Shown here one piece after another: positions 1-64,000 of a DNA stretch of 64,000 nucleotides (position 1 is the first letter of the stretch; each line of letters begins with the position of its first letter). Where the stretch lies: positions 5,243,595 through 5,307,594 of the forward strand of contig NZ_KB217478.1 of NCBI RefSeq assembly GCF_000331305.1. Reading direction: 5' to 3'. The translations under genes and the position numbers were made by a program. The stretch is from Calothrix sp. PCC 7103. Its GTDB lineage: Bacteria; Cyanobacteriota; Cyanobacteriia; Cyanobacteriales; Nostocaceae. The notes beneath the pieces were generated by a model. It saw nothing but the letters and a program-made list of their open reading frames with translations. It had not been told where the DNA came from and searched no databases.

Positions 1-93
1 CTTTCTTTGGTACTTTCTATTGACCAACAAACTGCCTGAACGGTAGAGTCGGTAAGCTTCTGTAACACTCATCCCGCGAGGTGTAATACTCAT
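1..93 (-). CDS. DUF262 (GmrSD-like) protein, N-terminal fragment
   Basis: Only the first 31 codons are inside the window; the gene continues off the left edge. The N-terminus contains SVTEAYRLYRSGSLLVNRKYQRK, the helix plus 'NRxYQRK' signature at the start of DUF262/GmrSD N-terminal domains, which are ParB/Srx-like nucleotide-hydrolysing modules in type IV restriction proteins. An ATG at the right end and an upstream AT-rich gap support the start. The link to DNA restriction is family knowledge only; the catalytic part cannot be seen. It heads a group of defence-like and toxin-antitoxin genes. Confidence 0.6.
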   Translation of the reverse strand, partial: MSITPRGMSVTEAYRLYRSGSLLVNRKYQRK

Positions 94-321
94 ACTTAAT
101 TAAAATACGATTTGTCAACCTCAATTATACTAAATTAATCAGTAATATTTAACACTCTATATAATTTTGTCTTATAGTATTTATACGCAGTGAGGATGCT
201 AAAATTTTGAGAAAAAGCTCGTTTCAACTACGTTCGTTAACGTAGCATAAAAATGCTTAGTACATCAAAACAGGGAAGTTCAGCTTAAACTAGAGTTACT
301 ACCAATACTAGGTTTATTTGC

Positions 322-543
322 ATGAAGTCGCTGCAAGACTATACAATCGTTATCCATCCTAATGACAATAGTACATTTGTAGCTTACGTCCCTGCCATTC
401 TTGGCTGTCACGCTTGGGGACAAACTCTGGATGAAGCGCACGCTGAAATTACTAACGTTTTCGAGATGATACAAGAAGAATATGCCGAAGAAGGACTCGT
501 AATGCCTGAAGATGTTGAACTGGTGATCGTGAATGCCAGCTAA
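322..543 (+). CDS. Solitary HicB-family antitoxin-like protein
   Basis: This 73-residue protein has the HicB fold pattern: a first strand (YTIVIHPNDNSTFVAYVPAILGCHAWGQT) followed by the helix TLDEAHAEITNVFEMIQEEYAEEG and a final strand. It resembles the short HicB proteins that have no C-terminal DNA-binding domain. HicB neutralises the HicA RNase. No HicA-sized reading frame lies on either side: the upstream 230 bases look empty and a MazF-like gene on the other strand follows 3 bases later. It is therefore an orphan or has a partner elsewhere. The fold assignment is good; antitoxin function is inferred. Confidence 0.75.
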   Translation: MKSLQDYTIVIHPNDNSTFVAYVPAILGCHAWGQTLDEAHAEITNVFEMIQEEYAEEGLVMPEDVELVIVNAS

Positions 544-546
544 ATA

Positions 547-972
547 CTATTTTGGACTTTTACCTCGTTCTAAAGCTTTAGATGTTGAAGGAGGTTCGGG
601 AGACTTTTGTAAAATATTAATAATTGCAGCAATAACTTGATTAAGTTTTTCTTCGTTAACCTTGCCTATAAATCGAATTACGTTACTTTTATCCACTGTG
701 GCAATAATATTAGAGCGGATGTAACAAGGACTTAAATTGAGCTTACCAATATTAAAATCTTGGTCTTCTAACCTTATTTCGTTCTCTCTGCCCGGTTTGC
801 TAGTAATTGGACAGACCAGAATATTATCTTTATCAGATTCTGCAATTATTAAAGCAGGTCGTCTCTTTGTAGTAGGTGCATCCGAAAATGGAAAAGGTAC
901 TGAGACTACATCACCTTTAATTAAATTCTCTATAAATCCTTCCAAGCTTCGTCTTCCTCCGGATTTAGCCAA
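547..972 (-). CDS. MazF/PemK-family toxin (endoribonuclease)
   Basis: The protein has the PemK/MazF core: KGDVVSVPFPFSD near residue 19, RRPALIIAE, ILVCPITS, and the helical end NEEKLNQVIAAIINIL. MazF toxins cut single-stranded RNA. The ATG lies inside the end of the upstream gene (43-base overlap). The conserved domain begins only at about residue 18, so a later non-ATG start close to the upstream stop codon is possible. The C-terminal 20 residues (PEPPSTSKALERGKSPK) are a non-conserved basic tail. It is co-directional with a small antitoxin-like gene, which fits a type II toxin-antitoxin pair. Confidence 0.8.
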   Translation of the reverse strand: MAKSGGRRSLEGFIENLIKGDVVSVPFPFSDAPTTKRRPALIIAESDKDNILVCPITSKPGRENEIRLEDQDFNIGKLNLSPCYIRSNIIATVDKSNVIRFIGKVNEEKLNQVIAAIINILQKSPEPPSTSKALERGKSPK

Positions 973-1208
973 ACCTTGCTTAGTGATGATTCACTCAACT
1001 CCATAAAATCTTTTACTAGGTGAGCGTCATCTAATTCATTTAACTGTAAGTCTTTTACTTGCTCAATAGTTAGTCCAGTTAGTTTTGCTACTAAATTTAT
1101 GTCTATACCCTCGTACAGCATGTTAACGGCTACCTGGTTTAAGCCCTGCTGCAAACCTTGCTCCCATGCTTCGCGTACTGTTTTATCCTGAATTGCAAAT
1201 TCTTGCAT
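930..1208 (-). CDS. Chimeric antitoxin: Rpn-type tail plus MazE-like tail
   Basis: This 92-residue protein reads as two pieces. Residues 1-58 (REAWEQGLQQGLNQVAVNMLYEGIDINLVAKLTGLTIEQVKDLQ) match the C-terminal helix pair common in cyanobacterial Rpn/PD-(D/E)XK transposase-like proteins. The last 24 residues (from MELSESSLSKVW to EEDEAWKDL) look like the acidic toxin-binding tail of cyanobacterial MazF antitoxins. It overlaps the MazF gene. An internal ATG at 1002-1004 could give a minimal antitoxin tail alone. Family assignment of both halves is from pattern memory; the fusion itself is visible as one uninterrupted frame. Confidence 0.55.
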   Translation of the reverse strand: MQEFAIQDKTVREAWEQGLQQGLNQVAVNMLYEGIDINLVAKLTGLTIEQVKDLQLNELDDAHLVKDFMELSESSLSKVWLNPEEDEAWKDL

Positions 1209-1444
1209 GGTTTTTTGAACGTTAAATTCTAATTTAAGTATACCTCACAAATAGTCAGGAAGGAAATTTTGTATTAATGCCACGTCTAGGTATTTACCGC
1301 TCATGTCACTACTTTTGTAAAGGCGCCTGTATTCATGTCAGTATGTGAAGCATAATCAAGCTTAAACCTTGCTTATACGCTTTGATAAACGCAGTTAGTT
1401 ATCTACAATAGCTAAGTAAGGGTGTTTAGTAACGGAAGTAAAAC

Positions 1445-2092
1445 TTGATAATCCTGTGTACTCACAACAGTGGAGGGGTAGGTAAAAGTACCTTGGCTAT
1501 TCATGCTGCTGGTGCTTTAATTGCTTCGTCAGAGAAAACGCTTATGATAGACTGCGATGAGCAATCTGATTCATGGCAATTTTATACTGGTAGAATACCA
1601 ACTCAAGCTCAGGATGCTGATACAGATGGTTACAGGGCAGTTATCTCTAACAAAGAACGTAAGACTATTAAGGCTTTAGCTTTAAAAGGATTCGACCATA
1701 TTGTTTTAGATATTGATACTCCTCTAAAAAATACAGTTCAAGTTATTGTGGGCAACAACCCTGACCTTGTATTAGTGCCTGTAAATAAGTCTCAAGAACT
1801 CAAAGCATTACGTAATCTTCCAAAAACATTAAAAGTTGTTTCTCAACTCGCGAAGCCTGGTTTTTCCCCAAAAGTTATTGTTGTTCCTCTTGGAGTGGCA
1901 CAAGAAAGCATTTTAGAGGTGATTGATAAGATAGATGCAAAGAATAAGCCAAATACCTGTAGAGTTGCTAATGCAATGCCTGATTTACAGGATAAAATGC
2001 AATTAGCTATCTATAAAGATAGAAATTATATTTGGAGTTATGAAGGGTACGAGTATCTGCTTGTATATTTCAACTCGCTAATCAAAACTTAA
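1445..2092 (+). CDS. ParA/MinD-family ATPase with atypical Walker A
   Basis: This is a 215-residue P-loop ATPase. The Walker A region reads HNSGGVGKSTL, with catalytic-type K14; the usual 'signature lysine' of ParA proteins (KGGxGKT) is a serine at residue 9. LMIDCDEQSDSWQFY follows as the switch I-like segment and FDHIVLDIDTPL (D89) as Walker B. The start is TTG at 1445: an in-frame stop lies directly upstream and GGAAG at 1434-1438 gives a properly spaced ribosome site. It is followed 11 bases later by an RHH-like gene and then a nuclease-like gene, all on one strand. Partition or assembly of a DNA-bound complex is inferred, not shown. Confidence 0.8.
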   Translation: MIILCTHNSGGVGKSTLAIHAAGALIASSEKTLMIDCDEQSDSWQFYTGRIPTQAQDADTDGYRAVISNKERKTIKALALKGFDHIVLDIDTPLKNTVQVIVGNNPDLVLVPVNKSQELKALRNLPKTLKVVSQLAKPGFSPKVIVVPLGVAQESILEVIDKIDAKNKPNTCRVANAMPDLQDKMQLAIYKDRNYIWSYEGYEYLLVYFNSLIKT

Positions 2093-2103
2093 AGGAGATA
2101 GGT

Positions 2104-2571
2104 ATGTCTGTAAGTAACTACAACAATCAATCAGAGGATTATATCGTTGAACAAGCTATTGCCGAAGGTTTGCAGCAAGCGGCTGAAGCGGAACCAGTAT
2201 TAGAAGTTACGCTTGAGTTTGACGACGAGCAATTAAAAAAAATTCAGCAACTGACGCTAGCTTTAGAATTATCTGTTACTGATTTATTAGATACAGCTGT
2301 TGGATATGTTTACTTTAATCGAGATGACGAAGAAGTTAAAAAACTGTTGGAGGAATGTGTAAACAAAGCTAAAAACAATTCAGTTGAAGATGAATATAAT
2401 CTAAATTTTGTAACATCTATAGCACGCTTTAAAAAATTGGTATTAACAGCTTTAGTTGCTCACAAACTTCGAGTATTGGGAATGACAGATAACATTTATG
2501 AATGTGTTACCACAGGAATAAATTTGCTTTATGAAAGATTAATTACACACAAAACCAAAGTTGCAAGTTAA
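2104..2571 (+). CDS. Small acidic protein with ribbon-helix-helix-like segment
   Basis: I do not recognise a named family. Residues 33-70 (LEVTLEFD, DEQLKKIQQLTLALEL, SVTDLLDTAVGYVYF) have the strand-helix-turn-helix order of ribbon-helix-helix DNA-binding proteins such as CopG or ParG. A second helical half follows (from FVTSIARFKKL). A strong ribosome site, AAAGGAGAT, precedes the ATG. The position between a ParA-like ATPase and a nuclease-like gene suggests a partner of the ATPase. Overall it is acidic, unlike many RHH repressors, so a protein-protein role is equally possible. Confidence 0.55.
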   Translation: MSVSNYNNQSEDYIVEQAIAEGLQQAAEAEPVLEVTLEFDDEQLKKIQQLTLALELSVTDLLDTAVGYVYFNRDDEEVKKLLEECVNKAKNNSVEDEYNLNFVTSIARFKKLVLTALVAHKLRVLGMTDNIYECVTTGINLLYERLITHKTKVAS

Positions 2572-2581
2572 TGCATTAATA

Positions 2582-3037
2582 ATGGATTACATTGAAACTA
2601 GCGCATTAATTGATGGAATTATCTATTCTGATTCGTCTGTCAAGCAAGACCTTGGGCGCCGCTTTGCTGTCTATCTTGGTTTAACTCCAGGTTCAGCAGG
2701 GGCAGATGATGGGATTGATGGAGAAGGAGAAATAAATGGGGAAAAAATTTATTTTCAATCTAAATTATCCCGAAAGTCTCTAGATGCTTCGTATGTAGCG
2801 GATTTTTGGGGTAACATATCAATTTATCAAGCAAGTATTGGCGTATTATTGGCTGGTGTTGGTTATACACCTGGTTTTATGTCGAAGTTAAATAAATGTC
2901 CAAATATAGATAAGTTGAAAATTCATTTACTTACATTAGAAGATGTTTTTACAGAGAGTTCTATTTTTGCACAAGCTGTATTAAATTTACCTCCACTACG
3001 AGATTTAAGTAGTGGTGAGTGGGCACGCTTTAAATAG
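2582..3037 (+). CDS. Putative PD-(D/E)XK nuclease (Mrr-like core)
   Basis: The protein has about 151 residues. The segment LGRRFAVYLGLTPGSAGADDGIDGEGEINGEKIYFQSKL fits a restriction-endonuclease fold: GIDG carries the first acidic residue (D46) and FQSK supplies the Q-x-K motif (Q59, K61), as in Mrr-type domains. The frame is open back to a TTG at 2561, inside the previous gene, but the ATG at 2582 is a more natural start, 8 bases after that gene's stop codon. It is the last gene of the ParA / RHH-like / nuclease cassette. No DNA-recognition domain is visible, so targeting might depend on the neighbours. DNA cleavage is inferred. Confidence 0.55.
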   Translation: MDYIETSALIDGIIYSDSSVKQDLGRRFAVYLGLTPGSAGADDGIDGEGEINGEKIYFQSKLSRKSLDASYVADFWGNISIYQASIGVLLAGVGYTPGFMSKLNKCPNIDKLKIHLLTLEDVFTESSIFAQAVLNLPPLRDLSSGEWARFK

Positions 3038-3144
3038 AATCAAAATTAGCAAGACGATTGATGCGCGGCGCCGACCTGGCTATAGCTATTTCGCTCACAT
3101 CGCAAAAATCAAGATTTATACATTGAAATTTATACGTTGAAAAC

Positions 3145-3660
3145 TTAACCTGCGGCTTCAAGTGATTGTCGAATGTCCTTGAAGAGCAAAAGCAGGTGCA
3201 GGGGATTGCTTGGAGATTCTTCCATGCCGAATTTGAGGTAAAAGGCGCGGGCTTCGTCGTCTTTAGCATGGACAAGAAAAGCGCGACCGCCAATGGTTTC
3301 AGCCCCCGCCAGGGAACGGCGTAGTGCGTTGCGGAACATGGCTTTACCTAAGCCTTTTCCCTGTTCGGCTTTGTCTATGGCAAACCGCGCCATAAGGATA
3401 ACTGGCACGGGATAACGCCCCTGCCCTTTCATGACACGAGCGGGCACATCGTCTGGCGATGCAGATGCAGGGGCAAGGCTGTAATAACCAATGACGCGCT
3501 CGGCGCGGGTCAGGACATACGTTCTGGCTCCTCCGCTTGCCTGATTTTGCAAAGCATATTTGATCAGGAAATCATTAAGTGGCGGTTTGCCACAATCAAA
3601 ATCCGTAATGATATGACTTTTGGCAAGCAGAATAGGCTCATTTAAAGGCTCACTTTGCAT
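3145..3660 (-). CDS. GNAT acetyltransferase toxin (TacT/AtaT type)
   Basis: This 171-residue protein has the acetyl-CoA-binding loop QGKGLG at residues 100-105 and the catalytic-type tyrosine in AFYLKFGME (Y141). FDCGKPPLNDFLIKYALQNQ near the N-terminus is typical of GNAT toxins paired with DUF1778 antitoxins. Such enzymes acetylate charged aminoacyl-tRNA and stop translation (family knowledge). It lies 32 bases downstream of the DUF1778 gene on the same strand. The base composition is clearly more GC-rich than the flanking genes, which suggests acquisition by transfer. Confidence 0.88.
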   Translation of the reverse strand: MQSEPLNEPILLAKSHIITDFDCGKPPLNDFLIKYALQNQASGGARTYVLTRAERVIGYYSLAPASASPDDVPARVMKGQGRYPVPVILMARFAIDKAEQGKGLGKAMFRNALRRSLAGAETIGGRAFLVHAKDDEARAFYLKFGMEESPSNPLHLLLLFKDIRQSLEAAG

Positions 3661-3692
3661 TAAAACAATTCCGGTTCCTTACATTCCTTACA

Positions 3693-3974
3693 TTAGAACG
3701 GTTCTGGTTCGCTAAAGAGTTGCTGTAATTCTGGAACGACTTTCGGAGGCGCGTCAAGACGTTCACAAAACGCTTCCCACTGGTCGGGCGGCAAGCGAAA
3801 CTCGGTTTGATACATAAGAATAACATTCGCAGCATCAAGCGATGCTTGCAGGACAAACTTGCTTACATTCGTGTGCTGGACTCGTGCCGCTTCTGCTAGT
3901 ATTGCCTTTTCCTGCTCCGTTGCGCGAATGGAAAGCCGCGTTTCTTTTGGTGTAGCTGCTGCTGCCTCAAACAT
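3693..3974 (-). CDS. DUF1778 antitoxin (TacA-like)
   Basis: This 93-residue protein has the ribbon-helix-helix N-terminus of DUF1778: KETRLSIRATEQEKAILAEAA then HTNVSKFVLQASLDAA. A toxin-neutralising tail follows (FRLPPDQWEAFCERLDAPPKVVPELQQLFSEPEPF). DUF1778 proteins repress their own operon and bind the GNAT toxin. The ATG is 282 bases from the stop and is followed by the toxin gene. Its GC content is raised like the toxin's, so the pair probably arrived together. Confidence 0.9.
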   Translation of the reverse strand: MFEAAAATPKETRLSIRATEQEKAILAEAARVQHTNVSKFVLQASLDAANVILMYQTEFRLPPDQWEAFCERLDAPPKVVPELQQLFSEPEPF

Positions 3975-4210
3975 AATTTTTTCCTATAGCTCTCCTTGTA
4001 TTCCCAATGTACACCCAATTACTCAAAACTGCAATCTATTTGAATAGGATGAACACCGCTAATAATTTAGGATGGTATATTGACTTGGCAATTAAGACTT
4101 TAAACTACAGGATTAAGTAGGCACGGTGCCGAACTACCTTGATAATGTGTTGTATGTAAATGGAATTCACAATTTGCTGTATCCAAAGCTACATCAAAAA
4201 TTCTCTTCTG

Positions 4211-4400
4211 AGGGAAGAAGAAGATGACGATGAACAAGAACAAACAGAAACTTGGGAATTTCTTCGCAAAGCGTTAGATGAAGACCGTCTTTCAAATAGA
4301 CCGTTATTCCCATGAGTCAAGTTGCATTGCTAGACTCCGGTCCTTTGGGAATGGTGACAAATCCAAAAGCATCTTCCACAGAAGTTATTGAAGGCAGGCG
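4211..4400 (+). pseudogene. Decayed copy of antitoxin/VapC-type toxin module
   Basis: The segment matches 6807-6990 almost base for base. It holds the last 37 or so codons of the antitoxin, the ATGA overlap, and the first 25 or so codons of the PIN toxin (MSQVALLDSGPLGMVTNP). Both ends are truncated: nothing like the antitoxin's start lies to the left, and the toxin similarity ends around a GGCGCC at 4397. Most differences from the intact copy fall at third codon positions, so this copy diverged as a working gene before it was lost. The 3975-4577 gap otherwise contains only this remnant, the one at 4481 and low-complexity sequence. Confidence 0.75.
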
Positions 4401-4480
4401 CCAATTTTAACCTCTCTGTGTTCTCTGCGTCTCTGTGGTAAAAAAAATTAATCACAGGCGGGACACCTGTTCCACAAGAG

Positions 4481-4533
4481 GATATTTTTCAAAGCTGGAC
4501 ATTTTTCTAAAAAATCGGCAGCTTTATTAAATA
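4481..4533 (-). pseudogene. Remnant of nucleotidyltransferase 3' end
   Basis: The bases resemble the last codons of the nucleotidyltransferase gene at 7463-8008 (translation on the minus strand ..KAADFLEKCPALKNI..). The order toxin remnant, then a short hairpin-rich spacer, then this tail is the same as at 6.9-7.5 kb. The 4.2-4.5 kb stretch therefore appears to be a shrunken second copy of that locus. Where the intact copy has GGCGCC (7508-7513), this one has GGCAGC. Confidence 0.55.
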
Positions 4534-4577
4534 AAGCCAATGTGTTTCCAGTTAGCCGATCCGTTTAGTGAGAGGTG

Positions 4578-4955
4578 CTAGGACACTATACCTGAATGCC
4601 CAGCTATAATTTGCCAAGTTCCGTCTCCAGACTGAGACCAAACCCTGGTAAAACGAAAAATGCCATTTGTGGGTGTGCCATTATAGCTGCCCGATAGTTG
4701 CATTTTTACTGAGACTATCGCCACATCACCTGTTAATAAAATATGCTGCTCGGAAGCTAACAACGAGTTGAGTTTAAGGGCGCCTGATTTGTGACCCGCT
4801 AAATCCTCCTCTTTACTTACCACATGTCCCTGGTGGTTTGTAAAAATTAATCGAGATGATAGCAGTTCATCTAGTGCTTTCACATCAGAGTGAAGCATTG
4901 CCAGCCTGAGCTTTTCTTCTGCCTCGATGATTTGATGCTCAATTTGATTATCCAT
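4578..4955 (-). CDS. NTF2-like / DUF4440 protein
   Basis: This 125-residue protein has the cone-shaped NTF2-like pattern: the N-terminal helix EHQIIEAEEKLRLAMLHSDVKALDELLSSRLIF, then FTNHQGHVVSKEEDLAGH and the closing strands FRFTRVWSQSGDGTWQIIAGHSG. These domains bind small hydrophobic ligands or act as small enzymes; the substrate cannot be told here. Its ATG shares one base with the stop codon of clpP (TAATG), so translation is probably coupled to clpP. I know no established functional link between the two. Confidence 0.75.
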   Translation of the reverse strand: MDNQIEHQIIEAEEKLRLAMLHSDVKALDELLSSRLIFTNHQGHVVSKEEDLAGHKSGALKLNSLLASEQHILLTGDVAIVSVKMQLSGSYNGTPTNGIFRFTRVWSQSGDGTWQIIAGHSGIVS

Positions 4956-5566
4956 TATCTTGCCGCTATTAGTTCGGGATGAATCGTCAGAGTCGGGCGC
5001 TCGATGACCCGATCTACCAAGCCATACTCTACTGCCTCTTGTGCCGACATAAAGAAGTCTCGGTCGGTGTCTTGCTCAATTTGCTCTTGGGATTTCCCCG
5101 TATAGTTAGCCATCCGCTCATTGATCTGCCGTTTCAGGTAGATAATTTCCTTGGCTTGAATCTCAATATCCACAGCCTGACCCTGCGCGCCACCAGAAGG
5201 CTGGTGAATCATAATCCGCGAACTTGGTAAACTGCTGCGCTTGCCTTTAGCACCCGCACCGAGTAAAAAGGCGCCCATACTGGCTGCCATGCCATAGCAA
5301 ATCGTGCAAACATCTGGACGAATATGGTTCATCGTGTCATAAATGCCTAAACCTGCTACCACAGAACCACCAGGAGAATTGATGTACAGATAAATATCCT
5401 TTTGGGGGTCTTCTGCTTCTAAAAACAGCATTTGTGCCACAATTCGGTTAGCTGTATCCGAATCAATTGCTTCTGCTAGAAAAATAATCCGTTCTCGCAG
5501 CAAGCGAGAGTAAATATCGAAGGCTCTTTCACCCCGACTCGATTGTTCAATTACGGTAGGAATCAT
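4955..5566 (-). CDS. clpP: ATP-dependent Clp protease proteolytic subunit
   Basis: This is a 203-residue serine peptidase with the complete triad: S96 in [10 protein letters not shown]121 in MIHQPSGG and D170 in [10 protein letters not shown]. It has the family's usual length and an N-terminal [25 protein letters not shown]. ClpP forms a double-heptamer chamber that degrades proteins unfolded by ClpX or ClpC. Cyanobacteria carry several clpP genes plus an inactive clpR; this one keeps all catalytic residues. It is transcribed with an NTF2-like gene that overlaps its stop codon. It is not next to clpX or clpR in this window. Confidence 0.95.
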
Positions 5567-5654
5567 AATGTGAAGTTCTCCAATGAAGTGGACGATTGGG
5601 TAATGGAACTTTTAATCGATTATCAATTGCCCATTACCAGTTTGCGACAGAATT

Positions 5655-6083
5655 TTAAGCCACCAATGCTAATACATCTTCGATTTCTAGCAGACGCTTG
5701 AGGTAGGATACGCTCTTCTTCCATCTGTAGCTCATGGTCATGCTGCTTTGAACATCAAGAGCCGTTTGAATTAGCGTTAGCTTCACTCTAGTCCCCTGCT
5801 GCTCCAGCCTAAAGCAGACGCGAGATGGCACAGTTCCAGTTATATTGGATGAGCTAACGGTATAAGAAAGTAGTTGCGGCGCCTGGGATTCCAATACTTC
5901 ACCAACGTTTTCGGTCTCGCCGTCTTGGTTGACATGCTCCACGGATGAACCCACCTGCCAGTCAGACTGAAGTTGCCCGCCTTCCCAATACTGCTGGGTG
6001 AATTGTTCGCTGACGATCGCTTCCCAAAGTTGTTCGAGCGTGGTCGCAATATAGGTCACGTAAACGAAGGTGGGTTTATTCAT
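5655..6083 (-). CDS. SRPBCC / AHSA1-family protein
   Basis: This 142-residue protein has the START-like opening FVYVTYIATTLEQLWEAIVSEQFTQQYW and the hydrophobic-cavity pattern of AHSA1 proteins. It lies 27 bases downstream of an ArsR-type regulator on the same strand, a pairing often seen in bacteria in which the SRPBCC protein and the repressor form an autoregulated operon. The ligand is unknown. GGCGCC at 5878-5883 lies inside it. Confidence 0.85.
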   Translation of the reverse strand: MNKPTFVYVTYIATTLEQLWEAIVSEQFTQQYWEGGQLQSDWQVGSSVEHVNQDGETENVGEVLESQAPQLLSYTVSSSNITGTVPSRVCFRLEQQGTRVKLTLIQTALDVQSSMTMSYRWKKSVSYLKRLLEIEDVLALVA

Positions 6084-6110
6084 GTTTAGTCTCCTTGGTA
6101 TTTCTAGTTG

Positions 6111-6425
6111 TCAACCTTCGAGATTTCGCTTTAATTGACTCAATGCATCTAGTTGATGCCGTTCATATTTACTCAACCAGCGATCGTAAATCTCCTGAAT
6201 CGGTACTGCGTTAAGGTAATGCAGTTTTTCTCGGCCATGCCAGACGACGACAACCAGATTTGCTGCCTCTAGTAACGTCAGATGTTTTGTCACGGCTTGC
6301 CGCGTCATGTCAAGGTATTCGCACAGTTCGTTTAACGTTTGTCCATTATGGGCGTACAACTGGTCGAGCAACTTTCTCCGACTCGGATCGGCAAGAGCTT
6401 TAAACACTGCATCCATATTTCTCAT
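6111..6425 (-). CDS. ArsR-family winged-helix repressor
   Basis: The protein has about 104 residues. MDAVFKALADPSRRKLLDQLYAHNGQTLNELCEYLDMTRQAVTKHLTLLEAANLV is a textbook ArsR winged helix, with recognition helix TRQAVTKHLTLL. No metal-binding cysteine pair is present, so this is the SRPBCC-partner type rather than a metal sensor. The frame opens at a TTG further out (6434), but the ATG at 6423-6425 gives the usual MRNMDAVF start. A perfect inverted repeat directly upstream (6429-6448) is a likely self-operator. Confidence 0.88.
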   Translation of the reverse strand: MRNMDAVFKALADPSRRKLLDQLYAHNGQTLNELCEYLDMTRQAVTKHLTLLEAANLVVVVWHGREKLHYLNAVPIQEIYDRWLSKYERHQLDALSQLKRNLEG

Positions 6426-6428
6426 TAT

Positions 6429-6448
6429 ATGCAACCTTTTAGTTGCAT
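6429..6448. promoter_or_regulatory. Probable operator of the ArsR-type repressor
   Basis: ATGCAAC-6 bases-GTTGCAT is a perfect 7+7 inverted repeat ending 3 bases before the repressor's ATG. Its size and symmetry suit a winged-helix dimer, and binding there would block the ribosome site or promoter. This is inference from position and symmetry. Confidence 0.5.
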
Positions 6449-6572
6449 GTCAAGCAATTTAATCAAATCAAAAGTACCTGAGTGTTGTCAACCCCGACTG
6501 GCTATGAGTTTCAGACATGAAGAATCGACATTTATGCTATCTTTGTACTAATACTTTAAAAGTGTAGCTTTT

Positions 6573-6911
6573 ATGCAAGCAGATAAATATCCATTTGCCC
6601 AAGAACTGATTACCGATACTCAAGGGAATATTCGTAAGGTAGTAATAGATTTTAACGATTATCAACATTTACTTAAAGCGCTAGAAGTTAGAGGGTTAAC
6701 CCAAACAAGCGTAAAAACCCCACCGAAAAGCCTACTTAGTCAGGAAGAACTTGATAAATTTGACCCAGTGAAGCAACATGAAGCTTTGAGCAAGTTAATG
6801 CAAGAATGGGAAGAAGAAGATGAGGATGAACAAGAACAAACAGAAACTTGGGAATTTCTTCGTAAAGCGTTAGATGAAGATCGTCTTTCTAATAGACCAT
6901 TATTCCCATGA
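6573..6911 (+). CDS. Antitoxin of a VapC-type (PIN) module
   Basis: This 112-residue protein starts with YPFAQELITDTQGNIRKVVIDFNDYQHLLKALE, the short DNA-binding or dimerisation head of cyanobacterial PIN-toxin antitoxins. It ends with a very acidic segment (WEEEDEDEQEQTETWEFLRKALDEDRL) that would bind the toxin. Its stop codon overlaps the toxin's ATG (ATGA), the usual translational coupling. A shortened relative of its 3' half lies at 4211. The partner toxin is frameshifted, so this antitoxin may now be an orphan. Confidence 0.75.
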   Translation: MQADKYPFAQELITDTQGNIRKVVIDFNDYQHLLKALEVRGLTQTSVKTPPKSLLSQEELDKFDPVKQHEALSKLMQEWEEEDEDEQEQTETWEFLRKALDEDRLSNRPLFP

Positions 6912-7361
6912 GTCAAGTTGTATTGCTAGACTCCGGGCCTTTAGGAATGGTGACAAATCCAAAAGCATCTTCCATAGAAGTTCAGGAATGTAAATTGTGG
7001 TTCAATACTTTGCCACAGAGAAATTATACAGTTATGCTCCCTGAAATTACTGACTATGAAGTTAGACGTGAATTATTACGTGTTGGTAAAATAAAAAGTA
7101 TTAGGCGCCGTTTTGCGACTGAAGTTACAAATTCCATACCTTCCACTAACAACGGAAACAATGCTTTTAGCCGCTCAGTTATGGGCAGAAGCAAGACTTA
7201 GAGGAAGACCAACAGCAGAACCTTCGGCATTAGATGGTGATGTAATTTTAGCCGCACAAGCAATATTACTAGAAAATGAAGGGTATAAAGTGGTAATTGC
7301 AACAACTAACGTAGGTCATTTATCACAGTTCATAGATGCTCAGGAATGGCGGGCTATTTAA
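6908..7361 (+). pseudogene. PIN-domain (VapC-type) toxin, frameshifted
   Basis: The first frame gives MSQVVLLDSGPLGMVTNP (catalytic-type Asp in LLDSGPLG) up to VGKIKSIRR. Then the PIN sequence continues in another frame as LKLQIPYLPLTTETMLLAAQLWAEARLRGRPTAEPSALDGDVILAAQA, with the acidic residues of the PIN site (LDGDVILAAQ). The break is at about 7104-7115, at a GGCGCC. A shorter ancestral AGGCGTTTGCGA would restore one frame, which means about 4 extra bases now. The intact enzyme would be an RNase. As written it is inactive unless ribosomes shift frame. Confidence 0.8.
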
Positions 7362-7374
7362 TAAATATCCCTCT

Positions 7375-7402
7375 GTAGAGACGCGATAAATCGCGTCTCT
7401 AC
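7375..7402. repeat. 28-base palindromic repeat, copy 1
   Basis: Starts GTAGAGACGCGAT and ends ATCGCGTCTCTAC, a perfect 13-base inverted repeat around AA. A close relative is at 20184-20211. It sits between two convergent genes and may act as a bidirectional terminator, although no T-run follows it. Confidence 0.7.
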
Positions 7403-7462
7403 GTGTCTCTGTGGTTAAAAATATATATCCTGTTTTATGACTGCACAGGCTAGAAGCCTGTG

Positions 7463-8008
7463 CTACAAGACAATATTTTTTAAAGCTGGGCATTTTTCTA
7501 AAAAGCTGGCGCCTTTATTTGTTGCATCAGGGTTATTTATGTGTGTAGGTGTTGGACGAATTACACCATTGAACAAATCATCTAGCCCATAAGGTGTAAA
7601 AAATTCCCATTCTCCTTGAATATTTACTCGTACTCCTACTGCTGTGGCTGTGTGTAACCAGTTACTAATTCCATCTTCTGTACTAGTAAAAGTCTGGCGC
7701 CCATTACGCCACCTTCCAAAGCTAACTTGGTTTTTGACATCAAATATATAGTTAGGAAATTGGTTGGTTAAAGTTTCTTTGGCGCCAAGTTCCTGCGAAC
7801 GGTCTCCTTGAGCATTAAAAAAAGCAATATCAAAGTCTTTAATAACTAATTTACAATCATTTCCAAATATATGGCACCATACTGTATTACGAACGGCGCC
7901 ACCTGCTAACCACCAGTTAGGAAGTTGAAGTTCTGCGATAGCTGGCAATACTTCACCAACAGGAGAATTTAGAAGTATTTCTTTTAGCTGTACTTGGTTT
8001 GATGTCAT
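7463..8008 (-). CDS. Nucleotidyltransferase-like protein (DUF925 type)
   Basis: This 181-residue protein has a nucleotidyltransferase (pol-beta fold) head: LPNWWLAGGAVRNTVW, the G-G-x-x-R-N/D loop, followed by VIKDFDIAFFN with the D-x-D metal pair. Similar small proteins are annotated as nucleotidyltransferase family; the substrate is unknown. Its ATG overlaps the stop codon of the TauE gene (ATGA), so it is the third gene of a coupled operon. Its 3' end has a decayed relative at 4481. It contains five GGCGCC sites in under 550 bases, the densest cluster seen here. Confidence 0.75.
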   Translation of the reverse strand: MTSNQVQLKEILLNSPVGEVLPAIAELQLPNWWLAGGAVRNTVWCHIFGNDCKLVIKDFDIAFFNAQGDRSQELGAKETLTNQFPNYIFDVKNQVSFGRWRNGRQTFTSTEDGISNWLHTATAVGVRVNIQGEWEFFTPYGLDDLFNGVIRPTPTHINNPDATNKGASFLEKCPALKNIVL

Positions 8009-8751
8009 TTTGCTGGAAATAAAAAGAAGTAGCTAGTTATGGAAACTCCAATACACGTAATAAAATTACGTACCCACGTTGAACTGACCTTACGGGCGAA
8101 GAAAGCACTGCTATATCCACCAATTAAAGCACCAACTGCCATGAAAATCGCACTTGACCAGACAATGATGCCTGCTTTCATAAAGTAAAGCAAAGCGCAA
8201 GCGTTTAAAGTTGTTGCTAACCAGCTTTTTACAGCATTCATTGTGTGAATACTTTTAATACCCATAATTTCTAAAATAGCTAGTATAACAATACCACCAC
8301 CGCCACCAAAAAAACCTCCATATATAGCAATCAGGAATTGAAAGATAATTACTAACCACATTGGTAATTTAAAAAGATTTTGTAACCAGCTATTAATTCG
8401 CTTACCAAATGCGAATAATAATGTGGCAGTTAGCATCAAATATGGAATTAAACCAGCAAAGCTTTTAGAAGGAGTATTTAACAGTATATATGAACCAATA
8501 ATTCCTCCTAAAACGCTTGCTACAGTCAGTGTGAAAAATTCCCATCGACGAATTGACATATCTTGACGGTAAGCAAATGTAGAAGCGGCAGTTCCTACCC
8601 ACATTGCTGCTGTATTAGTTGCGTTTGCTGGTATTGGTGGAACTCCCACAAACATTAATGCTGGAAATGCAATTAACCCTCCTCCACCTGCAACACCATT
8701 CATGGCGCCTGCTATTACAGCTACGATAAATAAGAATAAATTAGATAGCAT
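8005..8751 (-). CDS. TauE/SafE-family permease
   Basis: This 248-residue membrane protein has about eight hydrophobic segments and the family's two signature loops: GAMNGVAGGGGLIAFPAL near the N-terminus and YGGFFGGGGGIVILAIL in the middle. TauE/SafE proteins export sulfite, organosulfonates or other small anions. It is coupled at both ends to its neighbours (TAATG with the methyltransferase upstream, ATGA with the nucleotidyltransferase downstream). A LysR gene diverges from the operon and is the likely regulator. The substrate cannot be read from the sequence. Confidence 0.9.
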   Translation of the reverse strand: MLSNLFLFIVAVIAGAMNGVAGGGGLIAFPALMFVGVPPIPANATNTAAMWVGTAASTFAYRQDMSIRRWEFFTLTVASVLGGIIGSYILLNTPSKSFAGLIPYLMLTATLLFAFGKRINSWLQNLFKLPMWLVIIFQFLIAIYGGFFGGGGGIVILAILEIMGIKSIHTMNAVKSWLATTLNACALLYFMKAGIIVWSSAIFMAVGALIGGYSSAFFARKVSSTWVRNFITCIGVSITSYFFLFPAK

Positions 8752-9491
8752 TAACTTTCCCTCATAGCAGTAATTCGTAGGCGCCTATAATCAGCCGTCC
8801 AAATTCCGTTTTTATATAAGATAGGTTTGAGTTGTTCTTCTACTGTTTTGATTACTTCTTGCTGTGTGGAGTTAGCAAAAAATCTACTTGCGAACATCAT
8901 CAACCAATTTCGTAAACCTGCTTCTCCATCGGGTAACGGTGTTGGACGGTCGAATAGTACTGCATAGCTAACATCAAAACCGTGTTTTTCTAATAGAGTT
9001 GTATATTCTCCAATGCTAGGAAAGTACCAAGGTGATGATGATTTGTTTTCTAAAGCTTGGGAGAGTGCATCGGTAATCAATTTAACGTTACCTTTTCCAC
9101 CAAATTCTGCAATAAAGCGACCTCCAGGCTTTAATGCGCGGTAAATAGAACTAATTACTCTTTCTGCTTCTGGTATCCAATGCAACGTCGCATTTGAAAA
9201 TACAGCATCAAATTCTGTATCAAATTGAAGTAAACGCGCGTCTGCAACTGCAAATTCTAAATTCGGATAATTTAGCTTTGCTTTTTCCACCATTGCAGCC
9301 GATGCGTCTATTCCTGTTACGATGGCGCCTGTATCAGCTATTTTCGCAGCAAGTTGTCCTGTGCCACAACCAACATCTAAAATTTTCTCTCCTAATTGCG
9401 GGGACAGTAAGTTCAGTAAATCTTCACCATATTGCCAGACGAACGCATGTTTACCCTCGTAAAGGGTTGCGTTCCAAGTATTTTGAACCAT
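8751..9491 (-). CDS. Class I SAM-dependent methyltransferase
   Basis: This 246-residue enzyme has motif I ILDVGCGTGQLAAKIAD at about residue 38, the acidic end of strand 2 in VTGIDAS, and FDAVFSNATLHWIPEAERVISSIYRALKPGGRF (motif II/III). The HWI segment and the length resemble trans-aconitate 2-methyltransferase-like enzymes, but the substrate is uncertain. It is first in a three-gene, overlapping operon with a TauE permease and a nucleotidyltransferase, transcribed away from a LysR gene. Confidence 0.88.
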   Translation of the reverse strand: MVQNTWNATLYEGKHAFVWQYGEDLLNLLSPQLGEKILDVGCGTGQLAAKIADTGAIVTGIDASAAMVEKAKLNYPNLEFAVADARLLQFDTEFDAVFSNATLHWIPEAERVISSIYRALKPGGRFIAEFGGKGNVKLITDALSQALENKSSSPWYFPSIGEYTTLLEKHGFDVSYAVLFDRPTPLPDGEAGLRNWLMMFASRFFANSTQQEVIKTVEEQLKPILYKNGIWTADYRRLRITAMRES

Positions 9492-9625
9492 AAATTTAAT
9501 TCCTATATTTCTATGTGGCGTCGTAGACGCTGCTTGTATCTACAAGAGTAGGTAATATATAAATTAATGTCCAATATATTTTTAGCAGCCTATTAATATA
9601 TATAAAGTATTAATCAGTGTTTTGA

Positions 9626-10510
9626 ATGGAATTGCGACATTTACGTTACTTTGTGACCCTGGCAGAAGAATTACACTTTGGACGCGCGGCAGAACGGTTA
9701 CATATAGCTCAACCACCTCTAAGTCAGCAAATTCGGTCTCTTGAAGATGAGCTTGGTTTCCAGTTATTCCATCGTACTAAACGGGTAGTACAGTTAACTG
9801 AAGCTGGAGAAGCGTTTTTATTAGAAGTTCAGAAAATATTTAAGCACCTCGAACAAGCTGTACAAACAGGACGCCAAACTAGTCGTGGTGAAGCAGGACA
9901 ATTAGTAATTGGGTTTGTAAGTTCGACTGCATATAATGTGTTACCAGAGATTTTGCGTAAATTCCGTGCTGAAGTTCCAGGAGTCAAGTTAGAACTGCAT
10001 GAACTTACAACTGACGAACAATGGCGCCACTTACGCGAAGGTAAAATAGATATTGGTTTTGTGCGTCCTCCGATTGAAGAACCTTTATTTGCTACGGAAA
10101 CAGTATATAAAGAGCCTTTAATCGTAGCGTTACCAGAAGGACATCGATTAGCCAAAGAAACAAGTATCTCGATAAAATCACTCAGCAACGATGATTTTAT
10201 ATTATTTCCTCGAACATTTTCCCCTGGTCTTCACGATGCAATGATTAGTTTATGCCAACAAGCAGGTTTTTACCCAAAGGTCACGCAAGAAGCTATTCAA
10301 ATGCAAACAATCGTCAGCTTAGTTGCTGCACAAATGGGTGTAGCAATAGTACCTTCATCACTTCAGCACCTACAACGTACTGGTGTTGTTTATATACCTA
10401 TTGAAGAGTTTGTTACTGAAGTTTATATTAATATTATTTGGCGCCGGAATGATATATCTTCTACAGTGAAAAAGTTTTTGGAGATAGTTACAACTATTAA
10501 TTATTCTTAA
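9626..10510 (+). CDS. LysR-family transcriptional regulator
   Basis: This 294-residue protein opens with the LysR helix-turn-helix: MELRHLRYFVTLAEELHFGRAAERLHIAQPPLSQQIRSLEDELG. A periplasmic-binding-protein-like effector domain follows from about residue 92 (LVIGFVSSTAYNVLPEILRKF). It diverges from the methyltransferase/TauE operon, the classic arrangement for control of the neighbour and itself. The 134-base shared upstream gap contains an AT-rich stretch (9550-9585) with T-N11-A-like spacings, but I cannot name one box with confidence. A weak hairpin with C- and G-runs follows at about 10594-10621. Confidence 0.92.
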   Translation: MELRHLRYFVTLAEELHFGRAAERLHIAQPPLSQQIRSLEDELGFQLFHRTKRVVQLTEAGEAFLLEVQKIFKHLEQAVQTGRQTSRGEAGQLVIGFVSSTAYNVLPEILRKFRAEVPGVKLELHELTTDEQWRHLREGKIDIGFVRPPIEEPLFATETVYKEPLIVALPEGHRLAKETSISIKSLSNDDFILFPRTFSPGLHDAMISLCQQAGFYPKVTQEAIQMQTIVSLVAAQMGVAIVPSSLQHLQRTGVVYIPIEEFVTEVYINIIWRRNDISSTVKKFLEIVTTINYS

Positions 10511-10622
10511 ATTAAAGATAATTAACATATGGTTAAATGATTCTCTAATGTAGAGTTGTATACATTTGTTTTTTACAATTTTAATCATTCTTAGCCCCCC
10601 GAATTCACGGGAGGTTGGGGGA

Positions 10623-10958
10623 TCAATCCTCATCAAGTGCGGGAAAATATTCCTCAAACTTCCACAACTCATCTTTATTCGCAACAAACCAAACGCGCGC
10701 TTCTGGTTTTAGCTTACTCCAAACAATGGACGGCGCCACATCTGGTAAAGCATATCGGTATTCATAACCAAGTACTTTCAAATTCTCTAATACATCATTT
10801 GGCACACCGAGTCCTTCCCAGTCAACCTCTATATCAATACCCGACATACAGCTTGCAGGATTATACATTAATTGTGCCGTGCGTACTAAATCAGCAAAAT
10901 GTACAGGTTTAATGCCTAGAAGCTGAAGTTCAAGTAATTCCTTATCCATTTGAGACAT
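10623..10958 (-). CDS. Conserved hypothetical protein
   Basis: Not recognised. The ATG at 10956-10958 (MSQMDKELLELQLLGIKPVHFADLVRTAQLMYNP) is preferred over an upstream non-ATG opening. The 111-residue protein has an N-terminal helical part and an acidic, aromatic-rich end (WKFEEYFPALDED). No membrane segment or known motif is seen. The reading frame is clean, with neighbour-like codon use and a GGCGCC site. It stands alone between a LysR gene and a large hairpin repeat. Confidence 0.6.
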   Translation of the reverse strand: MSQMDKELLELQLLGIKPVHFADLVRTAQLMYNPASCMSGIDIEVDWEGLGVPNDVLENLKVLGYEYRYALPDVAPSIVWSKLKPEARVWFVANKDELWKFEEYFPALDED

Positions 10959-11011
10959 AGTGAAAGTAAAATAAGTAAATGTTCTCAATTGGATTTACGA
11001 ACAGAGATTTT

Positions 11012-11123
11012 GGCAACGGATGATGAACGGATGTAACGGATAGGCAATTTTAGATAACTAGATAAATAACTAGATTTTGTTTGTAATAATAACTCATCCG
11101 TTACATCCGTTACATCCGTTGCC
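11012..11123. repeat. Large hairpin element built of CCGTTACAT units, copy 1
   Basis: The left arm (11012-11042) and right arm (11095-11123) are reverse complements over about 28 bases with a two-base bulge, separated by about 52 AT-rich bases. Each arm is itself a 9-base tandem repeat (ATCCGTTAC). A degenerate relative lies at 32368-32463. It sits between two genes transcribed in the same direction and could form a stable RNA stem or be a small non-autonomous element. Confidence 0.7.
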
Positions 11124-11125
11124 AG

Positions 11126-12607
11126 TTAGCCCTTTTGTATCGAAGCGAATAGTTGTTGCCAATCTATATAATCAGCTTTATCCTCGGTTGCTTTAACCTC
11201 GAATGTCACATTACAAGCTTTATCATATTGAAGTGCTTGCACACAAACCTCGGCAACGTCATCACGACTAATTTTTCCTCTAATATTATCACCTTGCTCA
11301 AATACTAATTGTTTCCCACCGACTTCTTCTGTCAACGCACAAGGACGGATAATTGTATAATTGACACCGCTTGCTCTAACACTATCTTCACCTTTTAATT
11401 TCCAAGTAAGAATACCTCCTAATTGGTCATTTAATCTTACTGCTGGTGGTTCTTCTTCTAAATTTATACCTGGTCTTCCCGGACGTGTGACTCCTGCGGA
11501 ACTTACTAATACAAACCCTGGTAAAGGACTTCCACCATAAGCTTTTATTGTTTCAACTTCTAGAGAAAAACTACCTGCTGAAAAATGAGGATTTAAATCA
11601 CCGTCGTATTCAAATTTACTCAACATTAATTGAAACGAACGAATTTGAGCAATATTAACAGGAGGACGGTCTCTTACTACTTTGGCACGAAATACAGGGG
11701 TTAATTCCGCAAAGGGTACACGAACATTTATCCAGGCGCCATCTACAGTATCAAAAGAGTACGCATAACCAACACCATCCCAAGCAGAGTCACTACGCAA
11801 AAATATTTTATATCGCTTACCGTCTCCTTTGACTCGCAGTTCTACACCCTCATAACCTGATAAATTTATAGCTGGGTCAAAGTTCTTAGTACGTACAGAA
11901 GCGAAACCACCAGAATTGTCTGTAGATACATTTCCTGTAAATAAAGCTGTTTCGCCAGTAAATATAATATTACTTTGGCTCACTCCACCCATGACCACAT
12001 CATCTAAGGCGCCCCAAACGTTTTTAAGATTGTCAGAAGGTTGGGTAAAATCAAATATAGTTTTGACATCAGCCTTTGCTAGGTATTTTGCTGCTGCCTC
12101 AACTAAATTTTTCACACCTTTGTATTCGACGTTTTCAGGTGTATCGCCAACTATTTCTGGCATATAAAATTTAATGCCTTGATTATACTTGGCACGGTCG
12201 GCTGTATCTCCTTCTTTTGGTTGCACACGTACAGCAGTACAACAAATAACACCTTGAATATTCGCCATTACTAACGGTGTTAAAGTATCAGGGTTGGTAA
12301 TATCTCCTACAACCATCTCAACTTCATTACCGAGAATCAACCTTGCTTTTTCAATATCGCGCACTAAACAACGCACACGATAGCCAAGTTGATTCAATCG
12401 TCGCACAACTCGCTTACCAACACCACCCGTGGCGCCTGCTACTAGTATTACACCCACCTGTTTTGCTCCATTCAGCTGACTTTGACTATCTTGGGAACTA
12501 CCTTGAAATAGATTTTGTACCCAGTTGAGTAAAGGGAAAACTTCAAAATAGCTAAGAGTCTTAATAAATCTGCTTAAATCCCACGGCTGCCGATTTTTGT
12601 CGCTCAT
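11126..12607 (-). CDS. HCF173-like NAD(P)-binding protein with inserted CIA30 domain
   Basis: This 493-residue protein has an atypical SDR fold split by another domain. The Rossmann motif VILVAGATGGVGKRVVRRL lies at about residues 54-72. After about residue 185 a CIA30-like domain begins (IFDFTQPSDNLKNVWGALDDVVMGGVSQS, then FRSFQLMLSKFEYDGDLNPHF). The SDR part resumes with VLVSSAGVTRPGRPG and NYTIIRPCALTEE. The same layout occurs in plant HCF173, needed for psbA translation, and in cyanobacterial homologues. A role in photosystem biogenesis is inferred from that relationship. The active-site YxxxK is not evident. Confidence 0.85.
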   Translation of the reverse strand: MSDKNRQPWDLSRFIKTLSYFEVFPLLNWVQNLFQGSSQDSQSQLNGAKQVGVILVAGATGGVGKRVVRRLNQLGYRVRCLVRDIEKARLILGNEVEMVVGDITNPDTLTPLVMANIQGVICCTAVRVQPKEGDTADRAKYNQGIKFYMPEIVGDTPENVEYKGVKNLVEAAAKYLAKADVKTIFDFTQPSDNLKNVWGALDDVVMGGVSQSNIIFTGETALFTGNVSTDNSGGFASVRTKNFDPAINLSGYEGVELRVKGDGKRYKIFLRSDSAWDGVGYAYSFDTVDGAWINVRVPFAELTPVFRAKVVRDRPPVNIAQIRSFQLMLSKFEYDGDLNPHFSAGSFSLEVETIKAYGGSPLPGFVLVSSAGVTRPGRPGINLEEEPPAVRLNDQLGGILTWKLKGEDSVRASGVNYTIIRPCALTEEVGGKQLVFEQGDNIRGKISRDDVAEVCVQALQYDKACNVTFEVKATEDKADYIDWQQLFASIQKG

Positions 12608-12651
12608 AATCTTAGAAGTTACAATTAACTAAAGCCTATTAATTCAATTTT

Positions 12652-12948
12652 ATGCGCGCCCGTATCGAAGAGGATTTATTATTTTTGCATCACGAAGATT
12701 TACCCGAATACAAAAAAGCTGGTTCGGTAGTCCGTAACAGCTATTTCTGGGCGCTAAAATCTATAGCTGGTAAAGCTTCACGCTATGGAGACTGGGAATA
12801 TGAACAAGAAGTTTGGTTCGCGTTAGGACGAATGTTGATGTCGTTCACTGAGTCAGGGTATCTAGGACATCGCGAAACTATATTAGAATTTCCTGTTTCA
12901 CAGGGAGAAATTCCCGACCCGTTCCGTTTGGTCGCAACGTGGGAGTAG
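12652..12948 (+). CDS. Conserved hypothetical protein (98 aa)
   Basis: Not recognised. The ATG opens 44 bases from the divergent HCF173-like gene. The protein is soluble and rich in aromatic and charged residues (HHEDLPEYKKAGSVVRNSYFWALKSIAGKASRYGDWEYEQEVWFALGRM). No motif or membrane segment is visible. The shared short upstream region suggests divergent promoters with the HCF173-like gene. Confidence 0.6.
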   Translation: MRARIEEDLLFLHHEDLPEYKKAGSVVRNSYFWALKSIAGKASRYGDWEYEQEVWFALGRMLMSFTESGYLGHRETILEFPVSQGEIPDPFRLVATWE

Positions 12949-13174
12949 AAGTTCCTACGCATAAATGGAAAAATGACCCGTACTGTTAATGCGGCACCCT
13001 ATGTAAAAATTACCCAAAAAGGTATAGATTTCTTAAGTAAGAAACAATATAATTTAGTATAAAAAAATACAAGTGTCTTAATAAAAACTTTTGGCACAAA
13101 TTCGGTGCAGTTTGACAACTTTCTGCTATACCTGATATTTGGAAGCCCAACTCAAAATAAATTTCACATATCTA

Positions 13175-14566
13175 ATGGTAAACAGCACAAGTTATCGACC
13201 GCCTATAGATAAACTCTTAACTCTTGGTTCGCAGCACTTGAATGATGTTGCAGAACTCGGTATTGGTTCTGAGCATATTCCTGATTTAATTCAAATGGCG
13301 GTTGATGACGAGTTGCTAGGCGCCGATAATGAAAAAGAGGCAATGGCACCTATTCATGCTTGGCGTATATTAGGGCAACTGCAAGCAACTAACGCAATAA
13401 TTCCATTAATACAGTTGTTTAAGCTAGTAGATAATGATTTAGTCAACGAAGAGCTACCAAAAGTTTACGGTAAAATCGGTACTGGGGCAATTCCAGCACT
13501 TGCAGAATATTTAGCTCAAAACCAAAATCAGCTTTTAGCGCGCGTTACTGCCATAAACAGCTTAGAAGAAATTGCTAATCAACACCCCGATGCGAGTAAT
13601 CAAGTTAAAAGCATACTAACTCAAAGTTTACAATCGTGTAATCAAAATGAAGCCGAACTAAATGGATTTATTATAAGTACACTTATTAACTTACAGACGC
13701 AAGAAGCGGCGCCTATAATAAAATACGCATTTAACACAAACAAAGTCGCTGAAGACATTGTAGGGAACTGGGACGAAGTACGAGAAAGTTTAGGTATAAG
13801 TTCAGACGAAGAAGTTCAGGAATTTCAACCTCAAGCATTAGAACAATTAACAAATACCGATACTAATATCGAAACTGAAACATCAACACTAGATGTAGAA
13901 GAAGCAAGCGAAGATGAAATTAATGCTTTAATTAATTTAGTAACAGAAGTTACGAAGACAGAAACCCAAACAGAAGATACTGTACTTCCTACATATGGGT
14001 TAGCTTCTGAAGTTACTGAGACAGAAACTGAAATTGAAGAAAATACAGTTCCTACAACTGAGTTAGCTTCCGAACTCGCTAATATCGAAACTGTAACTCA
14101 AGAAAATGTAGTTCTTACAACTGAGTCAGGTTCCGAAGTTAATGAGACAGAAATTCAAACAGAAGATACAGTACTTCCTGCATCTAAGTTAGCTTCCGAA
14201 ACCGAAAATACATCTTTACTATCAAATGAACCAGAAGTACAGCAGCAGATTATCGACACAGAAGAAAACTTAGCTAATACAATAGATAAAGTAGAAGAAG
14301 AGATAGAAGAGGTTGTATCTGAAATTGAAGCTAGTCAAGAAACACAAGTAGCTGTTGAAGCATCGACTAAAACCGATGAATCGCACGAACAAAATAAAGA
14401 TGAACCTATCGAAGCTGTAATTGTAGAATCGGACAAAGAGTCAAACCTATTGGAACAAGAAGATAATAAAGGTTTTGGGCGCGCTGCCACAAGTAAAGAA
14501 AAACCAGAGAAACTACAGAAAGCCAAGCCAAGCAAAAAGAAAAAGCGTAGTTTCAGCGATTTATAA
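13175..14566 (+). CDS. DUF1186/HEAT-like protein with acidic 21-residue repeats
   Basis: Residues 1-200 form paired helices of a DUF1186/HEAT-like scaffold (HAWRILGQLQATNAIIPLIQLF, PALAEYLAQ..). A long Glu/Thr-rich region follows, containing four tandem 21-residue repeats of the form E-V-x-x-T-E-x-x-T-E-D-T-V-L-P-T-x-x-L-A-S (bases 13946-14197). The protein ends in a sharply basic tail (KEKPEKLQKAKPSKKKKRSFSDL). The ATG at 13175 is preferred over a TTG at 13139. This polarity (folded head, acidic rod, basic end) suggests a tether or scaffold; no enzymatic motif is seen. A GNAT gene follows 15 bases later. Confidence 0.7.
   Translation: MVNSTSYRPPIDKLLTLGSQHLNDVAELGIGSEHIPDLIQMAVDDELLGADNEKEAMAPIHAWRILGQLQATNAIIPLIQLFKLVDNDLVNEELPKVYGKIGTGAIPALAEYLAQNQNQLLARVTAINSLEEIANQHPDASNQVKSILTQSLQSCNQNEAELNGFIISTLINLQTQEAAPIIKYAFNTNKVAEDIVGNWDEVRESLGISSDEEVQEFQPQALEQLTNTDTNIETETSTLDVEEASEDEINALINLVTEVTKTETQTEDTVLPTYGLASEVTETETEIEENTVPTTELASELANIETVTQENVVLTTESGSEVNETEIQTEDTVLPASKLASETENTSLLSNEPEVQQQIIDTEENLANTIDKVEEEIEEVVSEIEASQETQVAVEASTKTDESHEQNKDEPIEAVIVESDKESNLLEQEDNKGFGRAATSKEKPEKLQKAKPSKKKKRSFSDL
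13946..14197 (+). repeat. Four in-frame 63-bp tandem repeats
   Basis: Four units of exactly 63 bases encode the 21-residue acidic repeats of the DUF1186 protein. Units 1 and 4 are closest to each other (both contain TEDTVLP and end LAS); unit 3 is the most diverged. The copy number may vary between strains. Confidence 0.75.
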
Positions 14567-14581
14567 TAAAGGAATTAATTT

Positions 14582-15088
14582 ATGAATATTCGTTGCGAAG
14601 CTTCGCCAGATTATCCAAAAATAGCAGAGGTAATTACCAGCGCTTTTGGACAGCCAAACGAAGCTCAACTTGTTGAAGTAATACGCAATTCAGAAAATTA
14701 TATTCCTGAACTTTCCTTAGTTGCAGAAATTGACGGTAACATCGTCGGCCATGTTCTATTTAGCTACATACATGTTGTGAGTAATGAAATTTTATCTGTG
14801 TTAGCATTGGCGCCAGTGGCAGTATTACCACAGTTTCAAAACCAAGGAATTGGAACTGCTTTAATACAATATGGATTAGAAAAAGCGGACGAATTAGGAG
14901 AAGCGTTAGTTATTGTACTTGGTCATCCGTCATTCTATAGTCGTTTTGGCTTTGTTCAATCAACTTATTACGGCATAAAATCACCTTTTGAACTCCAAGC
15001 AGAAGTGTTCATGGTAAAACCATTGAAGAATTATGAAATTAAATATACTGGTGACGTGATTTATCCACAAGTATTTAATAATGTTTAA
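14582..15088 (+). CDS. GNAT N-acetyltransferase (YhbS-like)
   Basis: This 168-residue protein contains the acetyl-CoA site VLPQFQNQGIGTALIQYGLEKA (Q-N-Q-G-I-G-T) and the late VLGHPSFYSRFGFVQS, typical of YhbS-type acetyltransferases. The acceptor is unknown. It is 15 bases downstream of the DUF1186 gene, with ribosome site AAAGGAAT. Its end overlaps the end of the converging amidohydrolase gene by 14 bases. Confidence 0.88.
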   Translation: MNIRCEASPDYPKIAEVITSAFGQPNEAQLVEVIRNSENYIPELSLVAEIDGNIVGHVLFSYIHVVSNEILSVLALAPVAVLPQFQNQGIGTALIQYGLEKADELGEALVIVLGHPSFYSRFGFVQSTYYGIKSPFELQAEVFMVKPLKNYEIKYTGDVIYPQVFNNV

Positions 15089-16451
15089 GAAACCGGGTTT
15101 CAAGGTATGCTGCTACTTGTATTATTTTGGCTTCGTTGTAAGGCGCCGCTATTAACTGTACACCTAGAGGTAAAGCGTTTGGGCGTTGAATTGGAATTGA
15201 TAATACTGGTAGACCAATAAAAGATAATGGCTGTGTAAATTGTCCTAGGTAAGGACGAACTAAAATTTCCTCACCATCTAATATCATGGTTTGTTGTCCT
15301 ATTAAAGGTGCCGTAATTGGTGTAGTAGGGGCGATAATTATATCTACGTTTTGGAATATTTCTCTGACTTTATCGCGATACCATTTTCTAAATCTTTGTG
15401 CTTGTATATACCAGTTACTAGGAATTAAGGCGCCTGCTAAAAATCTGTCGCGCGTTGCTGGGTCAAAGTCTTGGGGACGGGAGCGAAGTTTTTCTAAGTG
15501 TAAGTTGGCGCCTTCTGATGCTGTAATAATAAATGCGGCTGCACGGGCGCGATGTGCTTCGGGAATGGTAACGTAATCTTTGATATTTAATGCAAGAGCT
15601 ACTTTTTGAACTGCTGCTAACGCTTCTGGTTCAGCTTTTTGATTGAAATAATCGTCAGCAATAGCAATTCTAATCCCATCAATATTATGTAGAGATGCGA
15701 CATATCGCGTCTCCATAGGTTGACGTGTTGTACAAACAGGGTCTTTATCATCTGCACCTTGCAAAACATCAAACACTGTCGCAATATCACCAACCGAACG
15801 TGCAAACGGGCCAATATGGTCAAAGCTACTAGAGAATAACGCTACACCCGCACGGGATAACCTACCATAAGTTGGTTTAAAACCATATACACCACATAAA
15901 GCTGCTGGTACTCGTATTGAACCATTAGTATCACTACCCAAAGTTATTGGTACTAAACCAGCAGCAACAGCAGCAGCAGAACCCCCCGATGAACCACCAG
16001 CTACACAAGTAATATCATTCGGGTTACGTGTGGCGCCATAATGAGAGTTTTCAGTAACAAAACCGTAAGCATACTCATCCATATTTAGGGCACCAACAAG
16101 TATTGCACCTGCTTGCTTCAACTTAGCTACAGCGGTTGCATCTTGTGTAGCTACTGGGTTTTCAGCATTAATTTTGGCGCCTGCGAGTGTCGTTAAACCC
16201 TTAATATCAAATAAATTTTTGACGGCAAACGGTACACCAGCAAGAATACCCGCATCCTTACCCTGCTCAATTTGATTATCTATTTTTTCAGCCTCAGCTA
16301 AAGCAGTTTCTGCGGTGACAGTCGTAAAGCAGTTTAGTTCAACATCGTGCGTTTGAATACGAGATAATGTAGCACGCACAACCTCGACTGCTGTCACTTC
16401 ACGTGTTTTTATAGCCTTTGCTATTGATATCGCGTCGGTTAAATTTAACAT
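15075..16451 (-). CDS. AtzE-family amidohydrolase (amidase signature)
   Basis: This amidase-signature enzyme of about 458 residues has the complete Ser-cisSer-Lys triad: K78 in VPFAVKNLFD, S154 in AGGSSGGSAAA and S178 in GSDTNGSIRVP. GSDTNGS instead of GSDTGGS is characteristic of the AtzE group (1-carboxybiuret hydrolase). The preferred start is the ATG at 16449-16451, 8 bases after the upstream DUF4089 gene. AtzE works with AtzG (DUF4089) much as GatA works with GatC. A permease gene of the AbgT family lies just upstream. True substrate unknown; biuret breakdown or another amide are both possible. It contains several GGCGCC sites. Confidence 0.88.
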   Translation of the reverse strand: MLNLTDAISIAKAIKTREVTAVEVVRATLSRIQTHDVELNCFTTVTAETALAEAEKIDNQIEQGKDAGILAGVPFAVKNLFDIKGLTTLAGAKINAENPVATQDATAVAKLKQAGAILVGALNMDEYAYGFVTENSHYGATRNPNDITCVAGGSSGGSAAAVAAGLVPITLGSDTNGSIRVPAALCGVYGFKPTYGRLSRAGVALFSSSFDHIGPFARSVGDIATVFDVLQGADDKDPVCTTRQPMETRYVASLHNIDGIRIAIADDYFNQKAEPEALAAVQKVALALNIKDYVTIPEAHRARAAAFIITASEGANLHLEKLRSRPQDFDPATRDRFLAGALIPSNWYIQAQRFRKWYRDKVREIFQNVDIIIAPTTPITAPLIGQQTMILDGEEILVRPYLGQFTQPLSFIGLPVLSIPIQRPNALPLGVQLIAAPYNEAKIIQVAAYLETRFLKHY

Positions 16452-16458
16452 GTATTTA

Positions 16459-16647
16459 TTAAGGTTCAAAAACAGGCGCCACTTCTACCTCATCAGGTAA
16501 CTCAAACTCATTCACAACTGAAGCAATATTATTTATCCGTTCAAAATTAGCAACCACCCCATCCTTATACTCATCACGTAACTCCAAATCAACCAACAAA
16601 GCCATCTGCTCAACATAAACCTTCACATCTAACTTCTTCTCTTCCAT
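16459..16647 (-). CDS. DUF4089 protein, AtzG-like partner subunit
   Basis: This 62-residue protein (VYVEQMALLVDLELRDEYKDGVVANFERINNIASVVNEFELPDEVEVAPVFEP) has the GatC-like layout: two helices and an extended tail ending in a P-x-F-E-P motif. AtzG wraps around AtzE and stabilises it. It is directly upstream of the AtzE-type gene, which supports one heteromeric enzyme. Confidence 0.85.
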   Translation of the reverse strand: MEEKKLDVKVYVEQMALLVDLELRDEYKDGVVANFERINNIASVVNEFELPDEVEVAPVFEP

Positions 16648-16696
16648 CTTCTTCTTTCCCTCTTCTCTTAGTGTCCTTCGTGTCTTTGTGGTTCAA

Positions 16697-18325
16697 TCAT
16701 AAAATCCTCATTGCAGCACCAGGACCCAAAGGCAACCCAAACATAAACCATATTAAAAACAAAACCGACCAACCAATCAAAAATGCAATCGAATAAGGCA
16801 ACATTAAAGAAATCAAAGTCCCTATCCCCAAACTTTTATCATACTTCTGCCCAAAAGCCACCACCACAGGAAAATAAGGCATCAAAGGAGTAATAATATT
16901 AGTCGTCGAATCACCAATACGATAAGCAGCTTGCACCAACTCTGGCGAATACCCCAATAACATAAACATCGGCACAAAAATAGGCGCCATAATAGCCCAC
17001 TTAGCAGAAGCCGAACCAACAAAAATATCTATAGCCACACTTACCAAAATAAACAATATCAACAACGGCGGTCCAGTAATACCCGTCGCCTTCAAAAAAT
17101 CGGCGCCTTTGACCGCTACAATAATACCCAAATTACTCCAAGCAAAATAACTAATAAACTGAGCAGCGATAAAAGCCAAGGCAATATAATACCCCATCGA
17201 ACTCATCGCATTACCCAAAAACCTTGCCACATCCTTATCATTCCTGACAGTACCAGCAACCTTTCCATAAACAATACCAGGAATTAAAAAAGCCAATGCA
17301 ATAATAAAAACAATCCCATCAATAAACGGAGAAGGAATAATTGTAAACTTCTCAGGGTCACGTAAAATACCTTGCGGTGGTATCACCAAAACCAAAATAA
17401 AAGCAATAAACGCCAAAAAAGCATATCCAGCCCATCGTAAAGCCTTACGTTCAGTTGCCGTAACCTCATTCATCTCAATATCAGCATCACCTGTATAGGC
17501 ACCCAAACGAGGCTCAACAATCTGAGTACAAATAAACCACCCTATCAACGTAATCAAAAACGTTGACACAGCCATAAAATAATAATTAGCAGTAGCATTC
17601 ACCTGATACTCAGGTCTTATCAACTGCGCTGCTGTCTGCGTCAAACCTGCTAACAAAGGGTCAAGCGAACTAATAAGTAAATTCGCGCTAAAACCACCAG
17701 CTACCCCAGCAAAAGCAGCAGCCAACCCCGCTAAAGGATGGCGCCCAAACGCGAGAAAAATAACGGCGCCAAGTGGAACAAGCACAACATAACCAGCATC
17801 AGATGCTACATTTGCCATTACACCAGCAAAAATAACCACCGGAGTAATTAACTTTCTGGGCGTAACCATTACGATTTCACGTAAAAGCGCAGATAGTAAA
17901 CCAGTAGCTTCAGCAACACCTACACCCAACATAGCTACTAACACAGTTCCCAACGGTGGAAACTCAACAAAATTCTTTACCGCTTGCGTAAATATTCGCC
18001 GAATGCTATCGGGTGTAAGTAATGATACAGCCGCAACTGTTTTATTAGTACCAGGATGAACAACCGATAAATTTACAGACGAAGCTACAGCACTGACCAC
18101 AATCACAAACACTGACAGCATGAAAAAAAGTGTTAGCGGGTCAGGCAGCTTATTACCCAGCCCCTCAATAAAAGCTAAGGACTTTTCCACCCATGTTGAC
18201 TTTGCTTTATTAGAGTCAGCATCTCTTGTTTCCGGCACTAGTCTAACCCTGAATATGTGTGAACTTGCTCGTATTAAGCACTTCAGTGCTTTCTTACCAA
18301 CCACCAAAGTGACTACTACGGTCAT
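16697..18325 (-). CDS. AbgT-family transporter
   Basis: This 542-residue membrane protein opens with NKLPDPLTLFFMLSVFVIVVSAV, then TPDSIRRIF and a long series of hydrophobic segments. SSLDPLLAGLTQTAAQLI and GDSTTNIITPLMPYFPVVV are hallmark AbgT loops. Family members move p-aminobenzoyl-glutamate or export antimetabolites. The start is uncertain: the ATG at 18325 overlaps the upstream gene by 32 bases and gives a basic 30-residue leader, while a GTG at residue 30 is an alternative. It is followed by the DUF4089/AtzE pair on the same strand, suggesting uptake and amide hydrolysis of one substrate. Confidence 0.9.
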   Translation of the reverse strand: MTVVVTLVVGKKALKCLIRASSHIFRVRLVPETRDADSNKAKSTWVEKSLAFIEGLGNKLPDPLTLFFMLSVFVIVVSAVASSVNLSVVHPGTNKTVAAVSLLTPDSIRRIFTQAVKNFVEFPPLGTVLVAMLGVGVAEATGLLSALLREIVMVTPRKLITPVVIFAGVMANVASDAGYVVLVPLGAVIFLAFGRHPLAGLAAAFAGVAGGFSANLLISSLDPLLAGLTQTAAQLIRPEYQVNATANYYFMAVSTFLITLIGWFICTQIVEPRLGAYTGDADIEMNEVTATERKALRWAGYAFLAFIAFILVLVIPPQGILRDPEKFTIIPSPFIDGIVFIIALAFLIPGIVYGKVAGTVRNDKDVARFLGNAMSSMGYYIALAFIAAQFISYFAWSNLGIIVAVKGADFLKATGITGPPLLILFILVSVAIDIFVGSASAKWAIMAPIFVPMFMLLGYSPELVQAAYRIGDSTTNIITPLMPYFPVVVAFGQKYDKSLGIGTLISLMLPYSIAFLIGWSVLFLIWFMFGLPLGPGAAMRIL

Positions 18326-18617
18326 TAAAATCTATAATCTTATACACCGCGTCAATATTCAAGGCGCCATATACATGTGGAAACAGTTCATTATCAGCTA
18401 ATTCATACTTAACTTCGCTTTCAACCTTATCTACATCAATATAAAGTATTATCAAACCAGTTTGGTTTTTAAAAAATCTATCTGCTGTCTTTAAAACCTG
18501 TGCAGGTGTCGAACAATGAATAAAACCCTCAGTTAAAAGGGAATCCGCACGATAGCTGCCAATGATTTGTGCTTCTTCCCAAACTTGGCGCTGTGTAATG
18601 TGATAAATAGTATTCAT
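18294..18617 (-). CDS. DUF952 protein
   Basis: This 107-residue protein starts IYHITQRQVWEEAQIIGSYRADSLLTEGFIHCS, the DUF952 signature (H-I-x-x-x-x-W, then GFIHCS). It also has LYIDVDKVESEVKYE and FPHVYGALNIDAV. The fold is related to ADP-ribosyltransferase-like domains, with function unknown. Its 3' end overlaps the 5' end of the AbgT gene. Confidence 0.85.
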   Translation of the reverse strand: MNTIYHITQRQVWEEAQIIGSYRADSLLTEGFIHCSTPAQVLKTADRFFKNQTGLIILYIDVDKVESEVKYELADNELFPHVYGALNIDAVYKIIDFNDRSSHFGGW

Positions 18618-18654
18618 TTCTTAACTCTCAATTAGTAAGGTGACAGCGCTCACC

Positions 18655-20136
18655 CTACAAGTTGGGGATACAAAAGTCGGGAGCGCATAAACCTGATATT
18701 TTTAAGGTAGTTACTTCAAAAGTATTTAGGTTTACATGTTGAATAGCATGATTATTAGTGTCAGCAATATATAAGTTTGAACCGAAAATGCTTAATCCTG
18801 AAGGTTCAGAGAATTTGCTATTACTGGCGCCACTACCCAACACAGTTTTACATTCACCCGTTATTGGGTTAACTAACTTGATTTTATGATTATAAGTGTC
18901 AGCAATCCAAAGATTACCCTGTGCATATTCTACACCCATACAATGTTGTAATCTTACTTCTTCTCCTATACCATCTTTATCACCAAATAGATATAAGTCA
19001 CCACTACCGCAAATTGTTGTAACTTTTCCAGTTTCTAAGTTAATAGCACGAATTGAACTACTTTCACTATCTGCTGTGTATAGAAAATTACTGTTAATTA
19101 CAATACCGCTTGGTTGAGCGAATACTGAGGTATTTAAGTCACTATCAAAACAAGCTTCGGCGCCAGTACCCGCGTAAGTTTTTATTATATTAGTTTCCAA
19201 GTCCATCATCCAAATTTGGTGTGAACCTGCCATTGCAATATATAGCTGATTTTTATGCTTTACTAAATCCCAAGGAGAATTTAAAGTTATATCTAATGCA
19301 TTACCTTGAGTAAAGCTTAAATTACGACTTTGTATACCTGTTCCTGCGATTGTTTCTACACATTGGCGCCGTAAGTCAATTTTACGTAAAGCATGGTTCT
19401 CTGTATCAGCAACATACAGAATTTGATTTTGATTATCAAATGTCATTCCTTGTGGTGCCGAAAATTCAGCTGTATTAAAATTACCATCCCTAACACCTGA
19501 TTTTCCGCTTCCAATGACGTGTAGTAGCTCACCTTCTAAAGTTGTAACAACAATACGATTATGTCCTGTGTCTGCTATAAATAAACTTGAAGGAGTTGCT
19601 AAAACTTTACCAGGAAAAGCTAATGATGTAATTATTGGTTGTCGCTGCTTCTCTAAAATTACATTTAGCTCTTGAATATTAATTGTGCCTTTATCTTGAT
19701 GTTGTTGAATTATTTGCTGTATCAACTCGTCTAAAATTTCACGTTTCCCTTCTCCGATAAAAGAAGCAATTACATAACCTTCTGGGTCAATTACCATAAA
19801 ACTAGGATACGCACGCACAGCATATTCTTGCCATACTCTAAAATCTTTATCTACTAAAACTGGATGTTCAATGTCGTAGCGTAAAATAGCTTGACGAATA
19901 TTCTCTATATCTTTTTCGTTATCAAATTTTGCAGAATGTACACCTATAACAGTGAGACTATCTTTATATTTTTGTTCCAGATATTTTAAATCTGGCAGTA
20001 CGTGCAAACAATTTATACAACAATAAGTCCAAAAATCTAAAATAACAATTCGCCCCCTGAGTTGTTTTAATAACAAGGGTTTATCAGTATTCAACCAATT
20101 ATATTGCGGTAGTTCCGGCGCCCGTACACGAACCAT
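18655..20136 (-). CDS. Thioredoxin-like plus NHL-repeat protein (NHLRC2-like)
   Basis: This 493-residue protein has a thioredoxin-fold N-terminus with CCINC active-site residues (LDFWTYCCINCLHVLPDL, about residues 34-51). From about residue 165 NHL beta-propeller blades follow (FIADTGHNRIVV, LYVADTENHALRKIDL, LWIADTYNHKIKLVNP, LYIADTNNHAIQHVNL). The layout equals animal NHLRC2. No signal peptide is seen, so it is likely cytosolic. A redox or scaffolding role is inferred from the fold. It stands alone, between DUF952 and a lipoprotein gene. Confidence 0.88.
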   Translation of the reverse strand: MVRVRAPELPQYNWLNTDKPLLLKQLRGRIVILDFWTYCCINCLHVLPDLKYLEQKYKDSLTVIGVHSAKFDNEKDIENIRQAILRYDIEHPVLVDKDFRVWQEYAVRAYPSFMVIDPEGYVIASFIGEGKREILDELIQQIIQQHQDKGTINIQELNVILEKQRQPIITSLAFPGKVLATPSSLFIADTGHNRIVVTTLEGELLHVIGSGKSGVRDGNFNTAEFSAPQGMTFDNQNQILYVADTENHALRKIDLRRQCVETIAGTGIQSRNLSFTQGNALDITLNSPWDLVKHKNQLYIAMAGSHQIWMMDLETNIIKTYAGTGAEACFDSDLNTSVFAQPSGIVINSNFLYTADSESSSIRAINLETGKVTTICGSGDLYLFGDKDGIGEEVRLQHCMGVEYAQGNLWIADTYNHKIKLVNPITGECKTVLGSGASNSKFSEPSGLSIFGSNLYIADTNNHAIQHVNLNTFEVTTLKISGLCAPDFCIPNL

Positions 20137-20183
20137 ATAATAAAATCCACGTTAATTAAAATTTTTCATTTACCACACAAACA

Positions 20184-20211
20184 GTAGAGACGTGATTAAT
20201 CACGTCTCTAC
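20184..20211. repeat. 28-base palindromic repeat, copy 2
   Basis: A perfect 14+14 inverted repeat beginning GTAGAGACGTGATT, a close relative of the repeat at 7375-7402 (both contain GTAGAGACG and CGTCTCTAC). It lies between two genes of the same strand, just after the lipoprotein's stop codon. Confidence 0.75.
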
Positions 20212-20218
20212 AGAGGTT

Positions 20219-21742
20219 TTAATTTGGTAGAGGAGCAGAAGTAACTTCAGGTAATGGTGTTATTTCAGGTACTGGCGTTACTTCTGGTGTAATTTTAGGC
20301 GCCGGAGATAATGTCGGTTCAGGTATTGGTTCTTTTGACTCGCGACGTTTAAAGTATTTACCCAATTGAACCTTTGATGGCTTTACTGATTGTGGTGTTG
20401 GAGACTCAATAATAGGTTTTTCTACTTCAGGTGCCTCTGGTCTCTTTGTCTCTGGTATTGTTACTTCTGGGGTTGGCACTATCTCAGGTAATGGTGTTGG
20501 TTTTTCAACTTCAGGTGTTGGTAAAGGTATATTTGTAACTTCTGGTTCCGGTGTTGGAGTGATAATTACTTCTGGCGGAGCAGGAGTTTCAATTGGTGTT
20601 GGTTCTATACTTGGTGCAGGTAATGGTGCTTTTATTTCTCGACGTTTAAAGTAACCGCCAGATTTTGATTTCTCTGGTTCCGTTACAGGTGGTGCCATTT
20701 CTGGTTCTTTCGCTTCAGGTGTAGGTTCTATAGTTGGTTCAACGGTTGGTATAGGTTCAGGTATTGGCTCTTTCGCTACATATGCAGAGTCTACTATGCT
20801 GCGTACTTGGTCAGCTGATAGTTCACCTCTAACAATACGAGAAAGTGTATCTTTGCCTTTGGGTTCATAAGTGAAACTTCTAACTGTGCTGTTAAAGACG
20901 TTTTTAAGTACTTCGCCTTTACCATCTAAAAATTCCAGTTTTATCCAGTTTTTACCTGGCTTAAAGCCTTTTAAGTATATGGACTCCCAACGGTCGAGTA
21001 CAAAGCTTTCATCGTTAACTGTGCAGCGAATCCGCCAATCACCTATTTCGTCTTGTAATATGTCTCTACCGTTTAATTGTAACGGCGCGTTTGTTAAGTA
21101 AAAGTCAAGAAGTATAGGTTCGGCGCCATATTCTCCATTTGGACGGTTATAGGTTAACAGGGGTTTGGTAGTATCTGGGTTATGCTCATCGGTTTTGGTA
21201 AATACGTGAAATGTTGTTTGCGCGTAAGCTCCTTCGTTTTTATAACTTTCGTACCAAGGGCGTTCAGCAATAACACGCAGGGTGTGAGTACCTGGAGATA
21301 AGTCGCGCAGGTTTAAAGGCTGATTTAAATCATAAACTTCAATACCTGGCTGGTCATCTAAAATTGCTTGTAGATGTGAGCTGAGATTAAACTGAGAATC
21401 TTTGAATATTGGTAAGTCCTTTACTTGTAGCGTCACTTCTACTGTATCTGTCGATAAAACCTCATCAGATTTGGGAGTAACGATTGTAACCTGCGGTCGG
21501 TAAGTATCTAAACTACGTTGAAGTTCTTGAATAACCGATGGCGGGGCAACTTCTGAAATTTGATTAGTTAACTGTGGGTTATCTTTACGTCCTATGAGCG
21601 ACGGTTCAGTGCTAACAGCTTTATCACCACAGCTAGCTAGACTTGCTACCAGCAATAGAGCAAAGAATGATTTTACTGTACCTGCAATTATCTTGTGTCG
21701 CGTTCGTAAAGGTTTGAGGGGCGCCTTCATTAGCCAGTCCAT
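20219..21742 (-). CDS. Proline-rich lipoprotein with repeated YFKRRE motif
   Basis: The N-terminus has a basic region, a hydrophobic stretch and lipobox LASC (IIAGTVKSFFALLLVASLASCGDK), so it should be a lipid-anchored envelope protein. The middle contains beta-sandwich-like parts (QVTIVTPKSDEVLSTDTVEVTLQVKD, LSPGTHTLRVIAERPW). The C-terminal third is low complexity (PTPEVEKPTPLPEIVPTPEV). Within it, GGYFKRRE and GKYFKRRE recur about 110 residues apart. A second ATG at 21730 is an alternative start. Function unknown; the Pro/Glu tail could span peptidoglycan. Confidence 0.75.
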   Translation of the reverse strand: MDWLMKAPLKPLRTRHKIIAGTVKSFFALLLVASLASCGDKAVSTEPSLIGRKDNPQLTNQISEVAPPSVIQELQRSLDTYRPQVTIVTPKSDEVLSTDTVEVTLQVKDLPIFKDSQFNLSSHLQAILDDQPGIEVYDLNQPLNLRDLSPGTHTLRVIAERPWYESYKNEGAYAQTTFHVFTKTDEHNPDTTKPLLTYNRPNGEYGAEPILLDFYLTNAPLQLNGRDILQDEIGDWRIRCTVNDESFVLDRWESIYLKGFKPGKNWIKLEFLDGKGEVLKNVFNSTVRSFTYEPKGKDTLSRIVRGELSADQVRSIVDSAYVAKEPIPEPIPTVEPTIEPTPEAKEPEMAPPVTEPEKSKSGGYFKRREIKAPLPAPSIEPTPIETPAPPEVIITPTPEPEVTNIPLPTPEVEKPTPLPEIVPTPEVTIPETKRPEAPEVEKPIIESPTPQSVKPSKVQLGKYFKRRESKEPIPEPTLSPAPKITPEVTPVPEITPLPEVTSAPLPN

Positions 21743-22263
21743 GTAACCGCATCCAAATCAGAACAACTTAACAAACAATTGTGGCTTATTAACGCACGTA
21801 AGAGAGCAACAAAGCAAAAGTTAAATCTTCTGTTACAACCTAGCCCTTAGTATTATTCGTGACTCAGAATAATAATTATAAAACTAATGGTGACTATAGA
21901 TGACCTAGGGTCGCAGATGTTAGCACAAAAAAGGTTACAACGGATAAATTTTACGAATTGTTTCGCTTTGTAAAAAAAATGAATAAAGTATTGACATTTT
22001 GACCAGTAATATAACCTAGGAGCTTGAATCTACGAGAAGTTGAGGGATTTTGAATTATTGTAAACAACTATCTAACAATGTGGGGTATTGGACTTTATAA
22101 TTCAGACTGAAACCACTCTCCACATGAGTCAGTATCGCTGCCTAAATTTTGTTAACCCATATTTGGTCAACTTAAGTTAGGATGCGAATGAGCTAAAATT
22201 TAGTCACGCCTGACTCTACGTGGTGTTTATAATTCCTCAATCCCTTTATAGAGAGGAGGTCGA
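21743..22263 (+). promoter_or_regulatory. psaA upstream region and leader
   Basis: This 521-base gap holds no gene. It must contain the psaA promoter. A TATAAT lies at 22096-22101 with no good -35 box, and a TTGACA is at 21991-21996 with a poor 13-base spacing to TATAAC. GTTACAAC (21934-21941) and ATTGTAAAC (22057-22065) are isolated half-sites resembling the RpaB-binding HLR1 element, but I see no correctly spaced pair. A strong ribosome site AGGAGGT (22254-22260) precedes the ATG. The leader is probably long. Confidence 0.5.
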
Positions 22264-24522
22264 ATGACAATTAGTCCTCCAGAGCGAGAGGAGAAGAAAG
22301 CAAGAGTAATCGTCGATAAAGACCCAGTACCAACTTCGTTTGAACGATGGGGACAGCCCGGTCACTTCGATAGAACTCTCGCTAAAGGTCCAAAAACCAC
22401 TACCTGGATTTGGAACCTTCATGCACTCGCCCATGACTTTGATACACATACAAGCGATTTAGAAGACATTTCCCGTAAAGTTTTCGCAGCACACTTCGGT
22501 CACTTGGCTGTTGTGACACTGTGGTTAAGCGGGATGATATTCCACGGCGCCAAGTTCTCGAACTACGAAGCTTGGTTAATGGATCCTCTCAACGTAAAGC
22601 CCAGCGCTCAAGTTGTTTGGCCAATTGTTGGACAAGACATATTAAACGGTGATGTAGGCGGCGGTTTCCACGGCATCCAAATCACCAGTGGTTTGTTCCA
22701 AGTTTGGCGTGGTTGGGGTATCACCAATACCTTCCAGTTGTATTGCACTGCAATAGGTGGTCTAGTATTAGCTGGCTTGTTCTTATTTGCAGGCTGGTTC
22801 CACTACCACAAGCGGGCACCGAAATTGGAATGGTTCCAAAACGTTGAGTCTATGCTCAACCACCACTTAGCAGTGTTGTTAGGTTGCGGTTCGTTGGGTT
22901 GGACAGGTCATATAATTCACGTATCAGCTCCAATTAACAAGTTGTTGGATGCAGGGGTAGCATTGAAAGATGTGCCTTTACCTCACGAGTTCATCCTCAA
23001 CAAAGATTTGTTAATTGAGTTGTTCCCCAGCTTTGCAAATGGCTTAACTCCTTTTTGGACGTTAAACTGGGGTCAGTACGCTGATTTCTTGACTTTTAAA
23101 GGCGGTTTGAACCCCGTAACTGGCGGTCTTTGGATGACTGACATCGCACACCATCATTTAGCGATTGCAGTTCTCTTCATCGTTGCTGGTCACCAATACC
23201 GTACCAACTGGGGTATCGGTCACAGTATTAAAGAGATTCTTGAGAACCACAAAGGACCTTTCACAGGTGAAGGTCACAGGGGTCTTTACGAAAACTTGAC
23301 CACCTCTTGGCACGCTCAGTTAGGTATTAACCTTGCTATGTTGGGTTCGCTGACGATTATCGTCGCGCACCACATGTACGCAATGCCTCCGTACCCTTAC
23401 TTGGCAACAGATTACGCTACCCAACTGTGTATCTTCACTCACCACATGTGGATTGGCGCCTTCTTAATTGTCGGTGGTGCGGCGCACTCAGCCATCTTCA
23501 TGGTGCGGGATTATGACCCTGTTGTTAACCAAAACAACGTTCTGGATCGAGTAATTCGTCATCGCGATGCAATTATCTCTCACCTCAATTGGGTATGTAT
23601 GTTCCTAGGCTTCCATAGCTTTGGTTTATACATCCATAACGACACAATGCGCGCGTTGGGTCGTCCTCAAGATATGTTCTCCGACACTGCAATCCAGTTA
23701 CAACCAGTGTTTGCTCAGTGGGTCCAAAACCTACACACAGTGGCGCCTGGTGCAACAGCTCCAAATGCATTGCAAGTTGTCAGTCATGCCTTCGGTGGCG
23801 GTATCGTCGCAGTTGGTGGCAAAGTGGCAATGATGCCAATTGCTTTGGGTACGGCGGATTTCATGATTCACCATATCCACGCATTCCAAATTCACGTAAC
23901 CGTACTGATTCTGCTTAAAGGTGTATTATTCGCCCGCAGTTCACGCTTAATCCCAGATAAAGCGAACCTAGGCTTCCGCTTCCCTTGCGATGGTCCTGGT
24001 CGTGGCGGTACATGTCAAGTGTCTGGTTGGGACCATGTGTTCCTCGGACTCTTCTGGATGTATAACACTATCTCAATTGCAATTTTCCACTTTAGTTGGA
24101 AGATGCAGTCTGATGTGTGGGGAACTGTTGACTCAGATGGTGTGGTTTCACACATCACTGGTGGAAACTTTGCTCAAAGTGCCATTACTATCAACGGTTG
24201 GTTGCGTGACTTCTTATGGGCACAAGCCGCACAAGTTATCAACTCCTACGGTAGCGCTCTGTCTGCTTACGGTTTGATGTTCTTAGGTGCCCACTTCGTT
24301 TGGGCATTCAGCTTAATGTTCCTGTTCAGTGGTCGCGGCTACTGGCAAGAATTGATTGAATCGATTGTTTGGGCACATAATAAATTGAAGGTAGCACCTT
24401 CAATTCAGCCACGTGCTTTAAGCATCATTCAAGGTCGTGCAGTAGGTGTGGCACACTATCTACTAGGAGGTATTGCCACAACGTGGGCATTCTTCCACGC
24501 GCACATCCTTTCAGTAGGCTAA
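22264..24522 (+). CDS. psaA: Photosystem I P700 apoprotein A1
   Basis: This is a 752-residue PSI core subunit of standard length, starting [15 protein letters not shown]. The FX iron-sulfur loop [12 protein letters not shown] supplies C575 and C584. Many conserved histidines ligate chlorophyll ([38 protein letters not shown]). PsaA pairs with PsaB to bind P700, A0, A1 and FX in the thylakoid membrane. It appears to be the ordinary visible-light form. psaB follows, separated by a repeat-filled 172 bases. GGCGCC occurs in it three times, despite strong protein constraint. Confidence 0.99.
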
Positions 24523-24539
24523 CGCCAAAAAGTTATGAA

Positions 24540-24655
24540 AAGTTAGGAGTTAGGAGTTAGAAGTTAGGGGTTAAAAAGCAGGAATATGTATTTTGAACTC
24601 ATAACTCATAACTCATAACTCATAACTTAACTCTCATAACTCCTAACTATCAAAA
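24540..24655. repeat. Heptamer tandem repeats between psaA and psaB
   Basis: A run of (GTTAGGA)-like heptamers at 24543-24570 is followed by about five ACTCATA heptamers at 24598-24628, then CTCATAACTCCTAAC. The two halves can pair as a long hairpin. Such STRR heptamers are typical of heterocystous cyanobacteria. In this position they could lower or modulate read-through from psaA to psaB. Confidence 0.8.
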
Positions 24656-24694
24656 TCACATGACGGCTAAAGGTTAGAGGATTTATCAAAACCT

Positions 24695-26920
24695 ATGGCA
24701 ACAAAATTTCCAAAATTTAGCCAGGATCTCGCACAAGATCCGACTACTCGTCGGCTCTGGTATGCGATGGCTACAGGGAATGATTTTGAAAGCCATGACG
24801 GGATGACGGAGGAAAATCTTTATCAAAGGATTTTCGCTACTCACTTCGGTCATGTAGCAATCATTTTCTTGTGGGCATCCAGCCTCAATTTCCATGTAGC
24901 TTGGCAAGGTAACTTTGAACAGTGGATTAAAGACCCTCTCCACATTCGCCCTATCGCTCACGCGATTTGGGACCCTCACTTCGGCAAACCAGCTATCGAA
25001 GCATTCACCCAAGGTGGCGCATCGAATCCAGTAAACATTACCTACTCTGGTATTTACCACTGGTGGTACACCATCGGGATACGTACTAACAACGACCTCT
25101 ACATGGGCGCCGTGTTTTTACTCCTGTTGGCAGCAGTGTTCTTGTTTGCAGGTTGGTTACATTTGCAACCCAAGTTCCGTCCTAGTCTTTCTTGGTTCAA
25201 GAGTGCAGAACCCCGTTTAAACCACCACTTAGCAGGTTTGTTCGGTGTAAGCTCCTTAGCTTGGACTGGTCACTTGGTACACGTTGCTATTCCTGAATCT
25301 CGTGGACAACACGTAGGCTGGGATAACTTCCTAAGTACATTGCCTCACCCCGAAGGTTTAACACCCTTCTTTACAGGAAACTGGGCTGCATACGCACAGA
25401 ATCCAGATACTGCGAATCACTTGTTTGGTACCTCAACAGGCGCCGGTACAGCAATTTTGACCTTCTTGGGCGGTTTCCACCCTCAAACAGAATCGCTGTG
25501 GTTGACCGACATGGCACACCACCACTTGGCAATTGCAGTTATCTTTATTGTTGCTGGTCATATGTACCGTACCAACTTTGGTATTGGTCACAGCATTAAA
25601 GAAATGCTCAACGCCAAAAACTTCTTTGGCACCAAGACCGAAGGTCAATTCAACCTGCCTCACCAAGGGCTGTATGACACTTATAACAATTCCCTACACT
25701 TCCAATTGTCTATACACTTGGCTGCGTTAGGAACTGTATTGTCATTAGTTGCACAACATATGTACGCTCTGCCTCCTTACGCTTTCATAGCTAAGGACTA
25801 CACTACACAGGCAGCACTGTACACACACCACCAGTACATAGCCGTTTTCTTAATGCTTGGTGCTTTTGCCCACGCAGCAATCTTCTGGGTACGTGACTAC
25901 GACCCCGAACAAAACAAAGGCAACGTACTCGACCGCGTGCTGAAGCACAAAGAAGCGATTATCTCGCACTTAAGCTGGGTATCCCTTTTCTTGGGTTTCC
26001 ACACCCTCAGCTTGTATGTACACAACGACGTAGTTGTTGCGTTTGGTACTCCTGAGAAACAAATCTTGATTGAGCCAGTATTTGCTCAATTCATTCAAGC
26101 ATCTCACGGTAAAGTTCTGTATGGAATGCAAACATTGCTCTCTAACCCAGACAGTGTTGCTTATACCGCTTACCCAAACTACGCTAACGTCTGGTTGCCT
26201 GGTTGGTTAGATGCAATCAACAACGGTACAAACTCTCTATTCTTAACCATCGGTCCCGGCGACTTTTTAGTACACCACGCCTTCGCGTTAGCTATCCACA
26301 CCACCGTATTGATTCTTGTCAAAGGTGCTTTGGATGCTCGTGGTTCTAAATTAATGCCAGACAAAAAAGACTTTGGTTATGCATTCCCTTGTGACGGTCC
26401 TGGTCGTGGCGGTACTTGCGACATTTCCGGTTGGGACTCGTTCTACCTAGCTACATTCTGGGCATTAAACACTGTCGGTTGGGTAACCTTCTACTGGCAC
26501 TGGAAGCATCTGGGTATTTGGCAAGGTAACGTAGCACAATTTAACGAAAACTCGACCTACTTAATGGGCTGGTTCCGCGATTACCTCTGGGCGAACTCCG
26601 CACAGTTAATCAACGGTTACAACCCATACGGTATGAACAACCTGTCAGTTTGGGCTTGGATGTTCCTCTTCGGACACCTTGTTTGGGCGACTGGCTTCAT
26701 GTTCCTCATCTCTTGGCGTGGTTACTGGCAAGAGTTGATAGAAACCTTGGTTTGGGCACACGAGCGCACTCCTCTTGCGAACCTAGTTCGTTGGAAAGAC
26801 AAGCCCGTTGCACTCTCCATCGTTCAAGGTCGCTTAGTCGGTTTAGCTCACTTCACAGTTGGCTATATCTTTACTTACGCAGCCTTCCTCATAGCTTCTA
26901 CGGCTAGTAAATTTGGATAA
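24695..26920 (+). CDS. psaB: Photosystem I P700 apoprotein A2
   Basis: This 741-residue protein starts [20 protein letters not shown]. The FX loop [12 protein letters not shown] gives C566 and C575, which complete the intersubunit 4Fe-4S cluster with PsaA. Chlorophyll-ligating histidine clusters match the family ([45 protein letters not shown]). It is likely co-transcribed with psaA and followed by a good terminator at 26951. Confidence 0.99.
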
Positions 26921-26950
26921 CTCCAACTTCACACCTCTTAGCTAACTAAT

Positions 26951-26985
26951 AAAATCCCCTACCCATGTGGTGGGGGATTTTTTAT
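26951..26985 (+). terminator. Intrinsic terminator after psaB
   Basis: AAATCCCCTACC pairs with GGTGGGGGATTT (one G-T pair) around a 5-base loop and is followed by TTTATT. It lies 30 bases after the psaB stop codon, so it should end the psaAB transcript. Confidence 0.85.
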
Positions 26986-27010
26986 TGTCACTCTTGTCTT
27001 GTAGACCTCT

Positions 27011-27076
27011 CTTGTGGAGCGGGCATCCCTGCCCGCCCTTAAAAATTTAAACGGGCAAGGATGCCCATCCCACAAG
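27011..27076. repeat. Inverted pair of REP hairpins (BIME-like)
   Basis: CTTGTGGAG + CGGGCATCCCTGCCCG (27011-27037) is followed by the same unit in reverse (CGGGCAAGGATGCCC.. CACAAG, 27052-27076). Each unit is a GGAG tetranucleotide next to a short GC-rich palindrome, the layout of REP elements served by RAYT transposases. A RAYT gene starts about 220 bases downstream. Confidence 0.75.
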
Positions 27077-27112
27077 ATTTGAATCAAATACCCACAAGAT
27101 TTGAATCAAATA
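27069..27112. repeat. 22-base direct tandem repeat
   Basis: CCCACAAGATTTGAATCAAA occurs twice with a period of 22 bases, extending the tail of the REP unit. The duplication probably arose by slippage or aberrant REP transposition. From 27113 to the next REP at 27236 the sequence is AT-rich, with nothing recognisable. Confidence 0.65.
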
Positions 27113-27235
27113 TGTCAATGATAATCAAAACAGTTTACTTTATATAAAATATAAGAAAATTTAAATTGTACAAAGATTCTATTTATCACTAATAAATTAG
27201 AAAATATTTTTTGGTAAATGGGAAAGATATAAATG

Positions 27236-27261
27236 GCAGGCAAGGATGCCCGCTCCACAAG
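27236..27261 (-). repeat. REP hairpin upstream of the RAYT gene
   Basis: GGCAAGGATGCCCGCTCCACAAG is one REP unit read from the minus strand (GGAG tetranucleotide, then CGGGCATCCTTGCC). It is 32 bases before the transposase ATG and mirrors the copy at 27815. Confidence 0.75.
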
Positions 27262-27292
27262 ATGAATAATCAAAACCATTTACCAAATTTCA

Positions 27293-27760
27293 ATGCAAGA
27301 AACAAACTTTAAAGCTACCGAAAGAAACTTGCCTCATTGGGAATTAGATGGCGCCACTTATTTTATTACTTTTAATACTTGGCAAAAATTAGAACTCACC
27401 CCGGAAGCAAGACAAATAGTTTTAAATAGTTGTCTATTCTTTAATAATAAAAGGTATAAAATTCTAGTTTTAGTTGTGATGGCAGACCATGTGCATATCC
27501 TAATTGAACCTTGGCTGAAATCAGAAAATGAATATTGGTCAAACAGCAGTATTATGCACAGCATCAAAAGTTACAGTTCTAATCAAATCTTTAAAGCTAT
27601 CAAACACACAGGTATAATTTGGCAAGATGAACGATATGACCGAATAGTTAGAGATGAACAAGAGTTATTAGTATTTTGGGAATACATCAGACACAATCCA
27701 GTCAAAGCAGGATTTTCTAATACCCCAGAAGAATACCCTTTTTTTTGGCAAACATCATAA
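27293..27760 (+). CDS. REP-associated tyrosine transposase (RAYT, IS200/Y1-like)
   Basis: This 155-residue protein starts with the typical PHWELDGATYFITFNTW. It has the HUH motif in MADHVHILIEP (H66, H68) and the catalytic tyrosine in WEYIRHNPVKAGF (Y131). RAYTs are single-copy Y1 transposases that nick single-stranded DNA at REP palindromes. Here matching REP hairpins lie on both sides in inverted orientation, and more lie at 27011 and about 29715-29806. All motifs are intact, so it may be active. It is the only apparently functional mobile enzyme in the window. Confidence 0.9.
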   Translation: MQETNFKATERNLPHWELDGATYFITFNTWQKLELTPEARQIVLNSCLFFNNKRYKILVLVVMADHVHILIEPWLKSENEYWSNSSIMHSIKSYSSNQIFKAIKHTGIIWQDERYDRIVRDEQELLVFWEYIRHNPVKAGFSNTPEEYPFFWQTS

Positions 27761-27814
27761 TCAATTCTAGTACTTAATATCATTTTACCAAAAGCTAATA
27801 TAACTGCCCCACTT

Positions 27815-27842
27815 CTTGTGGAGCGGGCATCCTTGCCCGCCT
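27815..27842 (+). repeat. REP hairpin downstream of the RAYT gene
   Basis: CTTGTGGAG then CGGGCATCCTTGCCCG: GGAG tetranucleotide plus a perfect short stem. It is in the opposite orientation to the upstream copy, so the transposase gene sits inside an inverted REP pair. Confidence 0.75.
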
Positions 27843-27933
27843 CTAACCCTCTTAACAACAAAATAAAGATTACCTTTAGTACAAGTTGCTCAAGTAAAAA
27901 ACTACAATATTATAATTAATGTGTAACTAGGCA

Positions 27934-28068
27934 ATGACTATCAGAAAAACACAAGCTGAACGTCAAGCTATTATTTACGAAATTATTGATACACAACCAG
28001 ATTACTTTTTATTAGGAGTAAGAAACGCTGGTTTAGACCCATATGTCGATTTTGCAGGTCTTTTATAG
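27934..28068 (+). CDS. Small ORF of 44 codons, possibly a fragment
   Basis: ATG at 27934 encodes MTIRKTQAERQAIIYEIIDT and ends at TAG 28066-28068, overlapping the end of the broken gene on the other strand. The sequence is protein-like but not recognised. It may be a truncated gene in this decaying zone or a chance frame. No convincing ribosome site is seen. Confidence 0.3.
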   Translation: MTIRKTQAERQAIIYEIIDTQPDYFLLGVRNAGLDPYVDFAGLL

Positions 28069-29025
28069 TAAGTTATACATCGCTTCATCATCAAAATCTT
28101 GTACACAAAGCCAATGAGCATTTGTACCAGTACGAGCGCGCGCAAAATCAACTAACCAGTCAGTGCCTAAACCAGGTATCTTCAAAGAAGGAAAGACTGT
28201 CACCCATAGCTCAATACCCCATCGTAATTGATCGCAATTCACGGCTTCTCGTAATATTTGCTCAATCGGTTCAGGGTCAAAAATAGCAGTTGATTCTTTT
28301 GTAAACCCTTGTGACAAAAAAACTATTTGGAAGTTGTCTACTTGTAGCAAGAATTTTGTTTACTAATAATTCGCGGTAACGTTTAGTATCTCCAGTTTCT
28401 CGTTCATACACAGCAACCGAACTACTAAAAACTTCGCGTGCTAACAAAGGAACTTGTACCGCCCAAGGCAACTGGGTGTAAGTTTGACCAGCAGCCCAAG
28501 CTGTTATATTTGGTCTAAATCTTCATTAGCAGCAACACGTATTTCTAATTGACGTACTCGCGCTTCTAGGTTGTTAAGCCTTGCACCAACTTGTTGTACT
28601 AATTTGTCAAATTGGCTATTAAGCGCTAATAATGCTTCTTCTTGTTTTTGTAAGCGTTGTTTTTGACTGCGAATAGCGTCGCGCGCTTCGAGTAAAGAAT
28701 TTTGAGTAACTTCTAAAGCAACTTGGCTAATACGAAGCGAGTCAGTTAATTCCAGTACCCAGTTATATAATGCCTCTTGACCTGCCAGAATATTGCCATC
28801 TAACAAAAGCTTTCGCTTCTTATCGCTGCCATCCAACTTGTCAATTAATTGATTAAACCAACCACGACTTTTGCGGTAGCGGATAATATCTTTGCTAACT
28901 TGGATACCATTTACTAAGTCAATAAGGGCCTTATCACTGACTACCGGAACTTGATGCTGGATCTCTTTTAGCTTACAAGTAGAGGGACTAATAACACCAA
29001 TAATTGATTTTTGCTGGTTAAGCAT
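28063..29025 (-). pseudogene. Coiled-coil protein gene broken by two frameshifts (RdcB-like?)
   Basis: Three pieces in different frames read as one protein. 29025-28504 gives MLNQQKSIIGVISPS.. with a coiled coil (ARDAIRSQKQRLQKQEEALLALNSQFDKLVQQV) ending VAANEDLDQI. About 28500-28340 continues with TAWAAGQTYTQLPWAVQVPLLAREVFSSSVAVYERETGDT. About 28340-28063 ends with EPIEQILREAVNCDQLRWGIELWVTVFPSLKIPG. The first break looks like one missing A in CAAATAATAACA at about 28503. Intact relatives in cyanobacteria are, as I recall, annotated as regulator-like (RdcB family) and lie next to dynamin-like genes; that name is tentative. The 5' piece may still be translated. Confidence 0.6.
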
Positions 29026-29067
29026 ACTGTTTATGCCCTTGTCGTGTAGATATATAAGAGTGGTTTT

Positions 29068-29907
29068 TCATGATTTATTCTGTATTAACTCATCGGCACG
29101 CCGTAGATTTTTATTGCTTTTTGCTGTATTATCTTGACTTTGTACAAGTAAATAATTAAACTCATTTACTAATTTCTCTCTTTCTTCAGCTTTAAGTTTT
29201 TGGTCTAACTGTGCTTGCGTTAAACTATCGCAATAACTACTCAAGTAAATATTTAGCTCTTCAAAAAATAAATCAATACGTTCTTTAAAATCTTCTTCAA
29301 GGTATTGATTTACTCCACGCTTGATATTAACTATGCTTTGCTCAATCATTCTATTTGATTCATCAACTATTTCCTGTAAAGAAACAGTGTAAAACTCTTC
29401 TTTTTTATCTGGTCTTTTAACCTGAATTTTTTGAGTTTGAGGTACTATCCAAAACCAATGCGAAAACTTTCTTTTTTTAACTTCCTTAGTTTCGTATCCT
29501 TGGTCTACCCATCTTGTGTTAGATTTAATACTTGGTTTAGCAAATTTAATATGTTCAGAATCTAAATTAGGTGTTGGTAACGAAAGACTTACATTAAAAT
29601 TTTCATTCAAACGGTCACGCGCTCTTTTGATAATAGGCTTAGTTTCTTTATCTAAAAAACTAGTTAACTCTTGACGAGAATTTTCAATTATCTTTCTGAC
29701 TTGTTCCAAAATTCTCTTGTGGGGTGGACATCCAAGCAAACGCCCACCTTTAGAACAAGCAAGCCATACCACTTTCGGAACGGGCAAGGATGCCCATTCC
29801 ACAAGATAATCATTCCACAAGATTAATCTAAACAAATTGATACAAAAGCTTAAGTAGAGTAAACTTTTTGTAACTTTCTTAGCATTTCTGAGGTATTCTG
29901 CTATCAA
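29068..29907 (-). pseudogene. Dynamin-like protein remnant lacking its GTPase domain
   Basis: Residues from about 65 on (IIENSRQELTSFLDKETKPIIKRA.. VDESNRMIEQSIVNIKRGVNQYLEEDFKERIDLFFEELN..) resemble the helical stalk of bacterial dynamin-like proteins. No P-loop or other G-motif is present. Residues about 25-62 (LVEWASLPVPKVVWLACSKGG) are a chance translation of inserted REP sequence. The gene has therefore lost its front end and picked up REP DNA. It ends 42 bases before the broken coiled-coil gene, an association I believe is also seen in intact loci. Confidence 0.5.
29715..29806. repeat. Degenerate REP pair inside the dynamin-like remnant
   Basis: CTTGTGGGGTGGACATCC (from 29715) is a decayed forward unit and CGGGCAAGGATGCCCATTCCACAAG (29780-29804) a well-kept reverse unit; another ATTCCACAAGATT follows at about 29810. 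Together they form the same inverted pair as at 27011-27076. Confidence 0.7.
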
Positions 29908-29958
29908 GTAACGCGCGCTTCGTAACCTAAAAGAAAGTTCGCTACATAAAAATCGCCA

Positions 29959-31041
29959 ATGATAACACTCTTCGATTCCATCAAAGTCGGCGCCTTAACG
30001 CTACCAAACCGTATGGTAATGGCGCCACTGACACGAGGACGGGCAGAAAGCGATGGTACACCCACTGAGATAATGGTGGAATATTATCGGCAACGTGCAA
30101 CAGCAGGATTAATAATTAGTGAAGCAACTTCAATATCACCGTTTGGTATAGGTTGGGTAAACGCTCCCACAATCTTTAAACCCGACGATATTACAAACTG
30201 GCAAGCTGTAACTGATGCAGTCCATCAAGCAGATGGTCGTATATTCTTACAACTTTGGCACATGGGCAGAGTATCACACCCTGACTTTCTCAACGGACAA
30301 CAACCAGTTGGGCCCTCAGCTATTGCAGCTAAAGGTGATGCCCATACACCACTAGGTAAAAAACCTTACGTTACACCACGCGAACTAACAGTAGAAGAAA
30401 TTCACGCAACTGTTGCAGACTACGCCACAGCTACTCAAAACGCGCGTGAAGCTGGATTTGATGGTGTAGAAATACACGGCGCCAATGGTTATTTAATTGA
30501 TGAATTTTTACGAGATAGTGCAAATAAACGTAACGATGAATATGGTGGCGCCATACAAAACCGTGCGCGCTTCATGTTAGAAGTTGTCGAAGCCGTAGTT
30601 TCTGCTTGGAGTGCCGACTGTGTAGGCATTAGACTATCACCAGCAAATCCCTACAATGATATGAGTGATAGCGACCCTATTGGATTATTTACTTATGCTG
30701 CTGAACAATTAAATAAATTTGAACTTGCCTATTTACACGTTCTCGAAGGACTTCCTGGTAGTGTGTTAGCAGGCCCAGAACCGCGCGTTACACCTCATAT
30801 TCGCCGAACGTACAATGGAATACTAGTGGTAAATGGTGGATATAACCAAGAGTTAGGCGCCAAAGCTTTAGAAAATAACGAAGCGGATTTAATCGCTTAC
30901 GGTACTCTATTCCTTGCTAATCCTGATTTAGTCGAACGTTTCCGCAAAGGTACATCGCTTAATACTCCAGATTCTCATACGTTTTACACTCCTGGAGAGA
31001 AAGGTTATACTGATTACCCAGCTTTAACCGCTGTTGGCTAA
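29959..31041 (+). CDS. Old yellow enzyme family alkene reductase
   Basis: This 360-residue FMN oxidoreductase opens LFDSIKVGALTLPNRMVMAPLTRGRA. The substrate-binding residues appear as DGVEIHGANGYLIDEFLRDSANKRNDEYGG. It has LQLWHMGRVSHP and, near the end, GAKALENNEADLIAYGTLFLANPDL. OYEs reduce activated C=C bonds with NAD(P)H. The length is normal and the gene stands alone. Five GGCGCC sites lie in it. Confidence 0.95.
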   Translation: MITLFDSIKVGALTLPNRMVMAPLTRGRAESDGTPTEIMVEYYRQRATAGLIISEATSISPFGIGWVNAPTIFKPDDITNWQAVTDAVHQADGRIFLQLWHMGRVSHPDFLNGQQPVGPSAIAAKGDAHTPLGKKPYVTPRELTVEEIHATVADYATATQNAREAGFDGVEIHGANGYLIDEFLRDSANKRNDEYGGAIQNRARFMLEVVEAVVSAWSADCVGIRLSPANPYNDMSDSDPIGLFTYAAEQLNKFELAYLHVLEGLPGSVLAGPEPRVTPHIRRTYNGILVVNGGYNQELGAKALENNEADLIAYGTLFLANPDLVERFRKGTSLNTPDSHTFYTPGEKGYTDYPALTAVG

Positions 31042-31118
31042 GTAAGGAAATTAATAAAGGGTATTTTTACAGGCACCTTCTTTATGGCACTGTTTAATTT
31101 GTGTAGTAATGTTTAATT

Positions 31119-31208
31119 TGTCATGCTGAACGGAGTGAAGCATCTGATTATGTAGTTAGTAAGGCATAAACTGACATTAAGAGATTCTTCGCTTCGCTCA
31201 GAATGACA
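31119..31208. repeat. Long imperfect hairpin repeat
   Basis: TGTCATGCTGAACGGAGTG.. (31119-31145) is complementary to ..CTTCGCTCAGAATGACA (31182-31208), with about 36 bases between. It lies between convergent genes, so it may serve as a bidirectional terminator or be a dispersed repeat copy. Confidence 0.7.
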
Positions 31209-31229
31209 TTGAGAGATTTTTTGCTTTGA

Positions 31230-32342
31230 TTAGAATAATGTTTGATACGTTTGCATCAGTGCTTGTTCAATTGACCCCAAACTTTTATATGCTCTTACTA
31301 TTTGATGTGCAGGAGTTTCGCGCTTCTCTAAAAAACCTTTAAGCGGCGCCAGTAACTCAACATCAGGGTCATTATCATTATTAAGAGCAACTTCAGCAGC
31401 GTGAATAACTTGAGTTGCAGCGCCAAAAATTTCTTCGTTGTCGAATGCTTCTTGGGCAGAAAGTTGATGTAACGCAGCATCGGGAACAATCGCTCGACCT
31501 GTTAAAGTTGTGTCTAGCACTAAACCCTTTAATAAAGCTAATATCCCAGCATAAATACTAAAATCATCACAGCTATCACAAGCCTTAAATTCAATTCGAC
31601 CTACTTCTGCTGGTAAACGCGCAATTTTAGTAAGTGCAGGAATACTTGAAATAAGTTGTTCTTGTTTTGCTACAAATACCCGTGTTGCCGCACGCTTTCC
31701 TGTACGAATAAACGTTCTTGCTGATAATCCTTCCCATAAAGTACCCTCATAAAAAGGAGAGCTATAGCTAAAAGGAACAATATAGGGACTGTAATAAGTT
31801 AACTTCTGACCAATCTCAATTACATGCTCTACTGGTAAATCAGCCATTGAGATATTTAAATCTGGTCCATATGAAACCATATAAATATTAACCGTTTGTT
31901 CATCTGGATATGCCTGCAACTCACTAATCTCAAAAGCATTTAACGGTGGTTGAGGTTCATATTTTGATTGGTAAGGGTTGTAACTAATTAGAACTGGAGA
32001 AAGTCCAAACTTAGACGCAACATCGCACAGTAAAGAGAAACTCTCATTTAGTTCTGTAATAGTATCTTGAATACTAGAGTGAATCGTAGTGCGTATCTCA
32101 ATTCCTTTTGGTACGCATTCCACAAACTCCTCAGACTCTGAATAACGCTCAAACCCTTCAATATACCATCTTTTTTTTCTAATCCCAGCATCCCCCATAT
32201 GCAGGTGTAAATAATCATCAGCATACTCTGGTAATGCTTCAATTATTTGATTAAAATCAGCAAACTTTGCACGTGAAAAATCAACAAATTTTCCTGCTAA
32301 GGAGACGAAAGCAACCTCGTGTTCTATGCCAAAATTAAACAT
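31230..32342 (-). CDS. Glutamate-cysteine ligase-like protein (GCS2 family)
   Basis: This 370-residue protein starts MFNFGIEHEVAFV, the G-x-E-x-E/H-E opening of GCS2-type carboxylate-amine ligases. It continues with KGIEIRTTIHSS and LPAEVGRIEFKACDSCDDFSIYAGILALLKG, the later acidic and His/Arg segment. The likely role is the ATP-dependent ligation step towards glutathione or a related gamma-glutamyl product. Cyanobacterial GshA enzymes have a similar length, but I cannot separate true GshA from relatives by eye. It is transcribed alone, between two hairpin repeats. Confidence 0.65.
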   Translation of the reverse strand: MFNFGIEHEVAFVSLAGKFVDFSRAKFADFNQIIEALPEYADDYLHLHMGDAGIRKKRWYIEGFERYSESEEFVECVPKGIEIRTTIHSSIQDTITELNESFSLLCDVASKFGLSPVLISYNPYQSKYEPQPPLNAFEISELQAYPDEQTVNIYMVSYGPDLNISMADLPVEHVIEIGQKLTYYSPYIVPFSYSSPFYEGTLWEGLSARTFIRTGKRAATRVFVAKQEQLISSIPALTKIARLPAEVGRIEFKACDSCDDFSIYAGILALLKGLVLDTTLTGRAIVPDAALHQLSAQEAFDNEEIFGAATQVIHAAEVALNNDNDPDVELLAPLKGFLEKRETPAHQIVRAYKSLGSIEQALMQTYQTLF

Positions 32343-32367
32343 TATTCACACCTTGAAACATTTGCAA

Positions 32368-32463
32368 GCAAATTCGACGGATATAACAGATAGTTGATTT
32401 TTTTCAATTGAATGAGCCTTAAAAGCTTACTATCACAAATAACTCATCCGTTACATCCGTTGC
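32368..32463. repeat. CCGTTACAT hairpin element, copy 2 (degenerate)
   Basis: The right arm (from 32445, AACTCATCCGTTACATCCG including its lead-in) is identical to part of the element at 11012-11123. The left arm (about 32368-32393) still pairs over CGGATATAACAGAT with two mismatches. The rest of the 32343-32821 gap is AT-rich and holds nothing else recognisable beyond a presumed promoter for the next gene. Confidence 0.6.
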
Positions 32464-32821
32464 TAATTTACTCCTACTACTTGCCAAAGATTAGCAAATA
32501 ACTTATAAATAATACTGTCTACTTAGATACATTGACTATTGTAATTACTAGTATTGTTTTATACAAGTATTGTTTACTTAATTTGATTGCAAATAATTAG
32601 AAATAATTAGAAATTATTCTCAATATTGACATGAAAATTATACTGTAATATTCGATATAAAATCTGTCACAAATGGATTAAAGAATAAAATAAAATACTT
32701 AAACTAGAAACAAATGATAAAATACCTAATACTAAAATCCTCAATTTCCCAATTTTTACCCTTACTGCCTTAACTTACCGTTCGCTAGTATGGACATAAA
32801 TACAGCTTTAGGCATGACTTT

Positions 32822-33508
32822 ATGATGAGTGCGGTAAAATCTCCTTACAGCAGCGAACAAGTGAGTGCGTGGTTGCGCGGGTTGCTCGCTATTGCTTGGG
32901 CAGATGGCGATTTTGATGACCAAGAACAGCAGTTAATTGCTAGCATTACCGAAAATGAGTTAGCTCCTGGCTTAGTAATCGAGTCACTAGAAGATATTTC
33001 GCCAGAAGAACTAGCAATTGTACTAGGTAAAGGTACACCCCTAGCAGAAAATTTCTTACGAACTGCCGTGATGGTGGCAATTGCCGATGGTACATATACC
33101 AAAAGTGAAGACTACATGCTTCATGAGTTGTGTAAAGCTTTAGGTGAACCAGAAAATATCCTTGAAGCTTTACGTCACACCCTTGAACATCCAAAACAAA
33201 TTTACTCAGCAACGTCACAAGCTATAACTACAACTCCCAATCGTCAACACCCAGATGCGCTTCATCCACTGCGTGACTGGCTAGATAAGCTCGAAATTCA
33301 TGACCCTAGAGTTGCGCGTTTCTTGTGTAAAATGATTCCCTCGCAATGTCCATTTGAACGTGATGTAACTTTATTTAAACGCAAAATAGTTCATATTCCT
33401 CCCCTATGTAAACTCAATCCCATCTACGAACAACTAGTAGGGTTGCGTTTTCGTGCGCTTTCTTACTTAGCTGATGATTGTGGTGAGGATGTCACCCCGT
33501 ATATATAA
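32822..33508 (+). CDS. TerB-like plus Mo-dependent nitrogenase C-terminal domain protein
   Basis: This 228-residue protein has a TerB-like helical N-terminus (YSSEQVSAWLRGLLAIAWADGDFDDQEQQLIASITE and VAIADGTYTKSEDYMLHELC, acidic metal-binding loops). A Mo-dependent nitrogenase-like domain follows (PLRDWLDKLEIHDPRVARFLCKMIPSQCPFERDV..PLCKLNPIYEQLVGLRFRALSYL). The second domain is found widely in cyanobacteria and is not itself nitrogenase. Function unknown. Two ATGs in tandem form the start. Confidence 0.85.
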   Translation: MMSAVKSPYSSEQVSAWLRGLLAIAWADGDFDDQEQQLIASITENELAPGLVIESLEDISPEELAIVLGKGTPLAENFLRTAVMVAIADGTYTKSEDYMLHELCKALGEPENILEALRHTLEHPKQIYSATSQAITTTPNRQHPDALHPLRDWLDKLEIHDPRVARFLCKMIPSQCPFERDVTLFKRKIVHIPPLCKLNPIYEQLVGLRFRALSYLADDCGEDVTPYI

Positions 33509-33511
33509 AGT

Positions 33512-33574
33512 AGGGTGCGTAACGCGATTAACAATTCTTATACGAAGCGCTTGTTCTAATCGCGTCATGCACCT
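33512..33574. repeat. GGTGCGT hairpin repeat, copy 1
   Basis: AGGGTGCGTAACGCGATTA pairs with TAATCGCGTCATGCACCT. A related hairpin lies at 33630-33692. It is a dispersed intergenic repeat and a possible terminator of the preceding gene. Confidence 0.7.
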
Positions 33575-33629
33575 CATAAATATATCAGCTATATATCTAT
33601 AATATATAGGCTCTTGATTATTAACTTGT

Positions 33630-33692
33630 AAGGTGCGTGACGCTACTAGGTTATTAGCTTCGTTCTAAGATTGTAATAGCGTCACACACCCT
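33630..33692. repeat. GGTGCGT hairpin repeat, copy 2
   Basis: AAGGTGCGTGACGCTACTA pairs with TAATAGCGTCACACACCCT. It is the second member of the pair, immediately before obgE. Confidence 0.7.
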
Positions 33693-33699
33693 ATTCTAA

Positions 33700-34752
<1,053 letters not shown>

Positions 34753-34912
34753 ATAACTTCAATTCTGTTATTTTATCATTTAAAGTCTCATATTCTATTC
34801 AAAGGGAAAACAAGCTCGTACCAAAGCGACTTTAATCCCTTAGATATAATACTCGTGGAATATCAAACCGCGAGGCAATTACTGCTGTTAAAAAACAGGT
34901 AGAGACCCTTAT

Positions 34913-35011
34913 GAAGCAGCTTTTGCAGCTCCTTTTTACGTCAAAAATCCTTGGAAAGTTGTAACAGAACTAAATGCACTTCTTGATAAATGCCGTAACA
35001 AACATCAGTGA
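34913..35011 (+). pseudogene. C-terminal gene fragment, unidentified
   Basis: The frame reads RDPYEAAFAAPFYVKNPWKV.. ending in a normal stop at 35009-35011. A stop codon directly precedes it, and a plausible earlier piece (SNREAITAVKKQVET) lies in another frame just upstream. It looks like the end of a decayed gene, not recognised. The rest of 34753-34912 shows no clear feature. Confidence 0.35.
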
Positions 35012-35166
35012 TAACCACATTGTAAAGGTATCAACATTCTGATTCCTGGCATTAGTACAATTACATCTGGATTCGCATCAATAATTAGTTGCCAAAAAAG
35101 ACGATTTCCATAAAACTTCTCTGTAATTTTTAACAAAGTATCACCGGGTTCGACAGTATAAAGCAT
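35005..35166 (-). CDS. LysM-domain mini-protein (53 aa)
   Basis: MLYTVEPGDTLLKITEKFYGN.. forms one complete LysM unit: the Y-T-V-x-x-G-D-T-L opening, the I-x-x-x-F-Y-G middle, a NPD-type turn and the closing P-G-x-x-x-x-I-P. LysM binds GlcNAc-containing glycans such as peptidoglycan, though isolated LysM domains also occur in phage-like proteins. No signal peptide is present. A good ribosome site (AAAGGATTGGGGTA before the ATG) supports translation. Confidence 0.7.
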   Translation of the reverse strand: MLYTVEPGDTLLKITEKFYGNRLFWQLIIDANPDVIVLMPGIRMLIPLQCGYH

Positions 35167-35392
35167 TACCCCAATCCTTTACATTTTGTAAACTTGAAAC
35201 GAGCAGCAGCGTAATATCTTTAACTATTCAGTTATGTAGGCAAGGAGAGAATATTCTCTATCCTAGCAGCGGCGCCCATAACCTTGAGCTTGTTAATTAC
35301 ATAAATTTACGAATAGTAAATTCATTTGCCTCTAGTTATATAATTAGTAATAAACTTGTCAACTTATGCACAAGTATTTGTAAGACCGACCA

Positions 35393-36277
35393 TTGGGGCT
35401 ACCAACGTTGATTACAGGAAAAACCAAGCTTTTAGGTGTAATAGGATATCCAGTAGAGCATTCGCTATCACCTCGGATGCATAATGCTGCCATCGCCCAA
35501 ATGGGAATAGATTATGCTTACCTTCCATTTCCAATCGCACCACAAAATTTACAAGCTGCGTTAGAAGGGTTTGCAGCAATTGGAGTAGTAGGTTTTAGCG
35601 TTACCATTCCCCATAAACAAACAATTATTCCCCTATTATCCGAAATCTCAAGTCTGGCTCAATCTGTCGGTGCTGTTAACACTGTTGTTCGTAAAGATAA
35701 TCAATGGATTGGTACAAACACCGACGTTGAAGGATTTATTGCTCCCCTACAATCAACATATAACCGTGATTGGCGCAAAACTACAGTAGTTATTTTAGGT
35801 AACGGAGGAGCAGCACGCGCAGTTGTTGCAGGATGCGCGCAGTTAGGTTGTCCCGAAATTCACATAGTCGGACGTAACCTAAATAAATTAGTCGCCTTTC
35901 ATGAAAGCTGGAACAATTCAACAATAGCTTCACATCTACATGTACATCACTGGGATAAACTACCAAAATACATCCCACAAGCAAATCTCATCGTAAATAC
36001 AACACCTATTGGCATGTATCCTCATATTGATGAGGCGCCTTTAACTCCCGAAGAAATAAATAACTTACCAGATGGCGCCATCGCCTATGATTTAACTTAT
36101 AACCCAAACCCAACAAAATTTCTTAAACTCGCGCAACAAGCCGAAGCCATAACTATAAACGGTTTAGAAATGTTAGTACAACAAGGCGCCGCTGCCTTAA
36201 AAATTTGGCTACAACGCGAAACTGTGCCCGTCGATGTCATGCGTCAAGCTTTAATAGAAGTGCTAAGTAGAAAGTAA
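35393..36277 (+). CDS. aroE: Shikimate dehydrogenase
   Basis: This 294-residue NADP enzyme of the aromatic amino acid pathway has shikimate-binding residues in YPVEHSLSPRMHN, catalytic K75 in TIPHKQ, N96 in GAVNTVV and D111 in GTNTDVEGF. The nucleotide loop is VILGNGGAARAVV. The start appears to be TTG at 35393 (or TTG 35408), as no ATG is near. A perfect hairpin follows the stop codon. Confidence 0.95.
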   Translation: MGLPTLITGKTKLLGVIGYPVEHSLSPRMHNAAIAQMGIDYAYLPFPIAPQNLQAALEGFAAIGVVGFSVTIPHKQTIIPLLSEISSLAQSVGAVNTVVRKDNQWIGTNTDVEGFIAPLQSTYNRDWRKTTVVILGNGGAARAVVAGCAQLGCPEIHIVGRNLNKLVAFHESWNNSTIASHLHVHHWDKLPKYIPQANLIVNTTPIGMYPHIDEAPLTPEEINNLPDGAIAYDLTYNPNPTKFLKLAQQAEAITINGLEMLVQQGAAALKIWLQRETVPVDVMRQALIEVLSRK

Positions 36278-36278
36278 G

Positions 36279-36314
36279 CTCGTGCTGAGTATTAACTCTT
36301 AACTCAGCACGAGC
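36279..36314. terminator. Hairpin between convergent aroE and Nudix genes
   Basis: GCTCGTGCTGAGT pairs perfectly (13 bp) with ACTCAGCACGAGC around a 10-base loop. It begins a few bases from the aroE stop codon and ends 6 bases before the Nudix stop codon, so it probably terminates both. No long T-run is present. The sequence belongs to the GTGCTGAGT-type repeats seen at 40750, 50970 and 61550. Confidence 0.65.
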
Positions 36315-36320
36315 GCACTC

Positions 36321-36869
36321 TTAACTTAAAAACTTCCGTGCTAGTAAAAAGCTAGAAATTGATTTGGCATCAATAGGTTCACCGTCTAAAATGGCGTTCT
36401 CAAACTCTTCTGGACTCCAAATTAGTACTTCTATATCTTCATCATCATCTTGTGCAGGTGGTTTTTCGAGCTTTTCTAAATCAGTTGCCAAAAATGCGTA
36501 AATAATTTCATCCGAATAACCGGGGGCAAGAAAAAATTCGCCAAGTCTCTGCCATTGGTTTGCATGATAACCTGTTTCTTCCTCAATTTCCCGCTTTACT
36601 GTTTCTGATGGGTCTTCATTTACTTCAACAGTACCAGCAGGAAACTCGATAACTCTCCCACTCACCGCAAAACGATATTGACGCACCAATATAAGTTTAC
36701 CATCTGATGTTATGGGTACTGCTAAGGCGCCTCCTGGGTGACGAATACACTCCCAATCACCCTCAACTTTATTGGGTAAACGTAACCGATTCACTTCAAA
36801 ATCAAATTTTCTTCCCTTATAGAATAAGCGCTGTTTTAGTAGCTGCGGTAATTCTCTACCTAATGGCAT
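36321..36869 (-). CDS. Nudix hydrolase (ADP-ribose pyrophosphatase type)
   Basis: This 182-residue protein has the Nudix box GTVEVNEDPSETVKREIEEETGYHANQWQRLG (G-x5-E-x7-R-E-x2-E-E-x-G). VRQYRFAVSGRVIEFPAG upstream is typical of the ADP-ribose pyrophosphatase branch. It is followed on the same strand, upstream in position, by folK, 47 bases away, which suggests a shared transcript. Confidence 0.9.
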   Translation of the reverse strand: MPLGRELPQLLKQRLFYKGRKFDFEVNRLRLPNKVEGDWECIRHPGGALAVPITSDGKLILVRQYRFAVSGRVIEFPAGTVEVNEDPSETVKREIEEETGYHANQWQRLGEFFLAPGYSDEIIYAFLATDLEKLEKPPAQDDDEDIEVLIWSPEEFENAILDGEPIDAKSISSFLLARKFLS

Positions 36870-36916
36870 AATTAGTTAGCTTTGTTTATACTTGTCTACA
36901 TTAAGGTTGGGTAAAA

Positions 36917-37402
36917 TTAATTGCCTTCCTTACGTACATCACAACAGTTTACATCTTTAATAAGCTCTTTAATCGTTAGACCTGAAACTGGGTCTACCCA
37001 ATCTGGTGCTATTTCTACAAGTGGCACCAACACAAACGCACGTTCTCGCATCCGAGGGTGAGGAATTTGTAGTTTCGGTGTTTCGATAATTCGGTCTGAA
37101 TAAAATAATATATCTAAATCTAGGGTACGCGGTCCCCAACGCTCACCACGCAGGCGCCCAAACTTATTTTCAATTTTTAACAATACTTCTAGCAGTAATT
37201 CTGGTATCATTTCCACTTGCAATAAAACGCAACCGTTAAGATAATCTGGCTGTGGTGGACCTACCGCTTTGGTGCGATACAAACTCGATTGGGAAATTAA
37301 TCTAATTCCCGGCGTTTGCGCTATCGCGTCAATCGCCCCTAATAAAATCGTCTGACTGTCACCAATATTGCTTCCTAAAGCAATCGCTGTATTATTAGAC
37401 AA
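36917..37402 (-). CDS. folK: 6-hydroxymethyl-dihydropterin pyrophosphokinase
   Basis: This 161-residue protein opens IALGSNIGD and has SSLYRTKAVGPPQPDYLNGCV. It contains the signature RWGPRTLDLDILFY with the two metal-binding Asp, and then IPHPRMRERAFVLVPL. It catalyses pyrophosphoryl transfer in folate synthesis. The length is normal. Confidence 0.97.
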   Translation of the reverse strand: MSNNTAIALGSNIGDSQTILLGAIDAIAQTPGIRLISQSSLYRTKAVGPPQPDYLNGCVLLQVEMIPELLLEVLLKIENKFGRLRGERWGPRTLDLDILFYSDRIIETPKLQIPHPRMRERAFVLVPLVEIAPDWVDPVSGLTIKELIKDVNCCDVRKEGN

Positions 37403-37615
37403 GCTGTTTTTCCCGCTTACGCTCTATTTCAACAATTCGTAATTATTAATGTATTTTATTTTACGAAATTGAATTGAAAAAATCATACGTAAGTGTTAAA
37501 TAACAGTATATATAATTAAACTCTGATGGAATGTTATACTAACACAAACGTAGTGCTTCGATTCAAAAGTTTTGATTATTCATTAATTAGCAACTGCTTC
37601 ATATGAGGAACTGAC

Positions 37616-40249
37616 GTGGTTAAGTTTACCTCTTGGTTCAAAGACAAAACCAACTTGAGTGATACGCATACAAATGATTCTGAGTTGCCATCGGGCGACG
37701 ATGTTCAACCAACTGTTGAGGTTGACGTTTCAGAATTGACGACTGATGAAGAGAAGCCAACCAAGCAAGGCAAAGGTAAGCAGTTGCGGGAACAAGTAGG
37801 GAGAGTGTCATCTACAATAATCTCTAAACTCCCTGGCCACCCAAAACCGCTATATCGTCGGTTCTGGTTTATCGCTTTCTTAGGTTTAGGTGGTGGCGCC
37901 ATTGCGGTGGCTAACACTATTTCCTCTATAGACCGAAATTTACCTCCTACCTCAGAACTCAATAGTTTGGTGCGTGAGCAAACGCTGACTATTAAAGCTG
38001 TTGATGGCACAATTTTGCAGCAGTCTGGACCAGCAACGCGCGAACAGCTAGCACTTTCAGAAATTCCCGAAACACTCAGAAAAGCTTTTATTGCTTCTGA
38101 AGACCGACGCTTTGATAAACATAATGGAGTTGATGCTCAAGGTATCGCCCGTGCTATAGTCAATAATTTGCGCTCGCAAAATGTCGTTGAAGGTGGTAGT
38201 ACTATTACCCAGCAGTTAGCGCGTATTCTTTTCCTGAAGCAAGAAAAAACCATGTTGCGTAAGGTTAGAGAAGTGCGTTTAGCTCAGAAGATGGAAAAAG
38301 AATTAAGCAAAGACAAGATTTTGGAACGATATTTAAATCTTGTTTACCTTGGTTCTGGTGCCTATGGTGTTGGTGATGCTTCTTGGGTATATTTTAGTAA
38401 GCCAGTTAGCGAACTAACTTTGGCTGAAATGGCTACTATCGCTGGTTTGGCACCTGCACCAAGTGTGTACGCTCCTGATAAAAACCCCGAAGCCGCAAAA
38501 CAACGTCGCAACTTAGTTTTAGCGCGAATGTTTGAAGACGGTGTAATTACTGCTGCCGAAAGACAAGAAGCAGTTTCAGAAACACTTACTATTAAATCAA
38601 GCCTACCCAAACGCTTAGAAGTTCAAGCTCCTTACTTTACTAGCTTTGTTCAAAAAGAACTGCCGAAGTACGTTCCGAGCGAAGTTATAGAAGCAGGTGG
38701 GCTAACCGTAGAAACAACTCTCAACCCAACGATGCAAGCAGCAGCAGACAAAGCTGTCGCTAAAACATTACGAAATCAAGGACGCTGGGAAAACTTCAAA
38801 CAGGCAGCATTAGTTTCAATTGACCCTCGCACCGGACAAATTAAAGCTATGGTGGGTGGTAAAGATTTTGGTAAATATCAATTTAATCGCGTCACCCAAG
38901 CACAGCGACAACCTGGCTCAACTTTTAAAGGATTTCTTTATGCAGCAGCTATTGCTACTGGCATGAGTCCTTATGACACTTTTCAAGATAGCCCATTAGT
39001 AGTAGACGGTTACGAACCAAAGAATTTTGATGAAGGTTATCGAGGTTCGCTTGATATGCGAACTGCCCTAACTAAATCAATTAATATTGTCGCAGTACGA
39101 ATTTTGATGAGAGTCGGCTTTAACCCCGTCATCGACCTTGCCCATAAAATGGGTATAAAATCTGAACTCCGACCAATGTATTCTTTAGCACTTGGCTCTT
39201 CTGAAGTTAATTTGCTTGAATTAACAAGTGCTTATGGTAGTTTTGCTACTCAAGGGGTTCATAACGAAGTACACGGTATTACCCGTATTCTTAATCGTCG
39301 AGGTGAAGAAATTTGGAAGGCAAATTTCACACCTGTTCGCGCGCTTGATTCTGATAGCGCTAATATTACAACCTGGATGTTAAGAAATGTTGTATCATCT
39401 GGAACTGGTCAACCTGCACAGTTGGGCAATCGTCCAGTGGCAGGTAAAACCGGAACGACTGATGAAGCTCGTGATTTATGGTTTATTGGATTTATTCCAC
39501 AACTTGTAACTGGGGTATGGTTGGGTAACGATAATAATAATGTTACTTACGGCAGTAGTGCGAGTGCGGCTTACACTTGGCACGAGTTTATGGAAGAAGC
39601 TGTAAAGGGAATGGCAGTTGAACAATTTGCCGAACGTCCAAAACTCAACGGTCGTAAAGGCACTATTAAAGCTGAACCAGTCAAAGCTAGACGACTTGTC
39701 AACCGTTCATTCTCTAGTAACGAGCGCTCTGGTGATGACAGTCCCGGTGATGATTCTTCCAGACAATCGAGAAGGCGCCGTAGTAGTCAAGTAAGTTCCG
39801 ACAATAACGATAACAACGAACAATCATCAAGAAGACGCGGACGTTCATTCCAAACCTTCCAGCAAGATAACTCAGATGATAATACGCCACGTCGTCGCAG
39901 ACGGCGTAGTCGAAGCGATGATTCTAATTCGTCGAGTAGCACATCAAATAATAGCTCAGATTCTTCCTCCGAGTCTCGTCCAAGGCGCCGACGTTTCCGT
40001 TCAAGAGATTCAGATTCATCTTCTTCCTCGTCATCGCAACCAACGTCTTCGTCGCGTCGTGGTAGAAGTTTAGAATCTTCTTCAGATAGCGGTAGCTCCA
40101 GACCCTCACGTTCTCGAAGCTCTTCTGGTTCTAATGGTTCAAGTAGCGGCTCAAATAGTGGTTCAGGTCGCAGTTCAGGTAGTAACTCCTCACCAAGCAC
40201 ACCCTCATGGCGTGAACGTTTAAGACCTTCTGGCGGTTCTGATGGTTAA
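37616..40249 (+). CDS. Class A penicillin-binding protein with Ser/Arg-rich tail
   Basis: This 877-residue bifunctional peptidoglycan synthase begins at GTG. A cytoplasmic head and one membrane segment (FWFIAFLGLGGGAIAVAN, about 82-99) are followed by a GT51 transglycosylase domain (ASEDRRFDKHNGVDAQGIARA, GGSTITQQLAR). The transpeptidase domain has SxxK in QPGSTFKGFLYAAA, SxN in TKSINIVAVRI and KTGTT. The last 180 or so residues are an unusual low-complexity tail of Ser, Arg, Asp and Asn (SRRRRSSQVSS.. RPRRRRFRSRDSDSSSSSS) resembling RS domains. A basic, serine-rich tail in the periplasm could bind teichoic-like or anionic wall polymers; that is a guess. Confidence 0.95.
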   Translation: MVKFTSWFKDKTNLSDTHTNDSELPSGDDVQPTVEVDVSELTTDEEKPTKQGKGKQLREQVGRVSSTIISKLPGHPKPLYRRFWFIAFLGLGGGAIAVANTISSIDRNLPPTSELNSLVREQTLTIKAVDGTILQQSGPATREQLALSEIPETLRKAFIASEDRRFDKHNGVDAQGIARAIVNNLRSQNVVEGGSTITQQLARILFLKQEKTMLRKVREVRLAQKMEKELSKDKILERYLNLVYLGSGAYGVGDASWVYFSKPVSELTLAEMATIAGLAPAPSVYAPDKNPEAAKQRRNLVLARMFEDGVITAAERQEAVSETLTIKSSLPKRLEVQAPYFTSFVQKELPKYVPSEVIEAGGLTVETTLNPTMQAAADKAVAKTLRNQGRWENFKQAALVSIDPRTGQIKAMVGGKDFGKYQFNRVTQAQRQPGSTFKGFLYAAAIATGMSPYDTFQDSPLVVDGYEPKNFDEGYRGSLDMRTALTKSINIVAVRILMRVGFNPVIDLAHKMGIKSELRPMYSLALGSSEVNLLELTSAYGSFATQGVHNEVHGITRILNRRGEEIWKANFTPVRALDSDSANITTWMLRNVVSSGTGQPAQLGNRPVAGKTGTTDEARDLWFIGFIPQLVTGVWLGNDNNNVTYGSSASAAYTWHEFMEEAVKGMAVEQFAERPKLNGRKGTIKAEPVKARRLVNRSFSSNERSGDDSPGDDSSRQSRRRRSSQVSSDNNDNNEQSSRRRGRSFQTFQQDNSDDNTPRRRRRRSRSDDSNSSSSTSNNSSDSSSESRPRRRRFRSRDSDSSSSSSSQPTSSSRRGRSLESSSDSGSSRPSRSRSSSGSNGSSSGSNSGSGRSSGSNSSPSTPSWRERLRPSGGSDG

Positions 40250-40323
40250 GTATACTACAATAAAATAATATAAAAGGTTCTCGATTTTCTCAAAATCTGG
40301 AATCTCACACCCAATAACTGCAT

Positions 40324-40364
40324 ACCCGCGCAAACAACTTTCATGCTTTTTGCGTGGGTTTTTT
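40324..40364 (+). terminator. Intrinsic terminator after the PBP gene
   Basis: ACCCGCGCAAA pairs with TTTGCGTGGGT (one G-T pair), with a loop of about 13 bases, and is followed by TTTTTT. It lies about 75 bases after the stop codon. Confidence 0.85.
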
Positions 40365-40518
40365 ACTATTAATATTTAATTGTATAAAAGACTACTCATC
40401 CTCAAGAAATTGAAATCTCTTTCTACAGTACTTTTGAACATTCTCCCTACTGGGAGATGAAGTCAGAGCCTAATTTTTATACGGTCATAAGTAGCGCAGT
40501 TAACAAGAGAAAATACTT

Positions 40519-40746
40519 ATGTACTTATTCATGCAAGCGGCAGGCGCCGTATCTCAAGAGCCTAGTTTTCCAGTAGCTTCAGTTGCAGTATATGTAATTG
40601 GTTTCATTGCAGCTACAACAATAGGTTCCATTGCTTGGTATAACTCAAAACGTCCTGTAGGTTGGGAAGACAAAGAACGTCCAAGTGTTGTACCCCAAGT
40701 TGAAAAAGAGGAAACCCCAGGTATTGGAGAACCCAAAACAGAATAA
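40519..40746 (+). CDS. Small membrane protein, probably PSII assembly factor Psb35
   Basis: This 75-residue protein has one membrane span (VASVAVYVIGFIAATTIGSIAWY) and a soluble tail (NSKRPVGWEDKERPSVVPQVEKEETPGIGEPK). It resembles the cyanobacterial proteins named Psb35, which associate with the CP47 assembly module and HliPs. I base this on the sequence type, not on an alignment. A GGCGCC lies near the start. Confidence 0.55.
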   Translation: MYLFMQAAGAVSQEPSFPVASVAVYVIGFIAATTIGSIAWYNSKRPVGWEDKERPSVVPQVEKEETPGIGEPKTE

Positions 40747-40749
40747 AGT

Positions 40750-40799
40750 AATGAGTCCTGAGTACTGAGTATAAGTGAAAACTCAGCACTCAGCACTTT
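40750..40799. repeat. GTGCTGAGT-type hairpin repeat
   Basis: GAGTCCTGAGTACTGAGT is followed by ACTCAGCACTCAGCACTT; the halves pair imperfectly. It fills the gap between convergent genes and probably terminates both. Related units occur at 36279, 50970 and 61550. Confidence 0.7.
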
Positions 40800-40801
40800 A
40801 A

Positions 40802-41224
40802 CTAATTTTGGATTTCAATCCAACGACGGTACAGTTTTTGAATCTGCTTTAGAATAGTGTCCGCTACTGGCTTGTTAGAATCTTTGCTATCAGATAATTT
40901 CAACAGCTTACTCAATAGCTTTGCTTCTTCACTCGCAACATCACCGTCACTATATATCAACCCACTAATAGACTCAATCAACTTTTGACAATCTTCGTGA
41001 GTGGGATGTTCTCCCAAGTACTCATGTACCCATTTATAAAACTCGTTTGGTTTTACTGATAAGAATTCGTACAGAAACGGTCTTATTTCTGGGTCGTTTG
41101 TCAAATTATTCGCTTGAGCGATTTGATGTAGATATTTACGCTCTTCAGGTTGGATTATACCGTCAATCCATGCGGCGCCTATCAGTATTTTAACTTGTGT
41201 TTTTATGCTCGAATCGGTTCTCAT
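40802..41224 (-). CDS. TerB-family protein
   Basis: The protein has about 140 residues. KTQVKILIGAAWIDGIIQPEERKYLHQIAQ and LIESISGLIYSDGDVASEEAKLLSKLLKL are two TerB-like half-repeats with acidic D-G loops. Function in cyanobacteria is unknown; tellurite resistance is only the family's historical name. The ATG at 41222-41224 is preferred over the TTG at 41233. Confidence 0.8.
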   Translation of the reverse strand: MRTDSSIKTQVKILIGAAWIDGIIQPEERKYLHQIAQANNLTNDPEIRPFLYEFLSVKPNEFYKWVHEYLGEHPTHEDCQKLIESISGLIYSDGDVASEEAKLLSKLLKLSDSKDSNKPVADTILKQIQKLYRRWIEIQN

Positions 41225-41287
41225 ATACTGCAAGACCTTTATGAGTGGATTTCACCTTCATGCAATCCTAACAATACAAGCGAGTAT

Positions 41288-42628
41288 TTACTGAGAATTG
41301 TTTGATTTTCTTAACCGCGTCATGAAAAAACCATCCATATTATGTTGATGCGGCACCACTTTTAACCACCCTTGCGGCATTATATAATTATTTAGGAATG
41401 AATTAGGGAAAGGCGCCTCAATTTCCCAGTTTGGGTTTGCGACTAAAAACGACTTGATAACCGCTTCATTTTCGAGTGTGTGTAATGTACATGTAGCATA
41501 GACTAATACACCACCTGGTTTTACATATTTTGCCGTGTTCGACAATAGCTCACGCTGAAGGACAGCTAATTCTTCTACACTTTCAGGAGTTTGACGCCAT
41601 CGTGCATCTGCATGACGGTGTAAAGTACCTAGTCCAGAACAAGGAGCATCAACTAAAACGCGGTCGGCAGTATTAATAAACTCTCTTAAACTCCGGCTAT
41701 CTCCAGTAAAAATTTCTATAGACTTTAACTGTAAACGACGAGCATTCTCTTCCAATTTACGAAGCCGCGAAGCAGTACGGTCACAAGCCCATATTTTACC
41801 TTCATCACCCATCAGTTCCGCAATATGAGTTGTTTTTCCACCCGGCGCCGCACAAGCATCAATTATGACTTCTCCTGGTTGCGGGTCAAGCAAGTGAGCT
41901 ACTAGCTGCGCGCTACTGTCTTGGACACTCCACCAACCTTGTTCATAACCGGGTAAATTTTGAATGGCGCCGTTACTACCAATTAAACGTAACGCTTGGG
42001 GTAAATAAGTAAGTTTTTCATATTCAATATTACTATCTTGAAAAGCTGTTTCAACTTCTGTAATCGTCGCACGAAGCAAATTAACCCGTAAATCAATTGT
42101 CGGTGTTTGGTTCATCCATTGGCATAATTTCTCAGTTTCTTCTTCACCAAACTGTTCCACCCACACATCAATTATCCAATCAGGAAAACTATATAAAATA
42201 CCATTACCTTCCTTTAACCCTTCCCCCTTTTCTCTCTCACGTATAAAGGAGCGTAACATTCCATTCACAACAGGAGCAAGTTGTACAAAACCATTATCTT
42301 TTGCGAGTTCTACAGTTGTGTTTACAGCAGCAGAAGCGGGTATTCGGTCTTGGTACATTAACTGGTACAACCCAATATGTAAAATAGTACGTAGGTTTGG
42401 GGGTTGCTGGTGTGCTTTCTTCTTTCCTAGCGAGTCAATAAAATAGTCAAGCGTTCGTTGGCGCCGAACACATCCATAAACCAATTCAGTAACGAGGCGC
42501 CGTTCATTATCAGCCAAATTCGATTTTGAATTATATTTTTGTAAAGCACGGTCAAGAGCAACATCAACAAAGGCGCCTTTATGGACATCACGCAAAGCAA
42601 TAAAAGCAATTTGACGAGCAGAAAACAT
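41288..42628 (-). CDS. rsmB: 16S rRNA (cytosine-967-C5) methyltransferase
   Basis: The protein has about 446 residues. An N-terminal NusB-like domain (SARQIAFIALRDVHKGAFVDVALDRAL) is followed by the methyltransferase: SAM motif DACAAPGGKTTHIAELMG, catalytic-type cysteines in DAPCSGLGTL and VYATCTLHTLENE. It methylates C967 of 16S rRNA. The start is the ATG at 42626-42628; the frame is open further upstream, but the extra 31 residues are not like the family. Several GGCGCC sites occur, six of them between 41.8 and 42.6 kb or close by. Confidence 0.95.
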   Translation of the reverse strand: MFSARQIAFIALRDVHKGAFVDVALDRALQKYNSKSNLADNERRLVTELVYGCVRRQRTLDYFIDSLGKKKAHQQPPNLRTILHIGLYQLMYQDRIPASAAVNTTVELAKDNGFVQLAPVVNGMLRSFIREREKGEGLKEGNGILYSFPDWIIDVWVEQFGEEETEKLCQWMNQTPTIDLRVNLLRATITEVETAFQDSNIEYEKLTYLPQALRLIGSNGAIQNLPGYEQGWWSVQDSSAQLVAHLLDPQPGEVIIDACAAPGGKTTHIAELMGDEGKIWACDRTASRLRKLEENARRLQLKSIEIFTGDSRSLREFINTADRVLVDAPCSGLGTLHRHADARWRQTPESVEELAVLQRELLSNTAKYVKPGGVLVYATCTLHTLENEAVIKSFLVANPNWEIEAPFPNSFLNNYIMPQGWLKVVPHQHNMDGFFMTRLRKSNNSQ

Positions 42629-42828
42629 TAAAATTATGATTATTAGAACATATATATATCGTAGGGGCGGGTTAACCCATATCCTCCAACTAGTAGAAAA
42701 ATATCGAAAACCCGCCCCCAATCCATGTCATTAATTTTGATACGTTGCAGGTGCCTGTGCAGTAATGCAGTATTTTTTTACCACAGAGTACATAGAGGGA
42801 AGAGTTAATTTTAGGCGCCTACTAAATT

Positions 42829-44289
42829 TTAATACCGCGCGGTATCAACAACGCTACCAATTTCAAACTCACACGCACGCGATACAAGTTCCTGTGGTAA
42901 TTCTTCAAAGCTAACCAAAGGCAAGTGTTGAGGATTTTCAATAAGTTCTTTTGCAAGCAAAAAACCAGCAATAGTCCAGGTTTGGTACTTGCGAGCTTGT
43001 TTACCAATCAATCTTCCCTTCTTACCATCGTAGTACTCAACCCATTCATCATTTTTCAAACGTGGAGCAGCAACAGCAATTGCTTTTTTAGCAAGGTCAA
43101 TACGGTTAGTTTTCACAGCAGCAGCAGCCAACATCCACAATAAAACGGGCCAACTTCCAGCATTGTGATAAGACCAAGGAATATTTTTAGGGTCACATCC
43201 AGTGACAATCCTATACTCTTCACCTTCTAAAGCAGGGAAACAAATCTTCATCGGCATGTCCCCAACTAAATTATCCCAGCGTTGGTCTACCAAATTCATA
43301 ATTGCTTGCGATTGGTCTTCAGTAGCTAGTTCCGAAATAATTGCCATCAGGTTACCGAGTGAGAAAAAGCGCGTATCGAGTTGTGATGGTCCCACATTAC
43401 CTGCAAGATAACCACCATTCATAGGTAGCCATTTGTCTAGTTCATAATAAGGAAGCGAATCACTATATATATTAAATAGATTTACTGCCGCCTTCCCATA
43501 CTCTTCACCCTTAAAACGGTAAATTGCATTGAGACGGTTTATATCAATCCAATAGTGCTGGCGAATATGGGCGCACAATAAGGGTAAACGGTTATCGATA
43601 GCAGCAACAATATTTTCGTTGTACTCACATACTAATAGTTCTCGTGCTGCACGTAGTGAAGCATAGAATAAAGCTTGAATTTCTAAGGGATGACCATAAA
43701 TTCCCATCCTACGGTCAATCATGCAGGCGCCATCAGGTACCAACAGTGTTGGGTACATGTCAAAGCGATTTGCCAAGCATAATTCTACAATCAACTTGAT
43801 ACCAGTTTGAAATTCTGGTTGATAAGCGAAACAGAAATCTTTGGTTGCTACGACATAAGCGCGTAACAAAATAATCCACCATAAGCAAGAGTCTACTGGT
43901 GTGACTCGTGCGATAGCATGTTCACCAAAGTCAGCGTCAAGGTATTCTTTACCATCGATTGAGACAACTTTAAAACTAGCGGGCATTAATCCGCGTGCTG
44001 GTTTGTAAGCATCGAGTTCACGTTCTTTTGGTTGCAACTTGAGAGTTTCTTCTAAGAAGTTACGAACAATATCAGTTCTGCCCTTCATTAAAAATATCAG
44101 AGCAGATGACACAAAATCGCGTACAAATACTTGGTCATAATTCAGCGCTTCTGTTGAATTATCAAATGCCGCTACAGTTCCAACTGGGCGCCCTTGATAG
44201 TACACAATAGATTTTTCTAAAGCTTCCCAAGCTTCTGCGTCGATATCGTTGTCTTTTACTGTTGTTGCTGCTAAGTCCTTAAGTTGCAT
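42829..44289 (-). CDS. GH100 alkaline/neutral invertase
   Basis: The protein has about 486 residues. [57 protein letters not shown] and [14 protein letters not shown] are typical of GH100 invertases shared with plants. The acidic pair in VRD and E/D of the barrel are present. It splits sucrose to glucose and fructose, linking photosynthate to nitrogen-fixing or resting metabolism in filamentous cyanobacteria. The start is the ATG at 44287-44289 with AAGGAG upstream. A long AT-rich region precedes it. Confidence 0.95.
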
Positions 44290-46206
44290 CGTCAGAAAAC
44301 TCCTTTTCAATTTTAATGATTAATGGTAGAAACGCCGTTTATAAACTTGCTATCTTCATATTAACAATACTGTTTTATGAAAAAGCAAATCTTATTATCT
44401 GCACTTTTAAATGGAATACTATATTTACTTACTCAAACCGCCATTAAATTAACGATTCTCGCTTGTAAACTAATTGTGGATATTGCTTGTTAAATGTAAA
44501 TTAATACCTGTCTTAAGCTTTTGCTGGTACTACAAATGCTCAAATTTTACAAACTCGCACTCTCGCTTATTGAACAAAATATAACTAATTATTTCTACTA
44601 CCTAGATATTTTGTTTCACAAACAAACTCATTAGTTTGACTTATCCAGGAAATTTAGACTTAAGTAGTTTTACCAGCTTTGACCCACAAGAGGTTCAAGT
44701 TACTAGACATAATTATCTAAATACATATTAATAATAATTTATAACCTTTTTTCACAATATGCAACATTATTTTCATAATCCACGCATTACACGTATGCTT
44801 TAGCAACATAGTTAACCTTAAAGAAAATTTTCATAATCAACGCAAAACATTGAAACCCTTTACATAATTACCTTATACACAAATGCATAAACTCGCAAAC
44901 ATTTATAAAGTGTTTGCAAAGTGCCATTTGTTACAAATAACAAAAATTCACATAATTAATTAATCTGATTATCAATTTAGAGCCAGATTAAATATTTTTG
45001 ACACTATTAACTTTCCTTTTCTCATGTCAAGTATCAAAATACACATTTTGTCTAGGCTTTAGTATTGATAATCAACAAGTTAGTTCTGCGTATTCAAGCA
45101 TTGAGTCGGGTTGACTATTATGTGAAGGTAAACGAGCTAATATTGTGACAATAAAATACTGCATAGCTGAAATAATAAGTGTATGTACAAAATTCTCAAA
45201 TTGACTAGCACTCAAAATTATTCTAATCATGCTTACCAAATCTTTGAGTTTTTGATATCATGATGTGAATTTAGTTTTTTACATACTAACTTTATTGGTA
45301 TTAAAAAATTTTAAAGTGTTTGTGTTAAATTGCGATTATTGAATTGTAATATAATTAGATGCCGATTTAGTACAAAATTTCGCAAAAAACGATTTTTAAT
45401 ACTAAGACAAAATATAAGTCAGCTTTAATTACTACGCTTACTATTATTTTTACTTAAAAAAGCGTAACATCTGTAAACGGTTATACAAAACAAATACATA
45501 ACAGGGAATTCATAACAAAAACTAAAGTGTCTGGACTGACCTGACTTTTGACGGCATGTTTAAGACATCTCCCTCAACCCCTCTTCTACAAGGAGATGAG
45601 AGCAATTGTACTTCCCCCTTCCCTCGTAGGGAAGGGGGTTGGGGGTTAGGTTTTACGTAGCGTTTTCCACATAACGTGAAAAGTCAGATAGACTGACTAG
45701 TGACATTACCAAAATAGCACCGATGTATATATGTTAGCTAGCCCCAATATAGAATTACTTAGTAAATAATCGTGAAATAATCAGCCCTAATTTTAAAGCG
45801 ACTGTAAATTTAAATTTTAGAAACTGGGTTTTTTTATACATTTTTATGCCGTTCTAAGATATAAACATCCGTCAACTTGCTTAAGTATTAAATAAAAATA
45901 GCTACTTATATATATCACTGAAACTACTTAGGTAATAATTCTTATTGAAATTCCTATGCCTTGCAATATAAAGGTGCATTGATTAAAAGGTTAAGTTTAT
46001 GTAAACTCAAACGAAAAAGTAGTGAAATTCTCTACGTATTATCACGTGCAGAACATGATATAGTGTTACTCTAATCAATATAGACATTTGTAACATTTCT
46101 GTAATTATTAATTAAGTACTTTAACTTATCAAAAATTGTATAAATAAAGATAAATTTTACACTAATTTCATTGCACTAGTAATGTGACTGTCCTAGAGAA
46201 AAATCT
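44290..46206. other. 1.9 kb AT-rich gene desert
   Basis: No reading frame over 60 codons and no RNA gene that I recognise. The sequence is very AT-rich, with many short TAAT/ATTA runs. It contains no GGCGCC, unlike nearly every stretch of this length elsewhere. It must carry the promoters of the divergent invertase and hypothetical genes. One 170-base repeat-like element sits inside (45531-45700). Confidence 0.7.
45531..45700. repeat. MITE-like element with inverted ends
   Basis: CTGACTTTTGACG (45541-45553) and CGTGAAAAGTCAG (45675-45687) are inverted over 12 of 13 bases, with weaker similarity outside. The interior holds a second hairpin (CTTCCCCCTTCCC at 45616 on, with GGGAAGGGGG). It encodes nothing. 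The element lies alone in the gene desert. Mobile origin is inferred. Confidence 0.5.
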
Positions 46207-47319
46207 ATGCTAAAAACAACTCAAGTTTTAGAAACTCCGCCAGTTGAACGTTTGCTTAACCTCTGGGCAAAGGGTTATACACTTGGCATCAATGGAAGTA
46301 ATAACCAAAATTCACTTGGTAGTAAGTTGCTTGAGAGTTCATCTGCAAAAGGTCGGGCTTTAACAGCGACCAAGCTAAAAGATAATATACTTACTGTTAA
46401 TTGCCAAATGGGGTGGATACAAACGAAGACACTTTATGCTTATATTCCGAATGTGATGGATTTGACGGAAGCACGTCGAATTACACAGTTTGCGTTTCGC
46501 GTATACAAAAAGTTAATTGAGGTTTACCAAAAATCTCCGTGTGCAAACGAAACGCTAACTGACGAATCGTTCTCAAACTTAGAATTACCTGCAATCCAAG
46601 AGTTAGCGTATGCACTTGAACCGACATTACTCGTTTTTCAAGAACAGCATATTGCTTCTAAAGACTGGCGTGCTTTAGGATTTATGACTACGCAATTAAA
46701 TTTTACCAATAAATTAATTGCTAAAAAGCTTGAACCATCTGAAAAAATCCTGCTTGCTCCTTATTTAAAGTTCGTTGAAGAGCAAGTAGCAATACCTTGG
46801 CAAAGAGTTTGTGCTGCGAGTGCAAAGTATAGCTTGGATTCTTTTGAATTTCGCTTGGTCGAAGAAATGCTACCAGAGGCGCCGTCTATTGCTAAAGCTG
46901 TTTATAATCGACTGTTAGAATTACTTCCCGAATATCGAAGTCGTCGTGGTCACTTGGGTGACGAGGATATAGCTCACTCATGCATTCGCGACTTAAATAT
47001 GTTTCAAGCTTACCTTTGGCTATGTCTATTTGAAGATACCATTGCACCAATACAGCAAGAGTTACTACCTTTGTGCGCGATGGTTGTTCAAGGAGTCAAC
47101 ATCAAATGGGAACTAACAGAAAAATGGTGGCAAGTTCTAGAAGAAGAAATTCTAAATCGCATAAATCCCCAAGCTCAACAGCTAATACAACCTTACACCA
47201 AACAAGTCCAAGAATTACTATGGTCTGGGCGCCATCGTTTAGGCTACCCTGAAGACCCCCTTCGTAATAATCACTTCAGTAATTCCAACTCCTCAACTCA
47301 TTCCCAACTTAATCACTAA
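46207..47319 (+). CDS. Conserved hypothetical protein (370 aa)
   Basis: Not recognised. It is a mostly helical, soluble protein (MDLTEARRITQFAFRVYKKLIEVYQKS, YLKFVEEQVAIPWQRVCAASAKYSLDSFEFRLVEEMLPEAPSIAKAVYNRLLELLPEYRSRRG). No signal peptide, membrane segment or nucleotide motif is seen. The end is Asn/Ser-rich (NNHFSNSNSSTHSQ). The first frame is clean from ATG to stop. Its 3' end overlaps the converging sugar nucleotidyltransferase gene by 11 bases. It is preceded by the gene desert, so it may have complex regulation. Confidence 0.65.
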   Translation: MLKTTQVLETPPVERLLNLWAKGYTLGINGSNNQNSLGSKLLESSSAKGRALTATKLKDNILTVNCQMGWIQTKTLYAYIPNVMDLTEARRITQFAFRVYKKLIEVYQKSPCANETLTDESFSNLELPAIQELAYALEPTLLVFQEQHIASKDWRALGFMTTQLNFTNKLIAKKLEPSEKILLAPYLKFVEEQVAIPWQRVCAASAKYSLDSFEFRLVEEMLPEAPSIAKAVYNRLLELLPEYRSRRGHLGDEDIAHSCIRDLNMFQAYLWLCLFEDTIAPIQQELLPLCAMVVQGVNIKWELTEKWWQVLEEEILNRINPQAQQLIQPYTKQVQELLWSGRHRLGYPEDPLRNNHFSNSNSSTHSQLNH

Positions 47320-48127
47320 ACTGATTATTACTACACCGCTGCACAGCGAGCATCAAATCACTAGGTGTCCCAATATCCAAATAACTACCATTATCAAAAA
47401 CCTCAGCCTCAACGCGCATACCTTGTTGAATAGCTGCCTGTATTACATTACCAATAGGTAACTCCGGTAGACTCAACAAATTATTTGTTGACTTTAAATT
47501 CGATACAAAAGAATGCAAAAACTCTGTAAATGTCGGCGCCCATACAGCGATAGCCCACATATATCGTAAATTCGATTGTGGGGGTTTCTCAACAATTAGC
47601 CTAACTTTACCCGTACTATCAAAATCAACCATACCAGCTTTTTGGGGTTGTTCTGTAGGGAATAACCCTAAAACAACATCGGCGCCAAGAGCTTGACGTG
47701 CGATAATTCGCTGGAACCCATCAAGCGGTTCAAATAAAATATCAGGAAAACCCAAAGCCACAATCGCATCTTGAACAAACGGGTACGCCTGGTCTAGTGT
47801 AAAAGGAACACCATGAGGCAATCCCATCATCAAATACCCCAAGTTCATCTCAAGCATTGAGCCATCACCAAAATAAGCAGGAATATCCCATTTACCTGGT
47901 CGCAAAATAAAATACGCCGTCTCAATACCTGCTAGCCGCATCTTTTCGAGCAAATAATGCGAAACTACTTTAGGGCGTAGTTTATCCTCTTTATCATTAA
48001 ATTTATTTTGATAACAAATATTTCGAACTTGAAACCCTACAGGATATAATTCTTTACTCAGTGGTAAAGGTGAAATACGTGTTGCTTGCCCACCCGCAGG
48101 TAACAATCCTATAATTCGCCGATTCAT
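47309..48127 (-). CDS. Sugar nucleotidyltransferase-like protein
   Basis: The protein has about 272 residues. IIGLLPAGGQATRISPLPLSKELYPVGF is a recognisable form of the G-G-x-G-T-R-x5-P-K loop, with GGQATR in place of GGxGTR. IVALGFPDILFEPLDGF is the metal/nucleotide-binding strand, DVVLGLFPTEQPQKAGMVDFD matches the family core, and FDNGSYLDIGTPSDLMLAV closes it. It should transfer NMP to a sugar phosphate; the altered loop suggests an unusual substrate or reduced activity. The ATG at 48125-48127 is preferred. Confidence 0.8.
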   Translation of the reverse strand: MNRRIIGLLPAGGQATRISPLPLSKELYPVGFQVRNICYQNKFNDKEDKLRPKVVSHYLLEKMRLAGIETAYFILRPGKWDIPAYFGDGSMLEMNLGYLMMGLPHGVPFTLDQAYPFVQDAIVALGFPDILFEPLDGFQRIIARQALGADVVLGLFPTEQPQKAGMVDFDSTGKVRLIVEKPPQSNLRYMWAIAVWAPTFTEFLHSFVSNLKSTNNLLSLPELPIGNVIQAAIQQGMRVEAEVFDNGSYLDIGTPSDLMLAVQRCSNNQFSD

Positions 48128-48313
48128 ACAGCTTTGCAATTAATTAAAATATTAATATTACAAGTATCACAAATCACTTGAATATTTACGGGAATTCTGT
48201 ATGAATTGGTAGATAAATAAATATCCCCTTCTCAAACAAAACTCATGCTTAAGAAGAGGTTAACTATATATCTATATATATCTATCTATTCATAGTTTAT
48301 GCGTTTGTAACCG

Positions 48314-48643
48314 TTATTCAACTGAAACAGCATCCACATCAATCGTCTGTGTCTGTGTATTGGCTTGTGAACTTGTTGTGGTAGTGGTGTTGCTACTATC
48401 GCTAACCTCGGTGTCTCCTTTACGCGCTTTAAAGCCCTCAATCACTAACTGAGATACTTCTGATACTAGTAAAGTCAATATCAAAGCGTCATCGATTTGT
48501 CCGACAATAGGTAAAAAGTCTGGAGCAATATCAAATGGACTAATAAAATACAAAGCTGTACCTAGAATTACCCACCAGCGATATTTGGGGTTGCGTATCA
48601 AATCACGGTACCATCCGTAAACAGCTTGAATCGAGAATTTCAT
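48314..48643 (-). CDS. DUF1232 (YkvA) membrane-associated protein
   Basis: The protein has 109 residues. YRDLIRNPKYRWWVILGTALYFISPFDIAPDFLPIVGQIDDALILTLLVSEVSQLV is the DUF1232 signature (YxxSPxDxxPDxxPxxGxxDD). The tail is Thr/Ser-rich. Function unknown; it is common in cyanobacteria. Confidence 0.85.
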   Translation of the reverse strand: MKFSIQAVYGWYRDLIRNPKYRWWVILGTALYFISPFDIAPDFLPIVGQIDDALILTLLVSEVSQLVIEGFKARKGDTEVSDSSNTTTTTSSQANTQTQTIDVDAVSVE

Positions 48644-48821
48644 ATATTGAACCTCCTTATTAGCTTTAATTTTGCATGATATTGCCTTAAACTTCCTGTG
48701 GGAATAACCGCCCTTAATTGTCCAGAAGGTGCGAAAAACTTATTTCTGTAATGGCTGCTGTGTAGCCAGACTAGAGCTTAATAGCTTGCTTGTCGTTTTT
48801 AGAAGAGGAAAAGTTAAAACC

Positions 48822-49607
48822 GTGGATATAATAGCTGAATTTAGAAGAGGCGGACCCGCAATGTATCCGCTACTCGCGTTGTCAGTTTTGACGATAAGCG
48901 TAGTTTTTGAGCGGTTATGGTTTTGGCTCCGCATGTTGAACCAAGAGCGTCAAATAGTCGAGCGCGTTTTGGAAGCTGCGCGTGAAAATTGGGGATTAGC
49001 TCGTGATATTGCCCAACGTGCTACTGACCAGCCAATTGGCAGATTTTTATACGCTCCTTTGAGTTTGACAAAAAACGACCCTGAAACTTTTCGACTTGCC
49101 TTAGAAGCAACTGCTGAAGATGAGTTAACTGGAATGCGACGTGGTGAGAAGCTTTTAGAAGCAGTAATTGCCCTGGCGCCACTTTTAGGTTTGTTTGGTA
49201 CAGTGTGGGGACTAATTCAGTCATTGCGCGCGATTAAAATCGGTGATTTAGGAACCGAGGCAACAGCAGGAGTGACTACAGGTATTGGGGAGTCATTAAT
49301 TAGTACAGCTGCAGGACTAGTAGTCGCAATTACAAGTTTGGTATTTTACCGCTTGTTTCAGTCATTCATTTTTAATCAAGTTCAGGTATTTCGCAAAGCA
49401 GGTAACGAGCTAGAACTATTGTACCGCCAGTCACCTCCATCTGACATCAATGTCGTAAATACAGAAACTCCAACTTTACTGGCACCAGAAACCAACAGCA
49501 ATAGAAATTCCGAAGGAAGTTCTCCACGCAAGAGAGGAAAAAATCGGTTTGGCGACCCTTACGAAGCTCCAACGGAACCAAATCCTACCGATTCAGACAA
49601 TATATAG
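48822..49607 (+). CDS. MotA/TolQ/ExbB proton channel protein
   Basis: The protein has about 261 residues. The GTG at 48822 (VDIIAEFRRGGPAMYPLLALSVLTISVVFERLWFW) is the natural start; the open frame further upstream is not family-like. ELTGMRRGEKLLEAVIALAPLLGLFGTVWGLIQSLRAI and GVTTGIGESLISTAAGLVVAITSLVFYRLFQ are the conserved TM2/TM3 regions. With ExbD downstream it forms an ion-driven motor for TonB-type uptake or envelope work. The tail is Asn/Pro/Ser-rich. Confidence 0.9.
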   Translation: MDIIAEFRRGGPAMYPLLALSVLTISVVFERLWFWLRMLNQERQIVERVLEAARENWGLARDIAQRATDQPIGRFLYAPLSLTKNDPETFRLALEATAEDELTGMRRGEKLLEAVIALAPLLGLFGTVWGLIQSLRAIKIGDLGTEATAGVTTGIGESLISTAAGLVVAITSLVFYRLFQSFIFNQVQVFRKAGNELELLYRQSPPSDINVVNTETPTLLAPETNSNRNSEGSSPRKRGKNRFGDPYEAPTEPNPTDSDNI

Positions 49608-49664
49608 TTCAACAACTAATAGAACAATACGAACGTAGCTCAGATACAAGATGCGGAGACGTGA

Positions 49665-50384
49665 ATGAAAATAAACCTTAATAATTCCAAAGATGAGGCT
49701 CAAGTACAAATCATTCCTTTAATAGACGTAATCTTTTGTATTTTGACGTTTTTTCTCTTGGCAGCACTACAATTTTCTAGACAACAAGCAATACGTGGTA
49801 TTAACTTTGACTTAGCACCAGCCAAATCAGGAACAACAATTCCTGGAACATCTGCACCTGGCTCACCAGCTAACCAAGCAGAAACAAAAGATGGGCAAAG
49901 ACTAGTACTATATCTTGACGCACTAGGTCAAATTATTGACATTAGCACCCCAGCGCAAACTCAAATTCCCAAAGAGCAATTGCGAACATACTTAGAAAAT
50001 TATGTCAAGCAAAATCCTACAAAACCTTTAGTACTATATGCAGCGCGTTCAGTAAGCTACAACGATGTAATTGGAACCATAGATTTACTGAGACAAGTCG
50101 GTGGCGACCGTGTTTCTTTAGCAGTATCAGCCAGTGGCGCCGATCAAACATTACCCGAACCAACACCAGGCGCCATTCCCAACCAAACAATCCCAAATAC
50201 TGTGGTGCCGAACCCTATTCAACCAATTAACCCACAAATTAACCCACAAGGTAACATTAACCCTAATTTACCTAATCAAGCTCCGCCAATTCCGGCTCCA
50301 GGTATAACTGTACCTAGTGGCAAAAATATTAATCCCGGCACAGCTCCAGCACAACAGCAGGCCCCTACAACAAATAATAATTAA
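49665..50384 (+). CDS. ExbD/TolR-family protein with Pro/Asn-rich tail
   Basis: This 239-residue protein has one membrane span with the conserved Asp (IIPLIDVIFCILTFFLLAALQFSRQQ). A periplasmic domain follows (GQRLVLYLDALGQIIDI.. KPLVLYAARSVSYNDVIGTIDLLRQVGGDRVSLAV). The C-terminal 75 or so residues are low complexity (NPQINPQGNINPNLPNQAPPIPAPG), longer than usual for ExbD. It is 57 bases after ExbB; no tonB gene is visible nearby. Confidence 0.9.
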   Translation: MKINLNNSKDEAQVQIIPLIDVIFCILTFFLLAALQFSRQQAIRGINFDLAPAKSGTTIPGTSAPGSPANQAETKDGQRLVLYLDALGQIIDISTPAQTQIPKEQLRTYLENYVKQNPTKPLVLYAARSVSYNDVIGTIDLLRQVGGDRVSLAVSASGADQTLPEPTPGAIPNQTIPNTVVPNPIQPINPQINPQGNINPNLPNQAPPIPAPGITVPSGKNINPGTAPAQQQAPTTNNN

Positions 50385-50387
50385 AAT

Positions 50388-50435
50388 AATCCCCCCTAAC
50401 CCCGTTATAGAGCGTTCTGGTTGGGGGATTAATTT
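50388..50435 (+). terminator. Probable terminator after exbD-like gene
   Basis: AATCCCCC..AACC pairs with GGTTGGGGGATT, with a small bulge, and is followed by AATTTAT. It begins just after the stop codon. Confidence 0.6.
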
Positions 50436-50601
50436 ATCAAAAATAAAAATATCTAAAATAGTTCTCTAATAGCGGAATTTCTTATTCAAATTTACAAATA
50501 ATAACTTTCATATTTGATGTTATTGCTGCGGAAGAATCTTCTTGCAAACGATGACACCATAATAACAAGCCTACGCCATTCACGTTTCAAGGTATGTGGC
50601 A

Positions 50602-50964
50602 ATGAATATTACATCAATTATGATTGCTTGGTTTGTAACAGCAGCCAGCTTTTTTGCTATCAGTAAACTTCCAATTGGAGTTGACATTGATTCTCCTGAC
50701 AAAACTTTTACTGCTGCTGCCGCTCTTGGCATTATAACAGTAATGGTTAAACCGCTTCTTACCTTTGTATTTGCAATACCAAATGCTTTAACCTTTAACT
50801 TCTTTCCAGACTTTTTTACCTTCGTTATCGGAGTTATTTGTTTCTGTTTAGCTGCTTATTTTGTACAGGGTTTTCGTTTACGCTATGGCATCTGGAGCGC
50901 AATAATGGGCGCCTTAGCATTGTCAATAGTCAGTAACATTATCTACCGCATCGTACCCATTTAA
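50602..50964 (+). CDS. Phage-holin-type (holin_4 superfamily) small membrane protein
   Basis: The protein has about 120 residues and four hydrophobic helices (IMIAWFVTAASFFAISKLPIG, ALGIITVMVKPLLTFVFAIPNALT, FFTFVIGVICFCLAAYFV, WSAIMGALALSIVSNIIY). VKPLL and the layout match the 'phage holin family' proteins found in many cyanobacterial chromosomes, where no phage is present. The function is not established. The ATG at 50602 is preferred over the GTG at 50596. Confidence 0.8.
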   Translation: MNITSIMIAWFVTAASFFAISKLPIGVDIDSPDKTFTAAAALGIITVMVKPLLTFVFAIPNALTFNFFPDFFTFVIGVICFCLAAYFVQGFRLRYGIWSAIMGALALSIVSNIIYRIVPI

Positions 50965-50967
50965 TAG

Positions 50968-51025
50968 TTGAAAGTGTTGAGTGCTGAGTAAAAAGTAAGA
51001 AGAAATAATTCAGCACTCATTACTT
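50968..51025. repeat. GTGCTGAGT-type hairpin repeat
   Basis: GTTGAGTGCTGAGTAAAAAG pairs with ATTCAGCACTCA.. between convergent genes. Related copies occur at 36279, 40750 and 61550. It probably acts as a shared terminator. Confidence 0.65.
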
Positions 51026-51027
51026 TA

Positions 51028-51705
51028 CTACTGTTTAGCTTTTGCGCGTTCTTCACGCTTTTTACGGTCAGCTTGCAGCATATCAGCCATTACAGCCATA
51101 GCTTGCGTCATTTTATCGAGGTTGGAGCGATATAACTCTAAATCTTTATTGAGTTTGTCGTCAGAAATATTCAAACCCTTAGCAATAGAGTTGAGAGCTT
51201 CAGTGCGACGCTTTTCATCTTTAACGACTTCTGGGTCAGATGCTTCTAATAGTGTAAATATACCAATAGCAAACAATCTATTATATTTAAACTTAGGATT
51301 ATGAGCGATAGCGTCGAGTTCAGCTTGTAATTGCGTATCGTTTTCTAAACGATTAGTTTGACTCAGCCACCCAACCAAATCATTTACAGGTAAACTCTTG
51401 GCAACATTAAGCAAGCGTGCAGCATCTTGATGATATTGGTCTTGATTTGCCTCAACTGCTTGACAAAGAGCATGAAAGATAGATGCTTTATCGCTTTCTG
51501 GTTGATAACCTTGCATAAAGCGGTCAAACGCTGTGACAACACCCAAGGTGTAAATTGAGTTGTAGCTGAAATCTACATTAACTGATAGTAGATGCATTTC
51601 CACCATCAACTCTTCCACAACTCGACGATAAATTGTGTTTACCGGACGAGTATGAAGCGAGTAGAATGTTCGCTTTGTATCAGAGACAGTACGGACGTTA
51701 TTCAC
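51028..51705 (-). CDS. thf1: Photosystem II biogenesis protein Psb29/Thf1
   Basis: This 225-residue protein starts with the characteristic RTVSDTKRTFYSLHTRPVNTIYRRVVEELMVEMHLLSVNVDFSYNSIYTLGVVTAFDRFMQGYQPE. A helical bundle and the basic coiled-coil end (LDKMTQAMAVMADMLQADRKKREERAKAKQ) follow. Psb29 stabilises the FtsH2/FtsH3 protease complex used in PSII repair. The length is normal. Confidence 0.96.
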   Translation of the reverse strand: MNNVRTVSDTKRTFYSLHTRPVNTIYRRVVEELMVEMHLLSVNVDFSYNSIYTLGVVTAFDRFMQGYQPESDKASIFHALCQAVEANQDQYHQDAARLLNVAKSLPVNDLVGWLSQTNRLENDTQLQAELDAIAHNPKFKYNRLFAIGIFTLLEASDPEVVKDEKRRTEALNSIAKGLNISDDKLNKDLELYRSNLDKMTQAMAVMADMLQADRKKREERAKAKQ

Positions 51706-51993
51706 AACAATAGTTATTTATTAGGACGAAGGAATGTTTGTTTTCTTGTACTAAAGTACAAGGAGAGTCAAAAGACTATACTTTAGACGCTAGTAGCTCT
51801 AAACGCTCTTTAGCTCAGATGCTATCAGAATGGAATATACCCGTATTGCATCTTAAGACACAAGGCTTTTGTATCCTGCATCTCTATTATTATAGCTGTA
51901 GGAGTTATTACATACTCAGGATACTTAATTTAAGCATCTTGATAATGTGTAACTTCTTCTTAACATAATACAGCATAAATTAATATTACCGTA

Positions 51994-52587
51994 ATGCCCT
52001 TCTCATCACAGCTACTAGCCCTCGCTGACTACCTAACTGGTGAATTTGACAACCAAGAACAAGCACTCAGAGACCCTGTATGGTATGTCCACTTGCGCTT
52101 GTGGCAGGTGCCTTTACCCATTTGTTTTGAAGACAGCATAACTATATTCGCTGAACAGGCAAATGCGATTAGCCTTGACAAACCTTATCGACAGAGAATT
52201 ATGAGGTTACGTGAGACAGATAACTTAGATACACCCATTACCGTCCAATATTATATGCCTCAAGACCCAGGTGGATTAGCTGGTGGAGGCAGTAACCCAA
52301 GCAAAATACAAAGTTTGACCACTGACAAGTTAGAATTGCTACCGGGTTGTGTACTAAACGTGTCAGTAAAAGAATTAGCACCCAACTGCTACGAATTTTC
52401 GGCGGTGCCACCAAAAGAAGCCAAATGCACTTTTACTTACCTCGGCAACACCGTGCAAGTCTCGTTAGGGTTTGAAGTTACTCAAACAGAACTCAAAACT
52501 TACGATAGAGGAATTGACGAAGAAACAGGAAGAGCCACTTGGGGAGCTATTATGGGAGCATTTTGCTATACGAAAGTTAGGAGTTAG
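51994..52587 (+). CDS. CpcT/CpeT-type phycobilin lyase
   Basis: This 197-residue protein opens LLALADYLTGEFDNQEQALRDPVWYVHLRLWQVPLP. It continues with FAEQANAISLDKPYRQRIMRL and GCVLNVSVKEL.. FSAVPPKEAKCTFTYLGNTVQV, the CpcT/CpeT beta-barrel. Such proteins attach or chaperone phycobilins on phycobiliprotein beta subunits. No phycobiliprotein gene is nearby. The upstream gap (51706-51993) contains the palindrome TGTACTAAAGTACA at about 51748-51761, of unknown role. Confidence 0.9.
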   Translation: MPFSSQLLALADYLTGEFDNQEQALRDPVWYVHLRLWQVPLPICFEDSITIFAEQANAISLDKPYRQRIMRLRETDNLDTPITVQYYMPQDPGGLAGGGSNPSKIQSLTTDKLELLPGCVLNVSVKELAPNCYEFSAVPPKEAKCTFTYLGNTVQVSLGFEVTQTELKTYDRGIDEETGRATWGAIMGAFCYTKVRS

Positions 52588-52650
52588 GAGTTTTAACATA
52601 TTACTCAGCATGACTCACTCGGCACTCATTACTCATTACTCATTACTTTT
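52568..52650. repeat. Heptamer repeats after the CpcT-like gene
   Basis: GTTAGGAGTTAGGAGTTTT overlaps the stop codon region and is followed by (ACTCATT)x3-4 at about 52620-52647. The same STRR heptamers occur at 24540 and 58455. They fill the gap between convergent genes. Confidence 0.7.
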
Positions 52651-53023
52651 AATTCTGAGGAGTGAGACTGCGAGGTACACCTTCTAAAGCTTCTTCTTCA
52701 GTTTCAAAGATTTCAAATACTGTATCCATCATTGTCACCTCAAAAACAAGCTTGGCTTCTGGGTGAACGTTACAAATACGGAAGCTGCCTTTAACTTTAT
52801 CAGCATCACGCATTCCAGCGACTAAAGAAGTCAAACCTGAACTATCGATAAAGTTGACCTGACCGAGATTCACAACAACGTGACGGCTAAGTTTAGATAT
52901 GCACTCCTGTAACTTTAAGCGAAACTGCCAAGCTGTGGTAATATCCAGGCGCCCAGATGGGGTCAGAACGATTACATCGTTGCCGTCTTGAATGTTATAA
53001 ACTCTTTGGTCGATATGAATCAC
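52649..53023 (-). CDS. STAS-domain protein (anti-sigma antagonist type)
   Basis: This 124-residue protein has VIVLTPSGRLDITTAWQFRLKLQECISKLSRHVVVNLGQVNFIDSSGLTSLVAGMRDADKVKGSFRICNVHPEAKLVFEVTMMDTVFEIFETEEEAL. The phosphorylatable serine of STAS antagonists is present in FIDSSGL. It probably takes part in a partner-switching pathway with an unlinked kinase and phosphatase. Confidence 0.92.
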   Translation of the reverse strand: MIHIDQRVYNIQDGNDVIVLTPSGRLDITTAWQFRLKLQECISKLSRHVVVNLGQVNFIDSSGLTSLVAGMRDADKVKGSFRICNVHPEAKLVFEVTMMDTVFEIFETEEEALEGVPRSLTPQN

Positions 53024-53233
53024 GCTTATCTCTCCCCTGGCACTACGAAATAAAACTAATCTAGTATTTTTTATAACCTTTTATCTCGCTAGTATCCACT
53101 CTTTTTTTATGAATAAATACCCACACCATGCCTAAATGACTATGCTGTGGGCATTATATGTTATGTGGAAATAACAACGAATGTTACATTTTAGTCAAGC
53201 GCATCACTCTTTTTACTTCCTTTTCCTGTCTTT

Positions 53234-54283
53234 TTAGGTATGCGACCAATTTGCCCAATCTTGAGGCTTGAGGAAAGTATCATAAAGTTCTGCTTCTGGA
53301 GTGTTCGGTTCTGGCTTAAAACCATATTCCCAACGCACTAACGGAGGTAGCGACATTAATATCGATTCTGTACGTCCGTTTGTTTGTAATCCAAAAATAG
53401 TTCCTCTGTCGTAGACCAAATTGAATTCGACGTAGCGACCGCGACGATAAAGTTGGAAATTGCGTTGGTGTTCACCGTACTCAGTATTATGGCGCCGTTG
53501 GACGATGGGTACATAAGCAGGTAAGAACGCTCGACCACAGTCTGTAATGAAAGAGAATAATTCTTCCCAAGTGCGTTGTGTGGGTTCGCCAACTTCTTGA
53601 CTGTAATTAGCTGCTAGTCCGTGGTTATCGGGACCGCGATACAAGGCGCCACGACCATCTTGATAATCAAAGAACAAACCACCAACACCGCGTGTTTCGT
53701 TTCGATGTTTTAAATAAAAATATTCATCGCACCAACGTTTAAATACTGGGTAATATTCCGAATGGTGTTTATCACAAGCTTGTTTAAAAGTTTTATGAAA
53801 ATGACTTGCGTCTTCAGCAAAAGGATAGTACGGAGTTAAGTCGGCGCCACCACCGAACCACCATACAGGGCCAGCTTCAAAATAACGGTAGTTTAAATGA
53901 ACGGTAGGTACATAAGGGTTGCGGGGGTGCAACACCATAGATGTGCCAGTAGCGTAGAAACGATGTCCAGCAGCTTCAGGACGCTGGGTCAAAATTGATG
54001 GTGGTAAATGGTCTCCCCACACTTCCGAAAAATTGACACCAGCTTGTTCAAAGATTGCCCCGTCACGTAAAACGCGCGAACGTCCACCACCACCTTCGGG
54101 ACGCTCCCAGCTATCTTCTTGAAACTTGGCAACACCATCAACTGCTTCCAAACCGTTAGCAATTTCGTCTTGTAGCTGACGCATGAAAGCACTAACTCGC
54201 TCTTTCGCGTTGTCTGGGGGTAAAAATTTTGATGGAGAAGTTTGGATAGCAGGAGAATGCGAGTTTGTCAACATAAGTCTCAA
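53234..54283 (-). CDS. hemF: Oxygen-dependent coproporphyrinogen III oxidase
   Basis: This 349-residue protein has [78 protein letters not shown] and [35 protein letters not shown]. These are all HemF signatures. It makes protoporphyrinogen IX for heme and chlorophyll under air. The gene stands alone. The 54284-54976 gap after it holds no clear gene; one short frame with a CPxCG zinc-ribbon-like motif is seen but not called. Confidence 0.98.
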
Positions 54284-54976
54284 AACCTAGATTAAAATTT
54301 TCACTCTTTAGTTTTTATGGCTTTTAATCCATAGGGTAGGTGCAGCTTTATTGCTTGCGAGCGTAGAATAAACGCTACTACCACAAGCCGGACACGTGAT
54401 ATCCCCTTTGTTGACACACAAGCGTCGGCGTAACTTAAGTTATTCTCTCTTAAATTGTGTATCTACTTGTATACGATTTGTTATTTTAACGAATGCTTAA
54501 CATTGCATCAAAATCGCCACAATCTTCTCCTGGCAAGTAATACAGCCCAATTAACCCAATATTACTTAATACATAAAAATACACAAACAATTAAAGTCCG
54601 CTTCTTACTACTAGCGCCACCAGAGAATAAACATTTATATTTACTCTTGCAGGTCTTTTCATGGATTCTGATATGCATACTCTCGGTTTAGCAACAAGTA
54701 ATGTTTATAAAAATTCATACTTAATAAAAAGTGTGTATACGTCGTCAGAAGGAAGACTAATTCTGTTGAGAGATATATGTATGTAACGATTACCTATTTA
54801 AAGCATTAAGTTCTGGCTAAGAACAAAGATTTAGATAGCAAAATTATTTATACCAAAACACTTGTCATAAGGCGCGGCAACTTTGAGAAATTCTTATATA
54901 GAAGCGATTCCCGTAGATTGCCTACAGTGCCACAGCAACATTAAAGAGTGCATATAGCGAGGAGGGTCGAATTACA
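54284..54976. other. Intergenic region without a called gene
   Basis: AT-rich, about 690 bases. Around 54310-54430 a minus-strand frame of about 40 codons contains CPACGSSVYS, possibly a relic of a small zinc-ribbon protein; it lacks an ATG and is preceded by an in-frame stop. The right end carries the promoter and the strong ribosome site GAGGAGGG of the next gene. Confidence 0.5.
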
Positions 54977-55501
54977 ATGCAAGGTTGGTTATCTAGGTTT
55001 ATCCACCGCAAACGGCGCCGGATATGCGCTTCCTTAGTACGAACATACAGAGAAATTAGCTCGGCTTCAGTTGATGAACTTTGGCAGAAAGTTGTTGACA
55101 TAGCTGATGTTTCCTGGCATCCCCTATTAAAAAGTACTAATGTACCTTATGGATTAGTTCCAAAACCAGGGTTGATATATGAAGCAGTGACGCGCTTATC
55201 ACCAATTCCCATTCGTATTTTTGTAGAAAGAGTTAACCCAAGAGAACTATTGAGTATTAGGGTGTTAGCACTTCCGGGTATTGAAGAACGGATAACTTAT
55301 AAAGTCGAGTCTACAGTTTGCGGCACTTGTTTGTCATATTCTGTAACATTACGCGGCTGGTTATCTCCGTTAATTTGGTCATTCTCGCGTCCCTACGCAG
55401 ACCGTGTAGCGCGCGCACTAGTTGAAGCAGTAGAAGGAACGGCATTAAAAGCAGTGTCAAGGAAGAGAAAACCACGTCAATTTGGGTGCTTCGATTTTTA
55501 G
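54977..55501 (+). CDS. SRPBCC-family protein
   Basis: This 174-residue protein starts with a basic head (SRFIHRKRRRICASL), then YREISSASVDELWQKVVDIADVSWHPLLKSTNVPYGLVPKPGLIYEAVTRLSPIPIRIFVERVNPRELLSIRVLALPGIEERITYKVEST, the START-like fold. It may bind a hydrophobic ligand. Its role is unknown. It lies upstream of the Mrp ATPase gene on the same strand, 79 bases apart. Confidence 0.75.
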   Translation: MQGWLSRFIHRKRRRICASLVRTYREISSASVDELWQKVVDIADVSWHPLLKSTNVPYGLVPKPGLIYEAVTRLSPIPIRIFVERVNPRELLSIRVLALPGIEERITYKVESTVCGTCLSYSVTLRGWLSPLIWSFSRPYADRVARALVEAVEGTALKAVSRKRKPRQFGCFDF

Positions 55502-55580
55502 TTAGCATAACTCCACCCCCATGCCAGTTAAAATCCGATTAGATACAAAAAAAAATTTTGGGGCAGTAAGGGTGGAAAAC

Positions 55581-56654
55581 ATGATTAATGATGTTCTTGA
55601 TACGCAGTCTGTATTAGAAGTGTTGCGACCAGTGCAAGACCCCGAACTCCGCAAAAGTTTGGTGGAACTCAACATGATTCGCAACGTCAAAATAGACGGC
55701 TGTAAGGTTAGCTTCACATTAGTGTTGACTACACCTGCTTGTCCGTTGCGCGAGTTTATAGTCGAAGATTGTCAAAGGGCTGTTAAAAAGCTACCAGGTG
55801 TTACTGATGTGGCAGTGGAAGTGACAGCAGAAACACCAAAGCAAAAAGATTTACCCGACCGCACTGGTATTAAAGGCGTAAAAAATATTATTGCTATTTC
55901 TAGTGGTAAAGGTGGAGTTGGTAAAAGTACTGTAGCTGTTAACGTAGCTGTGGCATTGGCTCAAACAGGCGCCAAAGTCGGCTTACTAGATGCTGACATT
56001 TACGGACCCAATGACCCAACAATGTTAGGGTTATCAGACACACCGCTAATTGTGCGTCCATCCGAAAACGGTGAAATATTGGAACCTGCTTTTAATCACG
56101 GTGTCAAGTTAGTATCAATGGGTTTTCTAATTGATAGAGACCAACCCGTAATTTGGCGTGGCCCAATGCTGAATGGAATCATTCGTAAGTTTTTATACCA
56201 AGTAGAATGGGGCGATATCGATTACTTAATCGTTGATATGCCCCCTGGTACAGGCGATGCCCAGTTAACATTGACACAAGCAGTACCAATGGCAGGCGCC
56301 GTAATAGTCACAACTCCACAAACCGTTGCCTTGTTAGATTCACGTAAAGGACTACGGATGTTTCAACAGCTAAACGTGCCTGTATTGGGAATAGTAGAAA
56401 ATATGAGCTATTTTATACCTCCTGACATGCCAGAAAAACAATACGATATATTTGGCTCAGGTGGTGGGTCAAAAACAGCACAAGAATTGGATGTACCCTT
56501 ACTTGGCTGCGTCCCACTAGAAATTTCCACCCGCGTTGGTGGAGATAACGGTGTGCCAATTGTTGCCGCAGACCCTGACTCAGCAAGTGCAAAAGCCTTG
56601 CGTTCAATTGCACTAGCCATTGCAGGCAAAGTATCTGTTGCAGCTTTGACATAA
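55581..56654 (+). CDS. Mrp/NBP35-type Fe-S carrier ATPase
   Basis: The protein has about 357 residues. A DUF59/MIP18-like head (VLEVLRPVQDPELRKSLVELNMIRNVKIDG) is followed by the P-loop IAISSGKGGVGKSTVAVNVAVALAQTGAKVGLLDADIYGPN. The signature lysine is intact, in contrast to the ParA at 1445. The CxxC seen in some Mrp proteins is replaced by MPEKQYDIFGSGGG. It probably delivers Fe-S clusters. The ATG at 55581 fits the family; the open frame upstream does not. Confidence 0.93.
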   Translation: MINDVLDTQSVLEVLRPVQDPELRKSLVELNMIRNVKIDGCKVSFTLVLTTPACPLREFIVEDCQRAVKKLPGVTDVAVEVTAETPKQKDLPDRTGIKGVKNIIAISSGKGGVGKSTVAVNVAVALAQTGAKVGLLDADIYGPNDPTMLGLSDTPLIVRPSENGEILEPAFNHGVKLVSMGFLIDRDQPVIWRGPMLNGIIRKFLYQVEWGDIDYLIVDMPPGTGDAQLTLTQAVPMAGAVIVTTPQTVALLDSRKGLRMFQQLNVPVLGIVENMSYFIPPDMPEKQYDIFGSGGGSKTAQELDVPLLGCVPLEISTRVGGDNGVPIVAADPDSASAKALRSIALAIAGKVSVAALT

Positions 56655-56666
56655 AAAAATTGCTCC

Positions 56667-56736
56667 TAAGAAGCCGGGTTTCTTTATGACAAACTAGAAT
56701 TTTTAGCATAATTTATAACAAGAAGCCCGGTTTCTG
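56667..56736. repeat. AGAAGCCGGGTTTCT repeat pair
   Basis: AGAAGCCGGGTTTCT (from 56669) and AGAAGCCCGGTTTCT (from 56721) are direct copies that are each nearly palindromic. A similar AAACCGGGTTTC is found at about 15091. They lie between two genes of the same strand. Confidence 0.6.
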
Positions 56737-56867
56737 TGTGGGATGTTACAGTTTTGGCATAACAAAATAAAATATTTTCATTCTGGTTCTCAGGTGATAC
56801 CTGGGAATACAGATTTTTAGTGGTGACTAAATTTAAAATCTATAAAGCTAAAGTCTAAAATCGTACA

Positions 56868-58181
56868 ATGTTATTAAAAAAGAGTTCGCGCTCCCAATCA
56901 CGCTGGAAGTATTGGATTAAACCTTGGCAGCAAATCGACTGGCTATTGTTCTTCGTTGTAGCAGGTGTCAGTTTTTTCGGTGGTTTAATGATTCGCAGCA
57001 CCGAGTTGAGCCAAGGTCTGATTGACTGGTGGTGGCACTGGTTAGTCTCCTTGATAGGCGCCGGCATAGCATTAATTATTGCCCGTGTACGCTACGAAAA
57101 TCTACTCCAGTACCATTGGTATATATATACCGCAGTCAATATCAGTCTTGTCGCGGTAATGCTTATTGGTAAAAGCGCAAAAGGGGCACAGCGGTGGATT
57201 AGTATTGCTGGTATACCTGTACAGCCATCAGAATTTGCCAAATTGGCAATGATTATTACTTTGGCAGCGTTATTACATAAAACAACGGCATCAAGTTTAT
57301 CTACAGTTGCGCGTGCGATGGCATTTACCGCAATTCCTTGGGCATTAGTTTTCATCCAACCTGACTTGGCGACATCGTTAGTGTTCGGAGCAATTGTCTT
57401 AGGGATGTTGTACTGGGCAAATGCGAATCCAGGTTGGTTAGTACTAATGGTTTCACCAATTATCGCTGCGATATTATTTAGTATTCAATGGCCCTTTACA
57501 ATTGCCTTTTCCAAGGATTTGATATTTGGTCCCTTGGGGTTAATTTGGGCATTAGCAATGGGTATTGTTGGGTGGCGTACTTTGCCTTGGAAACGATTTG
57601 GTGTAAGTGGAATAGGCGCCTGGGCACTTAATATGTTAGGTGGGGAAATAGGTATTTTCCTTTGGAATCACGTTTTAAAAGAATATCAAAAAGGGCGCTT
57701 AACATCATTTTTAAATCCCGACCAAAACCTGTTAACGACAGGGTATCACCAACACCAATCACGGATTGCCATCGGCGCTGGAGAGTGGCTAGGATGGGGA
57801 TTAAACAAGGGTCCGATGACACAGCTTAATTTCGTGCCTGAACAACATACAGACTTTATATTTTCTGCCGTTGGTGAAGAGTTTGGTTTTATAGGTTGTT
57901 TAATATTACTTTCAGTCTTTGCTTTACTTTGTCTGCGCTTACTACATATTGCTCAAACAGCCAAAGATAATTTTGGTTCACTCCTAGCAATTGGAGTCTT
58001 AGCAATGATTGTGTTTCAGGTGATAGTAAACGTAGGTATGAACGTTGGACTGGCGCCAGTAGCGGGAATACCATTACCTTGGATGAGCTACGGACGCTCG
58101 GCAATGGTAACAAATTTTCTATCCCTAGGTATCGTCGAATCAGTCGCCAACTTCCGAACCAAAAAGAAATATTGGGGGTAG
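56868..58181 (+). CDS. rodA: Rod-shape-determining SEDS protein RodA
   Basis: This 437-residue membrane protein starts with WIKPWQQIDWLLFFVVAGVSFFGGLMI and has GIPVQPSEFAKLAMIITLAALL, FIQPDLATSLVFGAI, GLNKGPMTQLNFVPEQHTDFIFSAVGEEFGFIG and GIPLPWMSYGRSAMVTNFLSLGIV. SEDS proteins polymerise glycan strands with a class B PBP. No mreBCD or pbp2 is adjacent. Confidence 0.95.
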   Translation: MLLKKSSRSQSRWKYWIKPWQQIDWLLFFVVAGVSFFGGLMIRSTELSQGLIDWWWHWLVSLIGAGIALIIARVRYENLLQYHWYIYTAVNISLVAVMLIGKSAKGAQRWISIAGIPVQPSEFAKLAMIITLAALLHKTTASSLSTVARAMAFTAIPWALVFIQPDLATSLVFGAIVLGMLYWANANPGWLVLMVSPIIAAILFSIQWPFTIAFSKDLIFGPLGLIWALAMGIVGWRTLPWKRFGVSGIGAWALNMLGGEIGIFLWNHVLKEYQKGRLTSFLNPDQNLLTTGYHQHQSRIAIGAGEWLGWGLNKGPMTQLNFVPEQHTDFIFSAVGEEFGFIGCLILLSVFALLCLRLLHIAQTAKDNFGSLLAIGVLAMIVFQVIVNVGMNVGLAPVAGIPLPWMSYGRSAMVTNFLSLGIVESVANFRTKKKYWG

Positions 58182-58258
58182 GAGTTAGGAGTTATTAAGC
58201 TCCGCCTAACAAGTATTAAGCTATATAAAGGAAACCAACAATAAAAAGAGTAAAAGCC

Positions 58259-58453
58259 ATGATTCTGCCTGGAGCAACCGTTCGCGTCAAAAACCCCGCA
58301 GATACCTACTATCGCTTTGAAGGATTAGTTCAACGAGTCAGTGATGGTAAAGTTGCCGTTTTGTTCGAGGGTGGTAATTGGGATAAATTAATCACATTCC
58401 GTTTATCGGAATTAGAAGCCTTAGAAACCGCAAGTCGCAAAAAAGGGAAATAG
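58259..58453 (+). CDS. ndhS: NDH-1 subunit NdhS
   Basis: This 64-residue protein ([55 protein letters not shown]) has the SH3-like fold of NdhS. It forms the ferredoxin docking site of photosynthetic NDH-1. The length is a little below that of some relatives, which carry a longer tail. Heptamer repeats follow directly. Confidence 0.92.
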
Positions 58454-58454
58454 G

Positions 58455-58602
58455 GTTAAGAGTTAAGAGTTAAGAGTTAGGAGTTAGGAGTTAGGAGTTA
58501 GGAATGAATATAATAAGAAACCAAAACGCCTGTATTAAATTAGAAATATAAGGTGTTACGGTTTATATTTACAACTCATAACTCATAACTCATAACTAAA
58601 AT
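58455..58602. repeat. Heptamer tandem repeats after ndhS
   Basis: About seven heptamers (GTTAAGA then GTTAGGA) at 58455-58503, then about four ACTCATA units at 58571-58596. The two blocks are inverted relative to each other, as between psaA and psaB. A smaller block (GTAGGAGTTAGGAGTT) also lies at 58180-58195, at the end of rodA. Confidence 0.85.
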
Positions 58603-58603
58603 T

Positions 58604-59257
58604 ATGCGCCTTCCACTACCACAATTCAATCGCAGTAACCGTGATGAAAATCACATCGCCGAAGTCATAGAGACAACAACAACAGAAATTTTAGCTCAGT
58701 GTTTAGAACCAGATGATTTGAGTTTTCCCCCAATGCCCCCATTCGGTAGCTGGGTAAGATCACAAGATGAGGAATCTGGCAATCAAATATACGCTGTTGT
58801 TTATCACGCCACCACCATGCCAATAGACTCAGTGCATCGTGCGCGCGCTTTGGGTATGTCACTCGCTGATTTACGTGAGGAACAACCCCAAATTTTTGCT
58901 ATGCTTAAAACAGAGTTTCGTGCCGCAATTATCGGGTTTGAGCAGCCAAAAACTAATAATTCAAACGGTGCTGTCTATCAGTACTTACCACCTCGTCCCC
59001 CGCAAATTCATCAGGCTGTTTATCGCTGCGAATCCGATGCAATAATACGATTTTCAGAGGAAATGGACTTTTTACGAACTCTTTTAACTATAAACGGCGC
59101 CCCTATCGATTCTTTGACGGCAGCGGCGATTCGCGAAGTGTTTCAACTACGCAAGGCTGACCGTGAATGGTTAGTTAAAGCGGGCCGAACTCTAAGTATA
59201 TTACTCAAAGACGATTACGACCGTTTAAAATATATATTGAGTCAAATTCATATATAA
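58604..59257 (+). CDS. HAS-barrel domain protein
   Basis: This 217-residue protein has IAEVIETTTTEILAQCLEPDDLSFPPMPPFGSWVRSQDEESGNQIYAVVYHATTMPIDSVHRARALGMSLADL, typical of the HAS-barrel proteins annotated in cyanobacteria. HAS barrels are often the N-terminal part of HerA-type DNA translocases; here the domain is alone. The C-terminal part is helical (TLLTINGAPIDSLTAAAIREVFQLRKADREWLVKAGRTLSILLK). Function unknown. Confidence 0.75.
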   Translation: MRLPLPQFNRSNRDENHIAEVIETTTTEILAQCLEPDDLSFPPMPPFGSWVRSQDEESGNQIYAVVYHATTMPIDSVHRARALGMSLADLREEQPQIFAMLKTEFRAAIIGFEQPKTNNSNGAVYQYLPPRPPQIHQAVYRCESDAIIRFSEEMDFLRTLLTINGAPIDSLTAAAIREVFQLRKADREWLVKAGRTLSILLKDDYDRLKYILSQIHI

Positions 59258-59425
59258 GCAATAGGTAACTGCGGTTATCATAATTAGGGCGCAAATTGTC
59301 ATTAAAAATACTATTTCCTTATATAAAGAATATAAAAGCAACAATACTCATTAAAAAAGCGTCAGCTTTGTAATTAGGAAAACACTCTCTGCTTTCTTCA
59401 TTTCACTCCTGCCAAACACCAACCT

Positions 59426-61549
59426 ATGGAACTAATATCCCAAGTACTTGCACCAACATCTCAAGGTCTTGGCAAGGAGCCAATTGTTCCTTTTGCTATT
59501 TTACTGCTAGTTATTTTGGTCGTTCCAATTGTATTTGAACGACTGCGACTACCTGGAGTAGTAGGTTTACTTTTGGCTGGGATGGTACTAGGCCCACATG
59601 GTTGGAATTTTTTGCAAGATAAATCGCAAACCATGAACCTGCTATCAGATATTGGGTTAGTGTACCTAATGTTTGTAGCTGGACTTGAGATTGAAATTGA
59701 TCAGTTTCGCCACACTGCAAATCGGTCATTGGGTTTTGGTAGTTTCACATTTGGTGTACCGATGATTGTCGGTACTGCTGTTGGAAGAAGTTTTGGGTTT
59801 GATTGGAATGCTGCAATATTAATTGGTTCATTATTTGCCTCCCATACTTTGCTCGCTTATCCGATTATTAATCGTTTGGGCGTAACTAACAACGAAGCGG
59901 TTACAGTCACAATGGGCGCCACTGTTTTTACTGATATCAGTGCCCTATTACTACTCGCTGTATGCATAGCTGTTCACACAAGTCAGCTTAACGTTTTTAG
60001 CTTAATTACTCTAATTGGCTGGTTAACTATATATGCAACAGTCGTTTTAGTCGGTTTTGATTGGGCAGGTAAAGAATTTTTTCGACGCTCACGTGAAGAC
60101 GAAGGACATCAGTTTTTATTTGTATTACTGGTAGTATTTCTTGCTTCGGTAGGCGCCCAGTTAATTGGTATAGAAAAAATTGTTGGAGCTTTCTTAGCAG
60201 GTTTGGCAGTTAATGAAGCTCTAGCAGACGGCCCAGTTAAAGAAAAAGTTGTATTTGTTGGTAGTGTATTATTTATCCCAATTTTTTTTGTTGACCTAGG
60301 TTTACTAGTAGATTTGACGTCGTTCACTCGAAATATAACAACTCTACAACTACCTGCTTTTATTATTGCAGGTTTAATCTTGAGTAAATTCGTCGCAGCA
60401 ATACTAGCAAAATATTTATATCAATATAACTGGCGAGAAGCAATCACAATGTGGTCATTATCCTTACCACAAGTAGGCGCCACCGTCGCAGCAACACTTG
60501 TAGGCTATCGAGCAGGCTTACTACCCCCATCTATATTTAATAGTATTATTCTTTTGATGCTCGTAACTTCAACAATTGGCCCATTAATTACGAGCAGAGC
60601 AGCAGTAGGTTTAAATACATCTGTTGCAAAAAAACACTTAGCTGCACCCGTTTATCCATCTGTCAATCAAAATAATCATCCGTTTACAATTGTAGTCCCC
60701 GTATATAACCCCCATACTCAGCAATACTTAATTGAAATGGCGGCATTATTGGCACAACAGGCAAATGGTAAAATAATACCCTTAGCAATTGCAACAGCTG
60801 CTGCGCAAATGGATGCACCACGTTTAGAAGCATCATTACAGCGCAGTGAAAGATTATTAGCTAAAGCAAGCGCTGTTTCAAAAGCTCTTAACGTCGAGTC
60901 TGAACCACTACTTCGTATTGACGATGCTTTTGCACAAGGAATAAGTAGAGCCGCACGCGAGCAAACTGCCAGTTTAATAGTAATGGGATGGGGTAAGCGT
61001 ACTGGTATACGAGCAAAGCTATTTGGAAATGTCATAGATAACGTGCTTTGGGCATCACATTGTCCTGTTGCCGTCACCCGCTTAGTTGAATCACCAAGAA
61101 AAATTCAGCGTATATTAGTACCAGTCGAAAATTTAATGGCGCCTGTACTACAACCCGTGCATTTCGCGCATATTTTAGCAGAAGGTTTGCAAGCGCAAGT
61201 AACAGTGTTAAACGTATGTGAACGCCGTACAAGTTCGAGCAAAATAGCATCATTACGTTCACAGTTAGGACTAATTGTATCTAAGCTATCACTATCTAAT
61301 CCACCAGAAGTCCAAATCATCGCCCACGAAAACGTCGCACAAGCAATTCTTCAAGCCGCGCGACTTTACGATTTAGTAGTACTACCTTTTATACGTAATC
61401 ACACAATACCAGGCGGTTTAGGCATTAGCGATGTTACAACACAGTTAGCACGTCAACTAACATGCTCAATAGTGATGCTCGGAGAACCACAACGGGGTAT
61501 TGAGGCAACGGCAACTGCTGGTGTGGCAAGTAAAACAGCCGTAGTGTAA
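59426..61549 (+). CDS. Kef-type cation:proton antiporter with USP-like tail
   Basis: This 707-residue protein has an N-terminal CPA2 membrane domain of about 390 residues: VVPIVFERLRLPGVVGLLLAGMVLGPHGW, ILIGSLFASHTLLAYPI, TVTMGATVFTDISALLLLAV. Two universal-stress-like domains follow (FTIVVPVYNPHTQQYLIEMAALLAQQA.. SLIVMGWGKRTGIRAKLFGNVIDNVLWASHCPVAV and then IQRILVPVENLMAPVLQPV..). It probably exchanges K+ or Na+ for H+ with nucleotide control by the tail. Four GGCGCC sites lie in it. Confidence 0.93.
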   Translation: MELISQVLAPTSQGLGKEPIVPFAILLLVILVVPIVFERLRLPGVVGLLLAGMVLGPHGWNFLQDKSQTMNLLSDIGLVYLMFVAGLEIEIDQFRHTANRSLGFGSFTFGVPMIVGTAVGRSFGFDWNAAILIGSLFASHTLLAYPIINRLGVTNNEAVTVTMGATVFTDISALLLLAVCIAVHTSQLNVFSLITLIGWLTIYATVVLVGFDWAGKEFFRRSREDEGHQFLFVLLVVFLASVGAQLIGIEKIVGAFLAGLAVNEALADGPVKEKVVFVGSVLFIPIFFVDLGLLVDLTSFTRNITTLQLPAFIIAGLILSKFVAAILAKYLYQYNWREAITMWSLSLPQVGATVAATLVGYRAGLLPPSIFNSIILLMLVTSTIGPLITSRAAVGLNTSVAKKHLAAPVYPSVNQNNHPFTIVVPVYNPHTQQYLIEMAALLAQQANGKIIPLAIATAAAQMDAPRLEASLQRSERLLAKASAVSKALNVESEPLLRIDDAFAQGISRAAREQTASLIVMGWGKRTGIRAKLFGNVIDNVLWASHCPVAVTRLVESPRKIQRILVPVENLMAPVLQPVHFAHILAEGLQAQVTVLNVCERRTSSSKIASLRSQLGLIVSKLSLSNPPEVQIIAHENVAQAILQAARLYDLVVLPFIRNHTIPGGLGISDVTTQLARQLTCSIVMLGEPQRGIEATATAGVASKTAVV

Positions 61550-61617
61550 AGTGCTGAGTGCTGAGTTCTGAGTGCTGAGTTTTTATCTTTTAACTTCTAC
61601 TCAGCACTTAGCACTCC
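61549..61617. repeat. GTGCTGAGT-type hairpin repeat
   Basis: GTGCTGAGTGCTGAGTTCTGAGT (61551 on) pairs with ACTCAGCACTTAGCACTC (about 61598-61615). It follows the antiporter's stop codon directly. From 61618 to 61920 no gene is seen; the stretch should contain the promoter of the next operon. Confidence 0.7.
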
Positions 61618-61920
61618 ATTGTCAACCACATTCTGGCATTTATTTATCGTTACTTCAGCATATAGTAGAAGTTAAGTTTTTTTGAAGATTGTGTGAATCT
61701 TTAATTTTCCTTTATTTATACCAAGCTATATTTGTTATTTTGCAAGTGGCATTTACAACCAGTGGATAGACACGTCTAAATCTCACTTGGCAGCAAATAT
61801 TGGCTCTTGTAAGCGAAAAAATACTGACAAAATTTTGTTAGTGATGAATTTTTGGGTTGGTGCTGGGTACCCTAAATACAAGCGCATCTTGAAGTGAATA
61901 TCTCTAAACATAGGAAAAGT

Positions 61921-62859
61921 ATGAGAATTTTGGTGACGGGCGGAGCAGGGTTTCTTGGTTCCCATCTTATCGATAGACTTATGACCGCTGGGCATGAAGT
62001 CATTTGTTTGGATAATTTTTACACGGGCAACAAGCGTAATATCCTGCAATGGTTAGATAATCATAACTTTGAACTCATTCGCCACGACATCACAGAACCA
62101 ATTCGGTTGGAGGTAGACCAAATTTACCACTTGGCTTGCCCTGCCTCTCCTGTACATTACCAGTACAATCCCGTGAAAACCGTGAAAACGAATGTCATGG
62201 GTACTTTAAATATGTTGGGACTAGCGAAGCGCGTTAAAGCAAGATTTTTCTTAGCTTCGACTAGCGAAGTTTACGGAGACCCTGATGTACATCCACAAAG
62301 CGAAGAGTACAGAGGTAATGTTAACCCTATCGGTTTACGCGCGTGCTATGACGAAGGTAAGCGTATTGCTGAAACATTAGCATTCGATTATTACCGTCAG
62401 AATAAAGTTGATATACGAGTCGTTCGTATTTTTAACACATACGGCCCACGTATGTTAGAAAACGATGGTCGTGTTGTTAGTAACTTTATTGTTCAGGCAT
62501 TACAGGGTAAACCTTTAACCGTATACGGTGATGGTTCTCAAACTCGTAGTTTTTGTTACGCTTCAGATTTGATTGAAGGGTTTATTCGCTTAATGAACAG
62601 TGACTATGTTGGTCCTGTAAACATTGGTAATCCCGGAGAATATACGATTTTGCAGTTAGCAGAAGCGGTAAGAGACATGATTAATCCAAATGCAGAGATA
62701 ATCCACGAACCTTTACCTTCTGATGACCCACGTCGGCGCCGTCCTGACATTACTAAAGCTAAAACATTGCTTGATTGGGAACCTACTGTGCCTCTTGCGG
62801 AAGGATTGAAACTAACAGTGGAAGATTTCCGTAAACGCATGGGCAATGCGCCTATTTAA
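61921..62859 (+). CDS. UDP-glucuronate decarboxylase (UDP-xylose synthase type)
   Basis: The protein has about 312 residues. [41 protein letters not shown] is the NAD-binding head. The catalytic Tyr and Lys lie in [10 protein letters not shown] (Y-x-x-x-K). [35 protein letters not shown] and [25 protein letters not shown] are UXS-like. It turns UDP-glucuronate into UDP-xylose. The next gene makes UDP-glucuronate, so the two form one pathway. The ATG at 61921 is preferred over an upstream GTG. Confidence 0.92.
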
Positions 62860-62924
62860 GGTAAAGACAGTTTTAAATATTACCTCACTTTCATTGTACA
62901 AAATTAGATAGGAATTGAACGAAA

Positions 62925-64000
62925 ATGCGTGTTTGTGTAATTGGTACTGGTTATGTTGGCTTGGTTACAGGTGCTTGTTTAGCACATATTGGTCATGATG
63001 TTGTGTGCATCGACAATAACGAAGAAAAAGTCAAAATTATGAAAGCCGGTCAGTCTCCGATATTTGAACCGGGGCTTTCTGAAATCATGCAAGGTGCAAT
63101 TCAATCAGGAAGAATTGAGTTTAGCACCGACATTGCAGCAGGTGTTGCACACGGTGAAATTTTATTCATTGCAGTTGGTACACCTCCACTACCTAATGGT
63201 GAAAGTGATACCCGTTATGTAGAAGCCGTTGCCCGCAGCATTGGCGCCAATTTAAATGGTGGTTACAAAGTAATCGTTAATAAATCAACGGTACCCATTG
63301 GTTCAGGTGACTGGGTGCGAATGATTGTTCTGGATGGTCTTGCAGAACGTCAAAAACAATTAGTTACAGCAGGTAGCGGTCCTGCAGAAAGGTTGCCCGA
63401 AGTTGCAGACTTCGATGTTGTTAGCAACCCAGAATTCTTGCGCGAAGGTTCCGCTGTTTATGACACCTTCAACCCCGACCGAATTGTACTCGGTGGTAAC
63501 AGCCAAAAAGCAATCGGCTTAATGAAGCAACTTTATGCTCCTATTGTCGAGCGTCAGTTCGCTGAAAATAAAACTGCTGCCCCTGTTGCTGTACTCGCAA
63601 CAGACCTCAGTTCGGCAGAAATGATTAAATATGCCGCTAACGCCTTCTTAGCTACCAAAATTAGCTTTATTAACGAAGTTGCTAATATTTGCGACCGCGT
63701 AGGCGCCGATGTTACTCAAGTTGCGAAAGGTATTGGTTTAGATTCACGTATTGGTAGCAAGTTCCTCAATGCTGGTATTGGTTGGGGTGGTTCATGTTTC
63801 CCCAAAGATGTTAGTGCGCTTATTCACACTGCTGATGACTACGGTTACGAAGCTCAACTCCTCAAAGCTGCTGTCAGCGTTAACGAACGTCAGCGTTTAA
63901 TTGCATTAGAAAAGCTTCAACAAGCTCTGAAAATTCTTAAAGGTAAAACTGTAGGATTACTCGGCTTAACATTTAAGCCTGATACAGATGACTTACGTGA
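62925..64000 (+). CDS. UDP-glucose 6-dehydrogenase, partial (3' end off window)
   Basis: The frame opens at ATG 62925 (MRVCVIGTGYVGLVTGACLAHIGHDVVCIDNNEEKV) and remains open to the end, 358 codons. SNPEFLREGSAVYDTFNPDRIV, TDLSSAEMIKYAANAFLATKISFINEVA and the catalytic cysteine in GWGGSCFPKDVSAL are all present. It oxidises UDP-glucose to UDP-glucuronate for envelope polysaccharide. It lies 65 bases after the decarboxylase. GGCGCC occurs twice. Confidence 0.97.
   Translation, partial: MRVCVIGTGYVGLVTGACLAHIGHDVVCIDNNEEKVKIMKAGQSPIFEPGLSEIMQGAIQSGRIEFSTDIAAGVAHGEILFIAVGTPPLPNGESDTRYVEAVARSIGANLNGGYKVIVNKSTVPIGSGDWVRMIVLDGLAERQKQLVTAGSGPAERLPEVADFDVVSNPEFLREGSAVYDTFNPDRIVLGGNSQKAIGLMKQLYAPIVERQFAENKTAAPVAVLATDLSSAEMIKYAANAFLATKISFINEVANICDRVGADVTQVAKGIGLDSRIGSKFLNAGIGWGGSCFPKDVSALIHTADDYGYEAQLLKAAVSVNERQRLIALEKLQQALKILKGKTVGLLGLTFKPDTDDLR

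Follow-up and report, generated by a model that had tools for sequence, protein, structure and literature searches.

GGCGCC stands in for HIP1 (GCGATCGC) in the genome of Calothrix sp. PCC 7103 (17,704 versus 163 copies), and the same swap is found in all six other sampled genomes of its genus. This extends a preliminary description that had proposed such a replacement from a stretch of 64,000 bases (here, the window). By 'the genus' we mean the Nostocaceae genus that includes Dulcicalothrix and members named Calothrix, from which seven genomes were sampled. The swap as such is already known: Elhai (PMC4390886) described GGCGCC in 2015 as the 'alternate HIP' found in Calothrix PCC 7103 and in Calothrix D253, and the PCC 7103 genome of that study is probably the present one. 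As an explanation, we lean, with modest confidence, towards an alternate HIP that replaced HIP1, together with a putative orphan methyltransferase and with sites under selection for a methylation-dependent task.

The purpose of HIP1 is a long-standing question, and in a lineage that has changed the word but not its density, sequence and purpose come apart. HIP1 selection and periodicity were reportedly studied by Xu, Lawrence and Durand in 2018.

Enrichment of GGCGCC

The preliminary description had counted 103 copies of GGCGCC in the window, about one per 620 bases, where composition predicted 3-4. Our recount likewise gave 103, or one per 621 bases, against 4.0 from base composition, 5.5 from trinucleotides and 6.6 ± 2.3 in dinucleotide-preserving shuffles (103 reached in 0 of 100). 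Spacing is approximately random (9-18 copies per 8 kb, gap CV 0.91), and the copies reported in psaA and psaB are present, three and two in number. The relevant features are:

1..64000, no strand: dispersed GGCGCC palindromes (alternate HIP), n = 103; HIP1 (GCGATCGC) absent
7463..9491, minus strand: dense GGCGCC example in three consecutive ORFs; sites at 7508, 7696, 7781, 7895, 8704, 8780 and 9324
22264..24522, plus strand: psaA (TIGR01335, 1625.8 bits); GGCGCC at 22546, 23455 and 23742
24695..26920, plus strand: psaB (TIGR01336, 1568 bits); GGCGCC at 25106 and 25439
30310..30315, no strand: the sole GGGCCC of the window (control palindrome)

The bases flanking the hexamer vary, as had been described, but not with full freedom, as there is some shortage of G before it and of C after it (880-kb sample of the genus).

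An artefact of composition, or of codon or amino-acid usage, could yield such an excess, and Gly-Ala (frame 0) is indeed the commonest reading frame of the hexamer (162 of 308 copies in the ORFs of a larger stretch, 224 kb, that surrounds the window). However, when synonymous codons were shuffled inside each ORF, the codon-aware comparison that had been called for, 7.45 copies remained of the 86 in the 44 ORFs of the window, and 24.1 ± 4.1 of the 308 in the 152 ORFs of the 224-kb stretch, which is by far the largest excess among the 64 palindromic hexamers. A further 54 copies lie outside ORFs, in 55.8 kb, and other GC-only palindromes, for example CCGCGG and CCCGGG, are absent from the window. 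As the codon-shuffle null is far below the observed count, we rejected this artefact, whose probability we regard as negligible.

Equal enrichment of all GC-only palindromes had been named as an observation that would undermine the idea. GGGCCC occurs once in the window, at 30310 as noted before, GCCGGC also occurs once, and CGGCCG, CCGCGG and CCCGGG do not occur; the excess of GGCGCC is thus not common to all GC-only palindromes. GCGCGC (19) and CGCGCG (20) also exceed composition (4.0 each). The 64-kb window holds 0 copies of HIP1, two of CGATCG, and 20 of GATC versus approximately 230 expected. In the whole genome (11.58 Mb), GGCGCC reaches 1,528 per Mb, or one per 654 bp, compared with 8 copies in total for the reversed word and 14.1 per Mb for HIP1. 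We took an alternate HIP to be a palindrome at roughly 500-2500 per Mb and far above composition and codon expectation, a range into which GGCGCC falls on both density and ORF counts (308 versus 24.1).

Distribution of the swap

All seven genomes of the genus are rich in GGCGCC (7,475-20,380 copies) and poor in HIP1 (31-163), while the six genomes searched from other genera of the family, without exception, have 3-127 copies of GGCGCC and 4,807-7,721 of HIP1. HIP1 is therefore low (163 here) where relatives keep it, and its replacement in seven of seven genomes indicates a trait of the clade rather than a sporadic event. Raised GGCGCC counts in three further genomes of the order (G128, G181 and G020) were not accepted as additional swaps, as HIP1 was the strongly enriched palindrome in the 20-40 kb sampled from each.

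A comparable case lies in the genus Synechocystis. One genome (G071) has 9,131 copies of CRGCGCYG, versus 152-199 in four mates, and carries an enzyme related to the GRCGYC-family methyltransferase described below. It is possible, and we propose it only tentatively, that orphaned m5C methyltransferases of this family took over a palindrome at least twice independently, in the Nostocaceae genus and in a Synechocystis-genus lineage (CRGCGCYG), with HIP1 lost each time and with purifying selection then acting on the new sites, within the palindrome only. If this is true, importance would lie not in the HIP1 sequence as such but in a dense lattice of methylated GC-rich palindromes. Synechocystis also includes a standard laboratory model, and experiments would be easier with an alternate HIP in that genus.

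A methyltransferase without its endonuclease

A C5 methyltransferase ortholog is present in all seven genomes of the genus, 82-99% identical to the copy of genome G000, which encodes 313 amino acids and lies at 8004469-8005407 of contig C7; in G006 the ortholog is truncated at the end of a contig, and another locus holds a complete one. Within the genus the gene adjoins one of 390-394 amino acids; only the G000 copy of this neighbour was scanned, and it is RuBisCO-like. The methyltransferase matches TIGR00675 (166.8 bits), the NCBIfam search assigned no specificity to it, and its best PDB matches, over about half of its length, are M.HaeIII, followed by an unnamed cytosine methyltransferase and by M.HhaI. 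A literature search found no publication on Dulcicalothrix methyltransferases.

Relatives of this enzyme at 54-72% identity adjoin an RE_HindVP endonuclease gene (PF09519), as seen in all six of the upstream genes scanned, which were picked by size. With tblastn, RE_HindVP was found beside 34 of 47 loci outside the genus (excluding that of G071 and counting partial genes). PF09519 was detected in none of the seven genomes of the genus by a search that was positive in all five genomes known to carry it, so we also rejected a matching endonuclease elsewhere in the genome. A recognition loop, xRR-x10-T[IV]-x3-NRP, is common to all 34 endonuclease-linked copies and all seven orthologs of the genus; its spacing rule was taken from PMC2413257. 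The enzyme thus belongs, by its C5 type and shared loop, to the BsaHI/HgiDI/HindV methyltransferase family, and the same paper describes one member, M.BsaHI, as methylating the central C of GRCGYC. Judged by family and loop motif, the recognition word of the genus methyltransferase should be GRCGYC, and GGCGCC is one of the four sequences that this word covers. A cytosine methyltransferase without its endonuclease, as foreseen in the preliminary description, thus exists, although family and loop point to a word broader than GGCGCC.

The other GRCGYC forms are rare (GACGTC 4, GACGCC 17 and GGCGTC 12 in 880 kb of the genus). As the family reads GRCGYC and GGCGCC alone is enriched, methylation by itself leaves this choice unexplained. 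A relative of the methyltransferase occurs in 66 of the 291 genomes of the order, only two of which are rich in GGCGCC, and all seven order genomes that have the relative but no endonuclease at the locus (as judged from 3.6-3.9 kb around it) contain only 67-872 copies. Presence of the methyltransferase alone is insufficient for GGCGCC richness. A second group of C5 methyltransferases, of 370-398 amino acids, is likewise present in all seven genomes of the genus and is also a candidate for the relevant enzyme.

Conservation and loss of sites

Comparing the sites with synonymous positions in relatives, as had been suggested, revealed clear constraint. Between G000 and G003, 299 of 339 synonymous third positions within GGCGCC are conserved, versus 187.9 expected from the same codons outside the motif (CMH odds ratio 5.9), and the odds ratio exceeds 1 in all 11 ordered genome pairs run (2.3-9.6). 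The extra conservation is present at all six positions and ranks first of 1,219 hexamer classes. The genome pairs differ in how strongly synonymous change is slowed inside the motif, from approximately 2- to 6-fold relative to the same codons elsewhere (estimated from logs of fractions). One to three bases outside the motif, conservation is at background (240 of 328, or 0.732, versus 0.757), and regional repair around the sites was rejected on this ground.

Losses of GGCGCC occur mainly through C>T at the inner C. This change was found at 21 of 187 inner Cs, versus 39 of 724 at other GCG (p 0.007) and 14 of 365 at the other Cs of the motif (p 0.001), an excess that is expected if the inner C is 5-methylated. 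Although conservation indicates that sites have been maintained in evolution, terminal branches show 52 losses versus one gain, under a counting rule that favours losses (34 polarised near-miss words versus 165 motifs); the set may thus be eroding rather than in balance. Restricted to the window, an initial count found 23 losses on tips, 15 of them at the inner C, and 0 gains. For the stem of the five close genomes, the rule for calling changes was passed by no column in either direction.

Origin and maintenance of the sites

In the explanation that we favour, GGCGCC would have taken the place of HIP1 in the ancestor shared by all members of the genus. Most likely, the endonuclease was lost from a GRCGYC restriction-modification system of the BsaHI/HgiDI/HindV kind, and a solitary m5C methyltransferase remained, which would act on the inner cytosine of GGCGCC; the enzyme that methylates inside HIP1 in other cyanobacteria appears to be missing. 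Once spread, the hexamers would persist through purifying selection, acting on each of the six bases, rather than through biased repair; the presumed reason is a genome-wide, methylation-dependent task that is served by a methylated site every 600 bases or so. The likeliest such task may be strand-tagging for mismatch repair, as Elhai proposed.

The same observations could be read without function, and this we consider unlikely. Mismatch repair directed by G-methyl-C would favour mutations that make GG(m5C)GCC, in a ratchet that Elhai postulated (PMC4390886), which runs to about one site per kilobase and whose sites need no use. It fits the link to a methyltransferase and the density (one per 654 bp), accounts for GGCGCC being chosen among the GRCGYC forms, would give few present-day gains if saturated (one tip gain was seen), and needs the inner C to be methylated, a requirement supported by the C>T excess. 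However, constraint that spans all six positions, does not extend beyond the motif and makes synonymous change severalfold slower argues against it, as does a trait found in every sampled genome of the genus rather than sporadically. Also, we know of no G-methyl-C-specific nicking protein. The density, the genus-wide sharing and the hexamer-limited conservation would equally suit a chi-like recombination or DNA-uptake signal for exchange among relatives, with methylation secondary, and uptake sequences match such a reading. Since a perfect palindrome permits no orientation, and since it would be coincidence that two lineages pair such a palindrome with a methyltransferase lacking its endonuclease, we consider this improbable. 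Finally, Vsr-type very-short-patch repair of m5C deamination could over-correct T:G to C:G and so accumulate the methylated site; Dcm/Vsr is a known precedent, and the inner C is the mutable position. This is largely refuted and highly improbable, because a search for the vsr family (PF03852), positive in 5 of 14 control genomes, detected it in 0 of 21 genomes, all six positions and not the inner C alone are conserved, and C>T at the inner C is raised rather than lowered.

Comparison with known systems

Like HIP1 with its GATC and CGATCG methyltransferases, GGCGCC is a GC-rich palindrome that is dispersed through coding and non-coding DNA at about one copy per kb and linked to solitary methyltransferases, but its sequence is another, lacks a GATC core and goes with a different methyltransferase. 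With the BsaHI/HgiDI/HgiGI/HindVP family (GRCGYC) it shares the methyltransferase family, the loop motif and the expected central-C methylation; here, in contrast, no RE_HindVP endonuclease was found and GGCGCC is enriched, not avoided. Among other alternate HIPs (Elhai 2015, PMC4390886), rCCGGy of Oscillatoria PCC 10802 and GCsGC of Cyanothece PCC 7822 also combine low HIP1 with another risen GC palindrome and a matching methyltransferase, although their sequences and enzymes are not those of GGCGCC.

The closest precedent is Elhai's own account of Calothrix (PMC4390886), which has the same hexamer, HIP1 at 14 per Mb (14.1 per Mb here), a strong shortage of GATC and two GRCGYC-type methyltransferases. 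That account covered one genome plus 19 kb, whereas seven of seven genomes of the genus are covered here; it called the cases sporadic, and the position methylated by the enzymes was not known to its author. New here are the placing of the methyltransferase gene, the test for absence of the endonuclease, and the measurement of site conservation and of the loss spectrum. From the sporadic occurrence of alternate HIPs, Elhai argued that HIP1 itself is selected (PMC4390886). The retention of GGCGCC in all seven genomes, under constraint limited to its six bases, speaks against that argument, and a word kept genus-wide turns the purpose of HIP sequences into a testable question.

GGCGCC in place of HIP1

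GGCGCC occurs 103 times in the window, about once per 620 bases, as the preliminary description had counted, and its expectation of 3-4 agrees with the 4.0 obtained from base composition. Trinucleotides predict 5.5 copies and dinucleotide shuffles of the window 6.6 ± 2.3, with 103 reached in 0/100. The excess is also far above a codon-aware null, in which synonymous codons are permuted inside each ORF: the window's 44 ORFs contain 86 copies where 7.45 are expected, and the 152 ORFs of the surrounding 224 kb contain 308 (expected 24.1 ± 4.1). The non-ORF part of that stretch (55.8 kb) holds 54. GGGCCC is found once in the window, at 30310 as described, and CCGCGG and CCCGGG are not found in it, while GCGCGC (19) and CGCGCG (20) both exceed composition expectation.

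CGCGCG, together with GCGCGC, is a second over-represented palindrome in the window (1-64000) and in stretches L031-L107. In the codon-shuffle test over 224 kb, CGCGCG occurs 62 times versus 18.6 expected, and its synonymous sites are conserved (odds ratio 3.26). GATC is strongly avoided in the window (20 versus about 230), as are CTGCAG, TTCGAA, CCATGG, GTGCAC and others in the surrounding 224 kb, which suggests the trace of several past or present restriction systems.

Across the 11,584,393 bases of the PCC 7103 genome (G000), GGCGCC occurs 17,704 times, against 8 for the reversed word and 163 for HIP1, GCGATCGC. The same swap is seen in all six other genus genomes searched (GGCGCC 7,475-20,380; HIP1 31-147), namely Dulcicalothrix desertica PCC 7102 (G004), Calothrix PCC 7716 (G002), NIES-4105 (G003) and HK-06 (G006), and two Calothrix metagenome assemblies (G001, G005). 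In other genera of the family, the six genomes searched show the opposite pattern (GGCGCC 3-127; HIP1 4,807-7,721). The replacement of HIP1 put forward in the preliminary description is real, and it is already published. Of 291 genomes surveyed in the order, among which G000 is the sole genus member, three exceed 1,000 GGCGCC per Mb: G000 (1,528), G071 (about 2,500) and G128 (about 1,075), followed by G181 (about 530) and G020 (about 400). We rejected G128 as a swap genome: a 20-kb sample of it, at 65% GC, has HIP1 as the strongest octamer. By their sampled stretches, G181 and G020 are HIP1 genomes too.

Conservation of the sites

We aligned the 224 kb of G000 to stretches of the six relatives (39-145 kb placed per genome) and scored third codon positions with unchanged amino acid, using the same codons outside GGCGCC as baseline. 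The sites are better kept than these matched positions, a comparison that the preliminary description had proposed: from G000 to G003, 299/339 third positions are retained versus 187.9 expected (odds ratio 5.9, chi-square 122), and in reverse 302/332. Over the 11 ordered genome pairs run, the odds ratio is 2.3-9.6. Conservation is raised at all six positions of the hexamer, the 1-3 bases beyond it are at expectation (0.732 versus 0.757), and GGCGCC tops 1,219 hexamer classes (z 11.0, spread 1.24), with ranks 2-4 overlapping it and CGCGCG following at z 4.0. Thus, the constraint belongs to the hexamer.

A methyltransferase without its endonuclease

Among the matches listed, two groups of C5 methyltransferases are common to all seven genus genomes. 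The first is a 313-aa enzyme, whose copies in the other six genomes are 82-99% identical to that of G000. It adjoins a 390-394-aa gene, RuBisCO-like in G000; in G006, the contig ends within the copy at this place, and a second, complete copy is present at another locus. The second group, with one 370-398-aa member per genome, is a possible alternative candidate for the relevant enzyme.

L039:3986-5095, minus strand: member of the 370-398-aa group, from the comparison of genus C5 methyltransferases
L033:3836-7127, plus strand: 658-aa C5 methyltransferase, then a 435-aa gene, just upstream of the RuBisCO-like gene

The 435-aa gene has no Pfam or NCBIfam match, and the two are possibly another restriction-modification pair. 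Genus genomes also hold paralogs of the 313-aa enzyme, about 60% identical (L035, L050, L061, L064, L074, L083). In some of these the recognition loop is altered (QRK, RGT), possibly giving other specificities.

Outside the genus, relatives of the 313-aa enzyme (54-72% identity) lie directly beside an RE_HindVP endonuclease gene (PF09519) in 6/6 upstream genes chosen by size (Pfam scan), and 34 of 47 loci, some of which may belong to shared genomes, have this arrangement by tblastn (partial genes counted, G071 left out). When the recognition loop is read with the spacing given by Neely and Roberts (PMC2413257), all 34 endonuclease-linked copies and all seven genus orthologs have xRR-x10-T[IV]-x3-NRP. 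These 34 loci combined contain three GGCGCC, as restriction of the site would predict; however, GGCGCC is also rare in family mates taken irrespective of enzyme (1 in 49 kb, L108-L110), so this shortage proves no specificity by itself. PF09519 was found in none of the seven genus genomes by a search that recovered 5/5 positive controls, and the genus enzyme is therefore an orphan with respect to this endonuclease family. An orphan cytosine methyltransferase of the kind for which a search had been suggested exists in all seven genus genomes, although its family and loop predict recognition of GRCGYC, with GGCGCC as one of four forms.

Eight HIP1-rich genomes (G007, G009, G010, G011, G012, G014, G016, G020), each represented by its one or two top-scoring enzymes, have in common a C5 methyltransferase of 434-467 aa that may be the CGATCG methyltransferase. 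Against the genus enzymes fetched, even its best match reaches no more than 35%, which agrees with Elhai's report (2015, PMC4390886) that the CGATCG methyltransferase is broken in PCC 7103.

CRGCGCYG in a second genome

G071 belongs to the same genus as G048, a 3-kb piece of which is 100% identical to a Synechocystis PCC 7338 plasmid. It is GC-richer (53.6% over 182 kb), and GGCGCC occurs 411 times in this sample, where composition predicts 67 and trinucleotides 153. The better-fitting word is CRGCGCYG, with 9,131 copies versus 152-199 in four genus mates. HIP1 numbers 74, versus 3,110-3,424 in three mates; the remaining one, G019, counts 134, and the 60 kb sampled from it show no strong replacement. 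Among the papers listed by our literature searches, we found no published mention of this case. The stretches of G071 (L167-L177) include a 341-aa methyltransferase related to the orphan enzyme at 53% identity:

L167:7875-8900, minus strand: methyltransferase of G071

The 66 genomes that match the orphan enzyme at E 1e-70 include none of the four mates, and PF09519 is in neither G071 nor the three mates searched (all but G300). Since CRGCGCYG is no GRCGYC form, the specificity of the G071 enzyme may differ; alternatively, another of the three C5 methyltransferase matches in G071 may be responsible.

Origin and maintenance of the sites

The likeliest picture is that of an orphaned GRCGYC-type methyltransferase with sites under purifying selection. 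A methyltransferase of this type would have been left orphaned, the sites that it methylated would have become the iterated palindrome of the genome, and these palindromes would now be held by purifying selection. A serious rival is Elhai's ratchet, by which GGCGCC piles up without any function. On terminal branches we counted 52 single-base losses versus 1 gain, by a rule that favours losses, since 165 motifs could be polarised but just 34 near-miss words; the G003 branch has five losses, four of the inner C>T type, and no gains. Given this excess, the GGCGCC set may be slowly shrinking.

Inner C>T changes (or the complement) make up 31 of the 52 losses. C>T at the inner C (21/187) is more frequent than at other GCG (39/724; Fisher p 0.007) or at the motif's other Cs (14/365; Fisher p 0.001). 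Such an excess is the mark that 5-methylation of the inner C would leave, and fits the chemistry of M.BsaHI, which methylates the central C of GRCGYC (Neely and Roberts, PMC2413257).

Comparison with the earlier report

In Calothrix PCC 7103, Elhai (2015, PMC4390886) identified the alternate HIP as GGCGCC, and described such exceptional HIPs as appearing sporadically, not in clades. HIP1 densities agree (14 per Mb there, 14.1 in G000), as do the two GrCGyC-type methyltransferases. GATC stands at 16% of expectation in that report and at 9% by our simpler measure (108 versus 1,158, 328-kb sample of G000), and CAGGCGCC at 159 and 189 per Mb, respectively, the latter in the same sample. Elhai also states that the methylation site is known for no GrCGyC enzyme, whereas the 2008 BsaHI paper (PMC2413257) does give one.
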